Assembly: GCF_016097555.1 (NCBI RefSeq)
Contig: NC_054704.1
Span: forward strand, 49,964,437 to 50,028,436
DNA: 64,000 nt
DNA from: Gigantopelta aegis
Lineage: Eukaryota; Mollusca; Gastropoda; Neomphalida; Peltospiridae
Direction: 5' to 3'
The notes under the pieces were generated by a model. The model searched no databases. It was not told the DNA's origin and was given only the letters and a program-made list of their open reading frames with translations. Every line of letters begins with the position of its first letter. Within the stretch, counting starts at the first letter, position 1. A program made the translations under genes and the position numbers. Below are positions 1 to 64,000 of this stretch, in pieces.

Positions 1-340
1 GATATTCTATTTTGCACAAAAATATACATTTTGTTATTGTCGTGTTCACCGAGATGGACCCTACAAATCACTCATTTTACCTTTAATAGCTATTTAATAT
101 CCTTTTTCTTTATGTACACATGATAATAAATAAACACTAACCGCAACACATTTACATGATTTAAATTGGAGGATCAATTACAGATGACATTTGCTCACAC
201 AATCGAATATGGATTTTTTTTTTATAATCGATCATCTCATCGTAAACCAAACCGATCAAGTTTCGATTATAATCGATCGTTAATTTTTAGAACATCACTA
301 GTCACAACAGTGACGACATCAGGTGTTCGCTAAAAGTGAG
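1..340. other. AT-rich DNA, nothing recognised
   Basis: No coding signal or known repeat is visible. A short inverted motif around the sequence ataatcgatc occurs near 222 and 271. Confidence 0.4.
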
Positions 341-890
341 CGTATCTTTCCCGTCACTCGTGAGAAAAGCAATTAGTTATCCAACAGTCATCTAAACCAT
401 GAAAATTACAGGATTTTTACCAAAAAGATTTAAAAAAATAACAGTGAACGTATCTGAGAAAAGCAATTAGTTATCCAATTAGTCATCTAAACCATGAAAA
501 TTACAGGAATTTTACAAAAAATGTATGTGGTCAATATATAGTCAGAGATTTGTCGTATCGCACCATATCCTCTAACAGTCTATCATAAACGTTTTGAAAC
601 CATTCAGGATTCCTCGATTGTCATCAATATTAGCCATGATGAAACATCTTTTGCTTTCATATGCATGCCATGTTCCTCCATTTCCCTTGATATTTTAACT
701 TTACTCGTGAGAAAAATAATTAAATCACGTTGTAAACGACATAGCCGGTTTTTTGCCAATCTGATTAAAAAATTAGCTAACGTATCTGAGAAAAGCAATT
801 AGTGGAGCTAATTTTAATTAGATTACAGGAATTTTACAAAAAAAAAGATTAACAAAATGTATGTGGCTTTAAAATTTTGGTTTTTCAACT
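341..890. repeat. Degenerate local direct repeats
   Basis: The motif gagaaaagcaattagt recurs at about 362, 456 and 788. The first two copies share roughly 80 bp of flank that ends in an attacagga motif; the third shares the motif and the distal ttacaggaattttac part. This looks like old segmental tandem duplication with later indels. The fold-back at 757-824 lies inside the third copy. Confidence 0.6.
757..824. repeat. Small fold-back element, AATTAGCTC family
   Basis: The left end reads caatctgattaaaaaattag and the right end reads ggagctaattttaattagat, which are inverted copies of each other. The same ends delimit fold-backs at 42917-43131 and 48089-48152, so this is a dispersed family. An isolated end occurs near 1049-1064. 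Confidence 0.55.
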
Positions 891-1240
891 TTATGGATGA
901 TTCCTCTTGTTCTTAAATTACTGTTTTGCTAGTTTCGATTCATTAGATTAGCCTACTGAAAACAAAGGGTCATCCGCATACATTTTCGCTGATAAACAAT
1001 ATAAAAGAAAAAACAAAAAATTTTTATGTTATTCCGACAACTGTGTGGAATTAAAATTAGCTCCAGTTTAAGTAAGCAACAGCTAATTTTAACAACAAAA
1101 ACAATTAAGTGACAGCTTTCAAATAAACAAGTATAAGAATAATGGATGAAAGAAAAAAATTATAATATGAAGAAAGTTTTTAAAAAGCAAGCGAACAAAG
1201 AATAGACATCCCCAAAAGTTTAAAGTTTATTTTGTTTACC

Positions 1241-1493
1241 GATATAGGGGGCCGAATTTACAAAGCCTGTTTATAACTTAAACGCGTGTAACTACATACA
1301 TTTACAAGGCTTAAACGCGTGTAACTACATACATTTACAAGGCTTAAACGTGTGTAACTACATACATTTACAAGGCTTAAACGCGTGTAACTACATACAT
1401 ATACAATGCTTAAACGCGTGTAACTACATACATTTACAATGCTTAAACGCCTGCGTTTAAGAAAAACAGGCTTCGTAAATTCGTCCCTATATC
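1241..1493. mobile_element. MITE with TIRs and an internal tandem array
   Basis: Ends of about 30 bp are inverted copies: gatatagggg followed by a cgaattta-caaagcctgttt stretch on the left, and aaacaggcttcgtaaattcg then tccctatatc on the right. The interior is almost entirely the 33-bp array listed separately. No coding capacity is seen, so it would be non-autonomous. TIR-bounded elements with a central tandem array are known in molluscs; the assignment here rests only on structure. Confidence 0.7.
1278..1450. repeat. 33-bp tandem repeat, 5 full copies
   Basis: Units start at 1278, 1311, 1344, 1377 and 1410, each beginning ttaaacgcgtgtaactac and ending acaaggc or acaatgc, followed by a partial unit. 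Units differ at only one to three bases. The last partial unit, ttaaacgc, is followed by its own inverse gcgtttaa, making a short hairpin at the array edge. Confidence 0.9.
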
Positions 1494-1949
1494 CTTTATT
1501 TGCACTTTCTCACAGACACCATAATGTTTGCGTCCCATTACCTTAAAAGCATATTGTCACAGACCACTGACCTATTTAATGGTTTAACAAAGTATTACCT
1601 GAACAAAAATAATTTGATTTGTCCCTAAATGTACTTTATTAAAACATCTTCATAACCACCATACTAATTTTGTAAAAATAACTGAATTATGGCAATGGTC
1701 CATAATTCAAAAACTAAAATTGCCGAGAGGGATGACATGGATTTCACTCCATCATGGTTCAGTTAAGATGATGCGATAGCTAGATTTGGTTTTCAAATGC
1801 CTTTAAATCTCCTGTAATAAGCATAATTCGGAACGTACATTTATGTTTTATGCCTCAAATTAATTGCAGAACATTTGCCTATAATTTATAACTAAATAAC
1901 ATAAATAAATCCACATTATAATCATTTACACGAGACAGAAACATTGCAA
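1494..1949. other. AT-rich DNA, nothing recognised
   Basis: No ORF, splice-flanked exon or repeat was recognised on either strand. Confidence 0.4.
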
Positions 1950-2089
1950 AACGTCGAAAGTTTACGCGTCACAGACACGTGAATGTCAGGTTAACTATAC
2001 GTCAGTCTAATCGATTTCCATCGTATAGTTTTTTCATTGGACGTATGTCATTGGTGACCTGGTCATCACCTAGGAACAGCCAGTTGTAT
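1950..2089 (-). repeat. R4 repeat, part left of the LINE
   Basis: This stretch continues, after the LINE, at 8046-8165. The joined flanks match in order the uninterrupted R4 copies at 29.39 and 30.55 kb and the one at 46.86 kb (compared in reverse complement). R4 is therefore the pre-insertion target of the LINE. Confidence 0.7.
2014..2089. repeat. 76-bp target site duplication, left copy
   Basis: Identical at all 76 positions to 8046-8121. It begins atttccatcgtatag and ends cagccagttgtat. Only one copy is present in uninterrupted R4 repeats, as expected for a duplication made on insertion of the LINE. Confidence 0.85.
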
Positions 2090-2313
2090 ATATATTCTTT
2101 ATTCCTCTTAAAGAGAGTTGTAACAACAAAACAACAGATATACAGATATACATACAAAGAAATAATTACAGCACAGAGACAAACAAGTATACATATTAGT
2201 GAAAACTACAGAGAAGAATTAAAAGAAAACGATTTTCAAAATAAACATAATATTAAATGTATTTTACAATTGTACATGCACACAAGGTGTGCCGTTTTGC
2301 TGTGCACTGTATC

Positions 2314-5300
2314 TCAGTTATTAATTAACGTGTTAAAATATGTTTTACTTAATAAATATATGAATTCTACGACAACCTCAACATAGGATTTCGTGGTATC
2401 TTTATCAAGGTTTAAGGTCGGATTGCAAGATAGTAATTGAGTAATGAACGCCTCGTCTGAAAGATAATGCAATTCTGTGCTTAGCTCAATTGGACCAATA
2501 TCTAAGATTGAACACCAAAAGTCATCTCTGGTTTTAGATAAATACTGACAGCTAATTATAACATGTATAAGAAGATCGGAGTAATGTAAATTACAAAGGG
2601 AACAAAAACCTTGAGATGATCGAGGCCTCCATGTAGCGCATATACTTATAACATGATGTGCCTGTTCTTTTAGCAAAGGGTTTGAACGAGAAATATCCCA
2701 TGCTTTATGTATTTGTAGGTTTGGGTGGATTTGTAGAAAATGATTAGTATCCGGAGTTACAGATATTTGTCTTTTCCATTCTGTTTCCTCAAACTCGAAG
2801 ACACAATTCTTCACTATTCTTTTCCATGTTTGTTTGGGAGGAAATATGGACGTTTTATAGTAGTCATCTAAGTATGCAATTAATTTATATTTGCAAAGGA
2901 TCCTATGTATGTCTGCTGCAAATCCAACTGGAGAAGAAATGCACATATTTTTAAAACATAATAATCTGCTTGTTATAACCTTATAGGGTAACGTCCATGT
3001 AGGTAAGCGAAGGAGATGTCCTAGGAAATATAGTTTATTAGTGTCTATTTTTGCTTCAACTGAAATAGTACCAATTAACCCTAAACATATGTTTGTTCGT
3101 GTCCTTTTTGGTAAACCCTGAATACTTTTTATTGCAAATCTGAAGGCCCTTTCTAGTGCTAATATTTCGCTTTTGGTAATAGAGTTCCATAGTTCACACC
3201 CATAGAGAGCTTTGGATAAGCAAAGAGCATTAACTAATTTTACACTTGTAGCTGGATTTAGGCCGCGTGGGTGACACCCTGATTGCAAAAGTACCATACT
3301 TGTAGACTTGATAGTCTTACATGCTTGTAAGGTTCGATCCCAGTTATTTAGATTTTTATTCAAAGTGATGCCAACATGTTTTATAGAATTTGTGATAGAT
3401 ATTTGTTTATTATATAGAAAAAAGGGTGGATCACCCTCTCTACAGAAATTAATCATTTGACTTTTAAGCGACGAGAATATGAATCGCCATTTTAAGCTAT
3501 ACTGTTCACAGATCAATAGCATATCTTGCATATTGCTTGATGTAGGAGAAATAATAGCTATATCGTCCGCTTGTGTGGGGCAAGATACGTGAACATCAAG
3601 TATCATAGTTCCTTTTTTTGATCCGCTTAACTTGCTTAGCAATTCGTTTATGTATAAAACATATAGTTTAGGAGAAAGAATACTACCTTGACATAACCCC
3701 CTTTGTTGCCTGAAGTACTGTGAGTATATATTGTTTACAAAAACACAAGATTTGGCATTGCTATATATCCTGTTCAAAATAAGCCAGACTTTAGGAGGGA
3801 TTCCTATTTCTGATAGTTTATATAGAAAACCTGCATGCCAGACAGTATCGAAGGCTTTTGAACTATCCAGAAATGCGACACAAGTGCCGTCACTGCGTTC
3901 CTTATAGTGATTTAATGTTTCTTGTAACACAAAAGAAGCATCGATGCTCGACAGGCCTTTTTGAAATCCACATTGATGATTATTCGGGTAATCAGCCGAT
4001 GAGACTAGCTGTGGCATTAATGATTCTAAAACTTTCTCAAAAATCTTAAAAACTACAGATAAAAGCGTAATCCCTCTGTATGAATCTGGACTTAATTTGG
4101 ACATATTATGTCCTTTGTAAATGCATACCAAGATACCGCGATGCCATTCATCAGGAATACATCCATTGTTAACCATTAGTGAAAATAACCTTGATAGGCA
4201 GAAGAAGAGATATTCGCCTCCATATTTAATATGTTCATAAAATATTCCATCTAGGCCACATGACTTGTTATTTGGAAGCTTGGAGCATATATTGCTAACT
4301 AAATTTGGTGAAATATCAAAGTTTTCATCCGATCTTAGTGCATCAGCTTTAAATGCCGACACCTTGGCTTCTAAGCTTGATTTAAATTTATCATCAAAAT
4401 TCGCATCTGTTGGGTCGCTAAACACTTTGCAAAAATGACCAGCCATAGAGTTACAAATATCTACTGGATGAGTAATAACTTTCGTATCGACCATGAGGGA
4501 CATTATTGAGCTACTTCTTTTTTTATTACGAAGTGTGGTCCATAAAGTCTTGTGGTCAACATCACAGGCTTCGTCTAGGGAATTATAAAAATCCCTTTCA
4601 TATTTCAAGTATGCGTTTTGGAGAGTCATACGAAATGCATCTTTTGCTTTTTTGTACAACCTAAACGTGTCAAATTGCATACCACGTGGTCTACCTTCAG
4701 CTAACCACAGACGTCTGCGATACGACATTTCTACATGACATTCTTTAACTGCATCAGACCAATATGGCTTCGAATGTTTGTTATATTTTGAACAAGGAAT
4801 AGTTTCCTTGGCTGCTTGAGTTAATACATTTATTATCTTATTGTAAAATTTAAGAATATCGGATGCTGATGCACTCTTGCTTGGGATATGTATTGGCCAT
4901 AACATGTGAGAAACGGCGAAAGTATAGTCTTTTAACAAATTATGACGTCTTGCCTTTTCCCAAGAACGTTTTTCTGGTGGGATGCTTTGTTCCTCTTTAG
5001 AATCATTGACTAAAATTGAACACATTACTGGTTTATGATCAGAAAGCAAGAGCTCACAGTCGTCTTTGACTAATGCATTTTGAACATAGGGGATTAAATA
5101 ATCAGGTACTAGAATGTGATCTATAGCTGAGGAAGGACCTCCAGTATGAGATTCGTAAGTATGAGACGGACCTTTACCAAAAAGTTGAACATTGATTGAA
5201 ACCAAGTTATGTCTACTAACAAATGTATGGAAGATATCACTTCTTCTCTTTTTAACAAATCGGGTTTTTGGACCCGCTATTTTTACATTAAGATCACCAA

Positions 5301-5769
5301 TAATAATAACAGTTCCTTTTGAACTATAGGCAATGTACAATTCCTCCAACAAATCCAAACATTCAAGATATAAATCATTCGATAAATTAGATGCAGGAAG
5401 ATAAGCACAAAATACATAGATGGCTGTGGAATCGCTGAACACAACTTCAATTCCTATAATACGATCACTTTCAATTTCTATTATAGTTGTACATCGACTC
5501 AAATGTTTCTTAACAAGTAGAGCTACACCGCCTTTGTTAATAATTCGGTATAATGTGGGGTCTTTTTCTGTAGCACATTTCGTAAATGCAGTGTAATTAG
5601 GGTCAATAGTATTTAAGAAGTTACTGTTATATTTTCTTAAATGGTGCTCACTAATTCCACAAACATCTATATCATGTTCGTTTAAACATGTAAGTAAATA
5701 GGGTGTTCCAGACATAACACCCCGACAGTTCCAACACATAATGTTAATCACGAACTGAGCCATTTTCAT
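2314..5769 (-). CDS. LINE ORF2: APE endonuclease and reverse transcriptase
   Basis: An 1151-residue uninterrupted reading frame. The N-terminal apurinic-type endonuclease shows CWN (13-15), E41 in ISEHH, GDLN (158-161), IDH (216-218) and SDH (243-245), the usual metal- and DNA-contacting set. The reverse transcriptase follows: FLDSSKAFD (633-641, catalytic Asp), GLCQGSILSP (691-700) and QADDIAII with the Asp pair at 735-736. The C-terminal part has a Cys/His cluster (FCSLCNLHYS and a later C) like the finger found near the end of many LINE ORF2 proteins. Family knowledge: the product nicks target DNA and copies its own RNA at the nick. The start at 5769 overlaps the end of ORF1, and the next Met is two codons later; either is possible. 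It appears fully coding; whether it is active cannot be judged here. Confidence 0.93.
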   Translation of the reverse strand: MKMAQFVINIMCWNCRGVMSGTPYLLTCLNEHDIDVCGISEHHLRKYNSNFLNTIDPNYTAFTKCATEKDPTLYRIINKGGVALLVKKHLSRCTTIIEIESDRIIGIEVVFSDSTAIYVFCAYLPASNLSNDLYLECLDLLEELYIAYSSKGTVIIIGDLNVKIAGPKTRFVKKRRSDIFHTFVSRHNLVSINVQLFGKGPSHTYESHTGGPSSAIDHILVPDYLIPYVQNALVKDDCELLLSDHKPVMCSILVNDSKEEQSIPPEKRSWEKARRHNLLKDYTFAVSHMLWPIHIPSKSASASDILKFYNKIINVLTQAAKETIPCSKYNKHSKPYWSDAVKECHVEMSYRRRLWLAEGRPRGMQFDTFRLYKKAKDAFRMTLQNAYLKYERDFYNSLDEACDVDHKTLWTTLRNKKRSSSIMSLMVDTKVITHPVDICNSMAGHFCKVFSDPTDANFDDKFKSSLEAKVSAFKADALRSDENFDISPNLVSNICSKLPNNKSCGLDGIFYEHIKYGGEYLFFCLSRLFSLMVNNGCIPDEWHRGILVCIYKGHNMSKLSPDSYRGITLLSVVFKIFEKVLESLMPQLVSSADYPNNHQCGFQKGLSSIDASFVLQETLNHYKERSDGTCVAFLDSSKAFDTVWHAGFLYKLSEIGIPPKVWLILNRIYSNAKSCVFVNNIYSQYFRQQRGLCQGSILSPKLYVLYINELLSKLSGSKKGTMILDVHVSCPTQADDIAIISPTSSNMQDMLLICEQYSLKWRFIFSSLKSQMINFCREGDPPFFLYNKQISITNSIKHVGITLNKNLNNWDRTLQACKTIKSTSMVLLQSGCHPRGLNPATSVKLVNALCLSKALYGCELWNSITKSEILALERAFRFAIKSIQGLPKRTRTNICLGLIGTISVEAKIDTNKLYFLGHLLRLPTWTLPYKVITSRLLCFKNMCISSPVGFAADIHRILCKYKLIAYLDDYYKTSIFPPKQTWKRIVKNCVFEFEETEWKRQISVTPDTNHFLQIHPNLQIHKAWDISRSNPLLKEQAHHVISICATWRPRSSQGFCSLCNLHYSDLLIHVIISCQYLSKTRDDFWCSILDIGPIELSTELHYLSDEAFITQLLSCNPTLNLDKDTTKSYVEVVVEFIYLLSKTYFNTLINN

Positions 5770-8036
5770 TGTTATTGTTAAACTGATTTAAAAACCTTTG
5801 CTTGGAGAGCCACGGTTTTACATAGATACCATAGGGCCAAAAACCTTCACTCTCAATTATGTCTCGGTGTTCGTATAGCACATTAACTTGTGCTGAGGCT
5901 GTTTTTCTGTTATCCCTATTGAAAAATCTCAAAAAGGTTAGTTTAACACCATTTTCACTTAAAAAATCCCTAAGGCCAGCCTCAGTTGACTTTTTGTCAA
6001 TTCCACCAACATAAAAACGAGCCACTTTGTGTTTTGAAACACCACAGAATACTGACTGTTTAGATAAAGTAGCACCACACTGGTCTGTAGGTGCCCATAC
6101 ACTAATGTTGCTGTTGCCATGAGGACAAGAACCGTTAGATAAGTCACGCTGGGTGTGGTGTGTCACGGTGGGCCGATCACGCCGGGTGGTGCGTGCGCTC
6201 AGTGGTGCGGGTGTGGTGCGTCACGGTGGGCCGATCAGGCTGGGTGTGGTGTGTCACGGTGGGCCGATCATGCTGGGTGTGGTGTGTCCCGGTGGACCGA
6301 TCACGCTGGGAGTGATGTGTCGCAGGGGACAAGTCACGCTGGATGTGGTGTGTCCCGGGGGACAAATCTCGATCCGAGTTGTATGTCTCGGAGACCGGCT
6401 CATGGACGGGCAAGGCACTAGTGTTTGCGGAGGTGTCGCGTTCGGGTAAATGCAACTCGTGCTCCTGACGGACAGTACCGTTACATGAATTTGTATTGAG
6501 GGCTGATGAATCCAGTACAGTTGATTCACTGACGCTATGGGACGCCAGTAACGTGCTACACTCAGTGTGTGTACGCGGTTTGCCATTCACGGCACTCGCG
6601 GTTGAATCGCATGTATTGAATGTTTCTGTTGATATGTTACGTGTTATTGCCTCTCGGTAACTTTTCTTCGCCGAAACATTTTTTATTTCTTTTTCCAATA
6701 AACACACGCGTTTCCGCATATCAGTTGTTGAGGTTGTTACTGACTTTATTAAATTTGTCATCTCATCCAAATTTTCTTCTATGTCTTTCACTTTTGTGTT
6801 TGTTATCTGAACTTTCGATTTGATTGATGAAACTCCCATACTTTTTTCGTCGGCTAGACGAGAAATATTAAGACAACCATTATCAACTTTCTGTTTAAGA
6901 CAGATGAAATCTTTCTGCAAATGATCATGTGAAGTTTTAATTTGTCCTGTTGTTTGTTCTAATTTCTTTAAAGAAACAACTGCACTCTTTAAATCATCAA
7001 ATGCTTGGATGTGAGATTTCATATCGGTGTTGTTTTTGTCAATGTCAGACCTGAGATTTTTATTTTGTTCATAAACCTTTTTAAATTCCCCCAGAGTTTG
7101 TTTTAACATAGTTTTATGATCTATTGACTGCTTCTCCAGCTTTTTTTGAACAGTAATTACTGTTTCTTTTAACTGTTGATTTTCATTTTGTAATTGTGCA
7201 TATAGTTCTTTTTGATTATTTAATTGTTGTCGCAAGTCCGACAGTTCTGTTTTAAGAGTAGAATGTTGCTTGGCTTGCTCTTCTATTTTATTGCGAGAAC
7301 AGTCGATGTCTTGAATCAGTTCACCGCGAAGCGTAATCAGGTCGCGTTCAATACGAGCAAGCGATTCACGGAACACAATGCCCAATGTGTCGCTCTGAAC
7401 CTCGCCTGAACACTGCTCACTGTCTGTTGTAAGGGTTTGACGTTTGGATATGTTTATTACATCAAACAAATCTTCGTTCATGTCTCCCCGTGAAGATCGA
7501 AATAATATAAAACAATCTTTTGCGAGTTTTTTAATCATGCTTTCGCCTGTTCTTGTTCGCGCCTCATGTCTTCTTTTTAACTGAGCCGTTTTGTGCTCAA
7601 ACTGTTCATTGTTTTTGCACAATTTTAACAATTCATGGCGTAGAATTTCTAATTCATTTTTATCATTTTCGACAATTTCAATAAGGCGATCAGTAAACAC
7701 ATCTTTAGGTAGACATGACAAGTCACTGAAGATAAACTGTAGCAGATCACAGCATTTTCTTGGCACTTGACTATGTAAACATTGATTTGTTTGAACATCA
7801 GTTGTGTCGACAATGGGGTATGTCATGCTACCCTCAGAAGGGCTCGCAAGTCCACCCATATAAGTGTACGAAAAGTCATCAAAAAATGGCGTTGTGGGTA
7901 CAACATTAACTATATCCATACCTGATGGGTTAACTCTTCGAGTAATGTGGGTATGACAATCTGCAGTAGCTGTAGAACTTGAATTATCAAGATTGTTATC
8001 AGAGCGTATACCGGGTGGTTGACCACCGGTCGCCAT
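5744..8036 (-). pseudogene. LINE ORF1, split by a 2-nt deletion
   Basis: The frame opens at ATG 8036 (MATGGQPPG) and runs to a stop at 6177. A second frame from about 6166 to 5744 encodes the C-terminal end. The frame is also open upstream to 8156, but that part reads into the target duplication and R4, so 8036 is the likelier start. The N-terminal half is unremarkable; the middle is a long coiled coil rich in Lys, Glu, Gln and Leu heptads (about 8036-6660 in DNA). Then comes a repetitive THHTQRD-type segment, and last a domain with FYVGGID and later EGFWPYGIYVKPW that looks like the RRM-like RNA-binding fold of LINE ORF1 proteins. The frame change falls in the minisatellite near 6184-6193, where one unit lacks 2 nt relative to its neighbours. 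ORF1 proteins of this kind coat the element RNA. Confidence 0.8.
6130..6415 (-). repeat. In-frame 33-bp minisatellite within LINE ORF1
   Basis: About nine degenerate units of 33 bp encode an 11-residue THHTQRDRPTV-like repeat on the minus strand. The unit near 6184 lacks 2 nt, and the unit beside it has a 6-nt length difference that preserves the frame. Array slippage explains both changes. Confidence 0.8.
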
Positions 8037-8045
8037 CTTTAACGC

Positions 8046-8121
8046 ATTTCCATCGTATAGTTTTTTCATTGGACGTATGTCATTGGTGACCTGGTCATCA
8101 CCTAGGAACAGCCAGTTGTAT
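8046..8121. repeat. 76-bp target site duplication, right copy
   Basis: Identical to 2014-2089. On its outer side the sequence continues gtcttgaaattgttaac, exactly as in uninterrupted R4 copies. Confidence 0.85.
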
Positions 8122-8205
8122 GTCTTGAAATTGTTAACACACGTACATGTAACCAAAACTAACGCATGGCGTTCTCACCAACGGGTGTGTAAGAAAAAAA
8201 GGAGT

Positions 8206-8597
8206 ATAGTTTGTTTTATTTAACGACGCCACTAGAGCACAATGATTTTTTTATCTTATCATCGGCTATTGGTCGTCAAACATATGGTCATTCTGACACT
8301 GTTTTTAGAGGAAACCCGCTGTCGCCACATAGGCTACTCTTTTACGACAGGCAGCAAGGGATCTTTTATTTGCGCTTCCCACAGGCAGGATAGCACAAAC
8401 CATGACCTTTGTTGAACCAGTTATGGCTCACTGGTCGGTGCAAATGGTTTACACATACTCATTGAGCCTTGTGGAGCACTCACTCAGGGTTTGGAATCGG
8501 TATCTGGATTAAAAATCCCATGCCTCGACTGGGATCCGAACCCAGTACCTACCAGCCTGTAGATCGATGGCCTAACCACGGCGCCACCGAGGCCGGG
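8206..8597 (-). mobile_element. SINE, type C head with A-type tail
   Basis: Read on the minus strand it starts with a tRNA-like head (A-box region gtggttaggccatcg, B-box gggttcggatcccag at 8529-8543), then a body containing gggatcttttatttgc in plus-strand sense, and ends with the cgttaaataaaacaaac tail. Long ORFs crossing it are translations of the SINE, not genes. Confidence 0.85.
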
Positions 8598-8740
8598 GTG
8601 TGTAAGAAAGTCAGGTGCAACGATATCGAGTTCTGTACATATCATACGTGCCCCGATACAATAAGGGGCGGGTATGTGGCAATACTGGTATTATATATTA
8701 TAACCATAGTATTGTTTGAGAGGTACCTATGTCACCTATG

Positions 8741-8960
8741 CATCGGTGGTATCGTGGTTAAGCCATCGGACATAAGGATTGTAGGTACTGGGTTCGCAGC
8801 CAGGTACCGGCTCCCACCCAGAGCGAGTTTAACGACCTACTCAGTGTTAAGACCACTACGCCCTCTTCTCTCTCACCAACTACTACAATTACTTGATAGC
8901 CGAGGTGTGTCCACGACAGCGTGCTTGAACCTTAATTGGATATAAGCACGAAAATAAGTT
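8741..8960 (+). mobile_element. SINE, type B
   Basis: The tRNA-like head has tcgtggttaagccatcgg (A-box region) and ggttcgcagcc (B-box). The body contains ggctcccacccagagcgag and the end has gcttgaaccttaattggat. Related copies lie at 36968-37232 and 44141-44333. Confidence 0.8.
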
Positions 8961-9070
8961 GAAATGAATGTACGCAACATTCGTTTGGTAACATGTACGG
9001 TTCAATAACGCAACATGATTCAAAATTGATAGCAGTTGTCTTATTCAGGGGGTGTTCCCAGTTGCACGGA

Positions 9071-9086
9071 CCCCCCCCCCCCCCCC
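9071..9086. repeat. Poly(C), 16 bp
   Basis: Uninterrupted run of 16 C. Confidence 0.95.
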
Positions 9087-9229
9087 TGAAAAACAACCCC
9101 ACCACGTAGATCTAAATTGATGTCCACGTAAAATTTATAATTTCAAATTATAAACATTTACATATTGTTACATCACAATCAAGTGATATGATAAAATTAA
9201 AGCACCTCATTATTTAATAAGTAAAAAAA

Positions 9230-9290
9230 GATGAGAGAGAGAGAGAGAGGCGAGAGAGAGAGATTCAAGAGAGAGAGAGGAGAGATAAAC

Positions 9291-9350
<60 letters not shown>

Positions 9351-9362
9351 TAGATAGAGAGA
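9230..9362. repeat. GA microsatellite
   Basis: Interrupted GA tract with a pure core at about 9293-9345 and a short GATA end. ORFs through it are low-complexity Ser-Leu translations. Confidence 0.95.
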
Positions 9363-9540
9363 CATACTTCTGAGTAGCCTTAACCATAACTTATTCTCAT
9401 GTGTTGAGTAATGGCCGGGAATAATTCCCATGAAGAATAACTCTGCATCACACTCTGCACTTCGAAACATATTTGCACGATTTGGACCACTCGAACAGGT
9501 ATTTTCTAATAATGGTTTTGTTTCATTTGTTTATAAAAAT

Positions 9541-9732
9541 TAGTCCTGTATTCATCTGTATGCAAGATATGGTCCAGACAAGGATTTACTGTGTAGTAGA
9601 CCTTGAAAGGTAGGTCACAGCGTCCTAGTAATAGTACCCGACACACCGCCATCCCAAGTTGTTTCTACATGTGAGATTTGATGGTCTTGTATGCATCTGT
9701 ATGCAAGATGTGGTCCGGACAAGACAAAAACT
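9541..9732. repeat. R3 interspersed repeat copy
   Basis: Shares caccgccatcccaagttgtt, gatggtcttgtatgcatctg and a twofold tgcaagat-tggtcc motif with 11238-11498 and 13033-13262. No TIR, tail or coding potential was seen. Confidence 0.7.
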
Positions 9733-9952
9733 AAATTGGTACGCATCAAATACCATTCAGTCAATTCAAATAATAAAATTCTTCCACAGTTCTATGTATA
9801 CATTACTCTTTCCCAGAAGATGAATATAAAAATTTGTATTTAATTTAGTTGTGGGTTTTTTTGACAATACACCAGTCCACATACATATCCATGCTGTCCT
9901 CGATCCAAGATCAATTTTTTTTGCATAAAGATGAAGTTTTCAACTGAATTTA

Positions 9953-10159
<207 letters not shown>

Positions 10160-10442
10160 TTAATCATTGAACTGATGATAATCATTGAAATGAGGCTAAA
10201 TGTTTTTACAGGGGCAGATAGCAAATGTTGCTAAAAACTGATTTTTAACAATCAGTTCCACAAACAATTTCTGTGTTCCATCTTATTTTTCAGTACTTAA
10301 GAAATATCGCGAATTCCTGTTTTTCTTGAGTAAAATAAGGTTAAATCTTTCATCTGAGTCCATCTCAAGTCAATGCATGGCTGATAAAAAAAAGTTACAC
10401 TATTACTGTGTCAGTTTAATTTGAAGAACTGCTCTTCAATTT

Positions 10443-10745
10443 TGGTAAAGCGTTTGCTTGATGCGCGGTCATCTAGGATCAATCCCCGTTGGTGGACCCA
10501 TTGGGCTATTTCTCGCTCCAGCCAGTGCTCCACAACTGGTGTAACAAAGGCCATGGTATGTACTATCCTGTCTGTGGGATGGTGCATATAAAAGATCCCT
10601 TGCTACTGATCGAAAAGAGTAGCCCATGAAGTGGTGACAGCGGGTTTCCTCTCTCAATTTCTGTGGTTCTTAACCATATGTCTGACGCCATATAACCGTA
10701 AATAAATTGTGTTGAGTGTGTCATTAAATAACACATTTCCTTCCT
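10443..10745 (+). mobile_element. SINE, type A with ccgtaaata tail
   Basis: Near complete from ggtaaagcgtttgcttgatg to cattaaataacacatttcc. It has the head motif ggatcaatccccg in place of the consensus B-box, the body gggatggtgcatataaaaga and the tail segment gacgccatataaccgtaaat. Confidence 0.85.
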
Positions 10746-11237
10746 TGCTCCTCATTTTCTACCATATGCTTCCAAATTAAAACTGATTAAAAATGGAGAG
10801 GTAAAGACTGATTCCCACTCCATAAAATGAATTTTGATCCTTCTGAAATTAACTCAGATTTATTACAATTTACTAGTGTGACATCTGTTATAATGCATTA
10901 GAAAGGAAACAATTGGTTGGCTAATGACACCTCAACTATTCAAATTTACGGCAACTGCAAAGATGATAAATATCAGGATTTGTCTACAATTCCTCATTTT
11001 AGTGCCACCCAAAAACTGTTCATGTCCTTTAAAGAAAAACTCTTAAACAATTCTTACTTTTCAAGACATGCAATGTTTTGTGCAGGGATGGGATGATTCA
11101 TTTAAAAATGTTTTAGATATGAATTTTTTTAATTTGGTCCATTTCACTTTCAAGAAGTACGTTGGCTATCGCACATATTTTAACAGCAACAAACTTATTT
11201 TAAATAGTAACTAAATAATAAATATAATCATAAAACA
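10746..11237. other. AT-rich DNA, nothing recognised
   Basis: No exon, tandem array or known repeat was recognised. Confidence 0.4.
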
Positions 11238-11498
11238 AGAGTACCGGTGAGGTACATGATACACCCGTCAGGAGTTTGATGAAAAACCATAGCTATTAAT
11301 GAATATGTTATGGGTATGATTCATTTCTACAATTATGTGAAATTTTTGCAATGGGATGGACGAACAGACAAATTATTTTATTTATTTGTATCACAGTGAC
11401 CTAGTAATTGTATGTGACACACCACCATCCCAAGTTGTTCCTACATGTGAGGTTTGATGGTCCTGTATGCATCTGTATCGGTGATAGATGACAATGTG
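11238..11498. repeat. R3 interspersed repeat copy, longer
   Basis: Begins near acaagagtaccggtgaggta and extends through gatgaaaaaccatagc to the ccatcccaagttgttcctac and tgtatgcatctgtat motifs shared with the other R3 copies. It shows that R3 extends further upstream than the copy at 9.5 kb. Confidence 0.65.
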
Positions 11499-13032
11499 CC
11501 TATCACCAAATTTTAAAATAATGTTACTGTTGTCCTTTATTATTCATGTACTGTTACATATATATACTAGTAGGTCCTACCTACAAGTGTACATGGTGCA
11601 GTGAATCTCCTCTAAACAGTAGCCTAAACCCATGTGCCAAGTAAGTTCGATGGGTATCCAGTTTACAGGGGGATTGACGTAAAAGTCTTTGTTGTATTAT
11701 GTTCACTATTAAATAATGAAAAAGTAATAAAACTGTCAGATGAAAACTACAATCAAATGTGGATAAAATGATGCAATTTATAAGCACTTAGCTTTGGAGG
11801 GAAAATTTACTTTGTTAAAGACACGTTAAAAACAACTAAAAAATAAAATTCATGATTGTCCAGTCACTGCTGTAAGGAATTCCAATCACGTTCGCAACTC
11901 AAATAACTTTATAATAACAATGCTAGTGATACTACTTCAAAATAAAAGAATCCATTTAACTTTGGTTGCTTAATTGACATTGTGTGAAAAACGCAACACA
12001 AGCTGAAGTGAAGGTACCATAGAGTGACAATGAACCCGGAGATTTGTCCAAGGTAATTTTCTGCCTAAATGACGACTGCTACCTTCGGGACCATGTGCTT
12101 TCATAGGTACAATTTACATTAAATAAACACTATGGAACTAGATAATTCGTCTACTGTTCAGTTTAGAAGGATAGGCCAAAACATTCATTTAAAGGATGCG
12201 TTGGTCGTTGAGCCATTCATCGGGTCTATTAATAGACATGGGGAAACTCTTTTCCTCGGAAAATGCAAAGGCGTTCTAGTAATAGTTCATGAATAAGCAT
12301 GTGCATGACATGGTAAAAACAACAACAGCAAAACCACCTTTAAATATGCATTTTAAAACATATTACATACGTCAGACTGCTTCAAGACAGAAATACTTAC
12401 TCTTAATATTAATTAGGTTTGTGATTACCAAAGCTTGGCAAATGACACATTTGTAGGCCTACTGGGCAACGTCCATGACAAGACACTTATTTAGGCCCGT
12501 AGGAACGACATCTGGAGTGGGAGATGGTCACAACCTCAGTGGTGGGGAGACAAGACATATTTTTACTTTTATTTATACAGAAAGGATATGTTATTTCCAG
12601 ACTTGTTCTGATAATAAATCAACAAGAAACCACGTGATCTGGCTTATCCCGCCTTTTCACGGGTCTGCTGATCGATCGTAATTCTGTTTTGCCATACACA
12701 ATTATTTTGAAGTAACTTATTTAATAAAATTCACTGCAGAGATATATATAAATATAACTTACACTTAAATAATAAAATGATAAATGTTAACTAATATGGG
12801 TTTTTTAATCTGTTGATTAAATAAATTATTTATGTCAGCCGAGACGTTTCGAGTGGGGAATTCGGAACTCAATTGTAACTCCAAGGTATTCCAAATATTC
12901 ACGAGCTAAGACTACTGATATTGTGTTATTAAGACCATGTTTATTTAACTCTCAAACCAAGATATTTGTATAACATTCTGCGACGAGACACCGCTGATTT
13001 TTTTTTTTACATACAACCATTGCTAAAAATTA
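11499..13032. other. Non-coding DNA, nothing recognised
   Basis: About 1.5 kb with only short spurious ORFs. A weak donor-like site (gtccaaggtaatt) lies near 12048, without a convincing exon around it. Confidence 0.4.
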
Positions 13033-13262
13033 TTGATGGTCCTGTATGCAAGATATGGTCAGGACAAGGATTTACTGTTATGTGCAGTAGACCGTGAGAA
13101 GTAGGTCGCAGTGACCTAGTAATAGTACGTAACACATCGCCATCCCAAGTTATTCGTACATGTGAGATTTGATGGTCTTGTATGCATCTGTATGCAAGAT
13201 ATGGTCTAAACAAGAAAAAAGTTAACAGATGGATGTATGTATAGACGGACGGATGGATGGAC
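13033..13262. repeat. R3 interspersed repeat copy
   Basis: Contains gatggtcctgtatgcaagat, the ccatcccaagttattcgtac segment and gatggtcttgtatgcatctg, followed by a gatggatg-rich end. Same family as 9541-9732. Confidence 0.7.
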
Positions 13263-13755
13263 AACGCCATACCACAGCTTCATATGAGTATTGAAGGAGC
13301 ACACTACTTAGACATGGCAAAAGTAACACTGACTTTCAGGGTGTCAATTTAATATGTTGAGATCATATGATGCCTCAAATTAGGAGATATATATCTTACT
13401 GTGGAAAAAATTACCATAACTGTTGACTTTTATAATAACAAAAGCAATATGCACACTTTAACAACAATTTGTGACATTTTGAAACAAAAAAGTAAGAAAG
13501 ACTAGGTATTTTGAAGAAAATGTAGGAAAATAGGACAGAGACCAAAAAGTAGGAAAAGTAGGATCGCTGGACAGCTATTAAGTAAGGAATAAACTACGAA
13601 GAGACTATTGTAGTCTCTGAGTAATTTATTTCACTTAAACCTAAATATAGAAATACCGGCTATTCAAACATATAGCTAACTTATTGGCGTGCTCAGTTTG
13701 AAATGCATTTTTCTACATGTCGGCTTAATTCATGACATGCACGTGAAATCTTGTC

Positions 13756-16473
13756 ATGCACACGTTAACGTTTTCCTCACGTGACTGCTTATTGGAGACA
13801 AAAGACAGTCGATCGCGCACATTGTATCATTTTATTGCACTGATGAACAGCATGCTAGAAATGGATTCTGGTGATGATTTGTTTTTGACCCAGCATTACT
13901 TCAAAAATGAAAATGTTTCGTTAAATGACATATGCACTGACTCCGATTTTGAAGATCTTTTAAAAGTAAAAGGTGATTTTGATATCGAATTAACTAATAC
14001 TAATGATTCGGATGAAGAACTTTTGAAAGCCACGAAAGAAATATTAAATGATGACCAAACTAATTCTGTACACGCCAATAGTAATGATTCCGATGAAGAA
14101 CTTTTGAAAGCCACGCAACAAATAGAGAACAATATTGCCAATGGGCGTTTCGGCAAACCATTAACTGAAAAAGAGTATTACAATTTAGAAAACTCGGGTA
14201 AAAACAAAAACCCCGAAAAGAAGGGTCAGTGAGCGGTTAGAATTTTTGACTCGTGGCATCGTGAAATGCGGGGTGTGTGTTCCGATTTTGGAAAAAGTCT
14301 TCTGAATCTGCCCGTTACGGATTTGAATAGAGAGCTATGTTTTTTTGTAACAGAAATTAGAAACCAAAAAGGCAAAGAATATCATGGTAACACTATTAGT
14401 GAAATACTCATGTCACTACAGCGCTTTTTGAGACAAAATGGCAGGGATGTCAACTAAGTATCTCCCGGTATTTGATAAAATCTCCTTTCACCTGTGCGGG
14501 AGACAATTTCTCCTGTTAAATGACATTTTTGTAAGCATATAAAAAAATCGATCCTCTTTTGTCAAAATATCATACGGGAAGTAACTCTGCCTTTTTTTCT
14601 CATTCGGAAAATGTCGACTACTTTCGGTTTCTGAGAATGTAACAGGCCGAATTGTCCCGACTGTTTAACCTTTGCCGAAGTGAGAATTGTAGGATAGCCT
14701 ATTTATATTGTTAAAAAAAGCACATGGAGTTTATAAAATGACGTGTTATTATGTTTGTTGTCATCGTAATGGCTACGAAGCGTGTTCCCGCTAATTCAAC
14801 AGGCTGTGTATTGACATTCAGTGTTGCCATATAAAAAAAACTATCCAATTTAGTTCTAATAACACCTCTGAATTGTAAAATGTCTTCCCACTGGATTACA
14901 TAATGCAACTATGACAAATCTGAACTGCCAGACTCCCGAGTTGACAGCGATATACACAATGCATGTTAAAATCACATGTCACAGCAAGACAACGAAAAGA
15001 TCAATTAGCTGTATAAACATACTTGTGTCAGTTAATTTTGTATGTTTGTGCAGTAAAATGTTGGTTATAAGGGTACACTTCAAGAAATTATTTTTGTACA
15101 ATTAAAAAAATGTTGTGTTTGACATTGACATAAAGTTACTCACGGAAATGGGTATAATTCCTGTATATTTCACACGATGTCCGTAATGAGGTTTTACTTA
15201 TCATTAATGAAAATTCAATGTTTATTGCATCATTATAATGATTTCAAATAAGTACCACGCCACCGTTCCTCATTATAGTAAAAAACTGAATATTAATTTT
15301 TAAGATTTATATAAATTTGTCTTTGGTACTTAGGTACACTAACCACAAATGATAATGTAACGCAACCTGTAAGGCTGTAAGTGTAATACCGTAAATGTAC
15401 TAATTAATTAATTTGTTTCTTGTTCATGTTCTTAACATTTTTGGATAAAATATTTGGGGTTTTTTAAAATATGTATTAAATCATAATAATATTTAAACTT
15501 TAAAAATAAAAAATAAAATGGTTAATTAATTATTATTATTATTTTTTTTTTTTGCAAAGATCTAAGGTTAACAAGTATATATGACATTATATAGTATTCA
15601 TATAACCTATTGTAATAATGTTGTTTTTAAATCTTGCGATTTTGGGTTAAATTGTGTGAATTTAAAAAAATCTCCTGCTTTTTGACAAAATCTCCTGCTT
15701 TTTCAACACACACCTCCTGCTTTCTCTTGACTAAAGGTTGATAGGTCTGGTGACTCAACTTCAATAGTGATTTCGAATTCAGTGGTTTACGAAATATTTA
15801 CAAGGTTTATGGTACTGTTCTGTTCCCGTTGGGCGACACCTTCTATCAGGAGTTGTCAGGCGGCTCTGTGAGAATGCCGGATTCAATGGGTTCTACACCA
15901 ATCACTCCCTTCGTGCCACGACGGCCACCCGGTTGTATGAATGTGGCATTGATGAGCAACTGATAGCTGAACGGACTGGTCATAGGTCTTCAGCTATTCG
16001 AGGGTAAGTATCATTGATGTCCTCAGCTAAAGGGCCGTATAACAGTTTTCGGTTGTAATGGAGCCTTTCGGACATTATAATTATAGAACGTACATGTATA
16101 TATCAAGTTAGGAATTTTCTGCTAACTACGCAATTGCAAAATATCAATAATTCAAAGGGTGTCTTGTAAAAAGTAATTTATTCAGGTTTTTTTTTATAGC
16201 ATAGAAGAAAATTACATGTTTCTAATCCTCATTTGCAGGTACAAAAGGACGAGCGACGATTTGCTCAAAATGGTAGATGACGTGGTACAACAAAAGTTTT
16301 TCGCGACCACCAACAGTTTGAAGCCACCCCCTTACAGCACTCCTCTTCGTCAACAGGCCGGTCGATCCAATAATGCAACAGTAGTGTCAACAGATGCATC
16401 CAACGCCGTGCAACAAAGTTGTGTTCAATTCGTGGTTGAGCGTAATGGTACGAAAGTGACATTCAACATGTAA
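13756..16473 (+). pseudogene. Crypton-type tyrosine recombinase gene, decayed
   Basis: Exon 1 starts near ATG 13842 (MNSMLEMDSGDD) or 13756. Its first part is acidic with a repeated NDSDEELLKAT segment, followed by GRFGKPLTEKEYYNLE and, after a TGA at 14230-14232, AVRIFDSWHRE and ELCFFVTEIRNQKG with ILMSLQRFLRQNGRDVN. This is the core-binding region of the Crypton/DUF3504 family. At the TGA the family has a Trp (TGG), so one base change explains the stop. The C-terminal catalytic part resumes at about 15771-16003: FYTNHSLRATTATRLYE (the HxxR pair) and ERTGHRSSAIRG, then a GT-AG intron (16004-16238) and a last exon (16239-16473) supplying the tyrosine in YKRTSDD. The central segment with the first catalytic Arg is absent; 1.3 kb of non-coding DNA lies in its place. 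The recombinase is therefore inactive. Confidence 0.8.
14446..15760. mobile_element. Possible non-autonomous hAT-like insertion
   Basis: Replaces the middle of the Crypton gene. The left end reads cagggatgtcaac and the right end reads gttgataggtctg, loosely inverted and hAT-like. Repeated tctcctgctttttgacaaaa motifs lie near the right end and a ctcccggtatttgataaaat motif near the left. No 8-bp target duplication was found, so the assignment is tentative. No coding content is evident. Confidence 0.35.
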
Positions 16474-16924
16474 ACTGGATAAAAATGCTATTAAAATAAC
16501 ATTTTTGAAATTAAATTTTGTTTGTAATGTTTCGCCTCTTGCTGACCTCATTGAGAGCTGGGCGCCAATAAGTAAAAGTAGGACACCAATACACATAAAA
16601 TATTGGACAATTCTGACACTTATTGGAGTCCAATTTGCACATATTGGTAGTTGTTTCAAGTTTAATATGAATTATAGCAGCAATTCTGCTTTAAATATAC
16701 ACATAAACATCAGTTATTAAAGAACATTATGTAACTCACTAATGAGGTCTTGACACACTTCTCGTGTTGGGGAATCAGTCGACCTGAGCAGAGTACAGCA
16801 CCTCGCTGGCACAACACACAAAACCTGTTGATATGAAGGAGAATTTTCAGTCATTGGACAGCGATGAGGTCAAAGTCAGGTGTCATACACAAAAAAAGAC
16901 TCATGAAAAGTTTAGGGAGATCTA

Positions 16925-17857
16925 ATTATTACCCATATGGTTAAATCTATCTTGGCACATATCCAAGTGATACGTCCCACTAGTGCGCCAGGTGGGACAT
17001 AACACTTCGTGACGTCAACGACTGGCCCATGCACTACAACCTAACAGGAACGTCAACTAGACGAGTTGAGTGATATAAATTAAGATCGATTATGGGTAAT
17101 AAATAGGATATAAAACTCGCTACCATTTCGTATCATGTTTATGTTCCTCATGAAATAATTTTTATTGTCACTCGCTAAAGCTCGTGACAACTAAAAAATT
17201 ATTTCACTTGGGACATAAAAATGATACGAATTGGAAGCTCGTTTAATATCCTATAATTATGTCTTGTTGGCAGTCCATATCAGCTGGCCTTGTATTAAAT
17301 CTTGGCTAATTCAAGTTTGCCTCAGTCAAAAGATGAGACCTTTTTAAAACTTTCATTAAAATTTTTTAAAATTTTAAATTTTAATAATGTTCATATTTTA
17401 ATTTCATGAAATTACTAATGGATCGATTAAAATCAGTTCAACTAAAAATGGAAGAAGATACCTAAAGGGTTCATTGTTCATACTTACAAGAACATTATGA
17501 CCACATGTTTATCAGTGAAACTACCGAGCCAGGACATTATCGTTTTTCTATTTTTGAGAAAGTTTAGAGCTTCAGAATTATAGGATATTAAACGAGCTTC
17601 CATTTTGTATCATGTTTATGTCCCGAATGAAAATTATTTCACGAGGTAGTAGCGAGTTTTATATCCTATTTATTACCCACAATCGATCTTAATTTATATC
17701 ACTCATCTCGTTTCGTTGACTTTTCTGTAAGGTTGTAGTGCGCTAATTGATGACGTCATCATGTGACGTCAAAAGTGTTACGTCCCACTTGGCATTCTAG
17801 TGGGACGTATCACTTTGATATGTACGAAGATATTTATAACATATGGGTAATAATAAG
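16925..17857. mobile_element. Long fold-back element, about 220-bp arms
   Basis: Outer arms 16925-17130 and 17640-17857 are inverted copies: both carry attacccatatgg, gtgatacgtcccactag, and gatcgatt-tgggtaataaat blocks. Inside them a second inverted pair (aggatataaaactcgct and agctcgtttaatatcctat) is nested. No ORF is present. The same element lies inverted in the other arm at 31796-32725. Confidence 0.75.
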
Positions 17858-18010
17858 TAATTTGACCTTGTAAAGATTAGATCTGCTTCTTCATTTGTAT
17901 TATAACTGATGTAATGCTAACAGACTGTGAACGCTAAAGTCGATCTGTTGGTGCATACCGATTCTACAATGACTGATTCCCAACCGATTCCCAACACTAG
18001 TGCTACCTAC

Positions 18011-18126
18011 CAGTGGTGCAGCAGGCCAGTTTCCTCAGTCTGATTCCCCACAGACAGCAACGCACCCCGATTGATGAGGGCCTCCTCCTTTACAGCCAGC
18101 TCTTGTTTAAGTTTCTCGATTATAAG
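18011..18126 (-). pseudogene. Coiled-coil exon copy with 1-nt insertion
   Basis: Inverted copy of the plus-strand exon 31522-31636, with the same acceptor (ttttaag) and donor (gtaggtagca). It is 116 nt against 115 nt because of one extra A in a gaggaaactgg segment, which shifts the reading frame. If the two arms are allelic, this frameshift would be heterozygous. Confidence 0.55.
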
Positions 18127-18289
18127 CTTAAAACAAAACAGTTTTTAGATCTTAAAAAGCAAAACTGCAGGATATCTTCTTGAAAATCTACTCCCCTTTT
18201 ATGAAAAATTTGTCTTAAAACATGAAAAGAAAATTTTAGACGACCCATCAAAGAATATATTTTTAATTAGCTTTTAGTCAGAGATTTAA

Positions 18290-18462
18290 AGTCCTCTCTG
18301 TCGGATTGTGCATATAAAAAATACCTTGCTACTGATGGAAAAATGTAGTGGGTTTCCTCTCTAAGACTATATGTTACAATTACCAAATGTTTAATATCAA
18401 ATAGCTGATGATTAATAAATCAATATCAATGTGTTCTAGTGGTGTAGTTAAACAAAACAAAC
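18290..18462 (+). mobile_element. SINE type A tail, 5' truncated
   Basis: Runs from ggattgtgcatataaaaaat to gtagttaaacaaaacaaact. It has the short tail variant (gatgattaataaatcaatat). Its inverted counterpart is 31184-31365. Confidence 0.75.
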
Positions 18463-18598
18463 TTCCTGATTGGTTAACAATGGTTTTTCTAAGAACTGTT
18501 CTTCATTAAAAAAAAATATATATATATTATTAACTAATTAAACAAATCTATGCATTATGTTTTATCAATGGAACATAAGAACCTATCAATAGTCCTAC

Positions 18599-18628
18599 CT
18601 GTAGCTCTTCAATATTGCCGTTATGTTG
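18599..18628 (-). CDS. 30-nt coiled-coil exon, inverted copy
   Basis: Minus strand: acceptor gttttcttttag, a 30-nt phase-0 exon encoding QHNGNIEELQ, donor gtaggact. Equivalent plus-strand copies are at 29866-29895 and 31022-31052. This copy keeps the 30-nt length. Gene identity is unknown. Confidence 0.45.
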
Positions 18629-18705
18629 CTAAAAGAAAACAACAACCAGTTAAATAATTTACCAACACATTTTTGAGCACAATCAAATTATTATATAGAG
18701 AATAA

Positions 18706-18843
18706 TACATGAGTGTCCGTTAGATACCATTTATCTCACAAGTTGTTTTAAAATGTATCCAACGAGCGAAAACGAGTCCGATATGTTTTTAAACAACGAG
18801 TTGTGAGATAAATGGTATCTAACGGACACGAATATATTATTCT
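18706..18843. repeat. Palindromic hairpin of the R4 family
   Basis: Near-perfect inverted arms of about 45 bp built on gtgtccgttagataccattt and tttatctcaca, with a loop containing aacgagcgaaaacgag. Sister copies lie at 29665-29806, 30822-30952 and 47226-47365. Confidence 0.85.
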
Positions 18844-19439
18844 ATTTCTTACATATCCTCAAAAAAAAAACCTATTTGTTTTAAAAGCAAATTTAACATC
18901 TTTATTGACTAAAAGATATTTACAAGTACAACCCAAGATACGTGGGTTGTGGTCAAAACGATACTAAAACTTGTAAATTCAAGTTAATGTGCATTAATAG
19001 TAAAAAAAAAAAAAAACTTGTTATTTTCTAAATATGCATAAATCCATCGAAACATGATCAATTTGGGGATCTTGTCCAATTTTTCCCAGCAATACAGTTT
19101 TTAAAGTCGTTTGTCGTAACGTTTCCTAGACTAGTTTTTATACTACACGTTAAATCGCATTACCACTTAAGGATCCAGTCAAAATAGTTTTGCAAACGTT
19201 TAGCGAAAAACATGGTCGAATTTCAGCCAGATCGAGCAGAAAAAACCGTTCACTAGACTGCTTTATGCCCCAACTAACCAGATCGGGGAACAGTCAAATA
19301 GTCAGCAGAGTTAGCACAGCTTGCTGTCACTGAACATCGTGATAATTTCCACCTGGCTCGGGCTTCAGACAATATATATATAGTGTGACAAAATATATCT
19401 GGTGTTGGTGTATTCATGTCGAGCGGTGCCACTGTAACT

Positions 19440-19655
19440 TATAAACTCTTTCCCCAATAATTTGTACTCTCTTTATTCTGTATTATTTGTCTCTTTCCTG
19501 TAACCATATATCTTTAATCTATATTTCTTTTCGGTACATTATTACTTCTCTAATCTGTATCTCTTTCCTGCACATTACCTCTCTACAATAATCTATATTT
19601 ACTTCCTGTACTAAATCTCTTTAATCTTTATCTTTTCCTTCCATTATAGAATTAT
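19440..19655 (-). repeat. Purine-rich tandem repeat, left arm copy
   Basis: Reverse complement of 26990-27160; on this strand it reads as pyrimidine-rich units such as tctttcctgtac spaced 33-38 bp. It marks the 3' flank of the Ty3-type pol whose body on this side is lost in the gap. Confidence 0.7.
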
Positions 19656-19661
19656 GATGAA

Positions 19662-19861
19662 NNNNNNNNNNNNNNNNNNNNNNNNNNNNNNNNNNNNNNN
19701 NNNNNNNNNNNNNNNNNNNNNNNNNNNNNNNNNNNNNNNNNNNNNNNNNNNNNNNNNNNNNNNNNNNNNNNNNNNNNNNNNNNNNNNNNNNNNNNNNNNN
19801 NNNNNNNNNNNNNNNNNNNNNNNNNNNNNNNNNNNNNNNNNNNNNNNNNNNNNNNNNNNNN
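19662..19861. other. Scaffold gap, 200 N
   Basis: Exactly 200 N, the same as the second gap, so the size is a placeholder. Sequence on the left ends inside Ty3-type pol in inverted orientation; sequence on the right begins in unrelated DIRS-like material. Confidence 0.99.
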
Positions 19862-20240
19862 GGTCTTGTTCTGTTCAATGTTCTGACGGATGCACTTAGG
19901 TCGTCGCTTGTTATTACTAACACTTCAATACGTGAGGGTTACCTAACACCTGCATCCCTGGTGGCTACGTCTTCCCACCCTGTCAGAACCAGCATGAGAT
20001 GTGGCTACGGCCTCCAGGTCCTTTGTTCTAGGAGCCGCTCCTGCCACTGGTGACGGATGCTACCATTCTGGTTGTTATTACTAACATTACCTGCTTTGGT
20101 TTGTGATGGGCATCCCTGGGAGGAGAGCTTACCAAGGTTGGCCTTATTCTTCAGCCTCTTTCCGGTTTGAGGAGTTATCACAAGCATCTACGGATCTCGG
20201 CACCCACCACCATCTGTTGAATGCTGCCCTTGTTTGAGGA
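19862..20240 (+). mobile_element. Probable 3' end of a DIRS-like element
   Basis: Ends in cccttgtttgaggacaggta, the inverse of the start of the DIRS-like element at 54.17 kb. It contains two similar blocks around ttgttattactaac and catccctgg. No recombinase motif could be read, so the coding assignment is open. Confidence 0.45.
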
Positions 20241-20560
20241 CAGGTAATGTGAAAAGAAATTGAGAAAACTTGGAGTGTTTTCTCTATTATAGATACATTA
20301 CCTGTCCTCAAGATTTCATCCCGCCCGGGCCTCCCCGCTTCCTGTTCTCTGTGCGATGCGCTCAGGGAAAAAGAAGGACGTTACAGGCATGTGACCAGAA
20401 CTAGAGAGCAGTATGCAGTAGAAGAATTTAGGCCATCCCATTGGCTGTTGGGATGTTCGGACCAGACCACTTGCGTGGGGGGGGGGGGGGGGGGGGGAGG
20501 TGCCCTTGTTTGAGGACAGGTAATGTATCTATAAAAGAAAACACTCCAAGTTTTCTCCAT
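20219..20560 (-). mobile_element. DIRS-like terminal repeat, fold-back arrangement
   Basis: 20325-20515 is the reverse complement of the element start at 54165-54330, including the long homopolymer (21 G at 20477-20497). 20255-20302 and 20506-20560 are inverted copies of each other (aacttggagtgttttct, then tctataatag variants and acattacctgtcctcaa). Two element ends therefore meet here. Confidence 0.6.
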
Positions 20561-20735
20561 TTTATATGTACCATCCCACAGACAGGATAGCATATACCAC
20601 GGCCTTTGATATAGCAATCGTGATACACTGGCTGAAACATGAAATAGCCCAATGGGCCCACCGATGGGATCGACCCCAGCCCGACCGTGCATTAGGCGAG
20701 CGCTTTACCACTAGGCAATGTCCCGCCCAGAGCCT
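20548..20735 (-). mobile_element. SINE type A, head half only
   Basis: Minus strand, from the head (gggcgggacattgcctagtg) to accatcccaca in plus sense. The tail half is missing: the SINE breaks at the ttttatatg-caccatccc point, where DIRS-type sequence begins. Confidence 0.75.
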
Positions 20736-20849
20736 TCCAAGAAGGCATCCTGCAATTTGTTGGTTCTTGCTCTGGGAAGTTTAAATCTCTGACTAAAAAA
20801 AATAATAATAAAAAATTCTACTTAAAATCTAAAACTGTTTTGTTTTAAG

Positions 20850-20961
20850 ACTCACATTGACCATCTCCAAACCGAACTTCGAGCTGCAAGAGAGGCCCTG
20901 TTGGCAGCGTCTGTTGGCATTCAAACGGAGGCATGCTGCTGCAGCACTACCGGCATCATTG
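20850..20961 (+). CDS. 112-nt coiled-coil exon of an unidentified gene
   Basis: Acceptor ttgttttaag and donor gtaggtagc bracket a phase 0 to phase 1 open exon, THIDHLQTELRAAREAL and then an SVGIQTEACCC segment. It aligns without gaps over the first 51 nt to the exon at 31522 (LIIEKLKQELAVKEEAL), and both are followed by the same intron start. Heptad spacing suggests a coiled coil. The gene is not recognised. A duplicated-exon structure explains the similarity. Confidence 0.55.
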
Positions 20962-21012
20962 GTAGGTAGCACTAATGTTGGGAATCGGTTGGAATTCCAT
21001 CATTGATCATCG

Positions 21013-21013
<1 letters not shown>

Positions 21014-21092
<79 letters not shown>
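21014..21092. repeat. AT microsatellite
   Basis: About 39 AT units in the intron following the exon at 20850. Confidence 0.97.
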
Positions 21093-21097
<5 letters not shown>

Positions 21098-21293
21098 AAG
21101 ATAAAAATATGAACAGTACATGCATTAAATTTTTAAATTTTTACATTTTCTATGAAGGTTTTTAAAATGTTTCACCTTTTGATTGAGATAAATTTAATTA
21201 GCAAATACTTTCTTTTCTTTCTTTTTTGACATTACAAACATGAGATGAATTGTAAAGCCACAGCATTTCTATTTTGCTTGTTCTTTTGTCAGA

Positions 21294-21390
21294 CATTGCC
21301 TTTTCAGACAAAGCTTGTCCGTAGGACAATGCCCAAGAGAGTGCTAAGAGAGTGCTGAGAGAGTGCTTGAAGAAAAACTACATGAGATTG
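21294..21390 (+). pseudogene. Possible exon broken by an 11-bp triplication
   Basis: Acceptor ttttgtcag or the inner ttttcag at 21300-21306, donor gtaagtac. The 11-mer agagagtgctN occurs three times in a row; two extra copies (22 nt) put a stop in frame. The 3' part reads RVLEEKLHEI, a coiled-coil-like end compatible with the neighbouring exons. Weak evidence: no homologous copy is seen elsewhere in the window. Confidence 0.3.
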
Positions 21391-22025
21391 TAAGTACTTA
21401 AAGCTGCAGTCACTGGAATATTTTTACTATTTGAGTAATTTGAATAGATTATCCAGTTCTGTTTAGTACATATAAGGCCCACCACACTGCTATGGTTTCA
21501 CGCTTGCTTATCTACATTATCTAGGTCAACTACAAAGGCAGTGGGCATCAGGTCAGGTCAGGTCAGGTCATAGTTTTTTTTACGTGCACAATCAGAGCAA
21601 GCTGTTGTAGCGCATGCCTGTCATGGTCACAAGAAAGGGGTTGGGGTGGGTGCAAGAGAGCACCAGCAGCCTGACCAAGGTCGGTAGAGGGCGGGGCTAG
21701 TTTTGGTGCTATTGAATATGAAAGTCCCGTAGGATTAAACCAAAAAGAAAGGTTGAGCAGTTTTAATGAAAGAATTTGGGTGCATTTTGAATGGTCCATG
21801 AAAAAAACAAAGGGGAGCTACATATAATTTTTGAATTTAGTATATCGAGAGTAGCTCATTATTGGAACCGAGACTGCTTATGGCTGTTGATGGCCAGCTA
21901 TTCGATTCACTTAGCAGAACACTAATCCAAATGTGATATCAAACAAATTTGACCGTCTTGATTGATTGGACATCTGATAACTCCAAAACATATCCACAGA
22001 AGTATGATATATAATTTTATAAAAA
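21391..22025. other. Non-coding DNA, nothing recognised
   Basis: Contains a short caggt-type pentamer run near 21547-21570 and otherwise no recognised feature. Confidence 0.4.
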
Positions 22026-22035
22026 ATGTTTTACA

Positions 22036-22152
22036 TACGTTGTTTTCGCTTCCTATTTACTGCACACGTTTATGTTGCGCAAGAATATATACCTCGCTGA
22101 TGTTCTTGCGCAAGATAAACGAGTGCAATAAATAGGAAGCGAAAACAATGTA
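22036..22152. repeat. Palindromic hairpin, about 50-bp arms
   Basis: Arms 22036-22085 and 22102-22152 match at roughly 46 of 50 positions, built on ttgttttcgcttcctattta and ttgcgcaagaa. The loop is short and AT-rich. Unrelated in sequence to the R4 hairpins, but with the same design. Confidence 0.8.
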
Positions 22153-22766
22153 TTATTCTGTATTTATTACATACATACATTTTATTTTTTGGGAAAAACG
22201 TTCATGGATTTACTTAACAGTAAAAATCATAATCTGCAGCAGCCTGGTGTAATGTTTCAAATATGATGTGACATAATTTGTAAATCATATATGATGTCAA
22301 TAACTAAAAGGCGTTAACTCTAGTACAAATTAAAAGGAAGGATAACTGTTCTGAAAAGTTTAATAATTCCTAAAATAATACATCTGTTTATAGCTTTACG
22401 TAACCCAAGTGAACCACTAATCAAATATTTAAATACATTAGTCTTTAAATTTATTTGGTACAACAGTACTGAAAAGTTAGCATGCAGTTTAATAACTCAA
22501 AACTATAAAGATGGCGGAATTAAAATGATAAACGTAACAAATTACATTATAGCACTTTAAAATGCATGGGTGCGACGAATGATTATTAATAACCCAAAGT
22601 GGACTAATCTCTTTAAATCTATTATAGGTATATATCTATATTCAATTTAATTATACATGGCGACTATTTCATTACTTTTAAACTTGAACAAATACTAAAT
22701 ACATTTTGGAGAGATACATTACACAGCTGGTTACAGATACAACAAAAACGACAACCACGTAATATA

Positions 22767-22848
22767 CTGTAAAACGGGTAATATTCGCGGGAGTAAATTT
22801 TCGCGACCAGTCAATTATAGCCATTTCACGGTTTGTAATTTTCGCGGC

Positions 22849-22890
<42 letters not shown>

Positions 22891-23846
22891 AAAAAAATTC
22901 TCAAGTCAGTAAAAAAGAAGGAAATAAAGAAGGAAAAAGAACAAATGCAATACTACTGCATACTTTTTAATCCACAAAGATAAAAGAAGTGTGACTGACT
23001 TAGCCTAATAGTATTTGACCGATAACCAAGAGGTACAATCACATGCATTTTATCTCGAGATGGCCACTTGGCTCATGCACAATGAATGACTGTAATCTCC
23101 CATAAGTGTTCTAATTAATAAATTTCAGTTGTTGAAAACGTCTCATCTATTTTGTTTGTGTACACACATTCTCAAAAGTACCAACGGATTAAGCTTACGT
23201 CAAGACATCGGAATGAGTCGGTCATTTCGATTGGTCAGATAAAACTAGTAGGATGTACTAATTTCTAAACGTTTACTTACGAATTAATATACAGAATTGA
23301 CTTAGAAAATGTTTGTTAAAAAAATATTTTAGCTTCAATCTTCACAAAAGTTCTGTAACGTTAATATGGCAGGTTCAATTCTACATTGGTTAAAAAAAAA
23401 AAAAATGCTAGTTAACCTGAAACTGTCGGTTTATCCGACCCCTTAATGTGTTCAACGATTGAAGATGTTCAGTGTACACAGGCCGCAAATGATGCAGTTG
23501 ATAAGTTAAACTCTGTAACAAATCGGAAAAGAGTGGCTTGTGAGTGGCTTTCGTGAAGCTGGTCTTCTAGTAGTAGTAGTACTGATTTGGAAATGTTTTT
23601 TTTTTTTATTATTATTTTTTTTTTTTAATTCTCACAGCTATTGATTGGATACTTACCAGTGTTGATTTTGATTTTTGAAACAAATTTGTGAGTAAATGAA
23701 ATGTGTTAACCTTATTTTTGTTTGTGTTTTTTTTTTTTTAAAGATGATACTAGTATTAATATTCGCGTGAGTTTAATTTTTGCGGTCAAATTAAAATCGC
23801 GAAAAACGCAAAAATTACACCCACGCGAATATTACCCGTTTTACAG
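22767..23846. mobile_element. 1080-bp TIR element with TA duplication
   Basis: Termini ctgtaaaacgggtaatattc and its inverse at the right, extending into degenerate gcg-rich inner repeats. TA dinucleotides at 22765-22766 and 23847-23848 flank it. Removing it with one TA keeps the L1-like similarity continuous. No transposase is visible, so it is non-autonomous; TA target choice points to the Tc1/mariner or pogo group. It contains a 37-bp poly(T) at 22850-22886. Confidence 0.8.
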
Positions 23847-24372
23847 TAGATGACATTTTAGGTATTAATATTTGGTACAACAGTAAATTATGTATAGATC
23901 CAAAAAAAAAATTCTATAAAAAATATCTTAAAACTGGTATCATATTTATAGGTGATCTATTGAATGAACAAGGAGACTTCCTAAAATACGAGGATTTCAT
24001 AGCAAAATATCACATACCTACAATTTTTTTTGCAATATGCTTCATTAATAAATGCTACTAAATCTTTTATACATAACTTAAACAATTTAATGGATGATAT
24101 TTTTACATCAACTAAGCATGTTGTTAAACGACAAAAGTGGCAGCAAACATATATACGATATACTAAATACTAGAATAATAAAACCAAAAGCACAAATAAA
24201 ATATGCAAATGAGGGGTTTATATATAATATACAGGAAAGGGAAACGTTTTATACTCTCCCTTTCTATTCCATAGCGTGAAAGATACATCTTTAGCATGGT
24301 TTCAGTATAGAATTTTGCACAGAATCCTGGCGACTAACAAATTCTTACATATGATCCATTATATTGATTCTA

Positions 24373-24697
24373 AAGAAAGAATGAAATGTTTTATTTAACG
24401 ATGCACTCAACACATTTTATTTACGGTTATATGGCGTCAGACATATGGTTAAGGACCACACAGATATTGAGAGGAAACCCGTTGTCGCCACTTCATGGGC
24501 TACTCTTTTCGATTAGCAGCAAGGGATCTTTTATATGCACCATCCCACAGACAGGATAGCACATACCACAGCCTTTGATATACCAGTTGTGGTGCACTGG
24601 CTAGAGCGAAAAATAGCCCAGTGGGCCCACTGACGGGGATTGATCTCAAACCGACAGTGCATCAAGCAAGCACTTTACCACTGGGCTACGTCTCGCC
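24373..24697 (-). mobile_element. SINE type A, complete, 13-bp TSD
   Basis: Minus strand, with head ggcgagacgtagcccagtgg, the ccgtaaataaaatg tail segment and a short ttctttctt end. The direct repeat tatattgattcta flanks it at 24360-24372 and 24698-24710. It lies within the L1-like remnant. Confidence 0.92.
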
Positions 24698-24933
24698 TAT
24701 ATTGATTCTAATGCTTGTAGCTTTTATAGCAATTATTGAGAAACACTAAAACATTTATTTTTTAAGTGTGACAAAGTTCATAATTTATGGTAAGAAGTAA
24801 AATCATGGATTCTATGTAAAACAGGAAACGAAATCAATTTCAGCAAAGATATTGCCATATTTGGTATAACTAATAACAAAAACAGTAGCTTCATAGATTG
24901 GTTAACTATAAATATCAAGTATTATATCTACAG

Positions 24934-25817
24934 TATGCGTCACTAGAAGAGAACTACTAGCTATAGTATTAGCTATAAAACACTTTCACCATTACCTGTA
25001 TGGAGTGAAGTTTTTAATCCGCACAGATCATGGATCTCTCCGATGGCTGCTTAATTTTAAAATTCCAGAAGGACAAATAGTTCGCTGGCTTGAGGTCCTC
25101 GGAACATATAATTTTGAGATACAGCACCGATTAGGACGGCAACATGGAAATGCGGATGGCCTCTCACGACGACCATGCTTAGAATGTAAACATTGTGAAC
25201 GTCAGGAAGATAAAGAAAGAAAATAATTTTCTAACCATACTAAATGTACATATGAAGAAACAGAGTTGAAAGATAATAGAGTGATATTTGCTATTGCCAG
25301 ACAAAATGGAAAAGGAATGAAAAGAACCGCAGAAAGACTGAAAATAGTTCCAGATGGGAATTGGTCAGTATCGCGCACTAGTCCGGATGGTGTGGATGAG
25401 ACTGAAATGAAGTCACCAAGTAAAATAAGTGCACATTCCCCTTTTAAAAATATTACCTCAGGTAAATTCTGGGATGAACACCTCAGATGCGCAGCTGGTC
25501 CGTTTTCGTCCGAGAGAAGAATCCCGGGCGATTCGCTCAGAGGCCTATCCTTAAGCATAGTACGTTCTGGGAATGATAGACAAGGAACGTCCTCGCTTGT
25601 GCTTGGGACGAAAGACCAGGAGCAACACCTGGCACAACCTCTAGACTATCTTCCATCATGGAAAACAATTCGTAAATGGTTTCAAGCTGAAACCAAAGAG
25701 GAGATAAGAAATGGGCAAGCAGCAGATGTCGATCAAAAATCGAACACAGACTACTTGTCAATAAAAAGGACAGGAAAGAAGTTTCAAAAGAAAGATCAAA
25801 GATTAGAAGATATTTAG
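24934..25817 (+). pseudogene. Ty3-type pol: RNase H remnant and linker
   Basis: Begins abruptly with RRELLAIVLAIKHFHHYL, followed by IRTDHGSLRWLLNFK and GRQHGNADGLSRRPC, the second half of a Ty3/gypsy RNase H domain. A TAA at 25224 is followed in the same frame by a 180-residue charged linker without a recognised domain. RT and the first part of RNase H are missing at the junction with the L1-like sequence. Confidence 0.8.
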
Positions 25818-25819
25818 AT

Positions 25820-27005
25820 CAGTGGGATAAGTTGCGAATGTACGATGGTATTTTATACAGACAACAACCTAGTGGAACTGGCCATTCTACGAAGTTGCAA
25901 CTTTTATTACCAAAAGTATGGAAGACCAAGGTCTTAGAAGGGTTACATAACAACCCAGTGGCTGGTCACTTAGGAGTGGATCAGACAGCAGCACGTATCA
26001 AAGAGCACTTCTACTGGCCAGGTATGGATGAAGATATCAAGAAATTGTGCAATGAGTGTTTAATTTGTCAAGCTCGAAAGAATCCACAGAAAATAGCAAG
26101 AGGGAACTTGAAGCAACAGTTAATTAAAGCTCCACTTGAAAAAGTTGCTATGGACATAGTAGGTTCATTTCCTCGAAACTAAAAATGGATTCAAATATGT
26201 ATTGGTAATCGAAGATTACTTCACGAAATGGACATGCGTGTATTCTATGAGAAATATAGAAGCCACAACCATAGCGAAGATTTTGTTGGAACAGGTTATT
26301 TGTTACTGGGGAATCCGACAACAAATACACACAGGCCAAGGAAAACAGTTTGAGTCTGAACTTTTCCAAAACCTTTGTAATATTATGAAAATAGTGAACA
26401 GTCGAATGACGGCCGATCTAGAAAGTGATGGGTTGGTTGAAATATTCAACAGAACATTGGAAGATATGCTTTCAAAAATTATTTCACCTCAGCAGACAGA
26501 TTGGGACCTAAAACTTCCCTTGGTAATGATGGCATACAGATCTTCCGTCCATACAAGTACAGGTTTAACACCGAATATGATGATGCTAGGTAGAGAACTG
26601 CCATTACCAACTGATTTGGTTTATGGTCCTTTGCCAGATGAAGAAGACATATTTCTTGATCCAAAAGATTATGTAGATGCCCTACAAAATTGCATGTGAC
26701 AAGGTAATGAATGTGCTAGAAAGAAACAATTGGTGTCTAATAACAGACAAAAGAAAATATACAGCCGCAAAGTGCATCATAATACATGTACATACAAAGT
26801 CGGTGATGCCATTTGGTTGGTAAATAAAAAGAAACAGAAAGGTATATCACCAAAACTTCAGTCGAGATGGACTGGACCATACCTGATAACAGAGAGAATA
26901 ACAGATCTTTTATATAAAATAAAGAAACGTTCCAAGCATGCTAGTAGAGTGGTTCATCATAATAATATGAAGCTCTATAATGTGAAGGAAAGAGATAAAG
27001 ATTAA
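25820..27005 (+). pseudogene. Ty3-type integrase, mutated
   Basis: The zinc-binding module is present (GLHNNPVAGHLG, YWPGMDEDIKK, CNECLICQARK: the HHCC set). The catalytic core reads EDYFTKW (first Asp), then IHTGQGKQF where the family has Asp before QG, so the second catalytic residue is replaced by Gly; VEIFNRTLEDML keeps the Glu. The C-terminal module has the SRWTGPYLI motif (GPY/F). Frameshift near 25800 and 26185 and a stop at 26697-26699 further disable it. In life it would join element cDNA to host DNA. The last 50 bp before the end recur inverted at the first gap. Confidence 0.85.
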
Positions 27006-27160
27006 AGAGATTTAGTACAGGAAAGAAATATAGATTATTGTAGAGAGGTAATGTGCAGGAAAGAGATACAGATTAGAGAAGTAATGTACCGGAAAGAAAT
27101 ATAGATTAAAGATATATGGTACAGGAAAGAGACAAATAATACAGAATAAAGAGAGTACAA
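26990..27160 (+). repeat. Purine-rich tandem repeat, 33-38 bp units
   Basis: Five degenerate units, each starting ggaaagag or ggaaagaa and containing ata-agatta. The first unit includes the stop codon of the pol remnant, so it is element 3' sequence or a local expansion. Confidence 0.75.
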
Positions 27161-27847
27161 ATATTGGGGAAAGAGTTTATAAGTTACAGTGGCCACCGCT
27201 CGACATGAATCACACAACACCAGATATATTTTGTCACACTATATATATATTGTCTGAAGCCCGAGCCAGGTGGAATTATCACGCTGTTCAGTGACAGCAA
27301 GCTGTGCTAACTCTGCTGACTATTTGACTGTTCCCCAATGTGGTTATTTGGTGCATAAAGCAGTCTAGTGAACGGTTTTTCTGCTCGATCTGGCTGAACT
27401 TCGACCATGTTTTTCGCTAAACGTTTGCAAACTATTTTGACTGGATCCTTAAGTGGTAATGCGATTTAACGTGTAGTATAAAAACTAGTCTAGGAAACGT
27501 TACGACAAACGACTTTAAAAACTGTATTGCTGGAAAAAATTGGACAAGATCCCCAAATTGATCATGTTTCGATGGATTTATGCATATTTAGAAAATAACA
27601 TTTGGATTTTTTTTACTATTAATGCATTAACTTGAATTTAACAAGTTTTATCGTTTTGACCACAACCATGTATCTTGGCCGAACAATTTAATAGAAATGC
27701 CACATCACATTACTACTTCTGATTTGCCACTGACCATTTTTAGTATATAAATTGTTCCTGTCATGTTTGAACATATCCTATTTATTTTGAACATTATGTA
27801 TTTACCAAATTTCCAACAGAACATATGAACCACTACATGAAGATTAG

Positions 27848-29118
27848 TGTGACGGTACATGCTCTTAATTTCTTTTCGCCTGTGGCGATATTAATTGTTT
27901 TAGAGGGTCGTGTGTACTTGTTACGTAATACTTCTGCGCGACGGTCCTCGATCGGTACGCCTAATACACACCCTTAGCCAGGTGCGGAGGCCATGTGGCG
28001 AGTAGTTACGTAAAACCTCTGCGAGTGCGGTTTTTACAACCGTGATTTGGCGACGATGGCGTCAGTAAGTCTGACGATCAGAGAGAAATAATACCGCTTG
28101 CACGCGGTGGAAATATCAGATGATAGGGGGAGGTACCGCCTTGTACCCCCAGGCGAATTTCTGATTTATAATAAATAGCGAGTTTTTTTAGAGTTATGAG
28201 GAGAACGAACTAGGAAGGCTCCAGGGGATCACGGACGTCGTCCACTGAACGATCTATATTAGTTCAGACGGGACTTTGGTAATTATATATTTTCTGCTCT
28301 GTGTATAACCTTGATGTGATTGATGTGACTTTTAAATATTTTAATACTGTATTATACCAATATTCTTTAGACAGTGTCTTCGGTCATCTGACGAAGTAAA
28401 TCGTAGACTTTTTGTTCTAACATTATACGAGTATTTGGTAATATAAAGCTTAGCCAGTCATCCTAGAAGACCTAGGTAAACTGTAGGTTATTGTCTTTAT
28501 TGTGATAGGTACCAGTATTAATTCTGTGTTACAAGGTTACTGAATGAGTAGTTAGGGTTAATTAAAAAATTAACCCGTTAGGAATAGAGCTGTAATTCCT
28601 CTATTAATTAAGTTCCCCTGGAAGCGTCTCTAAATTATCACACGTTACTGAACGAGTAGTAAGGGTTAATTAAAAATTAACCAGTTAGGAATGGTGTTGT
28701 ATTTCCCTTATTAATTAACTTCTCCTGGAAACGGTTCTCAATTATCACACGTGTGGGTGTTGTGTCACGGTGAAGTGATTCGCATATTGTGTAACTAGAC
28801 ACCTAGAGATTAACTAATTAAGTGATCAGTTCTGGGTTGTTATTATTGTTGTTATTAATTAACTACTACGGCTGTACATTTGTCAGCGTAGGTTAATACA
28901 GATTCCAAAGTGTATTGTGTTTTGTTGTGTTTCTAGTGAACTTAACGTGCTATATTACATATACTTTATATAAGATCGTATCTCTGATCATACCTAGAGA
29001 CGAGACATACTAGGGTTTAACAGCCTGTTACAGAGAGATCTAATAGATATACAGTTAGGAGAGATATTTTGATAATCGTGTTTTATTCAGTTACGGGAAT
29101 TATAGAATCCCCGTGACA
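27848..29118. mobile_element. Solo LTR, 1271 bp, 5-bp TSD
   Basis: Starts tgtgacggtac and ends ccccgtgaca, with tgtgacgg and ccgtgaca giving the short inverted LTR ends. The direct repeat attag flanks it at 27843-27847 and 29119-29123. No internal retroelement region lies next to it, so it is a solo LTR left by recombination. Orientation and family are not known. It is within the part found only in the right inverted arm. Confidence 0.85.
28536..28750. repeat. 108-bp duplication inside the solo LTR
   Basis: Two units at 28536 and 28644, each starting gttactgaa and ending attatcacac, both with the inverted motif ggttaattaaaaa-ttaacc. They differ by about 10-15 percent. Confidence 0.85.
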
Positions 29119-29211
29119 ATTAGTATAGTGATTTTTACTGTGCCGTGCGCCTTTATTTGTCGGTCTGGCTACCCATCCATTCATTTGTTTCTTCATTTAT
29201 GACGCCACAAA

Positions 29212-29338
29212 TATGTTGGTAAATTAGCTAGTTGATTGTTGTGGTCAAATGTGTTCGTAAGTTAATTAACTGGCTGTTGTTCTCAAATGTGTTGGTAAAT
29301 TAGTCGGTTGTTGTGTTCAAATGTGTTAGTAAATTAGG
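29212..29338 (+). repeat. Intronic 38-bp minisatellite
   Basis: Units of about 38 bp with gttggtaaattag and gttgttgtgttcaaatgtgt motifs. The same unit forms the acceptor-proximal intron sequence before exons 29866, 31022 and 53478. Confidence 0.7.
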
Positions 29339-29385
29339 TTTCTTCTACACCCGTTGGTGAGAAAATCATGTGTTATTTTTTATAA

Positions 29386-29815
29386 CACATAGTTGTTTAC
29401 ACACGTACGTGTCTTAATAATTTCAAGACATACGACTGTCTGCTCCTAGGTGATGACCAGGTCACCAGTGCCATACGTCTAATAAGAAAGCACGGTAGAA
29501 GCTGATTACACTGTGAATTATATTATAGTTAACCTGGCAATCATGGGTCTGTAACACGTATGGTAGCTACAAGTACAAAGGGTTGTAAATATTTTTCAGT
29601 CGAGAAAGAGTTTAAAATTTCCTTAAAACCTGTTTATTTGAGGATATGTATAAAATAGAATAATACATTCGTGTCCGCTAGATACAATTTATCTTACAAC
29701 TCGTTGTTTAAAAACATCAGACCGGTTTTGCTCGTTAGATACATTTTAAAACAACTTGTCAAATAAATGGTATCTAACGGCCACTCAGGTATTATCCTCT
29801 ATATCATAATTGCTT
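29386..29815 (+). repeat. R4 repeat with hairpin, copy 1
   Basis: Contains gacatacgactgtctgctcc, gttaacctggcaatcatggg and, at 29665-29806, the palindromic hairpin. Tandem partner of 30540-30970. Confidence 0.8.
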
Positions 29816-29865
29816 GTGCTCAAATGTGTTTGTAAATTATTTAACTGGTTGTTGTTTTCTTTTAG

Positions 29866-29895
29866 CAATATGACGGCAATGTTCAAGAGCTACAG
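29866..29895 (+). CDS. 30-nt coiled-coil exon
   Basis: Acceptor gttgttttcttttag, a phase-0 exon encoding QYDGNVQELQ, donor gtaggactactgg. The exon and the first 50 nt of the following intron match the copies at 31022 and 18599 (inverted), and more distantly the exon at 53478. Part of an unidentified coiled-coil gene. Confidence 0.5.
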
Positions 29896-30159
29896 GTAGG
29901 ACTACTGGTAGGTTCTTATGTTCCATTGATAAAACATAATGCATAGATTTGTTTATGTTTATGTAAATACAGTACAATACTTTATTACCTCTTACATTGT
30001 CAGAGCACACAATATATACATAAAATAAATTGTATAAAACAGACAATACACTCACAACATACACATAAAATAGGTGCAAAGACATAAGTTAATTGAATTT
30101 TTTTTTTAAATTAAGAACAGTTCTTAAAAAAAACGTTTTTAACCAATCAGGAAGTTTGT

Positions 30160-30472
30160 TTTGTTTACCGACACCACTAAGGCACATTGATTAATTAATC
30201 ATCAGCTATTGAATGTCAAACCTTTGGTAATTCTGACTTGTAGTCATCAAAAGAAACTCACTACATTTTTCTTAATGTAGCCAGAGATAATTTATATGCA
30301 CTTTCCCACAGACTGGAAAGCACATACCATGGCCTTTGCTAAGTTGATGAGCACTGGTTGGAACGAGAAAACCCCCAATCAGTAGAATGGATCCACCGAG
30401 GTGGTTCAATCCTGCAATGCCCAAGCACCTCAAGCGAGCACTCAATTGACTGAGCTAAATCCCACCCCACCA
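30160..30472 (-). mobile_element. SINE type A, diverged
   Basis: Minus strand, from a tail at gtttgttttgtttaccgaca (plus sense) to the head near gctaaatcccacccc. It is more diverged than the other copies and has a rearranged B-box region. Confidence 0.75.
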
Positions 30473-30539
30473 ATCAGGAATCGGTTTTCAAATGCATATG
30501 GCAGAGTTATCAACATTCACAAATTGTAATGTAACAATG

Positions 30540-30970
30540 TCACATAGTTGTTACACACTTACGTGTCTGAACAATTTCAAGACATACGACTGTCTGCTCC
30601 TAGGTGATGACCAGGTCACCAATGCCATACGTCTAATTAGAAAGCACGGTAGAAGTTGATTACACTGTGAATTATACTATAGTTAACCTGGCAATCATGT
30701 GTCTGTAACGCGTATGGTAGCTACAAGTACAAAGGGTTGTAAATATCTTTTAGTCAATAAAGATGTTAAAATTTGCTTAAAACCTGTTTTTTGAGGATAT
30801 GTAAGAAATAGAATAATATATTCGTGTCCGTTAGATACCATTTATCTCACAACTCGTTGTTTAAAAACATATCGGACTCGTTTTCGCTCGTTGGATACAT
30901 TTTAAAACAACTTGTGAGATAAATGGTATCTAACGGACACTCATGTATTATTCTCTATATAATAATTGAT
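30540..30970 (+). repeat. R4 repeat with hairpin, copy 2
   Basis: Same order as copy 1, with the hairpin at 30822-30952. Its inner part continues into the segment shared with the left inverted arm. Confidence 0.8.
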
Positions 30971-31021
30971 TGTGCTCAAATATGTTGGTAAATTATTTAA
31001 CTGGTTGTTGTTTTCTTTTAG

Positions 31022-31052
31022 CGAAAATAACGGCAATATTGAAGAGCTACAG
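31022..31052 (+). pseudogene. Short coiled-coil exon copy, 31 nt
   Basis: Acceptor ttttcttttag, donor gtaggattac. It is one nucleotide longer than the 30-nt copies at 29866 and 18599, which breaks the phase; counted back from the donor the frame reads ENNGNIEELQ. The 1-nt change is close to the acceptor, so a shifted acceptor is an alternative. Confidence 0.45.
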
Positions 31053-31183
31053 GTAGGATTACTGATAAGTTCTTATGTTCCATTGATAAAACATAATGCA
31101 TAGATTTGTTTAATTAGTTAATAAAAATAAAAAAATAATTTAATGAAGAACAGTTCTTAAAAAACCCATTGTTAACCAATCAG

Positions 31184-31365
31184 GAAGTTTGTTTTGTTTA
31201 ATGACACCACTAGATCACATTGATACTGATTTATTAATCATCGGCTATTGGATATTAAACATTTGGTAATTGTAACATATAGTCTTAGAGAGGAAACCCA
31301 CTACATTTTTCCATCAGTAGCAAGGTATTTTTTATATGCACAATCCGACAGAGAGGACTTTAAAT
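31184..31365 (-). mobile_element. SINE type A tail, 5' truncated (right arm)
   Basis: Inverted counterpart of 18290-18462, with the same truncation point. Confidence 0.75.
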
Positions 31366-31521
31366 CTCTGACTAAAAGCTAATTAAAATATATTCTTTGA
31401 TGGGTCGTCTAAAATTTTCTTTTCATGTTTTAAGACAAATTTTTCATAAAAGGGGAGTAGATTTTCAAGAAGATATCCTGCAGTTTTGCTTTTTAAGATC
31501 TAAAAACTGTTTTGTTTTAAG

Positions 31522-31636
31522 CTTATAATTGAGAAACTTAAACAAGAGCTGGCTGTAAAGGAGGAGGCCCTCATCAATCGGGGTGCGTTGCTGTCTGTGG
31601 GGAATCAGACTGAGGAACTGGCCTGCTGCACCACTG
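31522..31636 (+). CDS. 115-nt coiled-coil exon
   Basis: Acceptor ttttgttttaag, donor gtaggtagcac. It encodes LIIEKLKQELAVKEEAL, then a segment ending SVGNQTEELACCTT, phase 0 to phase 1. The paralogous exon is 20850-20961. The heptad pattern (I, L, L, V) suggests a coiled coil. The inverted left-arm copy (18011-18126) has one extra base. Gene identity unknown. Confidence 0.55.
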
Positions 31637-31795
31637 GTAGGTAGCACTAGTGTTGGGAATCGGTTGGGAATCAGTCATTGTAGAATCGGTATGCACCAAC
31701 AGATCGACTTTAGCGTTCACAGTCTGTTAGCATTACATCAGTTATAATTACAAATGAAGAAGCAGATCTAATCTTTACAAGGTCAAATTACTTAT

Positions 31796-32725
31796 TATTA
31801 CCCATATGGTTATAAATATCTTCGTACATATCAAAGTGATACGTCCCACTAGAATGCCAAGTGGGACGTAACACTTTTGACGTCACATGATGACGTCATC
31901 AATTAGCGCACTACAACCTTACAGAAAAGTCAACGAAACGAGATGAGTGATATAAAATTAAGATCGATTGTGGGTAATAAATAGGATATAAAACTCGCTA
32001 CTACCTCGTGAAATAATTTTCATTCGGGACATAAACATGATACGAAATGGAAGCTCGTTTAATATCCTATAATTCTGAAGCTCTAAACTTTCTCAAAAAT
32101 AGAAAAACGATAATGTCCTGGCTCGGTAGTTTCACTGATAAACGTGTGGTCATAATGTTCTTGTAAGTATGAACAATGAACCCTTTAGGTATCTTCTTCC
32201 ATTTTTAGTTAAACTGATTTTAATCAATCCATTAGTAATTTCATGAAATTAAAATATGAACATTATTAAAATTTAAAATTTTAAAATTTTTTAATGAAAG
32301 TTTTAAAAAGGTCTCATCTTTTGACTGAGGCAAACTTGAATTAGCCAAGATTTAATACAAGGCCAGCTGAATGACTGCCAACAAGACATAATTATAGGAT
32401 ATTAAACGAGCTTCCAATTCGTATCATTTTTATGTCCCAAGTGAAATAATTTTTAGTTGTCACGAGCTTTAGCGAGTGACAATAAAAATTATTTCATGAG
32501 GAACATAAACATGATACGAAATGGTAGCGAGTTTTATATCCTATTTATTACCCATAATCGATCTTAATTTATATCACTCAACTCGTCTAGTTGACGTTCC
32601 TGTTAGGTTGTAGTGCATGGGCCAGTCGTTGACGTCACGAAGTGTTATGTCCCACCTGGCGCACTAGTGGGACGTATCACTTGGATATGTGCCAAGATAG
32701 ATTTAACCATATGGGTAATAATTAG
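31796..32725. mobile_element. Long fold-back element, right arm copy
   Basis: Inverted counterpart of 16925-17857 with the same nested arms; the two copies differ by scattered substitutions and a few short indels. Confidence 0.75.
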
Positions 32726-33172
32726 ATCTCCCTAAACTTTTCATGAGTCTTTTTTGTGTATGACACCTGACTTTGACCTCATCGCTGTCCAATGACTGAA
32801 AATTCTCCTTCATATCAACAGGTTTTGTGTGTTGTGCCAGCGAGGTGCTGTACTCTGCTCAGGTCGACTGATTCCCCAACACGAGAAGTGTGTCAAGACC
32901 TCATTAGTGAGTTACATAATGTTCTTTAATAACTGATGTTTATGTGTATATTTAAAGCAGAATTGCTGCTATAATTCATATTAAACTTGAAACAACTACC
33001 AATATGTGCAAATTGGACTCCAATAAGTGTCAGAATCGTCCAATATTTTATGTGTATTGGTGTCCTACTTTTACTTATTGGCGCCCAGCTCTCAATGAGG
33101 TCAGCAAGAGGCGAAACATTACAAACAAAATTTAATTTCAAAAATGTTATTTTAATAGCATTTTTATCCAGT

Positions 33173-35384
33173 TTACATGTTGAATGTCACTTTCGTACCA
33201 TTACGCTCAACCACGAATTGAACACAACTTTGTTGCACGGCGTTGGATGCATCTGTTGACACTACTGTTGCATTATTGGATCGACCGGCCTGTTGACGAA
33301 GAGGAGTGCTGTAAGGGGGTGGCTTCAAACTGTTGGTGGTCGCGAAAACTTTTTGTTGTACCACGTCATCTACCATTTTGAGCAAATCGTCGCTCGTCCT
33401 TTTGTACCTGCAAATGAGGATTAGAAACATGTAATTTTCTTCTATGCTATAAAAAAAACCCTGAATAAATTACTTTTTACAAGACACCCTTTGAATTATT
33501 GATATTTTGCAATTGCGTAGTTAGCAGAAAATTCCTAACTTGATATATACATGTACGTTCTATAATTATAATGTCCGAAAGGCTCCATTACAACCGAAAA
33601 CTGTTATACGGCCCTTTAGCTGAGGACATCAATGATACTTACCCTCGAATAGCTGAAGACCTATGACCAGTCCGTTCAGCTATCAGTTGCTCATCAATGC
33701 CACATTCATACAACCGGGTGGCCGTCGTGGCACGAAGGGAGTGATTGGTGTAGAACCCATTGAATCCGGCATTCTCACAGAGCCGCCTGACAACTCCTGA
33801 TAGAAGGTGTCGCCCAACGGGAACAGAACAGTACCATAAACCTTGTAAATATTTCGTAAACCACTGAATTCGAAATCACTATTGAAGTTGAGTCACCAGA
33901 CCTATCAACCTTTAGTCAAAGAAAGCAGGAGGTGTGTGTTGAAAAAGCAGGAGATTTTGTCAAAAAGCAGGAGATTTTTTAAATTCACACAATTTAACCC
34001 AAAATCGCAAGATTTAAAAACAACATTATTACAATAGGTTATATGAATACTATATAATGTCATATATACTTGTTAACCTTAGATCTTTGCAAAAAAAAAA
34101 AAAAAATTAAATAATTAATTAACCATTTTATTTTTTATTTTTAAAGTTTAAATATTATTATGATTTAATACATATTTTAAAAAACCCCAAATATTTTATC
34201 CAAAAATGTTAAGAACATGAACAAGAAACAAATTAATTAATTAGTACATTTACGGTATTACACTTACAGCCTTACAGGTTGCGTTACATTATCATTTGTG
34301 GTTAGTGTACCTAAGTACCAAAGACAAATTTATATAAATCTTAAAAATTAATATTCAGTTTTTACTATAATGAGGAACGGTGGCGTGGTACTTATTTGAA
34401 ATCATTATAATGATGCAATAAACATTGAATTTTCATTAATGATAAGTAAAACCTCATTACGGACATCGTGTGAAATATACAGGAATTATACCCATTTCCG
34501 TGAGTAACTTTATGTCAATGTCAAACACAACATTTTTTAATTGTACAAAAATAATTTCTTGAAGTGTACCCTTATAACCAACATTTTACTGCACAAACAT
34601 ACAAAATTAACTGACACAAGTATGTTTATACAGCTAATTGATCTTTTCGTTGTCTTGCTGTGACATGTGATTTTAACATGCATTGTGTATATCGCTGTCA
34701 ACTCGGGAGTCTGGCAGTTCAGATTTGTCATAGTTGCATTATGTAATCCAGTGGGAAGACATTTTACAATTCAGAGGTGTTATTAGAACTAAATTGGATA
34801 GTTTTTTTTATATGGCAACACTGAATGTCAATACACAGCCTGTTGAATTAGCGGGAACACGCTTCGTAGCCATTACGATGACAACAAACATAATAACACG
34901 TCATTTTATAAACTCCATGTGCTTTTTTTAACAATATAAATAGGCTATCCTACAATTCTCACTTCGGCAAAGGTTAAACAGTCGGGACAATTCGGCCTGT
35001 TACATTCTCAGAAACCGAAAGTAGTCGACATTTTCCGAATGAGAAAAAAAGGCAGAGTTACTTCCCGTATGATATTTTGACAAAAGAGGATCGATTTTTT
35101 ATATGCTTACAAAAATGTCATTTAACAGGAGAAATTGTCTCCCGCACAGGTGAAAGGAGATTTTATCAAATACCGGGAGATACTTAGTTGACATCCCTGC
35201 CATTTTGTCTCAAAAAGCGCTGTAGTGACATGAGTATTTCACGAATAGTGTTACCATGATATTCTTTGCCTTTTTGGTTTCTAATTTCTGTTACAAAAAA
35301 ACATAGCTCTCTATTCAAATCCGTAACGGGCAGATTCAGAAGACTTTTTCCAAAATCGGAACACACACCCCCCAAAATCTTAAC
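33173..35384 (-). pseudogene. Crypton-type recombinase, 5'-truncated copy
   Basis: Right-arm copy: last exon 33173-33407 (YKRTSDDLLKMVDD), intron 33408-33642, catalytic exon from 33643 to about 33875 (HSLRATTATRLYE, RTGHRSSAIRG), and the core-binding part near 35184-35384. It lacks the acidic N-terminal part because the inverted repeat ends inside the gene. Differences from the left copy are few (for example Ser to Arg in TISEILM, and Phe to Val in QQKFFATT). The same central loss is present, so the damage preceded the duplication. Confidence 0.8.
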
Positions 35385-35524
35385 TGCAACATTTAACAAA
35401 AAAAAAACAATTCACTAGCCGTTGGGCATGGCAATAGTAGTTAATTACTAGCCCAACATTGAATATCACTAGCCATGAAAGTGGGGCTACCATAATCTAG
35501 AAGCCATGAATGGTAATGAAAAGT

Positions 35525-35722
35525 AAATAAGAAGTTTATTTTGATTAACGACACCACTGGAGCACATTGATTTATTGGATGTCAAACATTTGGAGATTTT
35601 GACATTTAATCTTAGAGAAGAAATCCGCTACGTTTCCATTAGTAGCATGGGATCTTTTATACACACCATCCCACAGACAGGATAGCATATACCACGGCCT
35701 TTGATATACCACTCCGCTCTTG
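35525..35722 (-). mobile_element. SINE type A, head missing
   Basis: Minus strand, tail gaagtttattttgattaacg through accatcccacagacagg to gatataccact in plus sense. Confidence 0.75.
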
Positions 35723-35814
35723 GGCCGCCCATCACATAAAAATCCCCAATATATAGGCTAATGAAAAAGAATTAAAAACATTAAACGAGTTTAGATATAT
35801 TTAAGGTGAAATGA

Positions 35815-36001
35815 AACATTTATTAATCATCGGCTATTGGATGTCAAACATTTGGTAATTTTGACATATAGTCTCAGGAAGGAAACATGTTTTCCATTAG
35901 TAGCAAGGGATCTTTTATATGCACTATCCGCACAGACAGGATAGCACATATCACAACCTTTTATATACCAGTCGTGGTGCATTGGCTAGAGCGAGAAATA
36001 A
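35815..36001 (-). mobile_element. SINE type A, both ends truncated
   Basis: Minus strand, atttattaatcatcggctat to cagtcgtggtgcattggcta in plus sense. It lacks the tail end and the B-box head. Confidence 0.7.
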
Positions 36002-36066
36002 ATGAAACACAAAACAAAACAAAAAACAAACAAAAAATATCTAGCAAGAGCAAAAAATAATAATTA

Positions 36067-36457
36067 AAGGGACATTCCTGAGTTTGCTGCCATTTTTAAG
36101 ATGTTATCGACTAACAGAAACTTTTTAACGATTGTAATTGCATATCAAATATATTTTTCTGCATAAAATATTAGTGGTTGTATATTAAAAGTGTTTCTGA
36201 TCGTTCTAATATTATTACTAGGTTAAATTTCATTTTATTTCCTAAAAAAGATTTTTTCGTACGTACGAAATTATTTTGAAGACAAAATCCAGTTTGAGCT
36301 TCTTACAAAATTATATTAAGACGACCAGAAACACACTGAATATACAGACACTGATATTCTAAACAAGAAAATATATTTAACATGTAAGTTTAATCGTAGA
36401 AATATTTTATCAGTCGGATACATCTTACAATGCAGCAAACTCGGGAATGTCCCTTTT
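36067..36457. mobile_element. MITE, AAAGGGACATTCC family
   Basis: About 25-bp TIRs starting aaagggacattcctgagttt on the left and ending actcgggaatgtcccttt on the right. A ttaa-like sequence is present at both edges. No ORF. Central parts, including the tttttcgtacgta motif, recur in 37693-38343. Confidence 0.85.
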
Positions 36458-36967
36458 AATAAAAAGCAACACCGCTTTTTACTCCATAAGTAATAATATT
36501 AAAGTATGAGTTCGACCCGTACTCCTTTTCAATGGTTAAGGCTAGTTTTAAGTTTAGACTTAGAGACTTTAATATAGAGGGGTACGGGTCGAACTCTTTC
36601 CAATATTAAATATAAATTAAAATAAATTTACTTACTCAAACACCAAATAACGATATCCACAAACACCTGAGTGTTGAACATTGACCGGCCTACACAAAAA
36701 CATCGCTGTTTTGATTCTGTATCCATTGCATCTGTGTGAGTTCGGTTTTTAGCTGATAACATTGTCTTTACTCCGAGTAACACCGCGGAATACTCTAGTT
36801 AAGTTCTGTCGTAAGTGGTGAATGAGCACGTTTCGTATCGCTCCGATCTTAAATCGTTGACTGATTTTATATAGCAAGCTCGCGTCAACACACAATAAAC
36901 ACGGAAACTGCGAACAAGTTGTGACGTAACGGCTGGACACGGCCCATTTGATTTCCCGTATGCCGCA
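36458..36967. other. Non-coding DNA, one short inverted motif
   Basis: The block tatgagttcgacccgtactc near 36505 recurs inverted near 36580 as gggtacgggtcgaactc, a small hairpin of about 110 bp. Nothing else was recognised. Confidence 0.45.
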
Positions 36968-37232
36968 TGATTTGGCCTACCAATGTATGGTGTCGTGGTT
37001 AAGCTATCGGACATAAGGTAGATGGGTAAAGGGTTCGCAGCCCGGTACCGGCTCCCACTCAGAGCGAGATTTAACGACTTAATGGGTAGGTGTAAGATCA
37101 CTACACCCTCTTCTCACTCACTAACAACTAACCCACTGTTCTGGACAGACAGCCCAAATAGCTGAGGTGTGTGCCCAGGACAGCGTGCTTGAACCTTAAT
37201 TGGAAATAAGCACAAAAATAAGGAAAGAAAAA
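36968..37232 (+). mobile_element. SINE, type B
   Basis: Head tcgtggttaagctatcgg and B-box gggttcgcagcccgg, body ggctcccactcagagcgaga, end cttgaaccttaattggaaat followed by an A-rich tail. Confidence 0.85.
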
Positions 37233-37305
37233 AAAACCGTAGTTTTTTTTTCTCTCGTATATCTGTATATATTGTACGAATAAACTGATGTCATCTTGTC
37301 ATTGT

Positions 37306-37346
37306 AAGTGCTCTAGTGGTGTTGTTAAACAAAACAAACTTCAACT
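37306..37346 (+). mobile_element. SINE type A tail fragment
   Basis: Only gtgctctagtggtgttgtta and aacaaaacaaactt remain. Confidence 0.6.
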
Positions 37347-37352
37347 TGTCAT

Positions 37353-37475
37353 TGTAAATATCCATTGTACAATAATCCCTCATTGTAAATATCCATTGTA
37401 CAATAATCCATCATTGTAAATATCCATTGTACAATAATTCCTCATTGTAAATATCCATTGTACAATAATTCCTCA
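37353..37475. repeat. 31-bp tandem repeat, 4 copies
   Basis: Units tcattgtaaatatccattgt plus acaataatcc-type ends; each contains the palindrome attgtacaat. Nearly identical units. Confidence 0.9.
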
Positions 37476-37692
37476 GATATGCTTGACAGCTTGAGTGTAC
37501 TGAATAGTTTCAAGAAGCTAGGCCCTATAGAATATCTAAATATGAAGTAGGCCTAACCTGTAGACCTAAATTGTGTGAGAAAGAGAAACAGGTTTATTGA
37601 GAGTGAATGCATTGATAGTGTTATGCTTCATATACACTACATCAGCTTGACGGGCCAGTGGCGGATCGTGGCTTTAATCAGGGGCAATGTTT

Positions 37693-38343
37693 TAAAGGGA
37701 CTGTCCTCAGTTTGCAGCCATTGTAAGATGTGTTTGACTAATGCTAGACTCATACTACCAAATGTCACTTCTACGACTGTCCATTTGCTAGTCTGAGCGC
37801 TTTTAGAACTCGATTCTCGTCGTATAACCCCATTAGTTGTTAATCTGAGCGCACCCGTCGTAAGTCTGGAGTTGGGGAAATTAAAACACAGCCGTCGAGT
37901 TGGCCAACTTTCTGCTGGCAGTTGGTAGTCTGTGCCTAGTACAACAGAGCCTTTTTTGCGATTAAAATTACATATTAAATACTTTGAAAATTACATAGTA
38001 AATACATTTAAAATTACATATTAAATTCATTTCTTGTTTAAAATACCAGTGTTTGTATATCTAGTGCGTTTGCGGTCGTGTGCTAATGTTGTAGCAGTAA
38101 TTTTTTTATTTTATATTGTAATATATATATATACATATATATATATTTTTTATTTTTTCGTACGTAAGAAATTATGGAAAGGTAAAATCCTGCAGTTTTA
38201 ACATTAAGATGACAACAAACGCCTTGTTTATACAGACACTCATATTGTGAACAGCAAAATATCTTTAATATGTAAGTTTACACATGAAACATGTAAACAT
38301 GTTACAATGGCACCAAACTCAGGATAGGCCTACTCTCTTTTAA
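37693..38343. mobile_element. MITE related to 36067-36457, with insertion
   Basis: Ends ttaaagggactgtcctcagt and aactcaggataggcctactc are inverted relatives of the AAAGGGACATTCC ends. The interior shares tttttcgtacgtaagaaatt and aacagcaaaatatctttaa with that copy, plus extra sequence at about 37745-37960. TA-rich tract at 38110-38150. Confidence 0.65.
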
Positions 38344-38395
38344 ATTACCGGGACACCGCTAGACTAAGACGTAGTTATTTCATTATTCTATCTGT

Positions 38396-38732
38396 TAAAG
38401 GGACAGACCCTAGTTTCTAAACACTACAACATATTTTTCACTGTTAGAGCCGTTTATGATAACTGAAATCAAACATTATTTATATTTTATTGTTTAGATT
38501 ATCCATGTCCGTACAACCAAAGTGTTTCTGGTCATCCTGGTGTTTGTAGTACCAAAAATTGCATTTTTCATATTTCTAAAAACGCACGTTCGTCTGAGAA
38601 GTAGCGGTTTATTGATTCGAGTTCTAGTCTATTTTTAAGGATATTTCCTGTTCTAAATGAGTTACAGGTTTGTAATTTAACTAAACTTAGTGTTTATTTT
38701 TTACGGGTTAAAACTAGGGTTTGCGCCTTTAA
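38396..38732. mobile_element. MITE, AAAGGGACAGACCC family
   Basis: TIRs ttaaagggacagaccctagt on the left and aactagggtttgcgccttta on the right. No ORF. Confidence 0.8.
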
Positions 38733-39164
38733 GCCTACCTTTATTATACATGTAATTTGAATTTAAGAAATATCATTTCTAGGAAGAGAAAGGACTAAAC
38801 AAAAACAATAAATTGAATATAAATTACAACACTAAACAAAAACGCAAAAAAGAAGAAAGACTTTGCTTCCCCTTACAAACATCAATCATCCTAGGGAATC
38901 CATGGAACTTCTATATCTCACCCCTAAATCGGCGCCTACATGCAATACATTTTTTGTGTGGAGTAACAATGTCATCTGTTTCGCAACATTCCTGCATTAC
39001 ATTGTTACCCTCCGAAAGTGTTTCTATACCTGTTGTTAGTTAGTCTGTGTACATGTGTTTTCATGAGTAACAATGAGACGTAAAAACAAAAATAGAATAT
39101 CCCATTTTATTCCTGCCCAGCACTAAGGATTAGTCACTCAAAGAATTCCATGATCCACGAAAGA

Positions 39165-39194
39165 AAAGAAAAGAAAAAAAAGAAAGAAAGAAAG

Positions 39195-39269
<75 letters not shown>
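39165..39269. repeat. Poly(A) tract with GAAA start
   Basis: A run of about 75 A (39195-39269) preceded by gaaa units. Reverse translation gives only poly-Phe. Confidence 0.97.
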
Positions 39270-39271
<2 letters not shown>

Positions 39272-39459
39272 CCACCCAAAAACCAAACCTCAAAACACAC
39301 AAACGTTTTTCTATTAAATATTTATTCATCTATTTATTTAGGGAAACATGATACCTTTAAGCATTGTTATACCTAGATTAAATTAATACGGGCGGAGGCA
39401 GAAAAAAAAAGAAGTAAACTCCTGGGACACAGTAATGTAGTGGGAGTGAGGTGTGGTGT

Positions 39460-39478
39460 GGGGGGGGGGGGGGGGGGG
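39460..39478. repeat. Poly(G), 19 bp
   Basis: Uninterrupted run of 19 G; a 20-bp poly(C) follows at 39600-39619. Confidence 0.95.
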
Positions 39479-39599
39479 TTCCAGCTAGACGAAAAGAGCG
39501 ATTACGACCCTGTTAAGATGTTGAGACTGGAAAAGAAAATAATCACGGAGGACAAAGTTAACCATCAGTGGGAACATTCTCTGGTTGTTGTTTCAACAA

Positions 39600-39619
39600 C
39601 CCCCCCCCCCCCCCCCCCC
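39600..39619. repeat. Poly(C), 20 bp
   Basis: Uninterrupted run of 20 C followed by accccc units. Confidence 0.95.
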
Positions 39620-39639
39620 ACCCCCAACCCCACCCCCAA

Positions 39640-40290
39640 CCAGTGTCCCACGACTGATTTATCAAAGGCTGTGGTATGTGCTGTCCTATCTGTGAAAAGA
39701 AAATGCATACAAAAGATCTCTTGCTTCTAGGTAGTACAATACCAAATAACTTCCGGCTGGGTCAAAGTTCGAGGTGCACCGAACTTTTGATAGAGAAGTG
39801 AACACCACAAGTCCTGTGATTGGTTATAAATGTGAGTGTGTTGGTTGTAAAAAATAATAGTTTCATCTGCGTAAAATAAATGTGCAATTTTATTTCATCT
39901 AGTACCAATGTGTCAAGTAGCCTTGTGCTTGAAACCTGTAAAAAAAAGTACTCAAATTTTGTGCGAAACTAGGGTAGTCATAGACGCTACCCGTTATCTC
40001 AGAAACGAGCAGCTTGACCCCCATTTTTTTCTGATTCACTTCAAGTGTAAGGGGTGGTAGTATTTATATCCGTGGCGTTTATGTCGGTTGATACGTTGCA
40101 GGTAGGAGTTTTAGCCGTATATGTTACTATTGTCGTCTATGGGATTTGATTTGGTAGTGTACACCCTATAGTGGAAAACATTTGGGTTTCCTGTAAGATT
40201 ACATGAGTCACGATTATAAAATGTTTGACATTCAACAGCCGATGATTAATTAATCAATGTGCTTCTGTGGTGTTGTTAAACAAAATAACC
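39640..40290 (+). mobile_element. SINE type A split by a TIR element
   Basis: SINE segments 39640-39727 (cacgactgatttatcaaagg onward) and 40169-40290 (gtggaaaacatttgggtttc to the gttaaacaaaataac tail) are continuous once 39730-40166 and one TA are removed. Confidence 0.75.
39730..40166. mobile_element. 437-bp TIR element in a SINE, TA TSD
   Basis: Ends ggtagtacaataccaaat on the left and gatttggtagtgtacaccc on the right are imperfect inverted copies. TA at 39728-39729 and 40167-40168. Non-coding. Confidence 0.65.
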
Positions 40291-40648
40291 GTAACTTTTT
40301 TATTGCAAGCACTGTACAACACACCCCCCCCCCCCACCCCCACCCCCAGAAAACCCCAACCCCAACCCCAAAACAAGGAAAGAAAAAGAAAAAGATCCTA
40401 TCATACTATTTAGGTACATTATCGAAAACATTTAAAATAAAACATTTAAATAAAACGTACTACTTTTAAACAGGCAGTTGTTATACTGGGTGGACTGTAT
40501 ATACGGTGGACTGTATATAGGTTTGGACAATGCAGATCATTTGACCATATTTAATAAATAAGAAAGATTATAAATGATGAAGGTTGATTTCAAACACATT
40601 CAAAACTATATATTGAAGTGAAACTTAAAAAGTGGAACTTTCTTTCTC

Positions 40649-40929
40649 CAGGCGCGGATCCAAGGGGATGGTGCTGGGTATGCGGATCCCCACACCTAAA
40701 ATTTGAAGTCCCCTCCACCCCAAAAAAAACCCCAGGGTTCAGCGCATATATTTAGTGGTGAACAATTAATATATGTTCAAGTTGATATATTTCTGTGGAA
40801 AATTACATTACAGACAATACGTGTTGATGTACTTTTGAATACTGAAGTTGCTATTTTTAAACATTGTACCCCTTCCCTGAATACTGCAGGTGCACCACCT
40901 CCTTAGTAAAAATCGTGCTTCCGCCCCTG
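40649..40929. mobile_element. MITE with CAGGCGCGGAT ends
   Basis: Ends caggcgcggatccaag and cgtgcttccgcccctg are imperfect inverted copies, hAT-like. No clear 8-bp duplication. A related partial sequence (ggtcgcggatccagaaagat) lies near 43764. Confidence 0.5.
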
Positions 40930-41275
40930 TTTTGTGCGTCTTCATATGAATAAGTACTTATTAATTAAAATACATAACTGTTTTCTGCCAGCTTTAAGTA
41001 TGTGATATTGGATGGTGTGCCATAACAGCGTTTTTGGATCAGTGGATAAACTATTAAAAGTGTTTATACACGGTTATTGGAATACCATTCTGTTTCGATG
41101 GTCTTCGCATTAAGGATGGATTAGAAAAAGAGCTTTATTAAAAGTGTTTTGACAGGATTGAAAGTGGGATGTATTTGGAATAGCTTACTTTAGTCCGCGT
41201 GGCATTCCGGTATGTATTACGCGGAGATTAAGTTACTGAACATGGGTAAAAGAAAACCCAACCACAAAAACATAT

Positions 41276-41276
41276 C

Positions 41277-41321
<45 letters not shown>

Positions 41322-41322
41322 G
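41276..41322. repeat. TATATG hexamer microsatellite
   Basis: About seven tatatg units. Confidence 0.9.
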
Positions 41323-41364
41323 CTTTATTCCACTTTTAGAGATTTCGAACAATACATATTATTA

Positions 41365-42861
41365 TATACTCTTCAAAAGAAGAAACGCAAAACCACATTG
41401 TCGTAACATTTGGAGAATTGATTTAATTATTGAATGGTGAGTCCGATAATTACCAAATGTTGGAGGATTGTTCACAATTCACTCTAGTCCATTGTGAGTA
41501 AGTGATAGGACACACCACCAAGGTCAAGGTCATCTGGAGTCAATACCGGGTGTGGCCTCCGCGTGTGTTGACAACTGCCTGGCACCGCCTGCCCATTGAA
41601 GCAACCAGAGTACGGATGACGTCCCGGGGGATGGTGGCCCACTCGGCCTGCAAGGCTGCTGCCAGCTCGGGCAGGGTCTGGGGCTGTGGTTGTCGCTGTC
41701 GGAGGCGTCGGTCCAACTCGTCCCATAGATGCTCAATTGGGTTCAAATCCGGTGATATTGATGGCCAAGGAAGGACATTAATGTTGTTGTTCTGTAGGAA
41801 AGCCGTTGTGAGACGTGCTGTGTGAGGCCTGGCGTCGTCATGTTGGAACACTGCGTTCGCCATAACTGGAACGATGTGTGGCCGGAGGATCTGGTCAATG
41901 TAGCCCTGTGCATTCAGGTTGCCCTGCACGTGGACCAGGTCAGTTCTGCCAGTGTGTGAGATGGCTGCCCACACCATGACACTACCCCCGCCGAATCTGT
42001 CCACTTCCTGCACGCAGTTTGCCGCATAACGTTCACCACGACGCCTATACACGCGACATCTTCCATCATGACGTCGGAGCAGAAATCGGGACTCGTCACT
42101 GAACCACACCTGTCTCCATCGCAGTTGAGGCCATTGTCGATGAATCTGGCACCACTGCAGTCGGAGTCGACGGTGTTGTGGTGTTAAGATGACACCTCTA
42201 ACTGTACGTCTGGCACGAATTCCTACCTCACGTAGGCGGTTCCGTACGGTCTGGTCGGATATCCTGCGCAAACCTGGTATTGCTGCGGCTGTGGGGGTGG
42301 CAGTAGTCAATCGTTCCCGAAGGTGGCGTACCCGGATGTAGCGGTCCTGCCCGGGGGTAGTGACCCGTGGTCGACCGGATCTAGGGAGGTCACGTGTTGA
42401 TCCATGTTGCTGGTAACGGTCCCACAGTCTGGAGATGGTGCTTGGGGACACATGGAATGCCCTGGCAACGGCCGTTCTGGATTCGCCTGCGTCTAGTCGG
42501 CCGATGGCATTGTTTCTCTGCGGTTCACTGAGACGTGGCATGTCCTGGATTGTCAACTGTCGGCCAGATACAGAGGCCAGGCAAGCGAACACCCTGCACT
42601 TTTATACTGTCGGTGTTCATGTTGCACGTGCAGACAACGCACGTGCAGTGGTGACATGGTTTGCACGTGGCTGCGTTTTTGCGAATATTCACATTTTGAA
42701 ACTTTATTTTACAGTAGCTGCGTTTTATCGAATGTAACCGTGGGAATGTGTTTGGGACATGCAATGACCTTATATTCACAAAGCATGAACCGGTAGGAAA
42801 CATAAAATCGGAGTTATAACCCATTTGTACCCTTTTGCGTTTCTTTTTTTGAAGAGTATAT
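41365..42861 (-). mobile_element. Tc1/mariner element, apparently complete
   Basis: TIRs begin actcttcaaaagaagaaa on the left and end ttctttttttgaagagt on the right (both continue into tttgcg / cgcaaa). TA-rich flanks make the TA duplication ambiguous. The only gene is a full-length transposase on the minus strand. A degenerate, internally deleted relative lies at 52060-52640. Confidence 0.88.
41540..42535 (-). CDS. Tc1/mariner transposase, DD34E, intact
   Basis: The frame is open from 42592; the start chosen here is the ATG at about 42535 (MPRLSEPQRNN), because the deleted relative at 52 kb has the matching start MPRLSENDRW. The N-terminal helix-turn-helix reads AVARAFHVSPSTISRLWDRY, followed by a GRPRVTTP hinge and a second HTH. 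Catalytic residues: Asp in FSDESRF, Asp in FQHDDARPHTA and Glu in SPDLNPIEHLW, with 34 residues between the last two. No stop or frameshift. It would cut and paste elements bearing matching TIRs. With both TIRs and all catalytic residues in place it is the best candidate for a functional transposase in the window. Confidence 0.92.
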   Translation of the reverse strand, partial: RLSEPQRNNAIGRLDAGESRTAVARAFHVSPSTISRLWDRYQQHGSTRDLPRSGRPRVTTPGQDRYIRVRHLRERLTTATPTAAAIPGLRRISDQTVRNRLREVGIRARRTVRGVILTPQHRRLRLQWCQIHRQWPQLRWRQVWFSDESRFLLRRHDGRCRVYRRRGERYAANCVQEVDRFGGGSVMVWAAISHTGRTDLVHVQGNLNAQGYIDQILRPHIVPVMANAVFQHDDARPHTARLTTAFLQNNNINVLPWPSISPDLNPIEHLWDELDRRLRQRQPQPQTLPELAAALQAEWATIPRDVIRTLVASMGRRCQAVVNTRGGHTRY

Positions 42862-42916
42862 ATACATAATACATAATGCACAATGGATTATACATAATAG
42901 TTGAAACAAAATACAT

Positions 42917-43131
42917 CAATCTAATTAAAATTAGCTCCACTATTACATGTGGATCTAACAGCAGTCAGTTGGAGCTCATGTCCACCAATCAAAACCTTAC
43001 TTGCAGAATCCTGCCAGTGATTTAAAAATAATTTGAAAATATTCCGAATTATCCTGAGGGTATACGATATGTTTCATGTGAATTACGAATGCCTTATTTA
43101 GACCAGAAGAACTAATTTTAATCGGATTGCG
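42917..43131. mobile_element. AATTAGCTC fold-back element
   Basis: Ends caatctaattaaaattagct and aactaattttaatcggattg are inverted. About 140 bp of its interior recurs inverted at 43412-43553. Confidence 0.6.
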
Positions 43132-43553
43132 TAGTCTCCAATGTCCAGGTAACATTTCTTCAGTAAATAATAATTTAAATATTGACCAATCACACTTCGC
43201 ATTTTATAACGTTATTTGGGAGCATACAAATTCTAAAAATATCGGGCGAGTCTATTTTAGTGGCCGCAGTACAGCGAACCATACCAATACGTACGGGATA
43301 GGTTATCAGTCTTCAATTTTACATTAAAAATTATTTATTTATTTATAAAACCCCCCAACTAAATCAGTCTTCAGTTTTACATTACAAATTATTTATTTTA
43401 TGAAATAAAACATGTTTTAAGGCATTCGTAATTCACACGAAACGTCGTATACTCTCAGGATAATTCGGAATGTTTTCAAATTATTTTTAAATCACTGGCA
43501 GGATTCTGCAAGTAAGGTTTTGATTGGTGGACATGAGCTCCAACTGGCTGGTG
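42955..43553. repeat. Inverted repeat, about 140-bp arms
   Basis: Arms 42955-43093 and 43412-43553 share caaaaccttacttgcagaat, ttatcctgag and gtgaattacgaatgcctta (inverted). They are about 90 percent alike. The left arm is the interior of the AATTAGCTC fold-back. Confidence 0.8.
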
Positions 43554-43562
43554 TTAGATTCA

Positions 43563-43680
<118 letters not shown>

Positions 43681-44081
43681 ACCAAATAATAATAACAACA
43701 AAAACCCCAAAAACCAAACAAACAATCAGACACGACGAATATACTTGAAAATTGTCTGCACTGGTCGCGGATCCAGAAAGATTGTACTCGGGGTGCATAG
43801 TCGATGTTTAATGAATGTGTATACAACCAATATATGTTTTTAGTCGGGGGATGTAGTATTTTGGTCGCCTGGGAGTTTCTATGATATACATGTCAGTGTT
43901 CTCACAAATACATTGCAGGTTCCCCTTTTATGTTTCACCCCCACCCACCCCACCCCCAACACACATTGGATACCCCCCAACCTAATTGTATTATCGATGA
44001 ATTAGGCTTTCCCCCACGACTGGCACATCAAACCTCATGACAAGTACTATCTTGTGTATGGGAAACTACATGTAAAAGATG

Positions 44082-44135
44082 TGATCTCCCTCCCTCTTCT
44101 CCTCCTCCCTCTTCTCCCCCTCCCTCTCTATCCCT
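44082..44135. repeat. Polypyrimidine low-complexity tract
   Basis: Irregular ctccctcttctcc units. Confidence 0.85.
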
Positions 44136-44140
44136 TTCAA

Positions 44141-44333
44141 GGCCGGTTTGTAACGTGTTCGCACCCCCATATCGGCTCCCGTCCAGAGCGAGTTTTAACG
44201 ACTCGCTGAGGTGTAAGACCACTACACCGATCTCTCTCTCTCTCTGACAACAGTAACTAACCACTGTGGTAATATGTGCCCAGGACAGCATGCTTGAACC
44301 TTAACTGGATATATGCCTGAACTATAACTGAAA
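44141..44333 (+). mobile_element. SINE type B, head damaged
   Basis: Retains ggctcccgtccagagcgag, accactacaccgatctctc and gcttgaaccttaactggata. Confidence 0.7.
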
Positions 44334-44334
44334 T

Positions 44335-44430
44335 GAAAGGACACGTGTTTTTTCCCCCGTCCCAGCCAATACACCACGACTGGTATGCCAAAGCCTGTGG
44401 TATATATTGTGTCTGTTGCAAAGTACAGCT
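44335..44430 (+). mobile_element. SINE type A fragment, plus
   Basis: Carries cagccaatacaccacgactg and gccaaagcctgtggtata only. Confidence 0.6.
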
Positions 44431-44440
44431 TTTCGGTAGA

Positions 44441-44595
44441 AGTTTGTTTTGTTTAACGACACCGCTAGAGCACATTGATTTATTATTAATCACCGGCCAT
44501 TGAGTGTGAAACGTTTGGTAATTTTGACATATAGTCTTTGAGAGGAAACCCGCTACATTTTTTTCCATTAGTACCAAGGGATCTTTTATTTGGGG
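44441..44595 (-). mobile_element. SINE type A tail, minus
   Basis: Tail gaagtttgttttgtttaacg to gggatcttttatttg in plus sense; the SINE again breaks at the gatctttt point. It abuts the plus-strand fragment in opposite orientation. Confidence 0.7.
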
Positions 44596-45284
44596 GTGAT
44601 GTGGAGTCATACTCCACCGGAAAATATTAAAAAAAAAAAAAAAAAAAAATTGGCTTGAGCAGGGGGAAGTTTCAATCTACACACATGCTTTTGACACCGC
44701 ATAGCCGTAATTAAAATGTGCTGAGGTGCAGCGCCGATTTAAGGATCCGCGGGGCCTGTAGCACAAATAACAGCGGGGGGCCCTTCCCAGGATATATATT
44801 TTGTAACCCCCTCGGGGAGAGTGGAAAAATGACCTGGGGAAAATAAATGTACACATCACCGCGGGGCCCCCATGAAACGCGGAGTTCGTAGCACGTGCTA
44901 CATGTGCTACTAGGATAACCGGCTCTGCTGAAGTGTCGTTGAACAGAAATTCGTTTCCTGTCTTGGGCGGTTACCATTGTTTACCCCCGGACATAATGGG
45001 GACTTTCAAGGATTTAGAAAACATCTGTCAAACGTCGCAAGACAAGAACAGTCCTTGTAATAAAACATTCACCATTATAAGGTATTTCACTTGTTAATGG
45101 TTTATAGTGGACCTTTTGGCTTTGGTTCCAAAACAATTCTTTTCTAAGTGACTGTTGAAACGAGGTCGGGTTTCTTACTCGGGTTTTTAATGCCATTTAA
45201 TGGTATAGTTTACCACCGAGACTAAGCGATAGGTGACAAGTCACGCAACTGTATACTAGTATTGCTTACGTCTAAGGTTAAATG
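44596..45284. other. Non-coding DNA
   Basis: Poly(A) of 21 bp near 44629. The stretch 44726-44930 (gcgccgatttaaggatccgc) is GC-richer than its surroundings and may be an unidentified repeat. No exon seen. Confidence 0.4.
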
Positions 45285-45298
45285 ATATATCAAGTGAT

Positions 45299-45782
45299 TG
45301 GATGCCGTACAATTATAAACGATAGAATGATAATATTTGGTATACAAACAGGACAAAAAATACTTAATCATTTAATTTTAATAACAAAACAATATACTGT
45401 ATATATAATGCTCGTGTAGCGAACATATCACTATCGTTTCCTCGTCTTCTAGCCATGGTAAAGGATTATTATATGACAGAAAAAGTAATATCACAAATAA
45501 ATTTGCAAGGGAACGACCATATTAAAACATGGTGTCTATTTGTCGCGGTACTAGAAGCCAGTGAATAAATATTCTTCTCCGTTTTCTTTTTAATTAAGGT
45601 TGATTTAATCAACTGGTTTTAATGTATCTATAAATAATCAACTGTACATACTTTTTCTTATTTTTTTTTCAATTACTTATTGTAGTTAATTACGTGCTGT
45701 GTGTATAGTGTTTTTTTCTTGTATTTTGTAATTTATGTTTTGTAAACTGTACCTTTGCCAATAAAAAAGAAAAAGAAAAAAT
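45299..45782 (+). mobile_element. 5'-truncated L1-like LINE tail, 14-bp TSD
   Basis: Direct repeat atatatcaagtgat at 45285-45298 and 45783-45796. The start encodes MIIFGIQTGQKILNHLIL, similar to DIAIFGITNNKN in the remnant at 24.9 kb; the rest is 3' UTR ending in an A-rich tail after ccaataaaaaagaaaaag. Severe 5' truncation with a tail and a TSD is typical of target-primed reverse transcription. Confidence 0.85.
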
Positions 45783-46149
45783 ATATATCAAGTGATAATA
45801 TAACTGGTACGCACGTCTTATGCATTAAAATATTATTAATTCACTATTAACAAATGCCTATCGTACAGTAACATAAACTCCATTTTGTTAAGTATAACAT
45901 TTTACATGGTCGATATATACCATCGACATCCCAAACTGCGTTCATCTAACGACAAAAACATTAATACGATATTTACGGAAATAATATTCAAAAATGTTCA
46001 GCTACAATACGTGAAACAAAATAAATTGCAAACAGTTAACGTGAAAAATCAACAATGTGGACGTAAAACAAATCCATTCTAGTAAACAAAAGTGAAGCAC
46101 CCTCCAGTGAACAGGAAAGAATGCAACGTTTCTGTGTTCAGGCGTAGCG

Positions 46150-46200
46150 TAAACTCTATTAACGTGCCTCTATCCAATTAAGGTTCAGGCACGTCTCTCC
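46150..46200 (-). mobile_element. SINE type B 3' fragment
   Basis: ctatccaattaaggttcagg is the inverse of the type B end. Only about 50 bp remain. Confidence 0.45.
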
Positions 46201-46367
46201 CACACCCAGTCTCTGGCATGGCCAGTGGTCGAGTGTGGGACAGATAAAGTATCTGTGTTCAGGCTCATGCGTTTGCAAAAAAGTATCATACCGCGCATGT
46301 GCGGTTCGTCATTTTCCATTTTTAAGGTCACTACATGAAACATATGTTTCTTAACTAAAAAGTAAAG

Positions 46368-46690
46368 TTTGTTTTATTTAACGACGCCACTAGAGCACAT
46401 TGATTTTTTTATCTTATCATCGGCTATTGGACGTCAAACATATTATGGTCATTCTGACACTGTTTTTTAGAGGAAACCCGCTGTCGCAAGGGATCTTTTA
46501 TTTGTGCTTCCCACAGGCAGGATAGCACAAACCATGGCCTTTGTTGAACCAGTTATGGATCATTGGTCGATGCAAGTGGTTTACACCTACCCATTGAGCC
46601 TTGCGGAGCACTCACTCAGGGTTTGGAGTCGGTATCTGGATTAAAAATCCCATGCCTCGACTGGGATCCGAACCCAGTACCTACCTACCT
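46368..46690 (-). mobile_element. SINE, type C head, A-type tail
   Basis: Minus strand. Tail agtttgttttatttaacgac, B-box region gactgggatccgaacccagt, head cut after cagtacctacc where a TA microsatellite starts. Confidence 0.8.
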
Positions 46691-46799
46691 ATATATTTAT
46701 ATATATATATTGAGTGGCAATTTCTAGTAGTAAGCTAGACCTTACTAGTCACTAGTAGTGTACTTTTACTTCAGTGATTTTCAGATATTGGTGTATAGA

Positions 46800-47385
46800 T
46801 CTTTCTTACACACCCGTTGATGAGAACATCATTCGTTATTTTTGATAACACATGGTTGTTTACACATGTACGTGTGTTAACAATTTCAAGACATACGACT
46901 GGATGCTCCCAGGTGATAAGCAGGGCCCCGATCCACGAAGCGACCTTGGCGCTAAGATCACCGTAACTGTATAACTACTGTAATCACATAAGGTGATCTT
47001 AGTACTACAATCGCTTCGTGGAACGTGGCCCAGGTCACCACTGCCATACATCCAATGAAAAACTACACGATGGAAATCGATTACATTGTGACGTATAGTT
47101 AACCTGACAATCATGGGTCTGTGACGCGTAAATTAGCTTCAAGTGCAACGGCTGTAATTAACCTTTAGTCGAAAAAGGTGTTAAAATTTGCTTAAAATGT
47201 GGTTTTTGAGGATATGTAAGAAATAGAATACATTCGTGTTCGTTGGATACCATTTATCTCACAACTCGTTGTTTAAAAACGTATCAAACTCGCTTTCGCT
47301 TGTTAGATACATTTTAAAACACCTCGTTTTGAGATAAATGGTATCTAACGGCCACTCATGCATTATTCTCTATATAACATATTTG
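46800..47385 (+). repeat. R4 repeat with hairpin, interrupted by a MITE
   Basis: Contains gacatacgactggatgctcc and gttaacctgacaatcatggg, then the hairpin at 47226-47365. The MITE at 46925-47030 splits the gtgat-caggtcacc part. Confidence 0.8.
46925..47030. mobile_element. 106-bp palindromic MITE, cagg TSD
   Basis: Ends ccgatccacgaagcga and tcgcttcgtggaacgtggcc are inverted at 18 of 20 positions over the outer 20 bp; inner arms ctaagatcacc and ggtgatcttag match perfectly. The 4-bp repeat cagg flanks it, and uninterrupted R4 copies have a single cagg. Confidence 0.8.
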
Positions 47386-48088
47386 CCCATGTGATAAAAG
47401 TTTCTAACGGTGGATGTGTGCACGTCAGATGGTTCTTTTTGGATATAGAGCAGTTAAATAAAATTAAAATTCGTGAAAACCTATGCGCCTGTAGAAGGTC
47501 TGTTATATATATTATGTGTATCTATAATTTTGTATTTATTTATTTATTTTATAAACATCATGTTAATACTCATGCGCGCCATGTCACTAATGTAACCCAA
47601 TTATGTGTGCATGTGATTTTACGTTATACAACTTGTAGGCCTATATTAACACTATATCTCTGTTTATATATATTTTGTGTTCAATGGCCATTAGGCCTAA
47701 TGCAAATAAAGTTGTACATAATTACCAGCATGAATCGAAAATTGGATTTGAATGTGAAACAAAATGGCATTAATCATCATTTGTGAAAATTTGGACGAAT
47801 GGATGAAAATTGGCACAAATGTTAAAATGCGCCCAAAGTTCCCGCGTTTACCGTTAGGGGGCTTTTAGCATGTTGACAAATGCTACTTAGCCTTTAGTTA
47901 GTTCATTATCGAAATTTCCACTTTTCCCACCCAAGTTTCGATCCATGCGCCCATATTTTCACAAACGTTATTTTAATTAACAGTTAAGTTCTTCACTGGA
48001 TATGAACCATAGATCTGATGTGCTTACAACCACATACACAACAATGAAACAAGTCTTATCCTAACCAAACTAAAGGTAATTTTAGATT
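47386..48088. other. AT-rich DNA, nothing recognised
   Basis: A 142-codon open frame at 47358 has AT-driven composition and no family resemblance, so it is not called. Confidence 0.4.
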
Positions 48089-48152
48089 CAATCTGATTAA
48101 AATTAAAATTAATAACTAACAGACCAGTAGAGCTAATTTTATTCAGATTGAT
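48089..48152. repeat. AATTAGCTC fold-back element, minimal copy
   Basis: caatctgattaaaattaaa and agctaattttattcagattg are inverted around a 20-bp loop. Confidence 0.6.
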
Positions 48153-48228
48153 TGCCAGACTAGCAGCTGAAGCGTGTACAAGGCATATTTTAATTTTAAA
48201 TCTTAATAAACAACAGAAAAGATATTTA

Positions 48229-48320
48229 TTATATACATAGCAATGAAATATATAGATCTACAGAAACCATAAAAGTGATATTCGGTGAAAAGTCATATTT
48301 TCACTCTATTTTAGTTACAA
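48229..48320. repeat. Direct repeat, copy 1 of 2
   Basis: About 92 bp matching 49033-49125, including attatatacatagcaatga and gaaaccataaaagtgatatt. Roughly 93 percent alike. Confidence 0.85.
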
Positions 48321-48834
48321 TGAAAATAAGGCCTAGAAATCGTTTTTACTTTTTTAACAAGGTCATGATTAAATTATCTCCCTTGTAAATTATTCTGTTT
48401 TGATTATCGAGGGCAGTGTCACTTCTTCGTATTTTAGTTTGATGATTACCAATGCATCTGATCGTATTTAAAAAATAAAAAATGTAATTTAAACAATTGT
48501 ACCTATAAAAAGTGATATGAAGTACAATTAAGATAAAGTATCTAAAACTGACTGAATACGAAGCTAAATAATGAAGAGTGCAAGTTAACATTAAATTGGG
48601 CGTTCGATTCGTTTTGTTTTTGTGAATTTTATTAAATGAATGTTAATTTAATAATTAAATAAATATAATTTTTATTCATTTTTTAAAAACGTCTATGGTC
48701 AAATTCCATCGGAACAAATATATCATGACGTTACGTGTTTTTGAAAGGATAAGCGAAATATATTAACAAGCGAAATATATTTTTATAAATTGGGAAAGAT
48801 GTATATAATAAATAGACCATTTCATGATGTGTTT

Positions 48835-48928
48835 TTTTTTAATACAATTTTTATGTCAACGAGTAATGTGTGAAAATATAGTGTTCACACATCACGAGTT
48901 GACATAAAAATCGTATTCGAATAAAAAC
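48835..48928. repeat. Palindromic hairpin, about 32-bp arms
   Basis: tttttatgtcaacgagtaat on the left and tcacgagttgacataaaaat on the right. Same design as the hairpins at 18.7 and 22.0 kb, different sequence. Confidence 0.75.
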
Positions 48929-49032
48929 CATAAAATAGCCTCTACATATTAATCAAAGTAGGATTCTAATAATTATTGTTGCTGTTTATAGAAGAACATA
49001 TATCTGAACACAGTTCATATATATGTGTGTGT

Positions 49033-49125
49033 ATTATATACATAGCAATGAGATATACAGATCTATAGAAACCATAAAAGTGATATTCAGTGAAAAGTAA
49101 TATTTTCACTATATTTTAGTTGCAC
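49033..49125. repeat. Direct repeat, copy 2 of 2
   Basis: Matches 48229-48320. It is followed by a cta/taa trinucleotide run and poly(A) at 49165-49195. Confidence 0.85.
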
Positions 49126-49158
49126 TACTACTACTACTACTACTAATAATAATAATAA

Positions 49159-49198
<40 letters not shown>

Positions 49199-49232
49199 GG
49201 AACGGCCTACAAATTGCAGTGGAAGGAATGTT

Positions 49233-49305
49233 TTTTTAAAATTTATTTAACGACGCACTCAACACATTTTAATTACAATTATATGGCATCAGACATTTGG
49301 TTCAA
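49233..49305 (-). mobile_element. SINE type A tail fragment
   Basis: Only tatttaacgacgcactcaac and the atatggcatcagacatttgg part of the ccgtaaata tail variant remain. Confidence 0.6.
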
Positions 49306-49545
49306 ATTGCAGTGATACGTTGACATGCTGAATCCAGATGTGTTTAAGTAACGGTTGTAAGGTTACAGAGCATCTAACATAGAATTTTAGGGATTTAATA
49401 CAGAAGTACATACGGGGAATTACCCCAGGCATGGAATGGTAGTTTTAGATATTAAACCTTGCAGCATACTAAAAGTGTCACGTTCCTATTGTTTATCGTT
49501 ACAAGGACTTAGAACCTGTACGCCCAGGTCAAACTGACACTATAA

Positions 49546-49561
49546 TGGTGTCAGAATCCGG
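49546..49561 (+). promoter_or_regulatory. Candidate tRNA primer binding site
   Basis: tggtgtcagaatccgg lies 245 bp before the gag start. It resembles the primer site just inside the 5' LTR of Ty3-type elements. A short tgtcacg...ctgaca stretch upstream (49476-49536) may be an LTR remnant, but no full LTR was found. Confidence 0.35.
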
Positions 49562-49805
49562 AGGTTTTTTGTAACAAAAAAAGGTGAACTTTGGAGTATT
49601 TCCAGAAATAGGAAATCGCGGCCTCGTCTTGTCAGTTCAATTAGCAAAATTAGTTTCACATCAGAATATTTTGCGCAAATGATTTGCCGAATCAAGGGAA
49701 ATAACCGCATTTGTAACTATCCTAACAGGACAGACAGAGTTATACCCCTTGAACTATTTGTCGGTTTTTCGTCTACCGTTAAATCATTGAACATTAAAAA
49801 CAAAA

Positions 49806-50620
49806 ATGGCAGAAAATGAGAACAGAGAAGTTGCTGAACAAGTGTTGAGACACCAATTTCGACCTAAAATTCCTGTTCCAAGTAAATTAGAGGTACATGC
49901 ACGAAATATTGAGGTAGTATGGAGAAAGTTCAAACGGCAATGGAGCAATTACGAAATTGCAACAAGATTAGAGACTGAGTCACCTAAATACCGTAGGCTA
50001 CTTCTGTCTTCTTGGCATGCGTAGGTGAAGAAGCCTTCGACATATTTGATGGTTTTTCTTTTGGACAAGATGAAGATACAAATGACATTTGACGATGTGC
50101 TAAGAAAATTTGAGCAGTTTTGCATAGGCGAAACATTTCTCTTCAACAAAAGGAACGAAGAAGAGGGCGAGACAATCGATGCATATGTAACTTCACTGTG
50201 GAAACTCGTCAAAACATGCAATTTTAATACATATGAGGACCGTATGCTCAGAGACAGGATAGTACTTGGAGTGAGAGATGACAGTTCGTCAGAAACTCTT
50301 GGAGGATAGAAAGTTGACATTGTCATCGTGCCGAGCACACGAGTCTTCACACATACAAGCAAAAGCAATTACGAGCAGTGCACCAGGGGTCATAGACAGA
50401 GTGAACAGGAGATATAGCCCGGGAACCAAACATACTATGCAACAAAAGAAATGCAAGAAATGTGGAAGGCCACATAAACCACATGATGTTTGTCCAGCCA
50501 AAGATGCCGAATGCCGTAAGTGTTCTAAAATGGGACATTATGCTGCAATGTGTTACAGCAAGGTTGGCAAGCCGGGTGAACAGAAAACTAGGTCTCACCG
50601 AGATGTTAGTGGTGTGACTG
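49806..50620 (+). pseudogene. Ty3-type gag, frameshifted
   Basis: Starts MAENENREVAEQVL. Capsid-like pieces occur in shifting frames: FEQFCIGETFLFNKRN and LWKLVKTCNFNTYEDRMLRD, then KKCKKCGRPHKPHDVCPA and CRKCSKMGHYAAMC, the latter a CX2CX4HX4C zinc knuckle. A stop or shift lies near 50005-50025, another near 50088, and another near 50290. The protein would package element RNA. Confidence 0.85.
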
Positions 50621-52030
50621 AAGATTCAAGAGAAAATGCATTTCTAGGTGCAGTTTCCAAGATGGGGGTCGCATCTTGGTATGTTAATGTGTTCATGGAG
50701 AACCAAAGTGTGCGTTTCAAGATGGACACAGGTGCAGATGTAACTGTCATCCCAGAGGGCTGTGTACCAGAGATAAAAACTCTACTTCAGAAGTCTATGA
50801 AAGAACTGTTTGGCCTTGGCCAAAACTCACTGAATGTGTTGGGCAAGTTCAGCACTAGGATGAAGTTTAAAAATGCTGTTACAACTCAAGATGTCTATGT
50901 TGTGAAGAATCTGCAAGAGCCACTGTTAGGCAGGCCGGCGATTGAAGCATTACAACTGATAAAACGTATCGAGTCAGTTCAGAGTACATCCAGTAGTTAC
51001 AGAGAGGTATATCCTAAGCTCTTCTCGGGTCTGGGTAAAACAAAGGAAACCTACAAGATTAGACTGCGAGAGAATGCTGTACCATATGCCGTCTCTGCTC
51101 CAAGACGGGTACCACTGCCACTGCAGATGAAGGTAAAAAAAAGAACTGAACCGCCTGGAAGAGCTAGATGTGATTCGTCCGGTGACCACACCAACAGACT
51201 GGTGCGCACTAATAGTAGTGGTGCCTAAAGAGAAGAAAGACACAATCCGCTTGTGTGTAGATCTGACAAAGTTGAACGAGAGTGTCAAGCGAGAAAACTA
51301 TCCTTTTCCTTCCACGGACCAGCTGTTGGCACAGCTTGCAGGAGCGACAGTGTTTACTAAGTTGGACTGTAATAGTGGTTTCCACCAAGTGCCATTAGAT
51401 GAAGGTTCACAAGAGCTAACAATGTTTATTACTCCATTTGTGCGCTTTTGTTATAAAAGGCTTCCCTTTGGAATTTCTTCAGGTCCTGAGGTGTTTCATC
51501 GCATCATGTCACAGTTGTTGTCTAACATCCCAGGAGTAATTTGTGACATTGATGATGTCCTGGTGTCAGGGTGCAGCCAGCAGGAACATGAACAGAGGCT
51601 GAAGGAGGTTTTGCAGAGACTGGAAGATGCAGGGGTGACCTTAAATGAAAAATGTTTTTAATCAGAGCCATATTAAGTTCTTGGGACATATCATCTCTAA
51701 GGAAGGTGTGCAGATGGATCCAGCAAAAGTAGAAGCGATCCAGAAGTTACCTCGTCCCCAAAATGTGCCAGAATTGCGCCGTGTTCTGGGCATGATTAAC
51801 TGCGCAGAAGTTTGCTCCAGACCTCGCTGACCAGACCAGACCTCTCCGGGAGTTCCTAAAGAAAAACATTCAGTGGACTTGGGAAGAAGCACAGGAACAG
51901 GCGTGTGCGTGTGCTCATTATAGTCCAGACCGACCTACCAAGGTGTCTGCAGATGCATTGTCCTATGGACTGGGAGCAGTCCTGCTTCAAGAAAAAGAAT
52001 TGATGATAAGTTTTTACTGCCATGTATGAA
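50620..52030 (+). pseudogene. Ty3-type pol: protease, RT, RNase H start
   Basis: Protease FKMDTGADVTVIP; RT with KLDCNSGFHQVPLDE (catalytic Asp), RLPFGISSGPEVFHRIM and CDIDDVLVSG (Asp pair), then IKFLGHIISKEGVQMDPAKV. RNase H begins at KVSADALSYGLGAVLLQ and is cut off near 52030. Frameshifts near 51200, 51655 and 51810. Integrase and 3' LTR are absent. It differs in sequence from the pol at 24.9-27.0 kb, so at least two Ty3-type lineages are present. Confidence 0.87.
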
Positions 52031-52059
52031 ACGTTACAACATGGAAAGAGAAATGTCCA

Positions 52060-52640
52060 AAGTTATGGAAACGAGCAATAGTCCACGAAAAGGCGCACCT
52101 GCCATATGCAAATGAGCCACATCACTAGAGTGGGTCCAGAGCGAAGTTCAGACAGTCGGTAGTGAGTGTGTCCACCTTGAGCATTGATACTGGCCTGGCA
52201 CCGTCGTCTCATTGAGGCCACTAAACGCTGGAGAAAGTTCCTGGGAATGCCATTGCAGATCTGAAGAAGGATCAGCCGGAGTGTCTTGCTGAGAGGTTGT
52301 CACGGGTGGTTGGCAGCTACGGGGACAGTCCCTGACCTGGTTGTTTTGTTGATATCGTTGCCATAAGTGCCATATGGTGTTTCTGTGGACGTTGAATTGA
52401 CGTGCAACGTCAAGCTACGAGGTCCCAGATTCAAGCATCCCTGTGACTCGCCATCTGTCATTTTCACTGAGGCGTGGCATGACGAAATTGCATCAAACAG
52501 TTCACTAATGGCGTTTTTCTGACTTCTGGACTTCTGAAGGCTGCACAGAGTGGCAATGATTTGCGACTGAATGTCTGGCCTTTCATAGTGAACACTGGAC
52601 AGGATTTCTCCTGAATATTCCATGTTTCTTGCACAAAGCA
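52060..52640 (-). pseudogene. Internally deleted Tc1/mariner transposase relic
   Basis: Minus strand: start MPRLSENDRWRVTGMLESGT, then ARQFNVHRNTIWHLWQRY in another frame and RSCQPPVTT, matching the helix-turn-helix part of the transposase at 41.5 kb. It then passes directly to IPRNFLQRLVASMRRRC and NAQGGHTHY, matching that protein's last 30 residues. The whole catalytic core is gone. TIRs could not be defined with confidence. Confidence 0.75.
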
Positions 52641-52781
52641 TGCAATCGTGCAATAACTGCTTGGTTGCATTTCATCCAGCTGTTTCATACACATTTTCTC
52701 TGGTTTACATCCATAAATCCATTCACAAATTTATTACTCCAAACAGTCCATGTCACAATAACTTTTATCTTTTAGTATACA

Positions 52782-52900
<119 letters not shown>

Positions 52901-53298
52901 AATTATTGGGAGGAGGGGTGCCTGAATAGCATTTCGTTCTACCAGAGTCAAAGCAACCACCATGGTTATTCCTTGTATAGTGATATCCTGCATCACATTC
53001 CTGTGGAGGTCAACTTTGAAAACAGACAAAAGGATACTAAAATAATAATAATAATAATATAGTGGTAATATTAACTAATTATCGGTTAATGCATGTACGT
53101 TTGTATAATCATTAACAAGTTTATAGTGCACCTGAACAAAGCGGATCCTTTTTTTACATATAATAAATATAAATTTTTCATGCATAGACATCATTTTAAA
53201 TGTGTTATTTTGTAATTAGAGGTTATTGCCAGAGTGTTTCGATATTGTCAATATTTAGGAATACAGATTGTATTATGCGAGCCTCTGTTCACATTCAT

Positions 53299-53477
53299 GT
53301 GTTGTAAATTAGTTAATTGGTTGTTGTGTTCAAACGTGTTAGTCCTGTGTCGGATCACTGGCTATCCAGAGACTGGACCCGGGATGGACATGACTGAAAC
53401 TTTAGTTGGTAAATTAGTTAACTGGTTGTTGTGTTCAAATGTATTGATAAATTAGTTAACTAGTTGTTTTGTTTCAG
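53299..53477 (+). repeat. Intronic 38-bp minisatellite before an exon
   Basis: Units gtaaattagttaactggttg and ttgtgttcaaatgt, three copies, interrupted by about 60 bp of unrelated sequence at 53341-53400. The last unit runs into the acceptor of the exon at 53478. Confidence 0.7.
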
Positions 53478-53528
53478 GCGAAGGAAGTATCTCGACTTCA
53501 ATATGAAGAAACCATAAGGGATCTTGAG
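53478..53528 (+). CDS. 51-nt coiled-coil exon
   Basis: Acceptor ttgttttgtttcag, donor gtaggagtactg. Phase 0 on both sides; encodes AKEVSRLQYEETIRDLE. The 17 residues have a heptad-like pattern. The donor-side intron (gtaggagtactgatacattc) is clearly related to the introns after exons 29866 and 31022, supporting exon-unit duplication. Gene unknown. Confidence 0.6.
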
Positions 53529-53594
53529 GTAGGAGTACTGATACATTCGTATGTGCCATTGGCCAAACAAATCAATGAATTAACCAATTAAAGG

Positions 53595-53812
53595 AAATGT
53601 TTTATTTAACTCGACACATTTTATTTATGGTTATATGGCGTCGGAAATATGGTTAATGACCACACGGATACTGAGAGGAAACCCGCTGTCTCCACCTCAT
53701 GGGCTACTCTTTTCGATTAGCAGTAAGGGATCTTTTATATGCATATCCCACAGACAGGATAGTACATCCTTTGTCACACCAGTGTGGTGCACTGACTGGA
53801 ACGAAGAATTAA
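53595..53812 (-). mobile_element. SINE type A, head missing
   Basis: Minus strand; tail variant ccgtaaata-type (ttatttatggttatatggcg in plus sense) through acagacaggatagtacatcc. Confidence 0.8.
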
Positions 53813-54016
53813 CCAATCAAATAATTTTATATATTCACACTTTTGTCACTAAATGGATTTATAACTTAAAACGAATTTGCCTTTCATCACGATACACATG
53901 TACATAAGATTGGGAGGTGAAAGTTTACCATTTAAAATCAGTAATGATAGTTAAAACAAAATACTCTACTGTTTGTATAAAAGACTGGTACCGAATGATA
54001 AAAACGAAGAGTTAAA

Positions 54017-54160
54017 GTCTGTTTTGTTTAACGACACTACAAGAGCACATTGGTTTATTAATCATTGGCTATTGGATGCCAAACATTTGGTAATTTTGAC
54101 ATATAATCTTAGAGAGGAAGCCCGCTACGTTTTTCCATCAGTGGCAAGAGATCTTTCTTT
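54017..54160 (-). mobile_element. SINE type A, tail half only
   Basis: tctgttttgtttaacgacac to gtggcaagagatcttt in plus sense. The head half is missing; the DIRS-like terminus starts at the break. Confidence 0.8.
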
Positions 54161-54619
54161 TCACATTACCTGTCCTCAAACAAGGGCACCCCCCCCCCCC
54201 CCCCCCCACGCAAGTGGTCTGGTCCGAACATCCCAACAGCCAATGGGATGTCCTAAATTCTTCTACTGCATACTGCTCTCTAGTTCCGGTCACATGACTG
54301 TAACTTCCTTCTTTTTCTCTTCGCTAAAGGGTCTGGACGTCCTTTTGCTTGGCTCGGTTTTGGAGTCGACTTTTTTATAAGACCTTTGATTTTGTATTCA
54401 TGTTTGGGTGAAATATTTTTCACCTTCGTTTCGTTAGCTTTCGTATGTCTTTCGCGTATTTCGTTTGACTTGCCAAGCGTTAATTGCATGAAATGTTGTT
54501 TATATTGCCGGTTGTCGTGTCGGATGCCATTTGCAAAATGGCGTCTTTATTTACTGGCTTTGTGTTTGTGTTATGGTTGGTTTTTCTTTCTTTTCACAGA
54601 TTGAAAAATTACTATTATC

Positions 54620-56327
54620 ATGTCTGATAATGTTCAGCGACTAGTTCGAGCGTGTTTACGCTGCAAGAAGTTCACTGCCGGCGGCGTCTCTCACAACTTA
54701 TGTCCAGGTTGTCGTGTTCCGTGTGGCCTCACTTCAAGATGTGACCTTTGTTCGGGCTTGTCTGATGTCGAGTTCGCGGCTTACCTGAAGGTGGTGTCAG
54801 CGAGGACCAAGAAGGTGGAGTCTTCGCCTTCAATTGCTGACTCTGTGGCGGAAGTGTTACGTTCAATTCTACCGACCATGCTGAAAGAAACGATGACGTC
54901 AATGGCGATCTTACCCAAACCGGCGGTTTCGGGGTCAGGTCCGGTTCCAGTCCCCTCTTCAGGGGGTGCAGCTTCTTTAGCTCCACCGATACCTAAGACT
55001 TCGGATGACAGGCCTGCGGTCTCTACGCAGCCCTCTAAGAAGCCGGCTCATGCAGATAGACGTTCCACGGACTCCAAGGCTCACCGATCTTCGGCGGGGA
55101 AATCATCTTCGGCGCATCGGAGCCGGGACCATAGCCGTTATCCACAACCTGTACGGCTCCCTACGGGTTCCATGGATCGTCAGCGCTGACCTTCGATTGA
55201 TGTGACTTCCAGGGCCTCCTAGGGTTCTCGACGGGACCGTCCACGGTCCAGTTCACCGGCGGCTTCCATTTCAGCAGATTGATTGGCCCATGCTCGAGTT
55301 CTTTGAGAATTTGGGGATGCAGCGCCTACAGCGGTTTCTATCATTGATGAGCCTGACCATATGACTATGAGGGATTGCTTGGCGGCCGTCTATGACATGT
55401 TGCCATCCTTGCCACATCCACCAACGCCGTCCAAGAAGGGACCAACACCGATGATAGCGACTGATGTCCCTCCGGAAGATGTGGTTATCCGTTCCTTGGC
55501 AGCCGGTACACTCGTATCCAACGTGGCGACAAATTTAGACCGCACCTTTAAAGAGACAGCGTCCTTTGTCGCCTTCCCATCTTGGAATCACCGTATGTAT
55601 CCGGTGTTTGACATGCCGTTTAAAGATGGGGCTCCGTCTTTGGACGAAGATGTTCACCGTCTTGGGAAGTCGTCAACTGTGGATTTGACGGACAAACAGG
55701 TCCAAGCCATGGATACTGCCCAGAGACGTTGTTTGTTTGTGTTGTCTTACTTGGACGTTTTCCTTGCTGCGATGGCCACCCAGGCAAGCGCTGTTTCAAC
55801 AATTGGTGCAGGCTTTCCTGACATCTTCGGTTACCTCTATGTCATCGATGTTGATGCAGTACTGTCACCAGGCTTATCTGAAAAAGTCAACCTTGGATTT
55901 CCAGCATAAGAAGGAGCTGTTAGCTCAACCGTGGTCCACAACAAAGCTGTTTGCAGGCAAGATTTCTGACGTGGTGACGGCCAATGATAAAGACCAACAG
56001 TCGACAGCAACTGTCAAAGCTTTACAACTTATTTCGACGTTGGAATCCACAAAGCGAAAGTCTACGTTCACTGCACACCCACCATCTAAGCGCTGGAGAG
56101 GTTCCTTTCGAGGGCCGACGCCATATAACCGTAAATAAAATGTGTTGAGTGCATCGTTAAATAAAACATTTCCTTCCACTTCCTTTCGAGGTCAACCTTC
56201 TCGAAGGTTTCCTGGACAAACGACCATCTGGTCTTCCCGCTCGGAACCAGGGGATGCCTGGCACATGTTGATGTCAGCCAACCAATCTTGGACTGCTCAG
56301 ATTGTCTCGACCTACGCCCGCCCCTGA
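54620..56327 (+). pseudogene. DIRS-like gag, interrupted by a SINE
   Basis: Starts MSDNVQRLVRACLRCKKF, with a Cys-rich N-terminus (CXXC pairs in CLRCKK, CPGC and CDLC), then a Ser/Pro/Lys-rich stretch. After stops at 55187-55350 it resumes in the same frame (MTMRDCLAAVYDMLPSLP) to 55909, then shifts frame near 55895 (DFQHKKELLAQPW, STKRKSTFTAHPPSKRW). The 66-bp SINE at 56114-56179 splits the Arg-rich end (SFRG before, SFRGQPSRRFPGQ after). Confidence 0.75.
56114..56179 (+). mobile_element. SINE tail (66 bp) with 12-bp TSD
   Basis: Only the last part of a type A SINE: gccgacgccatataaccgta to aaacatttccttccac. The direct repeat ttcctttcgagg flanks it at 56102-56113 and 56180-56191. A fully 5'-truncated insertion in the gag gene. 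Confidence 0.92.
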
Positions 56328-56467
56328 TTTTGAACCAGAACAACGACTGGGTTTTGACGCTTCCAGTGTGCAACACACCGGTCGAAATATCCATGGTCGG
56401 AAGTCGACTTCGCCGTTATTGGTGAAACTGGGAGACACTTTGCCAAGATTCGTTTGTCACGTCGATC

Positions 56468-57947
56468 TTGAAGACAGGGTATCATCTGCAATTGTCTTCT
56501 ATCCCTCCATTGACCACTTCACCTCGAGAACCGCGGCATTCCGTATTACAAGTCAAGGTCCTACAGGAGTCCGTCAACAAACTGGTGGAGAAGGGAGCCG
56601 TTCGCAGCATTTCGGAAGCAAGTCTAACACCCGGCTTTTACTCGGACATCTTCCTCGTGCCGAAGAAAGATTCACCGGAGCTGCGTATGATCCACAACTT
56701 GGCGTTTTTCAACGACCACTACCTGCTTCCTCCTCCGTCCTTCAAGATGTTAACGTTGCGAGATGTCCTTGCCGTGATCAAACTAGGGGATTGGCTTGCC
56801 TCGCTAGATCTCAAGGACGCCTACCTTCACGTTCTGATGCATGCCGATTGTCATCGCTTCCTCCGGTTCGTACTACAGGGTCGGATTACGAATGGACAGT
56901 CCTGCCCTTTGGGATATCCATAGCGCCATGGCTGTTCACCAGAATCACAACTCCGATGTCCCGCTTCCTGCATCACAGAGGTATATCCTTTTACCCGTAC
57001 CTCGACGATTGCCTGATGAAGTGCCACACCAAGACAGGGCTTACTGCTCATGATGTTGCCTTCATCATGGATTTTCTCAAGCATCTGGATGGATTATCAA
57101 CATCGGCAAATTTCGACTGGCTCCCACGCAGTCTCTACAGTTCATAGGCGCTTGGCTTCGACCCGACCTGGGTCTCGTTCAAGTCCCTCTAGACCGTTGG
57201 GAGAAGATCCAGACCATGATTGCCATAGCCCTCACCGCTCCAATGACCTTCCACGGTTGGCAGAGTCTCCTGGGTCTTCTCACTTCCACCCAGGATTTGA
57301 CACTCAGAGGTCGTCTCCAGTTGCGGCACTTGCAGATGTTTCTCAACCCGTTTGTTCGTTTTAACAATCCGGACTTGATAATCTCGCTCCCGGACAATCT
57401 ACGCTCCAGCCTGCAGTGGTGGCAGCTCCAATCGAACATCTTAGACGGCGTCTCTATGCGGCCCTTCCTAGCCACTCATCACCTGTTCGTCGACGCATCA
57501 CTGGAAGGTTGGGGAGCCCATCTCAGCAACCAGACTACTTCAGGGCTGTGGTCTCCCGGCGAACTCGGACTCCACATCAACCTGCTAGAGTTGTTGGCAG
57601 TCTACTACGCTATCCTTCATTGGCGACAGATGTTGACAGGGGCCTCTCTCATGGTGGCCACAGACAGTACCACCGCGGCGGCTTATATCAACCGTCAGGG
57701 CGGAACTCACTCCAGCAGTCTGCTGCAGTTGACTTATTGTCTCTACAAGCTGGTCGACGAGATTCTGCTGCAAATTCGGTCTCGCCATATTCCAGGGGTT
57801 TCCAATGTACTAGCTGAAACGCTGTTTCGGCCGTCGTCTCCACAGCCGACGGAATGGATGCTCCATCCCGAAGCGTTTCGATGGGTGTGCAACAGACTTT
57901 GGACACCAAACATCAATCTCTTCGCCACACGATTCAACATCAGCTGA
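56468..57947 (+). pseudogene. DIRS-like reverse transcriptase and RNase H
   Basis: RT motifs in two frames: LVPKKDSPELRMIHNLAFF, LASLDLKDAYLHVLMH (catalytic Asp) and, after a shift near 56880, YEWTVLPFGISIAPWLF and YPYLDDCL (catalytic Asp pair). A second shift near 57110 leads to RNase H: HHLFVDASLEGWGAHL, LELLAVYYAI and VATDSTTAAAYINRQGG, supplying the Asp-Glu-Asp set. It ends in a domain typical of the link to the recombinase (NINLFATRFN). Confidence 0.88.
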
Positions 57948-57949
57948 GG

Positions 57950-58800
57950 GTTTACATGTCTCCGGTGCCAGATCCCGAAGCTCTGGATCTCAACGCCTTG
58001 GCCATCAGCTGGGAACAGATGGACGCGTACGCTTTTCCTCCACCAATCCTCCTTCCAAGGGTGCTTCAGAGGTTTCAGCTGTACCATTGTCGCCTGTTGC
58101 TCATTGCTCCGATTGTTCCAACTGCATGCGTGGACTTTATCTCCAAGAGTTTGAGGAAGAAAGGTTTTTCTTCGCAGTCCACGGCAGCCATTTTGAAAGC
58201 GCACAGATCATCTACTACTGTGGCTTACAACCTCAGATGGCTTTGCTTTCACCGATGGTGTGTCCGGCAAAAACTCAAACCTCAGACGATCCAGATACCT
58301 CGTCTTGCTGATTTTTTGCTGCATCTGCGGACCGCTTTATGATTGAAGGAGTCTACCATCGCTGGGTACGTTTCGGTCATCGCTACTGTTCGTGATGTCG
58401 CTACTGGAACGAAGTTATCGGGTATTCCTGAGATCCATAAGATGATCAAAGGGTTTCACCTTGAGGATCAAGTACATCGGTTTCGGCCACCAAGATGGGA
58501 CCTGAATCTGGTGTTACGAGCGTTATCGACCGCACCTTATGAGCCGATCGAATCCTCTTCCCTGCAAGACTTGCCCATGTCTCAGAACTCCATGCTCTTG
58601 ATGTGGACTTGGTACGTTTTCCCCGAGATCGTCGTGCGGTTTACTCATGAACTTTGTTGCAAAGAATCAGTTACCAGACCAAGCGCCTTGTTCGTATGTT
58701 GTGCAGGCTCTCTCCTCTATTGTTGGTCCAGCGGATGTTGAGGACTTGGCATTGTGCCCTGTCAGAGCCCCCTGCACCAGTACATTGAGAGGACCAGATC
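57950..58800 (+). pseudogene. DIRS-like tyrosine recombinase, truncated by gap
   Basis: LRVYMSPVPDPEALDLNAL and AYAFPPPILLPRVLQ are the region between RNase H and recombinase. The core-binding domain follows: SSTTVAYNLRWLCFHRWC and, after a stop at 58340, STIAGYVSVIATVRD with RWDLNLVLRALSTAPYEP. Beyond it the frame shifts and VEDLALCPVRA is the last recognisable piece. The HxxR pair and the tyrosine would lie in or beyond the gap. Confidence 0.75.
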
Positions 58801-59000
58801 NNNNNNNNNNNNNNNNNNNNNNNNNNNNNNNNNNNNNNNNNNNNNNNNNNNNNNNNNNNNNNNNNNNNNNNNNNNNNNNNNNNNNNNNNNNNNNNNNNNN
58901 NNNNNNNNNNNNNNNNNNNNNNNNNNNNNNNNNNNNNNNNNNNNNNNNNNNNNNNNNNNNNNNNNNNNNNNNNNNNNNNNNNNNNNNNNNNNNNNNNNNN
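58801..59000. other. Scaffold gap, 200 N
   Basis: Exactly 200 N. It removes the end of the DIRS-like element. Confidence 0.99.
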
Positions 59001-59090
59001 CTTCTAAGACTATATGTAAAAAAATGGTTTGACATCCAATAGCCGATGATTAATAAATCAATGTGCTCTAGTGATGTCGTTAAACAAAAA
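59001..59090 (+). mobile_element. SINE type A tail after the gap
   Basis: ctaagactatatg to gatgtcgttaaacaaaa, plus strand; the 5' part is hidden in the gap. Confidence 0.75.
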
Positions 59091-59612
59091 AACACAAAAA
59101 AAATTCAATTGCGAACATCAAATATACATGGCTATCGTTATGGTACATTTTTGTGCAGCACCCTTTTACATGAAAAGGCTTTGTCCTTCATAGTTGGAAT
59201 ATTATAACAGATACGTGTATATATTTTACGACTTTCTTTTGGAATGCAGGAATGTGTCAGATCTGTTTAGTTATTGTTTTATCATTGACTAAAGTCAGTA
59301 TAAACACATAAATTGTCTTGACATTTAATAATTGATTGGTGGATGACGTTGGGTTGTAATCTTTGTGAGTGTGTGTGTGTGGGTTTTTTTTATCGTTATT
59401 CACTTTGACTCAGAATTGTTTAATGGGTGTATGTATGGGACAAATGTTGGCGTGCTTCCATCAAAAAAAAAGAAAAAAAGTTCAAGCCTGTCTAACTTCG
59501 CCAGAGACAACTGCCCAAGACAGGTATTGTTTAATGGCAATTTCAAATGTTATAAAGGTCAATATTTTTTATATTAATATGTTTTTGGAAATAGATGTTA
59601 AGATTAAAACGA
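59091..59612. other. Non-coding DNA, nothing recognised
   Basis: A short gt-repeat near 59367 and a poly(C) of 29 bp at 59613-59641 border it. No exon seen. Confidence 0.4.

Positions 59613-59641
<29 letters not shown>
59613..59641. repeat. Poly(C), 29 bp
   Basis: Uninterrupted run of 29 C. Confidence 0.95.
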
Positions 59642-59643
<2 letters not shown>

Positions 59644-59940
59644 GTAAATTTTAGGTGAGCCACGTTTTACGTCAATACACACCTTTATTTTTCGAATTTG
59701 TAGTTAAGAGTAAACAAGGTTCACTGCAGAATGACGTGTAGACACTGCGTGAATTATCTGATTATATCTGCATGGATACAGATTACAGCCAGACTTTACG
59801 TAATTAGGATAAAGCAGCAGGGGAAAAAAAAAACACAAAAAAACATAAAGAAAAAGAAAGAAAGAAAGAAAGAAAGAGTGTGTATATTGTTCATATCATC
59901 TGCAATCGAGCTTCCTCTGTTACCTGTAAAAAAGATCGAC

Positions 59941-60335
59941 GCTCGGTGGAGTCGTGGTTAGGCCATCGGTATACAGGCTGGTAGGTACTGGGTTCGGATC
60001 CCAGTCGAGGCATGGGATTTTTAATCCAGATACCGACTCCAAACCCTGAGTGAGTGCTCCGCAAGGCTCAATGGGTAGGTGTAAACCACTTACACCAACC
60101 AGTGATCAAAAACTGGTTCAACAAGGGCCATGGTTTGTGCTATCCTGCTTGTGGGAAGCGCAAATAAAAGATCCCTTGCTGCTAATCGGAAAGAGTAGCC
60201 CATGTAGTGGCAACAGCGGGTTTCCTCTCAAAATCTGTGTGGTCCTTAACCATATGTCTGACGCCATATAACCGTAAATTAAAATGTGTTGAGTGCGTCG
60301 TTAAATAAAACATTTCTTTCTTTCTTTCTTTCTTT
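59941..60335 (+). mobile_element. Chimeric SINE: type C head, A2 tail
   Basis: Head gtggttaggccatcggtata and B-box gggttcggatcccag as in type C; from gggaagcgcaaataaaagat on it shifts to the type A body and ends with the gacgccatataaccgtaaat and gttaaataaaacatttc tail, then a ttct run. Type C copies at 8.2 and 46.4 kb end instead with the other tail. Confidence 0.85.
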
Positions 60336-60896
60336 AAAAATGAACTGTGTAATAATGCAAATCCTCGCCACAATATCCACTCATTTACTTCATTTAAGGG
60401 TTTATCCTGAAGTTGGTCTAAAAGACGTCACACCGAAGGTGAACCTGAACTTATAGGTTAATGAGGCAACTGATCTTTGTATGGCTCAATTACTTCCGGT
60501 AATTGCTATTAAAATTTGAGTACTTTCTCACAGACCGAACGGCTTGGTCGCTTGTTCGCCATGAAAATCATTTCTCGCTTCGATGGAAGCTATATTTAAA
60601 TCGTACTAATGAGGGGGGAAAAAATCCCACTTAAAAATGCACTGCTCTTCATATTTTTTCCCTCTCGTGTTCGAGCAGTTTTTAGTGGATAATTAGGATG
60701 CTTTGATAAGAAGCCAAATGACTGGTGCACCCGTTTGAGAATTGGACTCTCTCCAAGAGGATCATTGGGTCACTGAGTTGTTTCTAATTCAATCCAGTAA
60801 TTTCTTTTAATTTTATATAAAGTCTGTGAAAAAAGTAATTCAAAAGTAATATAATATGTTTATAATGGATGGATTAAAAGGATTTAAAAAAAAGAA
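60336..60896. other. Non-coding DNA, nothing recognised
   Basis: No exon or known repeat was recognised. Confidence 0.4.
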
Positions 60897-61279
60897 ATTT
60901 GGTTTGTTTAGCGACATTGATTTATTAATCATCGGCTATCGTATATCAGACATTTGGTAATTTTGAGAGGAAACCCGCTACATTGTTTTCATTAGTAGCA
61001 AGATATTTGTTATATGCACCATCTCACATACAGGATAGCACATACCACGGCCTTTAATATGCTAGTCGTGATGCACTGGTTGGAACGAGAAATAACCCAA
61101 TAGGCCCACCGACGTGGATCGATCCCAGATCGACCGCGCATCAAACGAGCGCTTTATCACTTAAACGTTATGTACACTGCATACCACTGAGATGCGGACA
61201 GTTAAACACCGACGTGGATCGATCCTAGACCGACCGCGCATCCAGCGAGCGCTTTACCACTGGAATACGCCCCGCCCAT
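60897..61279 (-). mobile_element. SINE type A with duplicated head
   Basis: Minus strand. The head segment caccgacgtggatcgatcc occurs twice (about 61107 and 61207), separated by a short sequence. Tail ggtttgtttagcgacattga in plus sense. Confidence 0.8.
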
Positions 61280-61511
61280 AAAAGGATTAATAATAATTTA
61301 TCATTATTTTTAAAAGACTATAAATATCAGTTCATTAGAGTAGCTTCCATTCTTAAAAAAAAGATCTATTATAATATCATCATAAAGAGAACAGTAAATA
61401 GGAAATAAAACAGGTTTCTTTCATGACTTTCTAAATGTTCTTTGTACCTGTTTCTTATCTTAGGGGCGCTGTACCACTTTCGGAACATTTGACAGTGAAC
61501 ATGATCGAAGT

Positions 61512-61818
61512 AAAGCGTTCGCTCGATGCGCGGTCGGTCTGGGATCGATCCCTGTCGGTGGGCCCACTGAGCTATTTCTCATTCCAGCCAGTGCACCACG
61601 ACTGGTATATCAAAGGCCGTGGTATGTACTACCCTGTCTGTGGGATGGTGCATATAAAAGATCCCTTGCTGCTAATCGAAAAGAGTAGCCTATGAAGTGG
61701 CGACAGCGGGTTTCCTCTTTCAATATCTGTGTGGTCCTTAACCTAATGTCAGACGCCATATAACCGTAAATAAACTGTGCTGAGTGCGTCGTTAAATAAA
61801 ACATTTCCTTCTTCTTCT
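61512..61818 (+). mobile_element. SINE type A, 10-bp TSD
   Basis: From aaagcgttcgctcgatgc through gtcggtgggcccactgagct and gggatggtgcatataaaaga to the ccgtaaataaactgtg tail. Direct repeat tgatcgaagt at 61502-61511 and 61819-61828. The first part of the head is missing. Confidence 0.92.
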
Positions 61819-61828
61819 TGATCGAAGT

Positions 61829-62382
61829 GGACCAATAATTAACTGATGTAGTTCTACACTGTTCAGTCCGAAAAAAGCAAAAATGTCACCCAGTTAGCGA
61901 TTTCAATAAACAACACACTAAAAGTAACAATTACATACATCAAGAACACCTATGTCTACTCATATCCATACAACTAAAACTATGTGGATGAAAAGCAAAT
62001 TATAATCTACGTTTTGTAACACCGCGAAAACTGAATTCATATTTATAAAAGCATTAACCTATATAAATATGATAAGTATATATTATAACAACGTAATTCA
62101 CAAGAGTTTATTCGTCCCTTAAGTTTGTCATGATGTCGATAAAGACGGTCACAGGAAATAGGAAGTTCACTAACAGCGCGCATCCGAAACGCATCCGACA
62201 ACAAGGTCACTGACATTTTATAGTTCAGACCAGCCGGAGTATGACGGACATTTGGATGGCTATGACGCTCTCGCGTATAACTAAACTGTCCAAATGTCCG
62301 TCTAGCTCTCTTACAGTCAGAGTACTCGGGCTAAGTTCAGACCAATAAACGTCCATGTGTATGCAGAGTCGGAGAGGGGCGT

Positions 62383-62413
<31 letters not shown>

Positions 62414-62512
62414 CGGGTTGGGTAGAGGGAGAGCATTAAGGCCAGAAAATCGCGAGTCACGTCAGTCAGAGTTCAACCTAAAGATTCAAGCTACTTGTTT
62501 ATGTTCTTAGTT
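61829..62512. other. Non-coding DNA with a 31-bp poly(G)
   Basis: Poly(G) at 62383-62413. Two agttcagacca motifs lie near 62222 and 62335. No exon seen. Confidence 0.45.
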
Positions 62513-62810
62513 AGTTTGTTTTATTTAACAACGCCACTAGAGCACATTGATTTATTAATTATCCGCTATTGGATGTCAAACAATTAATAATGTTGACATA
62601 TAGTCTTAAGATGAAACCCGCTACATATTTTTTTCCATTAGTAGAAAGGAATCTTTTATATGCACCATCCCACAGACAGGATGGCACATACCACGGCCTT
62701 TGGTGCACCGGTTGGAACGAGAAATACCTCAATGGGCCCACCGACGGGGATCGATCCCAGAGCGACCGCGCAGCAGGACACATATAGATGTGCGCTTTAC
62801 GTCCCGCCCC
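62513..62810 (-). mobile_element. SINE type A, near complete
   Basis: Minus strand. Tail agtttgttttatttaacaac, head at tttacgtcccgccc in plus sense. The head carries a short insertion (acacatatagatg). Confidence 0.85.
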
Positions 62811-62963
62811 TGTATGTTCTTCGAGTCATCATCTCGTTCAATTAATTGTCTTACTACGTTTGAGAACGATTAAAGTTTTCATACACACGCGTCGCCTACA
62901 TTGAAAGTGGTAAAGGGAAAGGGAGTGTCTTTCTTTTAATTTTGATTCTTGATTCTGAGGGGG

Positions 62964-63255
62964 CGGGGGCGGGACGTAACCCAGTGGTGAAGCGCTCGCT
63001 TGATGCGAGGTCGGTCTAGGATCGATCCCCGTCGGTGGGCTCATTGGACTATTTCTCGTTCCAGCCAGTGCACCACGACTGATATATCAAAGGCCGTGGT
63101 ATGTGTTATTTTGTCTATGGGGTGGTAAATATAAAATATCCGTTGCTACTAATGGAAACATTTTTCGGGTTTCCTCTTCAAGATGTTTGACACCTAATAG
63201 CCGATGGTTAATAAATCAATATGCTCTAGTCGTGTCGTTAAACAAAACAAACTTT
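62964..63255 (+). mobile_element. SINE type A, complete head
   Basis: ggcgggacgtaacccagtgg (A-box region), ggatcgatccccg (B-box), cagccagtgcaccacgactg, and the gtgtcgttaaacaaaacaaa tail. It is the best full-length example of the short-tail variant. Confidence 0.9.
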
Positions 63256-63285
63256 AACTTTCTTGATTCTGATTTATTTTTTCAG

Positions 63286-63428
63286 TCTGCGTGCCTGTGG
63301 CTATCTTCTTTATTTGGGTGAAGCCATACAATCAGGGCTTCTTCTGCGATGATCGGTCACTGCAGTATCCGCATCGCCACGACACGATATCGACGCCGAT
63401 ACTGATGATCATGGGATTGGGAATACCG
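63286..63428 (+). CDS. Phospholipid phosphatase exon (PAP2 family)
   Basis: Acceptor (pyrimidine tract ending ttattttttcag) at 63284-63285 and donor gtaaca at 63429 bracket a 143-nt exon. It encodes CVPVAIFFIWVKPYNQGFFC followed by DDRSLQYPHRHDTIST and a hydrophobic ILMIMGLGIPV. The order hydrophobic segment, P-Y-x-x-G-F-F-C-x-D, SxxYP, D-T and next membrane segment is that of the second coding exon of lipid phosphate phosphatases (PLPP/LPP), integral membrane enzymes that remove phosphate from lysophosphatidate, phosphatidate and related lipids at the cell surface and ER. The catalytic motifs are encoded in later exons outside the window. Exon 1 was not found upstream; it may lie before the window or in the transposon-filled region. 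The exon is intact. Confidence 0.85.
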
Positions 63429-63531
63429 GTAACAATGGTGGGTACATCTCTCGGTGACGGCGCTTCTGGGTGGGGTGTGAGTCAGTTTTGTTAACAAGCA
63501 AACAAGAAGGCGCGTGCGCAGGAAATCATTC

Positions 63532-63551
63532 GGGGGGGGGGGGGGGGGGGG
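63532..63551. repeat. Poly(G), 20 bp
   Basis: Uninterrupted run of 20 G in the intron after the phosphatase exon. Confidence 0.95.
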
Positions 63552-64000
63552 CAACACGGGATCATGTCTATGTTCCTTCAGGTCTATGTTTCCTAACCCA
63601 AACCCCTAACCCGTACATAGAGCTGAGGGAATATAAAGCTGACCCCGTCAACACTGTTACGCGTGAAGGTTCTATGAGAGAACTGTTCAAGCACCCTTGT
63701 CATGACATAACCTCTGATTTGACCAGAGAATTTTGTTCATCTCAGGGGCGCTACAGGTCGAGCGAGTAAGGTAACCTCCCACCCCACCCCCACCCCCCAC
63801 ACACACATACACATACGGACACTTACGGACACACACACACACACACACACACACACTGAACACAGTCCCCCCTCTATTAAGTGGGATTGGTACATTTTGG
63901 AACAGTATATATTGCCAACTAGTGGGTTTTTGCCAGGATTTTATATTGCGTATTTCTTTCTCTTGGTATAGTTTGGGCTACTACAAACATTAGGACTACA
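63552..64000. other. Intronic DNA, CA tract
   Basis: CA microsatellite at about 63800-63857 with c-rich flanks. No second phosphatase exon was recognised before the window end. Confidence 0.5.

Follow-up and report, generated by a model that had tools for sequence, protein, structure and literature searches.

An inverted near-identical pair beside a scaffold gap in the Gigantopelta aegis assembly: probably one locus assembled twice

Two near-identical sequences in opposite orientation stand on either side of a scaffold gap in the Gigantopelta aegis assembly, and the question they raise is whether the genome holds two copies or whether one genomic place was assembled twice. We addressed this question in a window of 64,000 nucleotides, that is, the whole stretch of DNA analyzed (C6:49964437-50028436; 38.0% GC), whose features are collected in table 1. 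The inverted near-identical pair is truly present in the assembly sequence. The original prediction had placed its arms at 14269-19661 and 26953-35369, with the left arm reaching the 200-N gap; BLAST and alignment bear this out, the outer edges moving to 14270 and 35371, and base 19661 directly precedes the gap.

Table 1. Features of the inverted pair and its surroundings (window coordinates).
Feature	Position	Strand	Evidence or remark
Left arm, end of contig A	14270..19661	+	Inner edge is the final base before the gap; outer edge lies within the Crypton remnant
Right arm, within contig B	26953..35371	-	3.06 kb longer than the left arm
Stretch confined to the right arm, probably lost by the left one	27679..30736		Edge cuts a direct-repeat copy
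Crypton-like transposon remnant spanning the left arm's outer edge	13606..16197	+	PF25561 QRICH1, PF00589 Phage_integrase; at least 8 further places
Same Crypton remnant without its 5' part, right arm	33450..35371	-	PF25561 7.7e-11 on 35187-35411; family matches
Dispersed repeat, truncated at contact with the right arm	35373..35510	+	At least 47 other matches; local copies
Ty3-type pol fragment, truncated, frame-broken	24912..27005	+	Partial RNase H, integrase pieces; the right arm includes just the final 17 codons
Scaffold gap, 200 N, between contigs A and B	19662..19861		Self-comparison
Scaffold gap, 200 N, closing contig B (19862-58800)	58801..59000		Self-comparison

In a BLAST self-comparison of the window, 14270-18925 matches 35371-30737 at 98.5% over 4662 columns and 18933-19650 matches 27678-26974 at 94.9% over 723 columns. 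In the alignment the match continues to the last base of the left arm, with 18933-19661 corresponding to the reverse complement of 26953-27678 at about 95%, and the final 11 bases of this arm are the reverse complement of 26953-26963. The longest exact run common to both arms is 568 bases, compared with at most 17 in 50 block-shuffled controls. Five ORFs in or touching an arm were scanned, and transposon domains were found in four of them and none in the fifth.

The original prediction described some 3 kb of additional sequence in the right arm. The size difference is confirmed, and its reading as an addition on the right gives way to a simpler one. A direct repeat (29386-29955 and 30541-31112, 91.6% identical) lies in this region, the outer edge of the 3.06-kb stretch (30737) falls within one of its copies, and the left arm has only part of the copy at 30541-31112. 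With one repeat copy cut in this way, the simpler account is that the 3.06 kb were deleted from the left arm and not inserted into the right one, and such a loss is probable. A transposon insertion was ruled out given this edge and since no target-site duplication was seen by eye in the alignment. The Ty3-type pol beside the right arm, which had been called complete, proved to be a fragment: its RNase H begins in mid-domain (24912-25223, profile positions 48-105 of 105), the Ty3 integrase pieces sit in other frames than the RNase H, and no domain was found in four further ORFs tested at 22324-25814.

The two arms lie on different contigs. The left arm forms the end of contig A (111 kb), the right arm lies within contig B (39 kb), and no contig holds both, so that "inverted" is a statement of the scaffolding, which alone provides the order and orientation. 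Within 100 kb either side of the window, 200-N gaps occur at -91674 to -91475 (window coordinates) and at the two positions in table 1; 5000 N directly follow the window (64001-69000). DIRS-like sequence is present at both ends of contig B. A circular or tandem contig, which these ends might suggest, was not retained, since two separate copies of one family suffice. We examined collinearity by a megablast self-comparison of 264 kb (the window with 100 kb either side), listing matches of at least 400 columns. Outside the arms, just four scattered repeat pairs at this threshold link contig A to contigs B and C, the longest of 571 columns. The same comparison contains a second inverted pair, inside contig C (87780-89352 versus 160272-158721, 94.4% over 1585 columns).

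The outer edge of the left arm lies within a remnant of a Crypton-like transposon. Pfam searches on its exons returned PF25561 QRICH1 (9.4e-11) and the tyrosine recombinase domain PF00589 Phage_integrase (2.9e-8), and the family is multi-copy with shared ends, with at least 8 places besides the arms and a 5' end at 13606 that is common to five of the seven family places compared. Family copies match up to 14455, resume at 15800, and end near 16196 where they are not cut by the fetched piece, which makes this 3' end an approximate one. At 14456-15799, between these matches, other sequence stands in place of the Crypton, most of it a dispersed repeat (14461-15750), and the same replacement is found in both arms. 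It follows that the arms descend from one rearranged copy. Kojima and Jurka (2011, PMC3212892) report Cryptons from a mollusc, Lottia gigantea, and the present element resembles CryptonA as described there in its tyrosine-recombinase domain and multiple copies, whereas it differs in being a remnant with a replaced middle.

In contig A the Crypton continues through 14270, whereas the copy in contig B breaks off at 35371, where it adjoins a dispersed repeat. At least 47 other matches to this repeat fall between query bases 94 and 245, and none outside them, which places them from 35373 outward, and the three local copies inspected all extend further outward than the copy here. The junction at 35372 thus cuts both partners and is non-homologous. 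The same observation led us to drop the idea that a transposon had inserted with its intact end at 35373.

To what extent the sequence occurs elsewhere was assessed by searches against the 1.149-Gb assembly (5216 contigs), in which the best 40 candidates were scored, such that all repeat counts are lower bounds. The query 14270-15270 gave at least 40 matches; both arms cover it whole, and the other matches, at least 38, begin at query base 191 or later, within the dispersed repeat. The query 26700-27700 gave at least 70 matches, of which the others, at least 68, extend no further than query base 530, and just two sequences, the left arm and contig B itself, cover 27230-27678. Among the matches listed for these two queries, the non-repetitive arm sequence has no third copy. 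The flank query 13747-14460 gave at least 16 matches at 10 or more places: the complete left copy, the right arm with query bases 521-714 only, and at least 8 others, the best of which is 93% identical over its full length, with shorter pieces reaching 97% and one 64-base piece 100%. These other places evidently belong to an old transposon family and are not an allele. In contig B, 20740-22840 (at least 56 matches) and 44600-46340 (at least 75) each have one full copy, the remainder being pieces of repeats. No second full near-identical copy of the flanks is present among the matches listed for these three flank queries. The pattern is a fork, in which the arm is common to both sides and the outer flanks are unlike; this could fit haplotypes that differ by a structural variant and also a true duplication.

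The differences between the arms are unevenly spread. In a global alignment we counted 42 substitutions, of which 22 are isolated, together with 43 indels (A is the longer in 29, B in 14); a MAFFT alignment of the same arm pieces gives 78 substitutions and 30 indels, so that the counts depend on the aligner; in both alignments the differences cluster toward the gap. Of the isolated substitutions in the global alignment, 3 lie before 17420 and 19 after it, a split matched in strength by none of 2000 random placements (scanned in steps of 50 bases, and of 10 in the real data). Within the dispersed repeat, three homopolymer bases are private to A, with the family copies siding with B in 6 of 6, 6 of 6, and 5 of 5 cases, and position 15726 is private to B, with 5 of 5 family copies siding with A. 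At 14398, within the Crypton, the private change is on the side of A (6 of 6 family copies side with B). The arms also differ at 16187 in the Crypton part and, in the dispersed repeat, at one further site and a cluster (15535-15541), and two differing columns at 14455 are an artefact of a B piece that is two bases longer. With an internal repeat copy as outgroup, and with long indels counting as many columns, the differing columns of 18539-18925 agree with B in 17 cases, A in 7, and neither in 2; the corresponding counts for 18297-18516, inflated by unequal piece ends, are 15, 4, and 13. The end of contig A looks error-rich, yet part of the divergence is real. Sequencing error alone for the tail of A is not supported, as the outgroup reveals private changes in B too.

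We favor, with a probability of about 0.6, the hypothesis that both arms stem from a single genomic place which was assembled twice, giving a false duplication at the end of a contig, probably from two haplotypes. The assembler would have met a fork whose shared side was the arm together with 26952-19862 and whose unlike outer side was the left flank of A on one branch and 35372-58800 of B on the other. One branch would have become contig B; the other would have gone into contig A, overhanging the fork by roughly a read length (5.4 kb, or 8.4 kb with the deletion counted), and contig B would then have been set beside A by proximity data, in an orientation to which no contiguous sequence contributed. 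That the fork was heterozygous, that the overhang reflects read length, and that the orientation of B is arbitrary are each presumed here.

Several lines of evidence argue for this hypothesis. The near-identical copies are split by a scaffold gap and lie on separate contigs; their differences are indel-rich and rise toward the end of A; three homopolymer bases are private to A; the two arm queries list no third copy; and the Crypton is continuous in A and broken in B. The assembly pipeline points the same way. As described in PMC7895826, the assembly (1.15 Gb, 15 pseudo-chromosomes, average GC 37.22%) was built from PacBio subreads by Canu correction and wtdbg2 with '-e 2 --rescue-low-cov-edges', polished with Racon and Pilon, and scaffolded with 3D-DNA in diploid mode, the Hi-C tissue dating from April 2019 and the other snails from January 2015. 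The main text of that paper contains no words starting with 'purge' or 'haplo'. Such a pipeline would plausibly leave haplotypes unmerged. The assembly origin posited in the original prediction is therefore the reading that we prefer, although not as a plain haplotig placed in reverse beside its allele: that form is ruled out, as collinear homology stops at the arms across the 264 kb and the other matches listed, of 400 columns or more, are scattered repeats. A PacBio palindromic chimera was likewise set aside, given that the outer flanks are unlike and the arms differ by 3 kb.

Some of the same observations fit a real recent segmental duplication, a possible if tentative reading in which a segment of at least 5.4 kb was duplicated with a non-homologous join to a dispersed repeat, 3 kb subsequently disappeared from the left copy, and the assembly broke within one copy because it is a repeat. 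An arm that occurs twice between tested flanks that occur once is its direct expectation; these flanks are single-copy, but the copies are not in one contig, and their relative orientation is backed by none. The lack of collinearity past the arms agrees with it, whereas two haplotypes would need a large structural variant at exactly that place. The clean junction at 35372 cuts Crypton and repeat as an end-joining breakpoint would. The gap between the copies speaks against this reading. A contig end within a repeat is also expected of a true repeat, and the private changes in B indicate that the divergence is not all error on the side of A, although it is uneven along the arm and error-like at the end of A. 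More narrowly, a very recent inverted segmental duplication with a dispersed-repeat junction, possibly polymorphic, that copied part of a Crypton recombinase together with the repeats nested in it seems rather unlikely. In that reading, the first 3.1 kb holds three isolated substitutions.

It is very improbable that contig B is chimeric at 35372, with 35373-58800 derived from elsewhere and the arm together with 26952-19862 forming the continuation of contig A. Indeed, A has an intact Crypton over the edge and B a broken one, and low-coverage edges were allowed in the assembly as described (PMC7895826), but the chimera would have to be repeatable, and no second home appears among the matches listed for the tested part of 35373-58800 (44600-46340). 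Two independent insertions of one large transposon can practically be dismissed. Even though the arms are full of transposon remnants, their outer edge falls within the Crypton and not at an element end, and both carry the same replacement inside it, which together rule such insertions out; a third copy of the non-repetitive sequence is again missing among the matches listed for the two arm queries.

Taken together, the pair is most likely a product of assembly and not a real genomic feature. If it is real, it is an ordinary transposon-rich segmental duplication; neither a false nor a true duplication is unusual, and the feature is ordinary either way. Wherever a duplication or inversion is called across a gap in this assembly, it needs support from reads before it can be trusted.

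Recent segmental duplications provide one comparison. The present pair shares with them two copies of more than 5 kb, an identity of 95-98.5%, and a non-homologous junction; it differs in straddling a gap, in its uneven divergence, and in being known from the assembly alone. The other comparison is with the false duplications described by Ko et al. (2022, PMC9516828), who distinguish heterotype and homotype forms, and list as their marks an assembly gap separating the copies, read depth that is haploid or lower, and error k-mers, all absent, by their account, from the true duplications they examined. That class is defined by depth, read pairs, and k-mers, single-copy heterozygous ones in the heterotype and error k-mers in the homotype, whereas the likeness drawn here comes from assembly sequence only, and the copies here are inverted with unlike outer flanks. 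What the present pair has in common with those cases is near-identical copies on the same scaffold, a gap between them, and one copy that looks error-rich.

At its right end, contig B, the sequence between the two 200-N gaps, runs into the gap with the 5' part of a DIRS-like element, including reverse transcriptase and RNase H, and at its left end the gap is adjoined by a DIRS-like 3' end with pieces resembling an inverted terminal repeat and a complementary region. The retroelement sequence at both ends is called DIRS-like on the basis of structure. The start of contig C, across the right gap, carries no DIRS-like sequence of the kind found at these ends. Immediately past the window end, at 64001-69000, lies a run of 5000 N, in contrast to the 200 N of the other gaps.

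Features in and downstream of the window (window coordinates)
Feature	Position	Strand	Details
LINE-like element	2317-8174	minus	ORFs of 1157 aa and 665 aa
Imperfect inverted repeat	16922-17854		~200 bases, 83-84%; one inside each arm
DIRS-like retroelement sequence	19862-20562 and 54163-58800		contig B ends
Tc1/mariner-like transposase ORF	41543-42601		353 aa, uninterrupted; DDE_3, HTH_Tnp_Tc3_2 domains
Second inverted pair	87780-89352 vs 158721-160272		94.4% over 1585 columns

The longer ORF of the LINE-like element encodes endonuclease and reverse transcriptase; the shorter lies upstream of it and contains a 33-base tandem repeat near 6144-6358. Within the dispersed repeat adjoining the right arm there is a unit of ~84-87 bases (35425-35508); certain other copies of the repeat, for instance on C11, carry this unit in tandem.

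Both members of the second inverted pair lie beyond the window, within contig C (L024-L025 and neighbouring loci downstream). The imperfect inverted repeat within the arms resembles a foldback or MITE element.
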